A stretch of DNA of 31,184 bases. Source: a virus. The DNA lies in the IMG/VR virus record IMGVR_UViG_3300025759_000421, positions 1 to 31,184 of that record; one strand, written 5' to 3'. Each line of letters opens with the position of its first letter. Position 1 is the stretch's first letter. A program made the translations under genes and the position numbers. Of this stretch, positions 1 through 31,184 are shown piece by piece. The notes beneath the pieces are model-generated. The model had not been told where the DNA came from. It did no database searches and was given only the letters and a program-made list of their open reading frames with translations.

Positions 1-73
1 TAACAAGGGGAAGACCCTTAAAGTTTTTAATACTGAAGCCGAGGCAAACGCTTGGGCAAAGAAAAGGAGTAAC

Positions 74-433
74 ATGTCTAGTCTGACACCTAAACAAAAA
101 AAGATAGCTAGTAAGGCTGCCCCCAAAAATAAGATTACAGGTGCAGACTTCAAGGCTATGCGTGAGTACGAAAAGAAAAGCATGGTTGGTCGTCTTGACG
201 AAGCTAAGAGCGGGATGACTATGGGACAGCGAATGAAGAAAACCAGGGCTAATGAGAAAGAGCCAACGGCAACCATGGCCTATGGTATGGGTAAAAAGAA
301 AAAGCCAAAAGCCGTTATGTATGGCGGTGGGATGGGGAAGAAACCTAAAATGGCAGTTATGGCTCACGGTAAAAAGAAAGATCCCATGGCGGCAATGCCC
401 GGATACCACATGCAAAAGAGAGACAAGTATTGA
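74..433 (+). CDS. Small basic Met/Lys/Gly-rich phage protein
   Basis: Function unknown. The 119-residue product is very basic and low in complexity. It opens with a helical-looking N-terminus (SLTPKQKKIASKAAP, then NKITGADFKAM). From about residue 65 it has repeated Met-Ala-x-Gly-Met-Gly and Lys-Lys-Lys runs. N-termini of the TPKQKKIA/NKITGADF type occur, to my knowledge, on small uncharacterised proteins in the late region of marine phages. An AGGAG lies four bases before the ATG, which supports this start. However, the same frame stays open upstream to base 2 (24 more codons, including KTLKVFNTEAEANAWAKK), so a longer protein starting outside the window cannot be excluded. It is followed at once by a possible tiny gene and the M15 peptidase. 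The charge would suit nucleic-acid or virion binding, but that is a guess. Confidence 0.6.
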   Translation: MSSLTPKQKKIASKAAPKNKITGADFKAMREYEKKSMVGRLDEAKSGMTMGQRMKKTRANEKEPTATMAYGMGKKKKPKAVMYGGGMGKKPKMAVMAHGKKKDPMAAMPGYHMQKRDKY

Positions 434-519
434 AATACAATAGTGTTATCCAAAGATTGGAAAAGGATAAAAAGAAAAAGATCAGAAAAGTTAAACCTAT
501 TGTTGGAGTTAAAGGTTGA
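430..519 (+). CDS. Possible 29-aa basic peptide, TTG start
   Basis: A short frame fills the gap between the 119-aa gene and the M15 peptidase. Its TTG start overlaps the preceding stop (TTGA), and its TGA stop overlaps the TTG start of the peptidase in the same way. The peptide is Lys-rich (KDKKKKIRKVKP) with no recognisable domain. No good ribosome binding site lies in front of it, so it would depend on coupling. The symmetrical TTGA overlaps are the only real argument that it is translated. Otherwise it is simply a leader that carries the peptidase ribosome binding site (GGAG at 505-508). Confidence 0.3.
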   Translation: MKYNSVIQRLEKDKKKKIRKVKPIVGVKG

Positions 520-989
520 AGCTAAGTAAAAACTTTTCTCTCAAGGAACTAACTTACTCGCAAACTGCTATCAGAAACGGGATAAGTAATCTTCCTAATG
601 AAGAACAACTTGTTAATCTGACTGCACTTTGTCAACGCGTATTACAACCAGTAAGAGATAAATACGGTGTAATATCAGTTAGTTCAGGCCTAAGAGCCGA
701 GGCCTTGAATACCTTGATTGGAGGCAGCAAAACCTCAGATCACTGTCACGGAAAAGCGGCAGATTTTGAAGTTAAGAGTGAGGAAATTAGCAACATTGAG
801 TTAGCAAAATACATAAAAGACCACCTTGAATTTAAACAATTAATACTTGAGTTTTACAATAAAGACGAGGGGCCAAACTCTGGCTGGGTGCATTGTAGTT
901 TTGACGCTGGAGGTGATAACAAAGGTGAAGTATTAACCGCAAAAAGAATTGACGGTCGGGTTGAATATCTTCCTGGCCTGGAGGAATAA
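516..989 (+). CDS. M15-family zinc peptidase (endolysin type)
   Basis: Probable peptidoglycan-cleaving peptidase of the M15 family (D-Ala-D-Ala carboxypeptidase or L-Ala-D-Glu endopeptidase type), acting on the host wall at lysis. The zinc motif SxHxxGxAxD is read as S74-x-H76-x-x-G79-x-A81-x-D83, and the third ligand is H126 in WVHCS. SSGLRAEALN (residues 56-65) is the conserved strand and helix before the motif. At 157 aa it matches a stand-alone M15 domain. There is no signal peptide, so export would need a holin, and no holin is evident in the window. The start is TTG, supported by GGAG seven bases upstream. The stop overlaps the next start (TAATG). It lies among tail genes, so a virion role is also possible. 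Confidence 0.85.
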   Translation: MKLSKNFSLKELTYSQTAIRNGISNLPNEEQLVNLTALCQRVLQPVRDKYGVISVSSGLRAEALNTLIGGSKTSDHCHGKAADFEVKSEEISNIELAKYIKDHLEFKQLILEFYNKDEGPNSGWVHCSFDAGGDNKGEVLTAKRIDGRVEYLPGLEE

Positions 990-1999
990 TGGCTAGAACG
1001 ATAAAGTTAGACACGGTAACGCATCCATCTAATTCTGGGACAGCAAACCAGACACTAGACTCATCTGGGCAAACATCATTTCCAACGGTTGATATTAATG
1101 GTGGTGCTATTGATAATACCACAATTGGTGGATCTACTTCTGCTGCTGGAACTTTTACCACTGTTACATCTCCCACTATACAGCCCACTTCAGGGCAACC
1201 ACTTTTACTCAAAAACTCAGGTGGTAGTGTAAATGCAATTACTGTAGATACTTCTGGTCATGTTACGGTAGCTAACAATTTTGTTGCCAATGGAAATACA
1301 ACAATAGGGAACGCTTCATCTGACACATTAACAATAACTGCAACGGCATCAGGAAGTGCTAATTTCTCTGGGTTGACTGGTGAGATCAGAATGTACGGTG
1401 GTACGAGCGAGCCTGCTGGATGGAAATTCTGTGACTTTCAAACTCTTAATACATACACGTTTAGAGCGTTACATGCTGTAATATCAAACACTTATGGTGG
1501 CACAGCATTCAACGCTGGAGTCACAGATCAGTCTGGGGCCAATACGACATTTAATGTCCCGGACATGAGAGGGCGTGTTCCTATAGGGGTAAATACTAAC
1601 AATTCTCTGACCAACAGGGGAACAAAGGCTATCGGTTCATCTGGTGGTGCAGATACTCATCAGCTATCAACTAATGAGTTAGCCCAACATAATCACACTG
1701 GACCATCTCATACTCACACTTTTAGCGCAACATCGGGTGGGCAGAGCCAAACTCACACTCACAACACACGCGCTTCACACGAAGCTCAAGATTTACACGC
1801 TACCAGTGACGGTCATGCAGACATTCTTTGGCCTCCTGGTGATGGTTATATGACAGGCAATGCAAGTCAAGACCACACACATAGCATTAGTGGTACAACC
1901 GCAGGTTCTGGAACCGGGAATACTGGAAATGCAGGATCGGGTTCTGCCCACAATAACTTACAGCCCTACCTAACTGTAAACTACATCATAAAAACATAG
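989..1999 (+). CDS. Tail fibre with phage tail-collar domain
   Basis: Probable receptor-binding or short tail fibre. Residues 1-125 are a Ser/Thr/Gly-rich shaft containing the DNTTIGGSTSAAGTFTT signature common in phage fibres. Residues about 130-205 are a phage tail-collar domain (Pfam PF07484 type): GEIRMYGGTSEPAGWKFCD, then the YGG and FNVPDMRGRVPIG motifs. The C-terminal part is His-rich with several HxH pairs (HNHTGPSHTHT near residue 235, THTHN, DHTHS near 295) and ends in LQPYLTVNYIIKT, the usual last strand of collar fibres. The HxH pairs resemble the metal-coordinating repeats of T4 fibre tips, by analogy only. GGAGGA lies four bases before the ATG, which overlaps the peptidase stop. 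The next gene begins immediately after the TAG stop. Confidence 0.85.
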   Translation: MARTIKLDTVTHPSNSGTANQTLDSSGQTSFPTVDINGGAIDNTTIGGSTSAAGTFTTVTSPTIQPTSGQPLLLKNSGGSVNAITVDTSGHVTVANNFVANGNTTIGNASSDTLTITATASGSANFSGLTGEIRMYGGTSEPAGWKFCDFQTLNTYTFRALHAVISNTYGGTAFNAGVTDQSGANTTFNVPDMRGRVPIGVNTNNSLTNRGTKAIGSSGGADTHQLSTNELAQHNHTGPSHTHTFSATSGGQSQTHTHNTRASHEAQDLHATSDGHADILWPPGDGYMTGNASQDHTHSISGTTAGSGTGNTGNAGSGSAHNNLQPYLTVNYIIKT

Positions 2000-4600
2000 A
2001 TGCCTCAAGAGACCCAGAACAATTTCTCTGGGGGACTTAACACAAGGTATCCGTCCCACCTAATTCCAGAGAACCAGGCCACAGAATTAACCGACGTTGA
2101 TCTTTCTTATGGGGATTTGCGTGGTGATTATGGGATGGCTCCTGGTGGTTTTCAGGAATATTATTACGAGGAAGGGGATACATGGGTTGATAGTGGTGGT
2201 TTCACTTTTGCGGTTGCCGTTATTAATTGGCCATATTCATCAAATAGTACAACACAAACAATCTCAACAAATGCAAACTATTTTAGTGTTTTATCTATTG
2301 GAACCAACTCAACAATAACAATTGCAAATGGTGTGACGGTTGAAGTTTTTGAGAGTAGTCGTGGTGTATTTGGGGCAAACTCTTTTGTAGAATACAATAA
2401 AGATTTATACATTTCTCGATCAGATTTTACAATAACAGCATCTTACAACCATACGAGCGGTATAGGTGGCAGTGTTTTAAATGTTGATACAGGAGCAGAC
2501 ACTTTTAAGTTGCAAGTGGGTGATATTTTAGATGGAACGGGCATTGTAAGTAATTCTTTTATTAAATCAATAGACACCGTAAATAACAGGGTAGAGATTA
2601 ATAATCCTGTAGAACAAACACAAAGCAGTGTGTCTGTTACAATAAAGCCTATTATATCAAGGTTTTTAGACGGAGATATATCAGAGGGATTCAGGGTTAC
2701 AACATTACCACCAGATCCAGTTATAACCTTTTCACAAAATGCTTCCCTTGGGTCACAAACTAATAGAGATACATTTCACTCAGATGCCTGGTATGCCCAA
2801 AGCTATGCAGTGCCTTTCCAGTATGGGTTAGCCCATTATGATTCAACGGGAGTTGAGTCTTCAATGTCTGAACTAACAGACTCAAAAATATCAGCGACTT
2901 ATTTTCCAACTGGATCAACCAGTAACAACCTTCCCCAGTATGTCAGCATATCGGGTACTACTGTATCAACGTCAACTAATGACAAGCTGGGTAGACATGC
3001 TTTGTACAGGGTGGGTGGTTCTTCTAGTGTAGTAAAAAGAGTTGCTAATCTTTACTTTGATGGAACAACCATAACGACAACTGGGGCTGGAAACAATCTG
3101 ACGGTAGCATTGGCCTCCGCTACAAATACTCATCAGTACAGAGTAGCGTGGTATGTTTTCCATAACTCGGGAGCAACTTATAGTTGGACAAATGCAGATG
3201 GAACACAAGTGTCAACAACTAGAACTGGACAGACAGATTTTAGAAGTCCTAATGGTGGCAGTATTAGCTTCCAGCTTACCGGGAGTGGATCGAGTCACTA
3301 TGCTGATATTTTTGTTTGGGTAAGGATACCTGGAGAAAGAATAGAAAGAGAATATGTTTTAAGAGCATTTACTCACCACGCGAGTAATGTTACTAATGCA
3401 AACACTTACGCCTATGTTGATTTTACTTCTTCTGATTCACTAATTGATATACAACCGATTAGCGAAAATAATGAACCAGAAAGATCACTCAAGTTTTTAA
3501 CAGAATCGGGAAATCTTTTTTACGCTGCAAAAGGAACAAGAGTATTTGTGTCAGAATATGGTAATGCTAATAGTTGGCCTGAGACAGCTTTTGTAGATTT
3601 TGACCAGGAGGTAACAGCTTTAGATTCTTTAGGTGCTGAGTTGGTTGTGTTCACAAACTATGGAATATACAGAGTCTTTGGGACTGATCCTAAGAATTTA
3701 AAAAGAATACAAATACCAACGACAGAAGGGGTGCCAGTAGGTCTTCATAAGTGCGTGACAAGATACCAACAAGGGCTGTTGTTTGCTTCACACAATGGGA
3801 TTTGTTTTTATGATGGTAAGAGTATACAAAGAATGTCCCACAATACGTTAGATTCTTTTACCCCTCCAGACTCAACAAACTCAAATAATTGTGCTGGCTT
3901 TTATGAGGATGTTTTTTATTTGTTAGGTAATACAGGTAATGGATATAAGTATGATATTAGACAGTCACCGCCAAAGTTGACAAGAACAAGTATGACCTCA
4001 AACACCTTGTTTTATCGTGGTGCTGTAAACACTCTTTACAGTCCTAATGGCAGGCCTGGTTATCCAGATGGTAGCAGGCAAGCTTTTACTGCAAAGACAA
4101 GAGGGTTTGTTGGTGGTGATATTAACAGAGAAAAAGTTTACTACGGAGTCAATATATCAGCGACTGACTTTAAAGGTACTGTTAATGTAATAGTGGATGG
4201 TGCGACAACCGATACTTTTACAATAACAAACGCAGTGGTTGATTACGATAGGACCTTATATGTTTCTGTGCCTAGAAGAGGGAATCTTATTCAGATACAA
4301 CTCTCTTCATGCGAGGGTATAGTAAATAGAATAACAGTTAATTTTGACTTTACAGATCAACTAACAGATAGATTATTTAACAGCGCACAGATTCAGTACA
4401 CAGGTACACCAACTGTTAATCTTTCTGTTGATGGTGATAGTAAGGTATCACAAACATTGACAAACCCAATAGGAGTAGTTGGAGAGGCAAAGATATACTT
4501 TCCCGCTATGTCAACTGGAATAGTTCCTTTTGTCAGAGAAACAAATGGGGAAGAACTTGGAAGGGTTATAAACTTTTCCTACGATGCACAGGCAATATAA
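2000..4600 (+). CDS. Tail nozzle / stabilisation-like structural protein
   Basis: Large beta-rich virion protein of 866 aa. The N-terminus (NFSGGLNTRYPSHLIPENQA, then LRGDYG) follows the GGxN...P..I...Q...G pattern at the start of podovirus nozzle and DNA-stabilisation proteins. Residues about 490-650 contain propeller-like strands (NLFYAAKGTRVFVSEYGN, ELVVFTNYGIYRVFG, GLLFASHNGICFYDGKSI). The C-terminus holds two copies of a ~75-residue beta module (about 709-785 and 790-866) that recurs three times in the 257-aa protein downstream. Four cysteines are present. Base composition is AT-rich (20 of 60 bases are G/C at 2281-2340), unlike the later ejection genes. There is no Shine-Dalgarno sequence before the ATG, which abuts the fibre stop, so translation is probably coupled. 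The nozzle assignment rests on pattern and gene order; other tail-tip roles are possible. Confidence 0.65.
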   Translation: MPQETQNNFSGGLNTRYPSHLIPENQATELTDVDLSYGDLRGDYGMAPGGFQEYYYEEGDTWVDSGGFTFAVAVINWPYSSNSTTQTISTNANYFSVLSIGTNSTITIANGVTVEVFESSRGVFGANSFVEYNKDLYISRSDFTITASYNHTSGIGGSVLNVDTGADTFKLQVGDILDGTGIVSNSFIKSIDTVNNRVEINNPVEQTQSSVSVTIKPIISRFLDGDISEGFRVTTLPPDPVITFSQNASLGSQTNRDTFHSDAWYAQSYAVPFQYGLAHYDSTGVESSMSELTDSKISATYFPTGSTSNNLPQYVSISGTTVSTSTNDKLGRHALYRVGGSSSVVKRVANLYFDGTTITTTGAGNNLTVALASATNTHQYRVAWYVFHNSGATYSWTNADGTQVSTTRTGQTDFRSPNGGSISFQLTGSGSSHYADIFVWVRIPGERIEREYVLRAFTHHASNVTNANTYAYVDFTSSDSLIDIQPISENNEPERSLKFLTESGNLFYAAKGTRVFVSEYGNANSWPETAFVDFDQEVTALDSLGAELVVFTNYGIYRVFGTDPKNLKRIQIPTTEGVPVGLHKCVTRYQQGLLFASHNGICFYDGKSIQRMSHNTLDSFTPPDSTNSNNCAGFYEDVFYLLGNTGNGYKYDIRQSPPKLTRTSMTSNTLFYRGAVNTLYSPNGRPGYPDGSRQAFTAKTRGFVGGDINREKVYYGVNISATDFKGTVNVIVDGATTDTFTITNAVVDYDRTLYVSVPRRGNLIQIQLSSCEGIVNRITVNFDFTDQLTDRLFNSAQIQYTGTPTVNLSVDGDSKVSQTLTNPIGVVGEAKIYFPAMSTGIVPFVRETNGEELGRVINFSYDAQAI

Positions 4601-4770
4601 TGGCCAGACAGCCTGAATACGACGGTTATCTTGCAGTTGAGGATGATCTAGTAAAAGAAACTTTTAGAGTGCAAGAAGAAAACATTAGAGTAGCTAATCA
4701 GAAGATAGAGAGCCTTGAACAAACAATTGCCGACCTAGCAAATAGAATAGTAGTTCTGGAGAGTGCATGA
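4600..4770 (+). CDS. 56-aa coiled-coil protein in tail operon
   Basis: Function unknown. The ATG overlaps the stop of the 866-aa gene (TAATG) and the TGA stop overlaps the next start (ATGA), so it fits between two structural genes without a free base. The product begins MARQPEYDGYLAVEDDLVK and continues as one predicted helix with heptad-like hydrophobic spacing (VQEENIRVANQKIESLEQ, then TIADLANRIVVLE), consistent with a short oligomerising coiled coil. There is no Shine-Dalgarno sequence upstream, so termination-reinitiation is likely. Its place between a nozzle-like protein and its beta-module relative suggests a small tail or connector component. Confidence 0.7.
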   Translation: MARQPEYDGYLAVEDDLVKETFRVQEENIRVANQKIESLEQTIADLANRIVVLESA

Positions 4771-5540
4771 GGCAAATAGTTCAAGCTGTAAATCTTAGGT
4801 ACAAAGGACAGCCTACTATATCGGTTTCAGTTGACGGTGTACCCCTAGTGGAAGATTTAGTTTTGCCAGCGCATAACGTCATGAAAAACAGGAGGGTTTG
4901 TCTGCCTCCAGGAGGGATAGGGTATACGCCTCAACTTCAAAGCACGTTTCAAGAATCTTTGACATACCAGTTTGAGACGATACCAGACGTAGAATTTTCT
5001 GATCAGCAACTATACCATTTCTACGAGGTTACTTTTACAGGTACTGTTCAGTTACAGATATATGTGGATGAAGTGGAGAAGTCTCCTAATAATTCAGAGG
5101 AATCTTCGGTTACGCTAACACCGAGGGGAAGTAGAAAGATTGACACCAGGAGAGTTTATTTTCCGCCTCTTGCTTATGGATGGGTGCCACAGTTAAAACA
5201 AGTAATAGACTCAACTGTAGATGCACAGGTCCTTAGTAATAGAATTAGAGCTCTGCCTAGTAGGTTCTTTAAAGGGGAAAGAGAGCACAGTGAGATACAG
5301 GTCACACACCAAGGGCCGCTTGAACTTGAGGTATTTTTAGATGGAAAATTACTAGCAGAATATAGATACGGCAAGGATAAATACAACGAGGATGCTTTCA
5401 AAACAGAAAAAGAATATCTTCCATCTAGCGCACGAGGTCAGATCCTACAATGGATACAATCTGATGGGACTGGGGAGGTTGCTAGTTTTGAAAGTGATAT
5501 TACATTGACAGATAGAGAACAGCCACAGACGGAGGTTTAA
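4767..5540 (+). CDS. Tail protein made of three beta modules
   Basis: Structural protein of unknown fold name, 257 aa. It consists of three diverged copies of one ~80-residue module, at about residues 1-75, 80-168 and 170-250. Each has a first strand pair ending in (V/L)DG or VDE (TISVSVDGVPL, LQIYVDEVE, LEVFLDGKLL), then a charged linker, then a (Y/C)xPP or YLP strand and a VPQL/ILQWI segment (GYTPQLQ, GWVPQLK, GQILQWI). The same module occurs twice at the C-terminus of the 866-aa protein. This points to duplication of a beta-sandwich building block within the tail. GGAG lies five bases before the ATG. The start overlaps the 56-aa gene and the stop overlaps the 501-aa gene. It has one cysteine. 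Confidence 0.7.
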   Translation: MRQIVQAVNLRYKGQPTISVSVDGVPLVEDLVLPAHNVMKNRRVCLPPGGIGYTPQLQSTFQESLTYQFETIPDVEFSDQQLYHFYEVTFTGTVQLQIYVDEVEKSPNNSEESSVTLTPRGSRKIDTRRVYFPPLAYGWVPQLKQVIDSTVDAQVLSNRIRALPSRFFKGEREHSEIQVTHQGPLELEVFLDGKLLAEYRYGKDKYNEDAFKTEKEYLPSSARGQILQWIQSDGTGEVASFESDITLTDREQPQTEV

Positions 5541-7045
5541 TGGCACAGGCACAGTTATCACCGATGAAAATGAAGGTCAAGGACGTTATAGCAAAATCCA
5601 AAGGCACCAAGTTTAAAGGTGTCAAGGAGAAGCACTACCCGGTCATGGTCAACAAGGCTGAGATGGGTGCGCTGAATGCTATGAAGAAACCCATACATGA
5701 ACGGGAAAAGGGCGGGTTCTTAGACAAGATGGTTAAGAAGGGCCTGAATGACGAGACCTATATCATGAAGGGAACTGAGCCTAAAGCGGTGGCTACACCA
5801 ATAGCCGCTATGCCTCCAGTAAACGAGGGCGGTTCTACTAAAACTTCTAGTGATGAAGAATCAAGAAATGCAAGCGGTTATACACCTTCTGAACAAAGAG
5901 TCGTAGATGCCGCAGTTGCTGCATCTTTTGCAGGTGGTGGTGGAGGTGATGGTGGCGGTAGTAGCAACAACCAGTCATCAGGTCCGTCATACCAATACAG
6001 CCAGCTTCAAAAACAGTTTGAGGATTACAAGGCTGGTGAACAAGGCAGGCTAGACGAAGCAAAAAAGACAGCCCTACAAGAACAAAGAGACTCTGCTCGT
6101 CAAGGTTTTGTAGATGACTACACGGGAGAGGGGGGATACCAGTCAAGGCTAGAGGACTTAGAAGGCCAGTTTGATTTAAGCAAAGAACGCAAGGCCATGA
6201 CTGATTTGGCTGGAGATGTAAAAACCCTGAGCTCCGATTATCAAAAGTCAATGACCGGAGAAGGTGGCTTCTCAGACAAGATCGGAGGGTTTGCAGGAGA
6301 TGTTGCAGGCTTGAGATCCGGGGTGGATACGTTAAGACAGCAACAGGGCACAATTGGTCAGCAAATCGGTGGATTAGCACAACAGGCTATGGACCCAACA
6401 AGCTCACCGTTGTATGACCAGAACAGAAGAATGCTGGCAGGGGTGGCGGAACAGCAAAGAAAATCCTCTGATGCTGCTGCTATGGCCCAGTTAAACAGGG
6501 GGGCGGCTGCTTCTGGTATGGACCCAGAAAAACTTGCTCTAGCGAGAGCTCAGTTGACAGCAGGACAGGGAGCAAGAGCACGGCAAGACGCACTATCCAG
6601 TGCGATGGGAGCCCAGCAGATGACAGGTCAACAGCTTGCTCAAGGGGCAGGACTGTTAGGACAGCAGGCTGGACTCGGTATGCAACAAGCCAATCTCTAC
6701 GGACAACAAGCTGGCCTAAGTGGACAGGCCGCAGGGTTGACTGGTCAACAAGCAGGAATGTTTGGTCAAGCGGCATCATTTGGAATGGGTGCTCTTGGTC
6801 AACGTGCAGGCTTACAAGGGCAGTCAGCAGGGTTGTTACAACAACAACTTATGGGTCGTGCTGGATTGATAGGATCACAAGGTCAGATGACTGAATACGG
6901 ATTACAAGATGTTGTGGCTCGTGACAACGCTGCAATGCAAATGGAGATGATGGAAAAAACCAACGCTGCAAATATTGAAGCCGCGAAGTATGGTAGTCGT
7001 GGTGGTGGTGGCGGTGGAGGATTACTTAGCTCACTAGGATTATAG
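5540..7045 (+). CDS. Putative internal virion protein, Gln/Gly heptads
   Basis: Candidate ejection protein of 501 aa. The N-terminal 75 residues are basic with Met/Lys pairs, resembling the 119-aa protein at the window start. Residues 130-145 are a Gly-rich linker. Residues about 150-350 are Gln/Glu/Lys-rich and probably helical or coiled coil. Residues about 362-446 carry Ala-Gly-Leu-x-Gly-Gln-Gln heptads. A poly-Gly stretch and LLSSLGL close the protein. Small hydrophobic residues on one face with Gln opposite would suit an amphipathic pore- or membrane-forming helix, as proposed for T7-type gp14, but sequence homology to gp14 is not evident. There is no cysteine. GGAGG sits four bases before the ATG, which overlaps the previous stop. 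It heads the four-gene cysteine-free block. Confidence 0.6.
   Translation: MAQAQLSPMKMKVKDVIAKSKGTKFKGVKEKHYPVMVNKAEMGALNAMKKPIHEREKGGFLDKMVKKGLNDETYIMKGTEPKAVATPIAAMPPVNEGGSTKTSSDEESRNASGYTPSEQRVVDAAVAASFAGGGGGDGGGSSNNQSSGPSYQYSQLQKQFEDYKAGEQGRLDEAKKTALQEQRDSARQGFVDDYTGEGGYQSRLEDLEGQFDLSKERKAMTDLAGDVKTLSSDYQKSMTGEGGFSDKIGGFAGDVAGLRSGVDTLRQQQGTIGQQIGGLAQQAMDPTSSPLYDQNRRMLAGVAEQQRKSSDAAAMAQLNRGAAASGMDPEKLALARAQLTAGQGARARQDALSSAMGAQQMTGQQLAQGAGLLGQQAGLGMQQANLYGQQAGLSGQAAGLTGQQAGMFGQAASFGMGALGQRAGLQGQSAGLLQQQLMGRAGLIGSQGQMTEYGLQDVVARDNAAMQMEMMEKTNAANIEAAKYGSRGGGGGGGLLSSLGL
6627..6880 (+). repeat. Coding heptad repeat AGLxGQQ
   Basis: About ten diverged 21-bp units encode Ala-Gly-Leu-x-Gly-Gln-Gln variants (AGLLGQQ, AGLGMQQ, ANLYGQQ, AGLSGQA, AGLTGQQ, AGMFGQA, then AGLQGQS, AGLLQQQ). 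Codons differ between units, so the repeat is kept at protein level and is not a recent DNA expansion. Confidence 0.75.
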
Positions 7046-7052
7046 GAACAAA

Positions 7053-7952
7053 ATGGCTATTGATTACGGGCTCGATGTCAGACAAGCGGCGATTAATAAT
7101 TTTTTAAACGCATCTGCTAGAAAAGCTTCTGCAAAAGCGGAGGCTGATGCTAGGGACAGAAAAGCCGCTAGGCAAAAAAGAAAGGGCCTTATGAGCCTCG
7201 CACTACACGCTGGGGCTGCTGTAGCAACGGGTGGAGCCAGTATTCCATACTCAATGAAGTATGGAGCCATGGCGAACCAAGCACTCATGGGTGACGACTA
7301 CCAGGGTAGTGACATGCAGGCATTGCAGGGGCTGGGAAGCATGGTCTACCAGGGTGCTGAAGCTAACAAGATGAAGAACCTTGCGGGTATGGAGAAGTCA
7401 TACAATGGTCAGCTAGATTCTATATATAAAGCAATAGATGCCCTGCCTCCCGGAGCTAAGATGGAGAGAGCAAGACTGGCAAACCAGGCGGCAAATCTTA
7501 CCACGACATTCCAGAAGAATCTGAAAGCGGCTGAGGCCAAGCCAGTATGGGAGTTTGCTTCTTCCGAGAGAGAGCGAATGCAGGCAAAGAGCCTGGGCGA
7601 GGTTGCGGATAAGGGGCAGAAGGCATACGACGATATGTACACAAATCAAGCTATCATTCCTCAGAAGGTTAAAGAGGCTGAGGGTTCTCAGGTTTCTGAT
7701 GCAAAAATAGCAGAAGCATACCAGCAAAGAGGCACTGAAAAATCAACAACTCCGGCTCCAGTGAAACAAGAGTTCACTCGTTATGACAACCCTAATATGT
7801 TAAGCCCCAGGCAACAAGCGGCTAAACGTAATCAGTTTAACCAAAGCGCAGACCAATATTACGAGGACATGCTAAGCCCCAGAGAAAAAGCAGCAAGGGA
7901 TAGAAGAACCTATGATAGGGGTTTCCTGCCTCAACTCGGAGGAGTTATCTAA
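7053..7952 (+). CDS. Putative internal virion protein (299 aa)
   Basis: Unrecognised protein, likely an internal virion component from its position and composition. The first 45 residues are an Ala/Arg/Lys-rich amphipathic helix. Residues about 46-66 (GLMSLALHAGAAVATGGAS) are a short hydrophobic Gly/Ala segment that could insert in a membrane. The rest is polar and mostly helical. Near the C-terminus a motif is repeated 24 residues apart (NMLSPRQQAAKRNQ and DMLSPREKAARDRR). There is no cysteine. AGGA lies five bases before the ATG. Seven non-coding bases separate it from the 501-aa gene, and its stop overlaps the next start. The small hydrophobic patch with long helices resembles the general plan of phage ejection proteins, but no family match can be claimed. 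Confidence 0.55.
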   Translation: MAIDYGLDVRQAAINNFLNASARKASAKAEADARDRKAARQKRKGLMSLALHAGAAVATGGASIPYSMKYGAMANQALMGDDYQGSDMQALQGLGSMVYQGAEANKMKNLAGMEKSYNGQLDSIYKAIDALPPGAKMERARLANQAANLTTTFQKNLKAAEAKPVWEFASSERERMQAKSLGEVADKGQKAYDDMYTNQAIIPQKVKEAEGSQVSDAKIAEAYQQRGTEKSTTPAPVKQEFTRYDNPNMLSPRQQAAKRNQFNQSADQYYEDMLSPREKAARDRRTYDRGFLPQLGGVI

Positions 7953-10900
7953 TGGCTGAGCTCACCGCATACGATAAGAAGAGACAGGAAGAATACAAGA
8001 AATTCCTAGCCGATCTTAAAAGAAACAAAAACAAACCCGCTCAGGTTTCAGATGCCCAGAGAAGGAGAGCTCGGGATGTTTTACAATCCTCAATGTATTA
8101 CCGTAGGCCAGACTTACAGCAATCACTGACCAATGCCCAGGAAGCTAACCGTGCAAAGAAGGAAGCAAACAAAAAGGAGAGTAACCAGTTAAGAGATATT
8201 ATAAACAGGACCCAGACCCCCTCTATACAAAACATGACAGTGGAGCAATTGCAGGCTCTCAGGAGAGAGAACGAGGATGAACAGCTTGCTACTTTGTATA
8301 GGACTAATCCCAACTTTGATACCGACAGTCCACCTGCAAGGGGTACTAAAGCCAGAGAAATATGGGATCGGGAAAACCAAAGGCGGTTGGATGAGAAGCA
8401 AAGGAAGATAGGCAAGGATTATGAGGACCAGGCAGACTACCTTCTTGCTGTGCCTGACGATAAGACAGCCTCGGCAAATCCACGATCTGCTTTAAAAGAT
8501 CCTGGGTTCAACCCAGACACAGATGCTGGAGCCCCACAAGGTCAGGTCTTTAATTTTATTGACTACGACAAGATGGTAGACCGGGAGGCTCAAAGTGAAA
8601 GAGAAAGGCTGGACAAAGAAAAGCTTATTAGTCTTCAAGGTAATTTTGATGAGCGTTCATCAGATGAAATCACACAGGGTATGATGGACAATGTGGCAAC
8701 TAGGGCATCCAGGAGAACCAATAACAGGGGGGAGCTTGATCCGAGGTCTTCTGCTGAAATAGAGGAAGGGTTGCTTTCAAATCTTGCTACTCGTCGTTCC
8801 AGAACAGCGGGAATGCAAGGGGACTTGCCAGACACTACATCCAAACAATACGAGCAAAGAATTAAATCCCAGGTAGGTCTTTCTGAAGAGATTGAGAAGG
8901 CTCAAAGGGCAGCCATGGGTCGGGGAACACAGTCCGAAATCAATAGGCAGAGAGCACTGAGAGCACCAGAAGTTGAGGACGGTGAGTTTGCTGAAAAGAA
9001 TAGAATGGAAGGTTTGTACCAGGAGGATTTAAAACCAACCAACAAGAAAGCAAAGCTTGAAGAGATAACAATTAATGCTACCGACATAGCAGAACAGCTT
9101 GACGAAGAAGGGATTACCGATCCTGAAGAACGAAAAGCTGTCAAGGAACAGGTAGGCAATTATTTCCGGGACACATCAACCAATCAGCTTATTAATCTTG
9201 ATCGGCTTCAGGCTGAGATGGATACGATACAGAAGAGGGAAGACTTGTTTGCGACAGCACAGTTGTTGTCGGGCAAGGCTCGTCAAAAGTTTATGATTAA
9301 TAACAACTTGATTGACGAGGATGATATTCCTGCACCAACCAAGCTTGAGGCCCTAGAAAAAGAATTAAAGTTAAACGAAACCCAGTTTAAATTAGCTGAG
9401 CTAGTTAAGAAAACCGCAGACTTAAATAAACCAGAAGCCAAGAAGTTGAGCGAAGAACAAAAGGCTATGGTTGATGTTGGTAAAGAATACTTGAAAGACG
9501 GTGACGTTGACAACGCCAGGGCTGCATTTGAGGCGGCTGGTATTAAAATGCCAAGCTTCAAGGTGAATAATAAGAAGGCTTCGGAAGCTTTAATAGAGTT
9601 GGCAGGTGGCACCATGGATCTAAGTAAGTATGGCGTGGCCACTAAAGAAGGTCTTGAGAAGTTTTTTGATAACTATCAAAGAGACAAAAGAGAATTATTA
9701 AAAGGAATGTCTAGCTTCAAATACGCAAGCGTAGATGGTTTTACTATTGAAAAGAAAACTAAATCAATTCCCTATTTTAAAAGTGCTGGTGTTCCGCTTT
9801 GGGAAGAGCTACAAGAAAGGGCTGGCACAGAAGGGGCTGTCACTAATTTTGACTTTATACAAGACAGTTCATTGCGTAGACGCATGGAGTTAGTATCTAA
9901 GCAATTAGGAGGATTTTCAAATGAAACAGAATATATATCTGCTGTTACTGACATTGTTTATGACCGTCAGTTGGACAGGCTTACAAATGGGTTCCATAGT
10001 GAATACCTCGACCTTACACAATCAGGAAAGGGGGACCAACCACTACTTACACCCGGATTTAAAAAAGGTTCTGACACTGGAGAAGAAGGAGCAGGAAGTG
10101 TCGAGGGAACAGATTTTGAGGAAGAGACTACTGGTAACGACCTTGCAATCAACCCAGAACAAGCATTCCTTCCCAAAGCCTTGGCGAGGAAAGATGAGAA
10201 CGTAGAATCTACGGATGCCGGAAGTGGATATGGAGGTTTAACTGAGGCACAAAGAGAACAAAGGGTCGGAAGCTTTAATGAAAGTATAGTACAAGGTGTT
10301 AAAGATTTCCTCCCAAAGATAAATCCTTTCCGAACAGAATTTGGCGACTATAGAAATAAGGATGCGCCTGTGGTTGACAGTGAGCCAGAAGGTGAAGGTG
10401 GTGGAGGTGGACAGTTACAAGCCGCAGAACTGGCTCAACCCATAAGTGATATGATTCTCAATGATCCACTCAACGAACAGTTTACCTTTGGTGATTTTAC
10501 CGACGGTAGACGAGGGGTGGAAAACTTGCAGGCCTTTGATAGAACTCAAAGATTTGAGGGGAAGTTCACACCCAAGATTAGGCAGGAATTTTTTGAGAAG
10601 AAAAAAGGCGAGAGAAGAAAGCCAGTAATGGCTAACGGCAAGCCAGTATATCACATCGGTTATGGCATTAGGCTACCTCTTAACAAGAAAGAGGTTCAGG
10701 TCTTGAGAAGCAACGGGTTCAAGGGCAACCCAAATGAGTTTCTCAAAGCACCTACCAGAGCCCATGCTAAAAAACTACAGGGTGATAAATACTCAATCAC
10801 AGAGAATCAAGCTGAGGCTCTGATGAAGCACCGTTATGCAAACCACATACGAGATTTAATTAAATCTAATGATGATTTTGCAGGGAACGATGAGTCAAAA

Positions 10901-11161
10901 AGAATTAACTGGAGCGGATTACCTAGACAAGTTCGTGAAGTTTTATTCGACATGTCTTATAATATAGGGCCAAGGTTTTTAACAAGGAAGCAAGATCCTT
11001 TTAAGAATTTAAGGCAGTCCATCCTAGATTACCAAGCAAGTCCCACTAGAGAAAACGTGGAGAAAATGGTTGTAGACATCCGAGAATCTAAATACTACCG
11101 AGAACAGGTGGGCAATAGAGCATCGGCTAACATGCAAACACTTCTTGATCTGATAAATTAA
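7952..11161 (+). CDS. Ejection protein with C-terminal lysozyme-like domain
   Basis: A 1069-aa protein, probably in the virion and responsible for local peptidoglycan digestion during DNA entry. Residues 1-850 are charged and mostly helical, with a ~30-residue tandem repeat at about 228-300 (ERSSDEITQGM, PRSSAEIEEGL). An acidic, Gly-rich linker ends near residue 830. Residues about 860-1065 look like a T4-lysozyme-type (GH24-like) domain: RFEGK with candidate catalytic E869, YHIGYGIRL in the place of the T4 YYTIGIGHLL strand, and VREVLFDMSYNIG matching the later buried helix. The T4 threonine is replaced by H901 and no clear equivalent of the catalytic Asp is seen, so activity is uncertain. 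There is no cysteine. GGAGGAG precedes the start, which overlaps the upstream stop. T7 gp16 similarly joins a wall hydrolase to an ejection protein, but at its N-terminus. Confidence 0.7.
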   Translation: MAELTAYDKKRQEEYKKFLADLKRNKNKPAQVSDAQRRRARDVLQSSMYYRRPDLQQSLTNAQEANRAKKEANKKESNQLRDIINRTQTPSIQNMTVEQLQALRRENEDEQLATLYRTNPNFDTDSPPARGTKAREIWDRENQRRLDEKQRKIGKDYEDQADYLLAVPDDKTASANPRSALKDPGFNPDTDAGAPQGQVFNFIDYDKMVDREAQSERERLDKEKLISLQGNFDERSSDEITQGMMDNVATRASRRTNNRGELDPRSSAEIEEGLLSNLATRRSRTAGMQGDLPDTTSKQYEQRIKSQVGLSEEIEKAQRAAMGRGTQSEINRQRALRAPEVEDGEFAEKNRMEGLYQEDLKPTNKKAKLEEITINATDIAEQLDEEGITDPEERKAVKEQVGNYFRDTSTNQLINLDRLQAEMDTIQKREDLFATAQLLSGKARQKFMINNNLIDEDDIPAPTKLEALEKELKLNETQFKLAELVKKTADLNKPEAKKLSEEQKAMVDVGKEYLKDGDVDNARAAFEAAGIKMPSFKVNNKKASEALIELAGGTMDLSKYGVATKEGLEKFFDNYQRDKRELLKGMSSFKYASVDGFTIEKKTKSIPYFKSAGVPLWEELQERAGTEGAVTNFDFIQDSSLRRRMELVSKQLGGFSNETEYISAVTDIVYDRQLDRLTNGFHSEYLDLTQSGKGDQPLLTPGFKKGSDTGEEGAGSVEGTDFEEETTGNDLAINPEQAFLPKALARKDENVESTDAGSGYGGLTEAQREQRVGSFNESIVQGVKDFLPKINPFRTEFGDYRNKDAPVVDSEPEGEGGGGGQLQAAELAQPISDMILNDPLNEQFTFGDFTDGRRGVENLQAFDRTQRFEGKFTPKIRQEFFEKKKGERRKPVMANGKPVYHIGYGIRLPLNKKEVQVLRSNGFKGNPNEFLKAPTRAHAKKLQGDKYSITENQAEALMKHRYANHIRDLIKSNDDFAGNDESKRINWSGLPRQVREVLFDMSYNIGPRFLTRKQDPFKNLRQSILDYQASPTRENVEKMVVDIRESKYYREQVGNRASANMQTLLDLIN

Positions 11162-14100
11162 TGGCTGACATTACGTTTGACGTTTGGCTCAAAAGGAATA
11201 GAAAACCTGGAGAGTCAATGCGCGAAGCTATATCTAGGTATAGCGACGAGCAGTTCGTAGGAAGAAGAGGAAGAGATTATTTAACAGAAGTCTTCTCTGA
11301 CGAGATTGAAGCGGAAGATCAAGTCAAGTTAGCAGAACAACCAGAACCCCCACCCGACCCAGACGAACAACCATACGCTGACTTTGGGGAGACAATGTAC
11401 AAGTCCCTGGTCGGCCTTGGTGAGACAGGTGCGGGACTGGCGGCAACCGTCCTACCAGAAGGTTATGGCAAAGAGACCATGACCGAAATAGCACAAGACC
11501 TACAAGAAGTTAAGACAACTGAAAAGCCTGCGGCTACCTACGAGGATTATGTTCGTGAGGGTGGCTTTATTGGTGGGTTATATGAAATGTTGCCTGAATC
11601 CACACCGACATTCGGTGAGATGGGAGAGGGGGCCCTGGAGTCTTTCTTTCCAACGGTCACAAGTATCGCTGGTGCAACACTGGGCTTTTTCACACAGGGT
11701 CCAACTGGCATGGTTCTTGGTGGTACCCTTGGAGCGTCAGCAGGTAGCACGGCGGTTGTAACAGGGGGCACATATACAAGGGTCCTGGAAGACGACAACA
11801 TCCGTGAAGCCCTCGGGGTGCAAAAGGGTGTTGACTACACAGAATTATCCGACGAAGAGCAGGCAAGGATGCGAGACATTGCATCTGAGATTGCAGGCGA
11901 CACGGGTCTAACAAGATCCTACACCTCTGGTGTTTTAGAGCTCCCAAGTAATTTATTTCTACCCTGGATCAAGGGATGGGGTGCGGTCAAGCAGGTAGCC
12001 GCTAGATACGGCATGGATGTTCTTGGCGGTACTGCGGCTGAGGTCATGGATGAGCAGGTCTACGCCTACGAGGTAAAGCAGAATCTCATGGAGGCTGGAC
12101 TCGATGAGGCACAGGCTGAGGCATACCGTCAAAAGATCCGTGAGATGGGTCCGACTAATTTTGAGACAGCCTGGGGTGCTTTTGTAAACGAGGTTGTGAT
12201 GGGTGGTGCTCCTGCGGTGGCAGAGGCGACAACAGCCTACGCTCTCAAGAGGGATCACAGGGTAGATGCTCCTGCTACAATCAATGAAGAACTGACAGAG
12301 TCGATAACGGATGAGTCTCTTGAGGCTGCCTATGCAGAAGCGGAGAAAGAGATACGGGACCAGGAACAGCAGGCGAGAAAAGAACAGGAAGCAGAGCTCA
12401 AGAGAAGGAGAGACGAGTTTAAGTTTCAGCAGGAGGCACAGTTAAAGACTCTACAGATAGAGGACCAGAAACTTAGGAATAAAAGGTCTGCTGAAAAAAT
12501 AAAGGATGAGACAGGCCAGACAGTCGGAGCAGTAGAGCAGACACTTGAGTCTCCCGGAAAAACGGTTAGAGAAAAACTTAAAAGGGATCTTGTTCCTCTC
12601 GAACAGGCAGAGGCTAAGAAGAAAAAACCCAAGAGAGGTAAGTCTGGTAAGTTTGAGACCGAAGAACAACAACTTACTCCGTCTCAAAAACTTAATCAGA
12701 TCGGTCAAATGGCAGGCGAGGAAAGGCTTGCTCAGGAAGTTAGAGAAGAATTTCAAGCGGGACAAGAACAGATTGTTACCGACTTGGAGATGTCAGAGTC
12801 CGAAAGAAGAGAAGCGGAATCTCTGGAGACTGCCAGCATAGAAGACATACAGGCCGATGCTTATCTGCAAGAAACACAACAGAAACAAAGGGAGGAAGAC
12901 CAGGCTTTCCTAGAGTCTGAGAGAAGAGAGCAAGAGGGTATGAACAAGGTCTACCAGGATATGGGAGTCTTGTCTTACAGTGAGGCCTCAAATCCCAATA
13001 AGGATACTTTTGCTGAAGCCCTTGCAGACGTTGATACAAAGTTACCAGAAGAACAGCAGTCTGAAATACTTGACCAGAAGATTGAGGTTCTGGAGAACGA
13101 GATGGACAATCCCGGTGGAAGGGGTGTATCTCCACTCAGTTTCAGAATGGGTCAAGCTGCACTGAAGTCAATAACGAAATTCTTCTCCGGTGTCGGCGTA
13201 AAGATTAGTGCTATTACAAGGGAACAAAGATACGCAGGAATGGTTCAAGGTTTGTATGGACCAGAGTTTGCTAAGTCTACTGACCCACTTGAAGAGAAGC
13301 GAAGACATCACAAGAGACTGAAGTCCATTTACAAGGGCGAGGGCTTTGCTGTTGGTGTAAGTCAGATTGTCATAGCCCCAGAGTCTATCTATGGAGAGAC
13401 GGAGCGTGATGCGATAAAGAGAATGGTTCAGGTTGTCTTTCACGAGGTCTTCGGTCATTACGGGCTGAGGATGAAGAAGGGGGGCACCGAAGCACAGCCC
13501 ATGTCTAAGGATTACAAAGACATGATGTATGGCTTCGGGAAGTTTGCGAAGAAAGACATAAAGGCCTGGTTGAATGGCAGTCTCGGATATGGTTACCAGG
13601 GTCAGAAATACAACTGGGAAAAAGATGTAGACTTTGACAAGGGCGACATCTCTTTCAAACAGATAGAAGAATATGTAGCCAGAAACTACGCAGAATACGG
13701 AATCCAAAAAGAGTGGGCGATAGACAGGCTAGTCCAGTCTCTCAGGAAAATGTTCAAGGGATTTCCGGGATTCAACAGTGTCACAGATCGTGACTTAATC
13801 GAGGTTCTAAACCAACTGCAAGATGAGTATATCCCCAATAATCGCAGTATCGTATCCGGCAACAAACAATCAAAGAAACCAAAGGCACAGGTACAGACTC
13901 CTGAAGAACAGGAGGAAGAGGTCTCAATCGACCCCGACCAAGAAATATCAGAATCCCGTAGACCGAGTGACTTTGACAGGTTCGTATCCTTCGGAGGAAA
14001 GCCTCCCCTCAGACAATTTGACAAGAAAAAGTTCGACACAAGAAGGGCTCCTAAGAAGACTGCTCAAGATGCGGAGCGGTATGTAGATGCCAGCATACTT

Positions 14101-17100
14101 GAGTCGATGGAGAAAAAGACTTGGCCAGAACAGTTGGTCAAGGACCTTTCAAATTTTGAAAGTTTTCCGCAGGAGTTCCAGGATAGTTTCCGCAAGTCCC
14201 TGAAGTCTGGGCTCAGAAAGCGTGAGCAAGAACTAGCCAACGCAGTCCTGGCCAAGGGTCGTCAGGCGTTCCTACAAAAGAAGAAGGGCAACGTCACACC
14301 AGACACCAGTGCAACCAAGGGCTTTGAGCAGGGTGGTGCGAAGTGGAAAGAACTGGTTGACGATGTTCCTAAGTTTGCCAGGACCACGCCCGAGATCCAA
14401 AGGGCGATGAGAGCTCAGGATATTAGTGAGTCCCAGTCTGCTGTATACAACAAGCCTGATGTTTTAAAAGCGAAGAACAGGATTCTAAGACAATACGGCA
14501 GTTTTGAAAACCTCCCCTACAGAAGGTACACAAAACACAAGGGTTACAGGGTGGTTAGGTTTGACAAGATCAAAGACTATAGTGATTTTAAAAACTACAT
14601 AAACAGACTCGATGACACCAACAAAATTAGGGAGTGGAAGAACAGCCCTCTATCTGATGCAGGAGAGGATGCTTCTTTTCATGTTGCTTTTAATGATGAA
14701 GGGGTCCTGTTAAGAGATGATAGGTATGGCGACAAGGTGGGAATATTCCCTTACGAAAGTGATGCCATAGCTGCTATTGATAGCCTGGACGACATCAGCG
14801 AGTCCAAAATATCAGACGATCCCAAAGCCAGAAAGATGATGGTGCTCCCACCGAAGGCTCTGCCCGGAGGTAGGGTGTTTCAGCAGTGGGCTGACCGTAA
14901 GATGATAGATGCGGAAGATGCTCCCGAGTACAGAGCAGGGGGTCGTGTTATAGACGTAAGTGACGGTATGCCTGCGAGTGCCAAGCAACCTGACATGACG
15001 GGCACAACCGTACCTTACGCAGAGATCGACACAAACTTTCCGGGGAACAGGGCTTCGTTCAATGTATCTGGTGTAGACTCGCAGAAAAAAATTAAAGGGG
15101 TACGCAGGGATCAAAAGGTGGCAGGCAACAGGATCTCTGGTGGTGCTATTATCAAAGCAAATCTTATCGGGCAGGGTCAGGCCAAGTTTATTGATGCTTT
15201 ACCAGGAGTCAATACCACCACAAAGAATATAGCTACGTTGCAGGCTGAACAGATTAGAAAATACAACGAGGAAAAAGATGTACAAAAATCTAAAAAGGGC
15301 AACTACTCAGACCACCTGTTTGCCACCAAGATTGTATACGACACAGATGTCGAGCTAAGTACGACTGGAACAGACAAGCCACAACCTTCAGTTCGCCCCA
15401 CAACATACGGAGACATTATAGTTGGCAACCAAGTAGCAACCATTAGGATGGGTGACCGTATAGCCCCCCTGTATGATTCGCTATATGTGGTAGCCCCTGG
15501 AGACGACATCTCCTTTTCTTACGTTGGTGAGAAAGGATTCGCGGAATTCAACAAGCGGAATCCAGGAAGTCTATCTGCCAAAGAGTTCATGACCGATCTG
15601 TCCAGGCAAAAGAAAGGACAGAAGGGTGGCAGATGGTTCAACCCTGGACTGCCAGATGACAAGTGGAGACTGGAGGTTCCGAACACGGGGACCAAACTCA
15701 AATCCATGCCTATATCTTTCAATGGCAGAGATGCAAACTGGGTTGTAGATTTTGATGCCAGTAAGTTTGAGGGAACAAGGAAGCCTGAAGGTAGGAGGGT
15801 TTCCGACAATAAGAAAGTTCGGTTAGCACAAAGTTTACCATGGCTCTCCCTTAAAAACTTTGTAGACATCGGAGTCCTGGCTGACTACTACCCTAAACTT
15901 AATGACGCGTATGTTCACTTTGCAGAAGACATGCAGGGGGAACCTCTCTACTACGGCACAGCTATCCAGCTTCCAGATGATAATAACGGATTGAGTTTTA
16001 TCCTGGGTGTCAAACCGCCAGACCCTGAAGTCATAGAATTCTTGGACCAGTCAAACATGGGAGCTTCAACCAGAGACTGGCTTGAAGACATCTACATGGA
16101 CAAGATGAACCAGGCTGGTCACGACGGAATCCCGCATAGACTTATAGGGAGCCTGCTTCACGAAATACAGCACTACATCCAGGGAGTCGAAGGATTTGAA
16201 AAGGGTGGTAACCCTGAAGAAATGATGAATCGCTTGGGTGAAGACAGAATAAAGAACTCAATAAGAAACAATACCAAGGGGGTCTGGGTATCTATAAGTC
16301 CTAATTCAAGACTCAGAATACAGAAAAGATTTGCCAAGGTGATGGAAGATCGCTTTGGGATAGATGAGGCTAAAAAGAAAATAGCTGCATTCGGTTTTAA
16401 GACTCCATACAGGGGGACAGCATGGGCTAAAGGTAATTTGTTTTTAGATGACGACCCATTCAAAACTTACGAAAGGTGGGGCAAGAAGACTCGGTTGAAC
16501 ATGATGGACATGCTCACGATGCCATATCAACTTAGTGAAGCCCTGGAGAATAAGAGAAACGCATTATTTAAAGATGTAACATCAGGCCTTGCGGGGGCGA
16601 TAGGTTCCCTGGTCAGAGAAAAAGCTATTAGCAAAAATGATGTAGCTAAGCTGTTGAAGTCAGTCAATGAATTAATGGTTCCATTCAATCTCAATGTCTT
16701 GGGCATGGCTTCTGTAGAACCGCTTAGTACCAGAATAGTTGGAGATGACTGGTCACAGATGATCGCTCAGTCAGACTATCTTAGGTTAGCAGGAGAGATT
16801 GAAGCTAGGGATGTTGAGCAAAGATACATAGATATGATCCGTGGTAATGGCAGGTCTGGATTACCTACCATCTTGAATGAACAACAGAAAAAGATATTAG
16901 AGAAGAAATCACCTACCTTGCCATTCTTACGGGGTGGAACCGAGCGTGATATTACAACAATAGGCAAGGGCAATTACACAGGGTCTATCCCAATGAATGT
17001 CCCTGGTGAAAAACCCCTTGGTGCCCCATGGGATGTCAAGGACATGATCAGCTACTCAATGAGTGACCCGCTTGCTGACTATGCTGACCGCTTAGACATC

Positions 17101-20100
17101 ACAACAAGAACTAGGATCGCACAGATCAACAACCTGGAGAAGGGCACACCGCAGAGGCGAGAAGCTATTCGTCAATTGCATCTGGACATGATGCTTAATC
17201 CCATTCCATTTGGTGACCCAACAAAGCCACTACCCTATCAGGACGAGCTCACATCCTCGGTACCATTTGAGGATCTATCCTGGTCTCAAAGACTTCCGGG
17301 GCATGAGCTATCTGCTAAGACCCTCTTCAAGAAATACTTAAAAGACCCAGCCGAGTGGGAGAAGATCCGTGTAGCCAAGGGTGGGTACTCTGCCATAGAA
17401 GAGACCGACGTAGATCCTGACGATGATACAGAAGCTACGGGTGCTGGTGGTAGGAAATCAAACAAGAAAATTAGTGGCCTTGGATTAAGGACCAAAGCAT
17501 CCCTGAAGAAAAAGAAAAAAGAAACCCAGGCTGCATACGAGGCTAGACTAAAGAAGCAGGCTGAGAAAGATTTTGGAACCATGGCAAAGAGGGCCGCGAG
17601 GCTTCTTTACATGGGTAAGATTTGGACGAACTGGCAAACCATTCGTGACATGTTTGGCCTGAACGCAGGAGGCAGAGGCAGAGATGCTGTTCCTTACCTG
17701 GGTCACATCATCAGCTTTATGAAGATGCAAAGAGACAAGCTGATGAAGGGTGAGCTCACACCGAGGGACATAGTCAAGTCAGTGGTCATGACACTTGCCA
17801 GCCAGGGTGCCGATGCTAATAATCCATGGACTGTCTATAACTTTACTGGTGGAGTCAAGAAGGCGAAGAGTGCAAAGAGCGGGAAAAAGCCTGCCAACCT
17901 GAAGACCTATGTGGAGTACATGAATGGTGCCGACTGGGTCAAAGGAAATTCTAAGACTATTGAAGCAAATATAGGTCAGAAGGAACTGAACGGAGAGTTG
18001 ACAGAAGAGCAGGTTGCGGAGTGGTATAACAAGTCACCGCTCTGGGTTGTCAGTGTGCCATGGACTGGTGAGGGGCCTGTCACTATGTACAATGAGGACG
18101 GTACGGTAGACCGTGACACAACCTACGCTGACATATCTGATGGAGCCTTGTATAAGAAGACTGTTTCTTTTGAGGAAGCACTCAGGACACCGAAGTATTC
18201 ACTAAAGGATGTCTTCGAGACAGACAAGGACGGGAATATTGTGGAAGAAACTGTCCCGGTAATCGATAAAAAGACCGGCAAACAAAAGATTAAAAAGGAT
18301 GGAACGCCACAGGTTAAGAAAGTAAAAATAAAGACTGGCGAAAAAAGAATGGAAGCCAGTGACGAGATGCAATACACGGGTGGTAGACCAGAGATTGTAA
18401 AAGTAAAAGGCCAGTGGAAACTTCGGATTGACGGAAAGAACTATGCTGGAATGGCAGACTACCTCACAGGCAACAAGACAAAGTTGTTTGAGGAAATGCC
18501 GTTATGGTACAGAGACCCAGGAAACAACGACGCTCCCAATGCACAGACTGGAGCAGTATGGGTACCACAAGAATACGCAACCACCGGGGGTAAACCCAGA
18601 ATGGAGGATGCTGTAGCCTACTACTTCTCAACGGATGCGGGGCAGGCTCTGCTAGATGGAATAGAGAAGGGCGAGTTTGATCTGAAGGAGTGGAGAAAGT
18701 TAGCCAATGTAAGAATGGCGTATGGCGATGACCGACTTAACCAGTTACTCAAGCCTGCACAAAGAAAGAAGAATGGAGAGTTTAAGAAGGCGGGACTACA
18801 GGACATCGTAGAGTATACCGAGGGCTTCAATAAGATTATCAAAGATGTCATTGGTGACCTTGATCCTAAAGACTTGCAGGGCAACGATGAGGCTTCTGTC
18901 CAGTTGAGATTTGATTTAGCCAAGCAGCTTGGAGAATACGCACAGAAACTGTACGGCATTGCCGGGGCGAAGCAGGCTTTCTTCAAGCACTTCCTCGGCT
19001 TGGGTGATGCCCCGACAATAGATGCTATCGAGTACAACACTCACATAGCAGGAAGCCCAGCTACTGATCTGGCTGTATCACCGTTGACGGGTAAGCCAGT
19101 TGCTAACACATGGAGGGTTGACCTGAAGTGGTGGGCTCTCAAGCTACAAGACCTGCAACTTTCTAATTATGTACCAGGCGTTGAGGCTAAAGCGAAGGGC
19201 GAGACCTTCTTTGACCACTACAGAAATGTAATACAGACAGCTTTCGACGATATAAAAAGGGATGTTGATAGCCGAGACCCATCAATCTTTGAAGACGTAC
19301 CTCCAGATTACTTCTACCATGTCATGCACCACTGGCTCTGGGATGTTGGCAAGGCCCTGACACGAGCCGATGCGGTGATGGGTAAGTCTACAGAGAGATT
19401 CCGACCAGCCGCTTACGAGGCTATGTGGAGAGATGCCGCACAAAAAGTCCTTTCATACTTCAGGAAAGATCCCATCGAGGCAGAGATGGTTCCTTGGGTT
19501 GACCCAGAAGTCTCTCAGTTTAGAGATATAACAGAAAAATATTTAAGCGAACCTGAACCAGGACAGATTGACGGAGTTTTTGAGTTGTCCGAAGGAGATG
19601 CAAAAGCTTTACAAGATGGAGCGATTTCTGAATCAGTAAACCTCCAACCACTTGTCAATAAGCTAATGCAACGAAGTATTGCTGACAGGTTTGCCACAGG
19701 ATTTTATGTAGCTAAAGATCAGACAAGTACAATCTGGCCTGACACCTACCAAGGCAAGAAGGGTTATTGGATGAGAGGTGGAATCGGGTACCCATTACTC
19801 GATGAAAATATAAATGGAATACAAGGTGTTAAACCTAAAAAAGGACAGGTTAAAGGCCGTGCTGCTTGGGCATCTAACAATCCAAGGATAACCAAGCAAG
19901 CAAGAGACTTACAGAAACTAGGGGCAGAACATGTGCTAACCGTTATTGGTAGTGAAGAAATGCACTTTTCCAATAAAGCATATTGGGCTATCTGGTGGAG
20001 AGAAACTCAAGACTTGATGAGGAACAAACCTGCTGTAGCACAAAAGGTTAATGATGCCATTGACACTATCCTGAACAATGATGTCTCTAAAAATATAATT

Positions 20101-23100
20101 CCTCTAAAGACTCTGTTACTAAATGAAAAGAAAAACAACCCTGGAAAAAGTAACTGGGAGTTGTTAAAGGCGACAGCACCAGAACTTTCTTTTCAAAACA
20201 GAAAACCAGTTGTTGATTATTTTGGCGGTAGCTTTGGGACAAAAACAGATACGGCTATTGGGTACTCAAATAAAGAGCTATGGAAAGACACAACAATTTT
20301 TAAAGGTGCCCCGATGCACCTGCCTGTTGGAATCATAAAACTAGATGCTGTTGGTAATCAGTTTGATGAAATGACTCACGCAGATATTGGAGTTCCTAAG
20401 CATGATGCCTACCCCTATGTTGTGCAAGGAGAACTGATTGCATCTTTTATTGATAGTTTTGATCAGCCAGTTGTTAATAAGCCTATTGCAGACTTCAAAG
20501 AAATATTTGAAGACTTGCAAGAAAGGATACACAGCCTAAAAGACTATCCATCTGCAATGCCTTTTAGGATTGATGAAAGGTGGGATACCAAAAAAGGGAA
20601 GTGGGTTAAATCTAAATTTAATTTTGGCTCTGTAAAGACCCCATACAAACTCCCGGGTGCGGTCATCTCTAACTTTGAACAATTGATGGATGCACCAACC
20701 ACGCCGATCTCATTCAGCGAGGCTGTAACCAAACTGTCAACTCAACCTGGGCATGTCGCAGACTTTAACAATGCACGACAAAAGCAGGCTGAGTATGCCA
20801 CAAGCGAATCAATATTCTCCAGACCCCTGGATCAGGACCTAGAACTTCCGGGTGGTCGCAAGATCAGTGACATCGTTACCAGATTCATGGAGCCATTCGG
20901 CAAGACTGATGCTCCAGAAATGCTCCGTGATATACGTCGAAGAACTCGTGGAAGGATTCTCCGCATTGAGGAAGCAGGGTCTAAGTTATACAAGGCTCTA
21001 TTCAAAACGAAGAACCCTGAAATTATTTACAAGTATCTGACAACGAAAGGAGGTGACTCGTCTTCCATTCCTGACGCTAATGAAAGGAATGCGGCTGAAA
21101 AAGCAAAGCTTGCTATACTTCAGGCTGGGCAAGATTTAGTAGACAGGGGTCTGCTACCACCAGATGCCTTGAAGAAATATGGAGACGGATACCTACCTAA
21201 ACTTTATCTCCAGTATTTACTGGACGACAATGACCGATATGCGATACAGAGGGGACAGTCCAACAAGGTTTCTAACATGGACTACCTCAAGCGCAGAGGT
21301 CATGTTGAGGAATCAGTAGCAGAATTTGTCAAGGGTGTAGTCAAGGACCCTGCATTCCTCGTCAGTAAAGCCACGATCCAACCGGGCCGTGACATGGCGT
21401 TGCTTGACATGTTTAGTGAGATGGTCACAACAAGTCAGCAGAACAATTTTAACTGGGTTCTGCCAGAGTCAATAGTCGATGACTTTGATTACGCAAGGCT
21501 GATCGCCAAGATTGCTGGCAACACTGAGATCGGCATGGAGCTCAAGGAACAGTTAGCTAAGAGTGACAGTGATCGTGATCGGATCGTTGCCCAGATTGAA
21601 GATTTAAAGCAGGCTATTAAAAAAGAGAGGGAGGTACTACGGGCGAAAGATCGCATGAAGTCTAAAGCATTGAGTGCGATGATCAAAGAACAGCAGGGCC
21701 TACGAGACAAGCTAAAAGCTTACTCGCCTAAGAAGATGTCTGGGTATGGATTGAAGGCTGAGGCTGACAGGATCTTTAAGACAATCTATCCACAGGTCAG
21801 ATCCAGGAATGAGAAGGAAGCAAAGATTGTTGCTGACCTTGTCGATGAGATGAACAAGATAGCTGACCAGACAATAGGCAGAGTTATCATACCAAAGGAC
21901 TACGCTCAGATCCCTGACAATGCGCGTTACGGGTCCATGCGTGGGCTCGTAGTGCAGAAAGAAATCTACGATGATTTGGTTGGATCTCTGAAGATGATGA
22001 AGCCAGAGAATGCAGCCGAGGCAATCATTGGAGAGGGTGGATTACTGGGTAAGACAAGCAGGCTATTTAAATGGTCCAAGGTTACCGCAAACTTCCCAGC
22101 AGCTTGGGTCCGTAACTTCTCATCCAACCTAGTGTTCATGAACATCGGTGGTATGCCGATGGGTAAGATCCCTTATTACCTGACAAAGGCAACCAGGGAG
22201 ATGATCAAAACCTGGAAGGGAGAGAAGTCAATCTACGATGAGGTCAAGGACTTTGGATTAACATCTTCTACGTTTGCATCTGTCGAGCTCGGTAGGATTG
22301 AGAAAGAGTTTGAAAACTACCTGAACAGAACACAGAGGAAGGGCACTCCATTCAAGGCGTTCTTTGTTGCCAAAGAGCTACTGGTCACAATGCAAGACTG
22401 GACGAGTGACAAGTATGGTCTGGTTGATTCTCTTGGCAAGACCATGATGTACATGAACGGCATCGACAAGGGCATGACACCACAGGAAGCCGCAGACCAC
22501 GCAGAGAAATGGTTGTTCGATTATTCCCTGGTTAAACCATCAGTAAAAACACTGAGGCAGTCAATTGTTGGAGCACCCTTTATCACATACACGACGAAGG
22601 TGTTTCCTCTCCTGGTAGAGACCGCACTGACCAGGCCCTGGAGGTTCGCTCCATACTTCGCACTGCCCTATGCCATGGCAGCCCTGTTCAAAGAAACACA
22701 CGACCTTGATGATGAAGAGTATGAACAGCTAATGATGTCTCTCCAGGAGTACATGAGAGAGAAACGGTACGCAGGCAACATCATGCCCCTACCATACCTG
22801 GATAAATTTGGCAGGCCTCAGTTCCTGGATCTCGCATACCTCTACCCATGGGGTATGTTCACAGAGATTGCATCGGAGGCACAGGATGATCCAGGTGCGA
22901 TCATGCAGACACTTGGATTACTTGGTGGTCCAGTAGCCTCTATCATAACGGTGATCAGTTCTGGTGGCATCGACCCATTCACACGAAGGCCTGTTGCTAA
23001 CAAACTCGATGCTCCTGAGCAAAGAGTTAAGGACTACCTGACCTACATTTACAATCTCATGATGCCTCCATTCCTGCATTCAGATTATGGAGCTCTGAAC

Positions 23101-23439
23101 CGGATTATGCAGACACTGGACGGTGAGATGAACAGATACGGGGAGCCAATGAAAACTATACCTCAAGGGCTTTCACAGGCTGTCGGATTTAACGTCTCAC
23201 CTGTTGATATTGGAAGTCAGAGAGGAAGGAATGCTCGGTACATGCAGTCCGAGATCCTGAAGACCATGGGCTACGCAAGACGGACGCTCCGTGACATGAC
23301 CAGAATGGGCAAGAGTGATGAAGAAATAAAAGAAAAGAATGAATACTTTAAGAAGATAATCAACGAGCGCAAGCAGAAGCTACTCGATTATCTCAAGGCC
23401 TCAAAGTTTCCAACTGAGAAATTGAAACAGGCCAACTGA
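11161..23439 (+). CDS. Giant 4092-aa polyvalent protein, zincin-like motifs
   Basis: One unbroken frame encoding about 4092 residues, with no cysteine. Visible parts in order: an acidic N-terminus; a hydrophobic Gly-rich segment at 161-203 that could enter a membrane; coiled coil at about 380-600; a first zincin-like motif HEVFGHYGLR (H761, E762, H766); a second, canonical HEIQH (H1667, E1668, H1671) followed by EGFEKGGNP and by LAGEIEAR (1876-1883), the usual third-ligand segment of zincins in phage polyvalent proteins; a Lys-rich linker near 2110; FFKHFLGLGDAPTID near 2600; coiled coil near 3480-3550; and a C-terminal region (FPAAWVRNFSSN near 3650, FDYSLVKPSV near 3785) resembling large polyvalent protein associated domain 38. 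The start overlaps the lysozyme-protein stop (TAATG) and lacks a Shine-Dalgarno sequence. Probably a packaged protein that processes host or phage proteins after entry; this role is inferred. Confidence 0.7.
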   Translation: MADITFDVWLKRNRKPGESMREAISRYSDEQFVGRRGRDYLTEVFSDEIEAEDQVKLAEQPEPPPDPDEQPYADFGETMYKSLVGLGETGAGLAATVLPEGYGKETMTEIAQDLQEVKTTEKPAATYEDYVREGGFIGGLYEMLPESTPTFGEMGEGALESFFPTVTSIAGATLGFFTQGPTGMVLGGTLGASAGSTAVVTGGTYTRVLEDDNIREALGVQKGVDYTELSDEEQARMRDIASEIAGDTGLTRSYTSGVLELPSNLFLPWIKGWGAVKQVAARYGMDVLGGTAAEVMDEQVYAYEVKQNLMEAGLDEAQAEAYRQKIREMGPTNFETAWGAFVNEVVMGGAPAVAEATTAYALKRDHRVDAPATINEELTESITDESLEAAYAEAEKEIRDQEQQARKEQEAELKRRRDEFKFQQEAQLKTLQIEDQKLRNKRSAEKIKDETGQTVGAVEQTLESPGKTVREKLKRDLVPLEQAEAKKKKPKRGKSGKFETEEQQLTPSQKLNQIGQMAGEERLAQEVREEFQAGQEQIVTDLEMSESERREAESLETASIEDIQADAYLQETQQKQREEDQAFLESERREQEGMNKVYQDMGVLSYSEASNPNKDTFAEALADVDTKLPEEQQSEILDQKIEVLENEMDNPGGRGVSPLSFRMGQAALKSITKFFSGVGVKISAITREQRYAGMVQGLYGPEFAKSTDPLEEKRRHHKRLKSIYKGEGFAVGVSQIVIAPESIYGETERDAIKRMVQVVFHEVFGHYGLRMKKGGTEAQPMSKDYKDMMYGFGKFAKKDIKAWLNGSLGYGYQGQKYNWEKDVDFDKGDISFKQIEEYVARNYAEYGIQKEWAIDRLVQSLRKMFKGFPGFNSVTDRDLIEVLNQLQDEYIPNNRSIVSGNKQSKKPKAQVQTPEEQEEEVSIDPDQEISESRRPSDFDRFVSFGGKPPLRQFDKKKFDTRRAPKKTAQDAERYVDASILESMEKKTWPEQLVKDLSNFESFPQEFQDSFRKSLKSGLRKREQELANAVLAKGRQAFLQKKKGNVTPDTSATKGFEQGGAKWKELVDDVPKFARTTPEIQRAMRAQDISESQSAVYNKPDVLKAKNRILRQYGSFENLPYRRYTKHKGYRVVRFDKIKDYSDFKNYINRLDDTNKIREWKNSPLSDAGEDASFHVAFNDEGVLLRDDRYGDKVGIFPYESDAIAAIDSLDDISESKISDDPKARKMMVLPPKALPGGRVFQQWADRKMIDAEDAPEYRAGGRVIDVSDGMPASAKQPDMTGTTVPYAEIDTNFPGNRASFNVSGVDSQKKIKGVRRDQKVAGNRISGGAIIKANLIGQGQAKFIDALPGVNTTTKNIATLQAEQIRKYNEEKDVQKSKKGNYSDHLFATKIVYDTDVELSTTGTDKPQPSVRPTTYGDIIVGNQVATIRMGDRIAPLYDSLYVVAPGDDISFSYVGEKGFAEFNKRNPGSLSAKEFMTDLSRQKKGQKGGRWFNPGLPDDKWRLEVPNTGTKLKSMPISFNGRDANWVVDFDASKFEGTRKPEGRRVSDNKKVRLAQSLPWLSLKNFVDIGVLADYYPKLNDAYVHFAEDMQGEPLYYGTAIQLPDDNNGLSFILGVKPPDPEVIEFLDQSNMGASTRDWLEDIYMDKMNQAGHDGIPHRLIGSLLHEIQHYIQGVEGFEKGGNPEEMMNRLGEDRIKNSIRNNTKGVWVSISPNSRLRIQKRFAKVMEDRFGIDEAKKKIAAFGFKTPYRGTAWAKGNLFLDDDPFKTYERWGKKTRLNMMDMLTMPYQLSEALENKRNALFKDVTSGLAGAIGSLVREKAISKNDVAKLLKSVNELMVPFNLNVLGMASVEPLSTRIVGDDWSQMIAQSDYLRLAGEIEARDVEQRYIDMIRGNGRSGLPTILNEQQKKILEKKSPTLPFLRGGTERDITTIGKGNYTGSIPMNVPGEKPLGAPWDVKDMISYSMSDPLADYADRLDITTRTRIAQINNLEKGTPQRREAIRQLHLDMMLNPIPFGDPTKPLPYQDELTSSVPFEDLSWSQRLPGHELSAKTLFKKYLKDPAEWEKIRVAKGGYSAIEETDVDPDDDTEATGAGGRKSNKKISGLGLRTKASLKKKKKETQAAYEARLKKQAEKDFGTMAKRAARLLYMGKIWTNWQTIRDMFGLNAGGRGRDAVPYLGHIISFMKMQRDKLMKGELTPRDIVKSVVMTLASQGADANNPWTVYNFTGGVKKAKSAKSGKKPANLKTYVEYMNGADWVKGNSKTIEANIGQKELNGELTEEQVAEWYNKSPLWVVSVPWTGEGPVTMYNEDGTVDRDTTYADISDGALYKKTVSFEEALRTPKYSLKDVFETDKDGNIVEETVPVIDKKTGKQKIKKDGTPQVKKVKIKTGEKRMEASDEMQYTGGRPEIVKVKGQWKLRIDGKNYAGMADYLTGNKTKLFEEMPLWYRDPGNNDAPNAQTGAVWVPQEYATTGGKPRMEDAVAYYFSTDAGQALLDGIEKGEFDLKEWRKLANVRMAYGDDRLNQLLKPAQRKKNGEFKKAGLQDIVEYTEGFNKIIKDVIGDLDPKDLQGNDEASVQLRFDLAKQLGEYAQKLYGIAGAKQAFFKHFLGLGDAPTIDAIEYNTHIAGSPATDLAVSPLTGKPVANTWRVDLKWWALKLQDLQLSNYVPGVEAKAKGETFFDHYRNVIQTAFDDIKRDVDSRDPSIFEDVPPDYFYHVMHHWLWDVGKALTRADAVMGKSTERFRPAAYEAMWRDAAQKVLSYFRKDPIEAEMVPWVDPEVSQFRDITEKYLSEPEPGQIDGVFELSEGDAKALQDGAISESVNLQPLVNKLMQRSIADRFATGFYVAKDQTSTIWPDTYQGKKGYWMRGGIGYPLLDENINGIQGVKPKKGQVKGRAAWASNNPRITKQARDLQKLGAEHVLTVIGSEEMHFSNKAYWAIWWRETQDLMRNKPAVAQKVNDAIDTILNNDVSKNIIPLKTLLLNEKKNNPGKSNWELLKATAPELSFQNRKPVVDYFGGSFGTKTDTAIGYSNKELWKDTTIFKGAPMHLPVGIIKLDAVGNQFDEMTHADIGVPKHDAYPYVVQGELIASFIDSFDQPVVNKPIADFKEIFEDLQERIHSLKDYPSAMPFRIDERWDTKKGKWVKSKFNFGSVKTPYKLPGAVISNFEQLMDAPTTPISFSEAVTKLSTQPGHVADFNNARQKQAEYATSESIFSRPLDQDLELPGGRKISDIVTRFMEPFGKTDAPEMLRDIRRRTRGRILRIEEAGSKLYKALFKTKNPEIIYKYLTTKGGDSSSIPDANERNAAEKAKLAILQAGQDLVDRGLLPPDALKKYGDGYLPKLYLQYLLDDNDRYAIQRGQSNKVSNMDYLKRRGHVEESVAEFVKGVVKDPAFLVSKATIQPGRDMALLDMFSEMVTTSQQNNFNWVLPESIVDDFDYARLIAKIAGNTEIGMELKEQLAKSDSDRDRIVAQIEDLKQAIKKEREVLRAKDRMKSKALSAMIKEQQGLRDKLKAYSPKKMSGYGLKAEADRIFKTIYPQVRSRNEKEAKIVADLVDEMNKIADQTIGRVIIPKDYAQIPDNARYGSMRGLVVQKEIYDDLVGSLKMMKPENAAEAIIGEGGLLGKTSRLFKWSKVTANFPAAWVRNFSSNLVFMNIGGMPMGKIPYYLTKATREMIKTWKGEKSIYDEVKDFGLTSSTFASVELGRIEKEFENYLNRTQRKGTPFKAFFVAKELLVTMQDWTSDKYGLVDSLGKTMMYMNGIDKGMTPQEAADHAEKWLFDYSLVKPSVKTLRQSIVGAPFITYTTKVFPLLVETALTRPWRFAPYFALPYAMAALFKETHDLDDEEYEQLMMSLQEYMREKRYAGNIMPLPYLDKFGRPQFLDLAYLYPWGMFTEIASEAQDDPGAIMQTLGLLGGPVASIITVISSGGIDPFTRRPVANKLDAPEQRVKDYLTYIYNLMMPPFLHSDYGALNRIMQTLDGEMNRYGEPMKTIPQGLSQAVGFNVSPVDIGSQRGRNARYMQSEILKTMGYARRTLRDMTRMGKSDEEIKEKNEYFKKIINERKQKLLDYLKASKFPTEKLKQAN

Positions 23440-23450
23440 TCTGGTATAAT
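23422..23450 (+). promoter_or_regulatory. Near-consensus sigma70 promoter for hsp20
   Basis: TTGAAA (23422-23427) matches the -35 consensus at five of six bases. A 17-bp spacer follows, then TATAAT (23445-23450), preceded by TG to form an extended -10 (TGGTATAAT). The -35 lies in the last codons of the giant gene and the -10 is six bases after its stop. Predicted transcription start is near 23457, about 52 bases before the hsp20 ATG. This is the best bacterial-type promoter I see in the window and suggests that hsp20 is expressed independently of the late operon. Confidence 0.8.
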
Positions 23451-23458
23451 ATAGTTTT

Positions 23459-23480
23459 GAGGTTGCCATAGTGGGACCTC
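23459..23480 (+). promoter_or_regulatory. 5'-UTR hairpin of hsp20
   Basis: GAGGT (23459-23463) pairs with ACCTC (23476-23480), and CCA pairs with TGG inside, leaving a TAG loop and a small internal loop. It falls at the predicted 5' end of the hsp20 message. No T-run follows, so it is not a good terminator for the giant gene. It could stabilise the transcript or modulate translation. The hsp20 ribosome binding site (AAGGA at 23499-23503) is outside the stem. Confidence 0.5.
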
Positions 23481-23508
23481 GCATTTAATCTTTGCTGTAA
23501 AGGAAGAT

Positions 23509-23925
23509 ATGTCAACATACCTTGATCCCTTCAGGGGTCTGGGCCTGGGCTTCGACGCGATGTTCGATGCTCTCGAGGCTTTCGACTCCCTAACCCCATC
23601 CAGAAACAACTACCCTCCATACAATCTGATCCGTGATGGTGAAAACTACACGCTCGAGGTTGCTTTGGCAGGATTCAAGAAGGAAGACATTCAGGTTGAG
23701 CTCAAAGAGAACAAGCTGACTGTCGAAAACATCCGTAAGGATGCCACTGAGAATGAAGATTACATTCACAGGGGGATAGCATCACGCCATTTCATGAGGC
23801 AGTGGCTACTTCATGACGATGTAGTTGTGAAATCTGCGAGTCTTGAGGACGGGATTCTCTCTATAAAAATGGAGAAGATTATCCCGGAGGAAAAGAAACC
23901 TAAAATAATAAAGATTACAAGTTGA
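23509..23925 (+). CDS. hsp20: Small heat-shock protein (Hsp20/alpha-crystallin)
   Basis: ATP-independent holdase chaperone of the Hsp20 family, 138 aa, acting in the host cytoplasm. The N-terminal arm (DPFRGLGLGFDAMFDALEAF) and YPPYNLIRDGENYTLEVALA, then GFKKEDIQVELKENKLTVE, give the start of the alpha-crystallin domain. The IbpA-like segment YIHRGIASRHFMRQWLL follows, then VVVKSASLEDGILSIKMEK. The C-terminus PKIIKI supplies the I-x-I-type tail used for oligomer contacts. Length is normal for the family. AAGGA lies five bases before the ATG, and a strong promoter sits just upstream. Phage Hsp20 genes are known in marine phages and are thought to help fold virion proteins or protect the stressed host. 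The last codons are duplicated 41 bp downstream. Confidence 0.92.
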   Translation: MSTYLDPFRGLGLGFDAMFDALEAFDSLTPSRNNYPPYNLIRDGENYTLEVALAGFKKEDIQVELKENKLTVENIRKDATENEDYIHRGIASRHFMRQWLLHDDVVVKSASLEDGILSIKMEKIIPEEKKPKIIKITS

Positions 23926-23963
23926 GGTTATAGAAGTAACCTAAAATAATTAAGATCAACTAA
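23893..23963 (+). repeat. Duplicated 3' end of hsp20 (41-bp offset)
   Basis: CCTAAAATAATAAAGAT (from 23899) recurs as CCTAAAATAATTAAGAT (from 23940), with one mismatch in 17. The similarity extends left as AAGAAA versus AAGTAA. The first copy encodes the end of Hsp20, PKIIKITS and TGA. The second copy reads PKIIKIN and TAA in a frame of its own. Between them, overlapping the hsp20 stop, is a small palindrome AGGTTA-TAGAAG-TAACCT (23925-23942). This looks like a remnant hsp20 tail left by recombination or a local duplication. Confidence 0.7.
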
Positions 23964-24003
23964 ATATGTGGCTCAGTATGCCCGTGAGTTGATTCAATTT
24001 TTA
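23954..24003 (+). terminator. Possible terminator at gene convergence
   Basis: ATCAACT (23955-23961) pairs with AGTTGAT (23987-23993), extendable by a G-T pair. Inside, GGC pairs with GCC. On the plus strand TCAATTTTTAG follows the stem, giving a T-rich tail. On the minus strand the stem is followed by CTTAATTATTTTAG, also T-rich. A weak bidirectional intrinsic terminator is plausible between the convergent late and replication operons. The 25-base loop makes this tentative. Confidence 0.4.
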
Positions 24004-24007
24004 GATT

Positions 24008-24079
24008 GTCGGTGTAGCATTTATTGTGCATCACAGGTTGTTTCCTAAGATTCAGGCTAAAATGCAGCACTACACCGAC
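24008..24079. other. 72-nt element bounded by perfect 10-bp inverted repeat
   Basis: GTCGGTGTAG (24008-24017) and CTACACCGAC (24070-24079) are perfect reverse complements. Beyond a 5-nt bulge, CATTT on the left can pair with AAATG on the right. Small stems are possible within (GTG-CAT-CAC, CCT-AAGATTC-AGG). No protein frame explains it. It may be a structured RNA, a terminator, or a recombination or att-type site. Overall length is tRNA-like, but no T-loop or anticodon arm is recognisable. Confidence 0.5.
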
Positions 24080-24092
24080 TGTAACAACCAAC

Positions 24093-24107
24093 AGCGCAAC
24101 CTGCGCT
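24093..24107 (-). terminator. Compact GC-rich stem-loop, possible terminator
   Basis: AGCGCA (24093-24098), loop ACC, then TGCGCT (24102-24107): a perfect 6-bp stem 17 bases beyond the stop of the minus-strand oxygenase gene. Read on the minus strand it is followed by GTTGGTTGTTAC, which is T-rich but without a true T-run. It is the best candidate terminator for the replication operon, or the 3' flank of the neighbouring inverted repeat. Confidence 0.35.
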
Positions 24108-24123
24108 ATAAAAAGCACAAACA

Positions 24124-24618
24124 TTATTTAAAGTAGTTAAAGTTAATAACGACTCTACGTTTTTCATCGGTGCATGTTTTTCCGCTATGGTTTTTATGCA
24201 CAGGAAATGTTACTAATCGGTTCTTTAAACTATTGACCTCACCACCTTCTTCAAATACTGTTCCACCATCATTTGTGTTTAAATAAAACACTGATGTATA
24301 AGCATTTGTACAATTATATGGAAAGTCTGTATGGTACTTGTGGATAACATGTTCATCTGTTCTTGTGGTTGTGTTTGCCTTAACCCTTACTAGACCTTTG
24401 TACTCAAGCTTTTTTAAAATAGGATTAAGCAAGTTAAAACAATTAGAATTAGGCAAACAATTTTCATAAAAAAGATGTACAAATTGAAATCCATCATCTT
24501 TGACAACAACACTGTCGTTATAATACCAAGGGAAAGCAGAACCTAAAATTGATTCACAAACTTTATTTAAACTAATCTCATCGAGAAAGTTATCGATAAC
24601 TTCACAATCTTTTAACAT
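24124..24618 (-). CDS. 2-oxoglutarate/Fe(II)-dependent oxygenase
   Basis: Probable prolyl-4-hydroxylase-like dioxygenase of 164 aa, a type common in cyanophages and other marine phages; substrate unknown. Iron ligands are H96 and D98 (KYHTDFP) with a distal histidine, most likely H144 in NHSG. The 2-oxoglutarate-binding arginine is R154 or R155 in KRRVVINFNY. Supporting core strands are TSVFYLNTNDGGTVFEEGG and NRLVTFPVHKN. The gene is far richer in A/T than its neighbours (15 of 60 bases G/C at 24421-24480, versus 32 of 60 at 25981-26040 in the reductase gene), which suggests recent acquisition. One base separates it from the 45-aa membrane peptide upstream. No clear Shine-Dalgarno sequence is present. 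It is the last gene of the minus-strand operon. Confidence 0.85.
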   Translation of the reverse strand: MLKDCEVIDNFLDEISLNKVCESILGSAFPWYYNDSVVVKDDGFQFVHLFYENCLPNSNCFNLLNPILKKLEYKGLVRVKANTTTRTDEHVIHKYHTDFPYNCTNAYTSVFYLNTNDGGTVFEEGGEVNSLKNRLVTFPVHKNHSGKTCTDEKRRVVINFNYFK

Positions 24619-24619
24619 T

Positions 24620-24757
24620 TTACAAGTTCAGATTGTAAAATTTATACTCAACCCTTGGTGGTTTCTTTGGCTTCGTCATCTCCCGGTGCGCCAGGATTGT
24701 CACCAACCCCAGCACAACAAAAGACAATAGCAATATTGTTTTCCAATCAAACATCAT
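24620..24757 (-). CDS. 45-aa single-pass membrane peptide
   Basis: Function unknown. The start ATG overlaps the stop of the reductase gene (ATGA), with a second in-frame ATG directly after it. The peptide has one clear hydrophobic stretch, WKTILLLSFVVLGLVTILA (about residues 5-23), followed by a basic, Pro-rich tail (HREMTKPKKPPRVEYK), so an N-out/C-in membrane anchor is likely. It stops one base before the oxygenase gene. It could be a small inner-membrane effector. A holin role is less likely because it lies in the replication operon and has only one segment. Coupling to the reductase stop and the intact hydrophobic pattern support it as real. Confidence 0.6.
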   Translation of the reverse strand: MMFDWKTILLLSFVVLGLVTILAHREMTKPKKPPRVEYKFYNLNL

Positions 24758-26682
24758 ATCTCACAGCTATTACCTACACAGGCTAACTCCTGACTGGCTA
24801 CCGTGTAGTCTTCTTGTTCAAACTCAGCTAGTTCCATCCAGTCTACAGAAGGCATAACATCAAGTAGCTCTTGATAGATTCCTTCGGGTACTTCTTGATA
24901 CGGAGCCTGAGCGTACTCGTGTTCACTGTACGGCAGGAATGACATGCCTGACATCATATTGAAATTCTCATAGACCCAGGCACCCACTTCCATCCACTCG
25001 TTTTCACGGACATTCACGGTAATACTCGCTTTATGTTCGCACCAGTTCTGTTGGTAAAGCAGGCAGAGCTCCATCATTTCTATCGCAGTGTAGTCGTCAC
25101 GGAGAACCGCCTCGTCGCTACTCTTCACAGGAAATGAGAAGACGGTGGTATGGTCTGGCTTCGTTACATCCGGCTCATTAGGAAAGCCCTTCTCCTTCAT
25201 GAACTTACACATTGAATCGTTCTGGTCCATGCGTACTGTCCTGATATAGTATTTGCTATGCCTTGGGTGGATGCCCGATGCAGAGTTGACAAGCTGACTG
25301 ACAGTCCCACTCGGTTTGATACATGTGATTGCAGCACTGGGCTTGATACCGATCTGTTCTGCCATTTGTCTGTTGGACTCAACCGCTACCTGCTTCCACT
25401 CCTGAAGCTTTTCCTGTAGCTCGACTGACGGTGTACCAGTGAAAAGATTGTCACAGATACCAGTCAGACTCACGCCAAGCAACCGCTCGTCTTCGCAATT
25501 ATTTTTCCAGTCATCAGACAGGTACTTAAAATTGGTCAACGTAGATTGAAAGGTGCCGAGGACACTAGCCAGGGAAACCTTCCTTCTAAGATCCTTCAAT
25601 CCATCTTCAGGCCTGATCACAACCTCGGACAGGTTGCAGAACTCGCGATGCTTCAGGATTATCTCACTGCATGGGTTGGTGCCATAGTCGTCAACAGATA
25701 CACGCCGACCTTCTAGGGTGCGGTCAACATGCTCTTTGGCTACCTTGGTCGAGAACATTCCACGCTCACCAGACTTAGACTCATAGAGCGATGTCCACTC
25801 TTTCATGAAGGTCCCCATGTCTGGGATCTCATGGTAGTTTGCGGAGTTGTTTGCCAGGGCACGATGCACGTTACTGTTCCACCACTGGCCCGACTTTGCG
25901 GTTCGCATCTGGTCGTCACCCAAGTCACTCAACGAGATCAAAGCACTCCGCCTGACTCCGCCAACGACCACAACCTCGGCGGTCTTGCACACAATATCGT
26001 GGCACTCCAGGGAGCTAAGTTTCCTGCCGACCGCTTTTTGAAATGTCATCACCGTGAATCTGAACAACTGATCAAGAGGTCCAGGCCCACTAGCACGACC
26101 ACCAAATGTTTTGAGTATGGCTCCCGCAGGTCTGATCTGATCCAGGTTCCAACTTGGCTCCAGGCCCGAGTAAAGCAGGGCAATGAGCTCACGGAATGCC
26201 TTGGCCCATCCTAGTTTACTGTCGTCTACATTGATTACACTGTCAGTCTTGTAGATTTTCTTTGGGATAACAGGTAGCTTCTCAACGTGCTTACTCTCCA
26301 CACTAAACCCCACACCAGTCCCATTCATCAAGACATAAAGGATCTCATCAAACGATTGTGGTGTACACACATGAGTGTACGAACAGTTATACCCTGCAAC
26401 ATTTTCTTTTTTCAGGGCAGGTCCCGCAGTCATTAGACACCTCATGCTAGGCATGATCTCCTGGTTGAGAACAGCAGACCTTAATTCTTTCCGCAACTCA
26501 GGCGGGATCTCCCAGTTATGCTGAGCCTTTAGATGCTCATCGAAGAAATCAAAGTACCTGTCTACAGTCTCTGTCCAGGTCTCTCTTCTCTTAGCCTCAT
26601 AGTTCCAACGGCTGTACCGGGACAGATGTATGAAGCTCTGGTATTCTGTAGGCAGCTTTACGTTTTCTTTCTTCTGCGGCAT
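24754..26682 (-). CDS. nrdJ: Class II (B12-dependent) ribonucleoside-triphosphate reductase
   Basis: Reduces NTPs to dNTPs with adenosylcobalamin, supplying precursors for phage DNA synthesis in the host cytoplasm. The monomeric Lactobacillus leichmannii-type enzyme is indicated by residue spacing: C100 in GYNCS, the thiyl-radical C338 and E340 in TNPCSE, C349 in FCNLSE (11 residues after C338, as for C408 and C419 in L. leichmannii), and the C-terminal redox pair C635 and C640 (CVGNSC, same CX4C spacing as C731/C736). GTGVGFSVE and IKPSGTVSQL are further family motifs. At 642 aa it is about 100 residues shorter than the L. leichmannii enzyme. CAGGAG lies upstream of the ATG. The first 86 bases overlap the 81-aa gene and the stop overlaps the 45-aa peptide start. 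Activity depends on host cobalamin. Confidence 0.93.
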   Translation of the reverse strand: MPQKKENVKLPTEYQSFIHLSRYSRWNYEAKRRETWTETVDRYFDFFDEHLKAQHNWEIPPELRKELRSAVLNQEIMPSMRCLMTAGPALKKENVAGYNCSYTHVCTPQSFDEILYVLMNGTGVGFSVESKHVEKLPVIPKKIYKTDSVINVDDSKLGWAKAFRELIALLYSGLEPSWNLDQIRPAGAILKTFGGRASGPGPLDQLFRFTVMTFQKAVGRKLSSLECHDIVCKTAEVVVVGGVRRSALISLSDLGDDQMRTAKSGQWWNSNVHRALANNSANYHEIPDMGTFMKEWTSLYESKSGERGMFSTKVAKEHVDRTLEGRRVSVDDYGTNPCSEIILKHREFCNLSEVVIRPEDGLKDLRRKVSLASVLGTFQSTLTNFKYLSDDWKNNCEDERLLGVSLTGICDNLFTGTPSVELQEKLQEWKQVAVESNRQMAEQIGIKPSAAITCIKPSGTVSQLVNSASGIHPRHSKYYIRTVRMDQNDSMCKFMKEKGFPNEPDVTKPDHTTVFSFPVKSSDEAVLRDDYTAIEMMELCLLYQQNWCEHKASITVNVRENEWMEVGAWVYENFNMMSGMSFLPYSEHEYAQAPYQEVPEGIYQELLDVMPSVDWMELAEFEQEDYTVASQELACVGNSCEI

Positions 26683-26842
26683 CGTACTTCTCCTGTATTG
26701 AGTTTAGTTGTTTTTGTATTTGACTGAGATGCTCCACCGACATTCCTTTCGGAATCGGCTTCGACGTTAAAATAAAATCAATTGCATCATCAAGTGCATC
26801 CACCTGATGAATATCAATTAACCGTATTCGGATGTTGGACAC
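26597..26842 (-). CDS. 81-aa helical protein overlapping both neighbours
   Basis: Unrecognised. It starts with GTG inside the end of the primase gene (29-nt overlap) and ends 86 nt inside the reductase gene. AAAGGAG lies four bases before the GTG, a near-perfect ribosome binding site like the one before the SSB-type gene, and this is the main evidence that it is translated. The product has a mixed N-terminus (IRIRLIDIHQVDALDDAIDF) and a charged helix (EHLSQIQKQLNSIQEKYDAA, then EERKRKAA). The last ~28 residues are overprinted on the reductase N-terminus and are probably less constrained. It may be a small accessory factor of replication or nucleotide metabolism; no function can be assigned. 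Confidence 0.6.
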   Translation of the reverse strand: MSNIRIRLIDIHQVDALDDAIDFILTSKPIPKGMSVEHLSQIQKQLNSIQEKYDAAEERKRKAAYRIPELHTSVPVQPLEL

Positions 26843-29186
26843 TTGTCTCCTTTAGCGTTGAAGTTAAAAAGACTTCCGATCCTTTTGTAACCTTGCCCTC
26901 GGTCTTGGTAACCACAAGAACTCCCGATTCCTCAAGGCTCTCCAGGATATAATTGTACTCCTTGACACCCCCATCAAGGACCCTGCTCACGAGTAGACTC
27001 TGCCGTGGTATCTTGCCCTGTCTATTGGCAATATACTCGACAACCCTACGTTGTTTGGTTTGATGATCAGACTCACCCAGTTCCCGGTTGAACAAGAACC
27101 GAGTACATTGTTCAGCATAAAGGCACATGCTGACACCAGACATGATAGCCGCTTCGCTGAGAAGTGAAGTATTTGAATCTATCAAGAATTGAGATAACAA
27201 TCCAACCTTTATAACGCCCGGACTCCATCGCTTGACAAAAGGGTCTAGGACCTTCTGTTCCTTGATAGATTCTGACTGCAACCGCTTGAAGAGTGAGTCG
27301 TGGTAGTGGGTAAAAGCCCTCTCCGCTTCCGGTGAAAACTCGTACTCCAACGGCACGGTCATCTCATCAAGCTGATGGTATATCTCGCTGAGAAGATAGT
27401 ATGAATTCAGATCCTGGATCTTGGTCTGTATCTTCGGGAGCGCAGGTGGTATCACATCCTTGGGTGGTGGCCTGAACAACAGGAACCTAGCCAGGAACCC
27501 AGATCCCGCGTCGTCTTTGCCGATCATCCCCTGCAAAAACTCCACGGTTGATACCCCAGATATACAAACATGAGGTCGATAGATTATCTTTGACCCCTTA
27601 CCTCTTGTCACATCCTCAAAGTATTCCGGGACATCATATAGCTCGGTAATATGCTGCCGAAATCCTTTGTTGTGACTGGTGTCGAGCCCTGCCAACCATG
27701 CACCGAACTCAGACAGCAACCAAACACCACCACCCGTTGACTCTAGCCGGTCTATGCAGGCTTCCCAGGATGCTTTCCCTGGCATAATCCTGCGCTGACT
27801 ATTGATACGATCAATGAATTCTATCTTCTCGAGGATCTCAGGATCGTCATCAGCATACGCATCACCATCCTGCATGATCTTCAGTTCAGAACGAGCGTCT
27901 GAAATTTGTGTAAGCAGGGTGCCCTCTCGCTCTCGCAGTCTCTGCGCCCCAACATTCAATGCGGTAGTCTTGTAGCTACCAGACTCACTGATTGATAGAC
28001 ACCAGAGATTACCGTAGAGAGGAACAAAATAGGTGGGAGTTGTGACAGTCAGGTTCAAGCCTGCCTGGGCACCAAGGGCGGTCAATGCTGTCGCACCGAT
28101 AATGATCCCGCTTGCCTCAGTCAGTCTGCTTGTGTCCTGGATGTATTCGCGCAGTATGGGTGGGAGATGAGAGTCGTCAAACTCATCTGGCTCCTCGGCC
28201 TTTAGGATGCTCTTGCACAACTGCTCCAGTTCACCAGGCCTTGGTCCTGGGATCTCAGTCCTCTGTCTCTCCTTCAATGCGGTGGACCGACTGGCAAACA
28301 ACTGGTACACCTTGACTGGTGGAGAGAGCGCAGAACATATTGACTCGATAGAGCAACCTGCATGACAGGTCATGAGAATCTTGCCACCCTCCATGGCCAG
28401 ACTGAGCGACGATCTTCTGTCATCATGAGCGGGACAAATAGCATTGTATTCCTCTCCGCTTTTACTGACAGACCTCAGCCCTGAGATGATCCCATTAAAC
28501 GTATCATGCAGGTCATTGGTTTCTACCTGTGGTGGCCTGTCGAAGTCTATCTTGTTCTTCTCAAGCTCTTCCCACCAACCATCTACTTCATCGGGTTCAT
28601 AGTCAGAAGAGAAACCCTCGAGCGCACTGAACATCTCTGAAGAAAGACCATCCTTGTCTATCCCGAGCTTGACCCTCTTCTCAATAACATCCGACAGGTC
28701 GGCACCATGCTTCACATCCTCTTCCAGGAACGTGGTGTAAAGCTTCTTAGAATCCAGTATCTTTACATGCGTGGTGCCGTGGAGATTCTTAGCCATCTCT
28801 TCAGCAAACTCACGCCCAGGCTCGTCGTAGTCCGGCACAACCCAGACCTTCTTGAACCCACTAAAATATTTTTGGATGAAGTCAGGCTGCCTCTTGAGCA
28901 GAGGCTTCAAGGCCTTAGCACCACCAGCTATACATGTGGCAGGCAGGCCAACCTTGGTGATGAGATTGTCAACGTCCTTCTCCCCTTCGACGAAGATAAC
29001 CGCAGGCTTGTCATGAATTAAATCTAGTCGATAGGGAACCTGTTGAACACCATCCCAGTTCCATATATCCTCGCCATTCGTACCCTTCCTCAGTCTCCTG
29101 AACTCTTTGCCCGGGAATCTGATGACTTGGTAGAGGCTCCTGCCGTTAGCGTCTTTGTATTCGTAGACCGCTTCTGAACCTTGCAT
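26814..29186 (-). CDS. Primase-helicase: TOPRIM, zinc finger, DUF3987
   Basis: Replicative primase/helicase-type protein of 790 aa. Residues 1-60 are the pre-TOPRIM region (YEYKDANGRSLYQVIRFPGK). Residues 62-130 are TOPRIM, with the acidic motif VEGEKD (67-70 region) and DYDEPG (119-124). Residues about 225-290 are a CHC2-type zinc finger: CPAHDDRRSSLSL (C251, H254) and CHAGC (C274, C278). Residues about 335-700 are a DUF3987-like ATPase, with Walker-A-like ISESGSYKTT (K406). In most such proteins the zinc finger comes first; here it follows TOPRIM. The C-terminal ~80 residues look like a small winged-helix domain. GGGGGT lies six bases before the ATG. The first 97 bases overlap rusA and the last 29 overlap the 81-aa gene. 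It likely primes and unwinds at the phage fork, with the SSB-type protein as partner. Confidence 0.85.
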   Translation of the reverse strand: MQGSEAVYEYKDANGRSLYQVIRFPGKEFRRLRKGTNGEDIWNWDGVQQVPYRLDLIHDKPAVIFVEGEKDVDNLITKVGLPATCIAGGAKALKPLLKRQPDFIQKYFSGFKKVWVVPDYDEPGREFAEEMAKNLHGTTHVKILDSKKLYTTFLEEDVKHGADLSDVIEKRVKLGIDKDGLSSEMFSALEGFSSDYEPDEVDGWWEELEKNKIDFDRPPQVETNDLHDTFNGIISGLRSVSKSGEEYNAICPAHDDRRSSLSLAMEGGKILMTCHAGCSIESICSALSPPVKVYQLFASRSTALKERQRTEIPGPRPGELEQLCKSILKAEEPDEFDDSHLPPILREYIQDTSRLTEASGIIIGATALTALGAQAGLNLTVTTPTYFVPLYGNLWCLSISESGSYKTTALNVGAQRLREREGTLLTQISDARSELKIMQDGDAYADDDPEILEKIEFIDRINSQRRIMPGKASWEACIDRLESTGGGVWLLSEFGAWLAGLDTSHNKGFRQHITELYDVPEYFEDVTRGKGSKIIYRPHVCISGVSTVEFLQGMIGKDDAGSGFLARFLLFRPPPKDVIPPALPKIQTKIQDLNSYYLLSEIYHQLDEMTVPLEYEFSPEAERAFTHYHDSLFKRLQSESIKEQKVLDPFVKRWSPGVIKVGLLSQFLIDSNTSLLSEAAIMSGVSMCLYAEQCTRFLFNRELGESDHQTKQRRVVEYIANRQGKIPRQSLLVSRVLDGGVKEYNYILESLEESGVLVVTKTEGKVTKGSEVFLTSTLKETSVQHPNTVN

Positions 29187-29545
29187 TCTTTACCCCCAAT
29201 CTTTTCAATTATTACGTTAGCATATCCTTGTTTTCCAGGATCAATTCCTCTTCTGACTGCCCTAACATCATCGACTTGAAAGTCGTCACTGTACACAAAA
29301 CCTTGTAGGGCATCGAGAATGGGTTTGATTCTGTTATCAACGTCAAATTTACGCCGTGTTTTAGCGTGTAATAGAATTGTGATCCGTATTTTGTCTTCAT
29401 CTTGAAACACCAATCCAGGTTCGGGAAACAGCCGCTTGACCGCCTCCCGAAATAATCTAGTCTCCTTAGTAACGTAGGTCCACCCCCGCCAGTCAGACCG
29501 CCACTGAGAGTTGAGACTCGGTGGCCACGGGAGTTTGATCCTCAC
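29090..29545 (-). CDS. rusA: RusA-type Holliday junction resolvase
   Basis: Endonuclease of the RusA family that cuts four-way junctions during phage recombination and before packaging. LPWPPSLNSQWR (residues 5-16) is the family N-terminal strand. The catalytic region is KFDVDNRIKPILDALQGF, then VYSDDFQVDD: D68 and D70 correspond to D70 and D72 of E. coli RusA, K74 to its lysine, and D87 or D88 to D91. The core ends near residue 118. The remaining ~32 residues are a Ser/Thr/Lys-rich tail read entirely from DNA that also encodes the primase N-terminus. The start is GTG with no strong Shine-Dalgarno sequence, and the first 53 bases overlap the nuclease gene, so translation is probably coupled. 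Confidence 0.88.
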   Translation of the reverse strand: MRIKLPWPPSLNSQWRSDWRGWTYVTKETRLFREAVKRLFPEPGLVFQDEDKIRITILLHAKTRRKFDVDNRIKPILDALQGFVYSDDFQVDDVRAVRRGIDPGKQGYANVIIEKIGGKECKVQKRSTNTKTLTAGASTKSSDSRAKSSGD

Positions 29546-30050
29546 CTGTGAGCCATGATGGTTCTATATAATTATGAAAAGGAAGACTCTTACAAACCTC
29601 TGGGTTGATGGACAAGTACAACGAGCCGTTCTCCCATATCCTGGGGTCATCAAACAAAGCTACCTGATCATCCCACACCACGGCCAAAGTATTGAACTCG
29701 TTCTTGGTCCGGGAAAAATTTGCTTTGTTACGCTCATAGCTACTAGGCTTATACTTGTAGTTGACTGTTCCACCACCACCAGAGTTGCCACTGAGAAAGG
29801 TGACTATAATGCAGTCCTGACGGAAACCATCTGGTCCACGCTTGTCAATCTTTCTCCTGGCTTTCTTAACCTGAATAAGTCTAACATCATCGTCTCGGAT
29901 CGCAACTAAATCTTGGACTGGTTGCTGACCCCAGGCCGGAATAAAGGTGCTGTATCCGTACTTCGCAAACTCAACCTCGACTCTGCGTTCACAGACAGCA
30001 CCCTTCCAACTGTTAGCGTTATTAGAATGGGATGTCGTCTGACTTTCCAT
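29493..30050 (-). CDS. PD-(D/E)XK nuclease, Hjc/VRR-like
   Basis: Probable DNA nuclease with a restriction-endonuclease fold, 185 aa from the chosen ATG. The signature is E21 or E25 (CERRVEVEFAKYGY), D47 in QDLVAI and Q60-V61-K62 in RLIQVKKARRK. This resembles archaeal Hjc-like resolvases and VRR-type phage nucleases. A Gly-rich loop (SGNSGGGG) and a basic stretch follow. The frame is open for 34 further codons upstream, to 30152, but that stretch lies inside the SSB-type gene, has no domain character and is probably not used. With ATG at 30050 the overlap falls to 29 nt. No clear ribosome binding site is present. It sits between the SSB-type gene and rusA, so recombination, repair or end processing is its likely role. 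Confidence 0.7.
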   Translation of the reverse strand: MESQTTSHSNNANSWKGAVCERRVEVEFAKYGYSTFIPAWGQQPVQDLVAIRDDDVRLIQVKKARRKIDKRGPDGFRQDCIIVTFLSGNSGGGGTVNYKYKPSSYERNKANFSRTKNEFNTLAVVWDDQVALFDDPRIWENGSLYLSINPEVCKSLPFHNYIEPSWLTGEDQTPVATESQLSVAV

Positions 30051-30519
30051 CCGTATCACTAGCAGGTTGTGCTGACTTAGCTTGACCCATTGGTACAACG
30101 TCCAAGATTTCGTTGTAGCCACGAGCGTTAGGACCGTACTCGACGGTGACAAACTTCCCGGCTATGTCGTGGAAGTCTTTCATCTGGGTAATGCCCAGAG
30201 CCTTGGCAATCTTTGCCACCTTGGACCGACTCACTCCATCGCGTTTCTTACCATCGACGGAATCCTGGTTGTTAAGCCAGAGATAAAGGGTGATCCAGTC
30301 CCCTTCATACTCACCATCGAGTATCTCGAGAGGCAGCATCTGCTGTTTGAACCCCTTCTTGTCTGGATAGACGTTAGGGCGGATCAACTGCACCTGGACA
30401 TCGTATGTCCCTGGTGGAATCTTCCTCTTTTCCCGGGTTGGAGCAGGGCTCGTTGCCTCTTCCTCGACGTTGTCGATAACAAAAGAGGTATTATGTTCCT
30501 GTACTATTTCCTGCATCAT
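30022..30519 (-). CDS. Phage single-stranded DNA-binding protein (DUF669-like)
   Basis: Likely ssDNA-binding protein of 165 aa. The body (KIPPGTYDVQVQLIRPNVYP, then LPLEILDGEYEGDWITLYLWL and VTVEYGPNARGYNEILDVVP) is a beta-rich OB-like domain of the DUF669 type seen in phage replication modules. The last five residues are DDIPF, preceded by a Gly/Ser/Asp-rich linker. This is the acidic tail through which bacterial SSB recruits host replication and repair proteins, so this protein may dock to the same partners. AAAGGAG lies five bases before the first of two ATGs, and the start overlaps the ATPase stop (ATGA). It sits between a RecA-like ATPase and a nuclease, as expected of a recombination module. 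Confidence 0.8.
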   Translation of the reverse strand: MMQEIVQEHNTSFVIDNVEEEATSPAPTREKRKIPPGTYDVQVQLIRPNVYPDKKGFKQQMLPLEILDGEYEGDWITLYLWLNNQDSVDGKKRDGVSRSKVAKIAKALGITQMKDFHDIAGKFVTVEYGPNARGYNEILDVVPMGQAKSAQPASDTDGKSDDIPF

Positions 30520-31184
30520 TCAGTCTCCTTTGTGGCAGGTTTCTTGGATTGGACACGAGACTCCTGCACCAGGCGGAAGTACGTCTCCAGGTCAGCCGGA
30601 CGAATTTCCGACGGTAAACTATAGCGGTTCTTACACTCCACACCCATAGTGGCTGAAGTGTACAAGACACGGTCGTCAGTCTTGACTCCACGCTTGTCTT
30701 GCTTGCCGAAGTCCCCAGTCCTCGTCACCACCTTGGTGAAAGGAGCCAAGAATAATACTGAGTCAGCCCACTCTTGAAGGTCGGCAGACACATTCTTGTT
30801 TAACTTCAGCGAGTTAGAATCGTATGGCTCCAGATGGGGCTTGTCGATCCTGACAATCTTGGAGTGGCAGACAATGATGGGCGTGATACCCTTGTCCTCG
30901 GACAACTTAGTTATGGCTGACCACAACTGCCACATCCGACCACGAAGGTACGACGTACCCTTGCCGTATCCACCACCGACGGTCTCCAGAATCCACTCCT
31001 TATGCTCATGGCACACGGACGAAATCGCGAGACGCTCCACGGCATCAGCAGCATCTATCACAAGATACTTTCGGTCGTGTTTCTCGGTGTACAATTTCCT
31101 GAGAAAATTAACTATCGAGTCAAAGCTCTCAGCATTATGTTTGTGCGGTTCCTTCTCCGTATTACTCGGCTCCACAGGAATAGC
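30516..31184 (-). CDS. RecA-like/AAA_24 phage ATPase (5' end missing)
   Basis: C-terminal ~222 residues of a phage ATPase of the AAA_24/Sak4 type, a RecA-like recombinase or annealing helper. Visible motifs: KYLVIDAADAVERL (Walker B-like, beginning about 40 residues into the visible part), a GGGYGKGTSYLRGRMWQLW segment, and PIIVCHSKIVRIDKP, the strand with a sensor His typical of the family; later DLQEWADSVLFLAPF. The Walker A loop should lie before the visible part. The frame is open to the window edge with three further codons before a GTG at 31175, so the true start is outside and that GTG is probably internal. The stop overlaps the SSB-type start (ATGA), an arrangement common in phage recombination operons. 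Confidence 0.8.
   Translation of the reverse strand, partial: AIPVEPSNTEKEPHKHNAESFDSIVNFLRKLYTEKHDRKYLVIDAADAVERLAISSVCHEHKEWILETVGGGYGKGTSYLRGRMWQLWSAITKLSEDKGITPIIVCHSKIVRIDKPHLEPYDSNSLKLNKNVSADLQEWADSVLFLAPFTKVVTRTGDFGKQDKRGVKTDDRVLYTSATMGVECKNRYSLPSEIRPADLETYFRLVQESRVQSKKPATKETE

Follow-up and report, generated by a model that had tools for sequence, protein, structure and literature searches.

Absence of cysteine from four consecutive putative ejection proteins of an uncultured short-tailed phage

Why should four neighbouring phage genes, one of them encoding a protein of 4092 residues, be free of cysteine? We addressed this question in the viral record IMGVR_UViG_3300025759_000421, the whole analysed stretch of which (31,184 nucleotides) is referred to below as the window. 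The virion proteins that enter the host are mostly unknown for uncultured phages, because ejection proteins diverge past recognition.

The cysteine-free block and its borders

The genes considered here follow one another on the forward strand:

2000..4600, forward strand: 866-aa nozzle/hub-like tail protein (phrog_511, E 2.5e-25), 4 Cys; flanking control
4767..5540, forward strand: 257-aa protein, 1 Cys; soft 5' edge of the block
5540..7045, forward strand: 501-aa candidate for a small ejection protein; 0 Cys and 26 Met, C-terminal half with Gly/Gln/Ala-rich repeats
7053..7952, forward strand: candidate ejection protein of 299 aa, 0 Cys
7952..11161, forward strand: 1069-aa protein, 0 Cys, predicted C-terminal lysozyme-like domain; ejection protein candidate
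11161..23439, forward strand: 4092-aa giant, 0 Cys; multidomain cargo that is likely injected
23509..23925, forward strand: 138-aa HSP20-type small heat-shock protein (Pfam HSP20 4e-19, phrog_432), 0 Cys

The four consecutive ORFs of the block (501 + 299 + 1069 + 4092 aa) contain no cysteine in 5961 residues, as the first-pass annotation of this DNA had read. Its estimate that dozens would be expected was also borne out, since three null models gave 33-67. The block would have 33 Cys at the rate of four late proteins encoded upstream of it (9/1616; Fisher P = 9e-7), position-specific base composition predicts 67, and a model of amino-acid composition that had been trained on phage ORFs outside the ejection class predicts 44. 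The absence of cysteine from the block is real and is confirmed.

The block is contiguous, and a DNA-level bias or sulphur economy might have stripped cysteine codons from the whole stretch. However, whereas TGT/TGC never occur in frame, the remaining two forward frames contain 117 and 280 of them; TGG is used in frame 63 times, and Met makes up 3.1% of the residues. As out-of-frame TGT/TGC are common and both Met and Trp are present, these explanations fail and were rejected; a Cys-bearing portal gene, moreover, sits within the block in other phages (described below), and we regard the chance of such an origin as negligible.

The adjacent proteins had been said to contain cysteine, and they do: apart from the 866-aa and 257-aa proteins, there are 3 in the M15 protein, 15 in the reductase and 11 in the primase. 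The claim that the depleted stretch coincides exactly with the block held only in part. The four ORFs and their neighbours are as described, but the 257-aa gene, with one Cys in the window and in the related record L025, has none in the relatives G001 and L024, and the HSP20-type protein has none either. The latter lies directly 3' of the block and is uninformative at such length.

In the window, the 866-aa nozzle-like protein is followed by the 257-aa protein, three proteins and the giant, which is the arrangement expected of podovirus ejection proteins, a consecutive late-operon block directly behind the genes for nozzle or tail tube. This order is repeated in G001, and a nozzle gene followed by the block was also found in two distant relatives, MW202615 and L021. 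The nozzle/hub-like protein has relatives in KF-1, VPMS1, PH1 and MW202744.

Relatives and predicted domains

The G001 counterparts of the block (502, 300, 1029 and 3975 aa) are intact, which indicates that the four ORFs are real genes, and all of them are Cys-free. Identity over aligned columns is 73% for the 501-aa, 71% for the 299-aa and 59% for the 1069-aa protein, and 65% for the giant. Cysteine is involved at none of the 1963 sites of the block that are substituted between the window and G001, whereas in six flanking genes it is involved at 9 of the 1015 substituted sites (Fisher P 6e-5). The absence of cysteine is therefore kept by continuing selection, over about 2000 substitutions.

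The blocks of MW202615 (ctwe8250; 619, 385 and 2166 aa) and L021 (IMGVR_UViG_3300045963_000039; 619, 365 and 2163 aa) resemble that of the window in following the nozzle, in being entirely Cys-free, and in having a giant homologous to ours over the C-terminal 790 aa. They differ in that their giants are half as long and their small proteins fewer; homology of the latter to the small proteins of the window was not detected. The first-pass annotation had proposed counting cysteine in homologues of the four genes, and neither the copies in G001 nor the blocks of MW202615 and L021 have any. For the 501-aa protein, a full Cys-free copy was found in L022 and partial Cys-free copies in L024 and L025. 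The 501-, 299- and 1069-aa proteins gave no convincing Pfam or PHROG family match and no homology to any characterised ejection protein in these databases, and no relatives of the 1069-aa protein were found in the phage collection.

Within the two largest proteins, the following features were distinguished:

10514..11158, forward strand: predicted GH24/pesticin-type domain resembling T4 lysozyme, at about residues 855-1069 in the 1069-aa protein
13441..13458, forward strand: HEVFGH motif, residues 761-766 of the giant; putative metallopeptidase site
16159..16173, forward strand: HEIQH (HEXXH) motif, residues 1667-1671 of the giant; second putative metallopeptidase site
21019..23385, forward strand: C-terminal conserved domain of the giant, residues 3287-4075, common to distant podovirus giants

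Structural modelling, together with a weak sequence match, suggests that the C-terminus of the 1069-aa protein forms a domain like T4 lysozyme. The AlphaFold model that included this region had a mean pLDDT of 58, with values mostly of 70-90 over the domain. In Foldseek, the modelled domain matched T4 lysozyme best (probability 1.00, but E 0.06 and TM 0.53), and pesticin as well; the Pfam Pesticin match was weak (E 0.12), and a profile search of the PDB with the region gave nothing credible. The Glu of the FEG motif is conserved, and the residue equivalent to Thr26 was read by eye as His.

The C-terminal domain of the giant shares 26% identity with MW202615 (E 2e-52) and matches L021 with E 1e-63. 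The homologues of the giant were uncharacterised giants only, with no characterised ejection protein among them, and a prophage scan of genome contigs for its C-terminus found none. The pattern HExxGHxGxR is common to the giant and three relatives, with H, E, G, H, G and R invariant in the four aligned sequences, and the second motif is kept as HE(I/V)QH in G001. No Pfam domain was found in the giant, profile searches of the PDB with its peptidase and C-terminal regions gave nothing credible, and structure prediction of the HEIQH region (pLDDT 36) yielded no usable fold. Its N-terminus showed no profile-profile similarity to those of the L021 and MW202615 giants; the L021 N-terminus matches vRNAP and DarB-like PHROGs, and the L021 giant, unlike that of the window, has a GGDEF-type domain.

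Cysteine in the ejection proteins of other phages

The suggestion that cysteine depletion may mark injected proteins agrees with what is seen across unrelated podoviruses. The ejection proteins of seven named podoviruses, assigned as such by experiment for some of the phages and by synteny or annotation for others, contain 6 Cys in 17,754 residues versus 118 predicted from composition (N4, 0/4136; P22, 0/1309; phiEco32, 0/2956; phiKMV, 0/2416; T7, 1/2261; P-SSP7, 1/2282; epsilon15, 4/2394). HTVC010P was left out of these counts, as its ejection genes were not assignable. The same comparison for nine portals gave 33 observed and 40 predicted, and ICP2 gp5 and gp6 together have 0/2076. In another lineage, of 25 metagenomic phages, EJ1 is Cys-free in 17/17, EJ2 in 19/19 and EJ4, with a median identity of 29.5%, in 21/25 cases. 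Between EJ2 and EJ4 lies a portal gene (phrog_156, with E 1e-98 to 1e-105 for KF-1 and PH1), and its product contains cysteine in 20 of 22 (Fisher P 2e-25 against the EJ proteins).

Altogether, 120 ejection/tape-measure-like ORFs from 34 homology clusters, within which the ORFs are related and their counts not independent, contain 19 Cys versus 657 predicted by the composition model. Eleven of these 19 are no more than 10 residues away from a terminus (P 3e-13), compared with 6% in other proteins. The depletion recurs in unrelated ejection families, is specific to particular proteins within operons, and has exceptions concentrated at the chain termini. Long, charged, helical proteins might simply have few cysteines, and the composition-predicted rate for ejection proteins is indeed below average (median 0.6%). 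A simple compositional origin is nevertheless rejected by the excess of prediction over observation in these ORFs and in the block itself (44 versus 0); moreover, among proteins of at least 600 aa in the records examined, 49/61 ejection-like ones are Cys-free as against 2/91 others, and the giant, with 59 Trp, has an ordinary aromatic content. We consider this origin improbable.

Scaffold proteins, which are not injected, have 1 Cys versus 13.4 predicted, and in the tape measure of Lactococcus phage TP901-1 the count is 0/937 with about 7 predicted; both are small samples. Shell, portal and nozzle proteins carry cysteine. T4 Alt, listed as a protein that accompanies the DNA into the host, escapes depletion with 3 Cys in its 681 aa, and two internal Cys are present in each of epsilon15 gp15 and crAss001 gp45.

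Possible reasons for the depletion and comparison with known systems

We consider it likely (roughly 70%) that the four genes encode ejected internal proteins of a short-tailed phage, from which cysteine is excluded by selection against cross-linking of the chains. The presence of the block in the virion, its ejection and the disulfide reason are what we infer. After packing into the head, the proteins would travel by way of portal and nozzle to enter or cross the cell envelope; the three smaller ones may be structural or cell-wall-opening components, one with a lysozyme-like end, and the 4092-aa protein a multidomain cargo. During storage in the head, the chains would have to be kept free of disulfide and mixed-thiol cross-links. 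The channel would be too narrow for folded domains, so that threading, as well as refolding on the far side, would need cross-link-free chains. For N4 vRNAP and T7 gp16, it has been suggested that the chain unfolds on its way through (PMC12633501, PMC8954989), and the passage of multi-domain giants through a 30-45 angstrom channel is an open mechanical question (PMC12633501) that our observations touch.

In weighing this reading, we counted for it the position of the block behind the nozzle and the predicted lysozyme-like domain; counted against it were the lack of a recognised family for three of the four proteins, T4 Alt, and the internal cysteines of epsilon15 gp15 and crAss001 gp45.

The first-pass annotation had pointed to periplasmic disulfides. 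On this view, host enzymes (DsbA) would introduce disulfides into proteins in transit through the Gram-negative periplasm, and cysteine would be avoided for that reason. This argument has been made for the N4-type vRNAP (PMC3715699), podoviruses of Gram-negative hosts are strongly depleted, and T4 Alt, which travels by way of a long contractile tail, is not. However, neither scaffolds, which never enter the periplasm, nor the Lactococcus tape measure would be covered by it. Given the depletion of both and the lack of depletion in T4 Alt, an explanation by the periplasm alone is not established, and we find it rather unlikely. Slightly more credible, though still doubtful, is that all non-shell proteins inside the head and tail are depleted because free thiols cross-link during assembly or storage, ejection not being the cause. 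The depletion of scaffolds and tape measures, as opposed to shell, portal and nozzle proteins, fits this; yet T4 Alt is internal and not depleted, and scaffolds too exit via narrow openings, so that mobility and location are confounded.

As scaffolds are similarly depleted without being injected, ejection by itself is not what delimits the depleted proteins. We lean, by a little, towards cysteine exclusion being a signature of every tailed-phage protein that leaves via the head or tail channel, with cysteine tolerated only at the extreme chain ends. Such a rule would take in podovirus ejection proteins, tape measures and perhaps scaffolds. A Cys-free giant is known for the N4-type vRNAP; for a block-wide, cross-family rule, we found no statement in the literature. 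If true, it would allow homology-free prediction of the injected proteome in uncultured phages, giants like the 4092-aa protein included.

The N4 precedent given by the first-pass annotation is correct: the absence of cysteine from N4 vRNAP is noted in three papers (PMC3915230, PMC2784036, PMC3715699). There, as in the window, a Cys-free giant (Schitoviridae gp50, ~3500 aa, compared with 0/4092 in ours) stands beside smaller Cys-free proteins, the co-ejected gp51 and gp52, and the literature offers the same reason for the missing cysteine as proposed here. The window differs in gene order, in a giant without a polymerase match and in small proteins without a match to gp51 or gp52. An N4-type RNA polymerase was rejected as the identity of the giant, as Pfam, PHROGs and PDB sequences gave no single-subunit RNAP match. 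Zobellviridae and StenR_269 likewise have giant "internal virion" proteins that are large, Cys-free and in the same relative place as ours, with ICP2 gp5 and gp6 as an example; these giants were read as putative vRNAPs partly from their missing cysteine (PMC10747016). Our counts show that the absence of cysteine marks ejection proteins generally and is not evidence for a polymerase, which corrects the habit of naming Cys-free giants virion RNA polymerases.

None of the domains listed for polyvalent proteins (Iyer et al. 2017, PMC5512222) was found in the giant by Pfam or PHROGs, and that paper does not mention cysteine; polyvalent proteins nevertheless resemble the giant in being very long and multidomain, in lying near late genes and in having HEXXH-type motifs.

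Absence of cysteine in the block and its relatives

The window record (31,184 bases) was treated as a fragment. ORF calling placed in it four consecutive genes for putative ejection proteins, none with Cys, in agreement with the first-pass annotation:

5540-7045, + strand, 501-aa ORF, 0 Cys
7053-7952, + strand, 299-aa ORF, 0 Cys
7952-11161, + strand, 1069-aa ORF, 0 Cys
11161-23439, + strand, 4092-aa ORF (the giant), 0 Cys

Our recount of Cys in the neighbouring proteins also reproduced the earlier numbers (four, one, three, and many in primase and reductase). The estimate that dozens of Cys should be expected in the block was borne out by three null models. The Cys frequency of the four late proteins upstream (9 in 1616 aa) gave 33 (Fisher P = 9e-7), the base composition of the three codon positions gave 67, and a Poisson model that predicts Cys from the remaining 19 amino acids, fitted to 410 non-ejection phage ORFs, gave 44, against none found. 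The block DNA contained 117 and 280 TGT/TGC triplets in its two other forward frames but none in frame, where TGG was used 63 times, Met made up 3.1% and 1071 codons were a single base change away from Cys. The constraint acts at the protein level, against Cys and not against sulphur. The absence of Cys is real, strongly beyond chance and one case of a wider regularity, and this general rule is of more interest than the single locus.

In G001 (IMGVR_UViG_3300021197_001657, 59,233 bases), a relative with the whole block, the four proteins (502, 300, 1029 and 3975 aa) were all free of Cys. Their alignment with the window contained 1963 differing residues, none involving Cys, in comparison to 9 of 1015 differences in six flanking genes (P = 6e-5). 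The 501-aa gene likewise had no Cys in the partial relatives L024 and L025. The distant podoviruses MW202615 and L021 share with the window giant only its C-terminal 790 residues (about 26% identity), have the same layout behind the nozzle gene, and lacked Cys in proteins of 619/385/2166 aa and 619/365/2163 aa, respectively, while most of their other large proteins examined do contain it. Counting Cys in homologues, the check proposed in the first-pass annotation, gave Cys-free blocks in G001, MW202615 and L021. These sequence comparisons indicate that the absence is kept by selection.

Cysteine in ejection proteins of other phages

Ejection proteins for the survey were picked by publication, annotation or position, Cys content being no criterion. 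The lack of Cys mentioned earlier for the N4 virion RNA polymerase was confirmed in the literature, where the tail/periplasm rationale is also published (PMC3915230, PMC2784036, PMC3715699), and N4 gp50-52 had no Cys in 4136 aa examined. None was found in P22 gp7/20/16 (1309 aa), phiEco32 gp22-26 (2956 aa) or the phiKMV ejection proteins (2416 aa), one each in T7 gp14-16 (2261 aa) and the P-SSP7 ejection proteins (2282 aa), and four in epsilon15 gp15-17 (2394 aa). The phiEco32 proteins were equated, on gene order and the transglycosylase annotation, with SU10 gp20-24, for which ejection is experimentally established (PMC9509320). Pooled over the seven phages, 6 Cys were found where composition predicts 118; the corresponding figures for nine portal proteins were 33 and 40.

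In 25 Kafunavirus-like metagenomic phages, every copy examined of the ejection proteins EJ1 and EJ2 lacked Cys, and so did 21 of the 25 EJ4 proteins (median identity 29.5%). The portal encoded between EJ2 and EJ4 contained Cys in 20 of 22; initially classed as a possible third ejection protein, it was excluded on annotation and a later PHROG match, and its identity in KF-1 and PH1 was independently given by phrog_156. Altogether, 19 Cys were found, versus 657 predicted, in 120 ORFs of ejection or tape-measure-like type. These fall into 34 homology clusters, whose members are non-independent, but most clusters are individually at zero.

Eleven of the 19 residual Cys lay within 10 residues of a chain end, against 6% of Cys in other proteins (P = 3e-13); with the start sites annotated for T7 gp14 and epsilon15 gp17, the number rises to 13. 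In T7, P-SSP7 and epsilon15 alike, gp14 carries a single Cys, at residue 2. Met removal would therefore expose an N-terminal Cys, and this residue may be a functional site. Internal exceptions were two Cys in epsilon15 gp15, two in crAss001 gp45, and one each in crAss001 gp50 and P2 gpT. T4 Alt, which by annotation enters the host with DNA, is a plain exception (3 Cys in 681 aa). The 4877-aa 'DarB-like' giant of Agrobacterium phage Atu_ph08 (L062:467-15100) has one Cys and adjoins two Cys-free virion structural proteins.

Cys-free giants of Zobellviridae have already been remarked on (PMC10747016), as has the Cys-free vRNAP. The general rule for ejection proteins is apparently new, although priority is not certain: we found no block-wide statement of it in open-licence literature, and the word 'cysteine' is absent from the main text of the ejection-protein review and of the N4 vRNAP structure, DEV, PhiM1 and polyvalent-protein papers.

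Possible reasons for cysteine exclusion

The sequences show directly that Cys is missing from the block, that this state is maintained and recurs in other phages, that it is specific to certain proteins, and that exceptions cluster at chain ends; we infer that the block proteins are packaged and ejected, and likewise why they exclude Cys. Both T7 gp16 and N4 vRNAP have been proposed to unfold as they pass through (PMC12633501, PMC8954989); a disulfide within one chain would block unfolding, one between chains would block release, and a Cys at the extreme end would hinder threading least, which could explain the terminal exceptions. The explanation by the periplasm only is weakened, since a Lactococcus phage tape measure also lacks Cys (0 in 937 aa) and scaffolds are depleted (1 found versus 13.4 predicted, with few scaffolds sampled). 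Because these few scaffolds exit the shell through openings, location and mobility are inseparable as the cause. The earlier proposal that depletion marks the injected proteome stands for the ejection proteins (6 versus 118) but not as a strict marker, T4 Alt being undepleted and scaffolds depleted. The depleted, non-injected scaffolds are those of L016, L017 (T7), L018, L019, L053 (P-SSP7), L057 and L058; one of these seven, N4 gp57, is doubtful as a scaffold.

Identity of the block proteins and their neighbours

The 866-aa protein ahead of the block matched phrog_511 and nozzle/hub proteins of KF-1, VPMS1, PH1 and MW202744. PHROGs and RefSeq (phrog_511; NC_021776, NC_031908, NC_019420) name this nozzle/hub-like protein 'internal virion protein', and its MW202744 relative is annotated as phage stabilisation protein; given the latter annotation and the normal Cys content, the former label looks wrong.

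The predicted model of the 1069-aa protein's final 215 residues gave Foldseek matches mostly to T4 lysozyme, fusion constructs of it, and pesticin. A weak Pesticin match of this domain supports the assignment, and the Glu of an FEG motif is kept. This fits a putative wall-opening ejection protein, with a modest score. The lysozyme-like domain (window 10514-11158) has His at the T4 lysozyme Thr26 position (YHIGYG versus YTIGIG); T26H in T4 lysozyme changes the reaction type.

The giant carries HEVFGH and HEIQH motifs, both kept in relatives, and no polymerase was detected in it; we infer that it is a polyvalent-type multidomain cargo that is injected. The 2163-aa Cys-free giant of L021 is probably injected as well. 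Its residues 698-809 (L021:8114-8449) match Pfam PF00990 (E 4e-9) as a GGDEF-type domain with the signature SGDEI, which may represent a nucleotide cyclase delivered by injection or else a degenerate relative; the signature is lost in the MW202615 counterpart. The N-terminal 540 residues of this giant (L021:6023-12514) matched PHROGs named DarB-like antirestriction, virion RNA polymerase and endolysin, a sequence match which suggests that injected giants have a common leader region; the N-terminus of the window giant did not match it.

After the giant, the window encodes HSP20 (23509-23925) and G001 a 193-aa Cys-free protein (31962-32543) with no Pfam match. Before the M15 gene, an ORF truncated by the start of the contig (window 2-433) encodes a Met-rich (15/143), Lys-rich, Cys-free partial protein, possibly another internal head protein, and its 221-aa counterpart in G001 also has no Cys.
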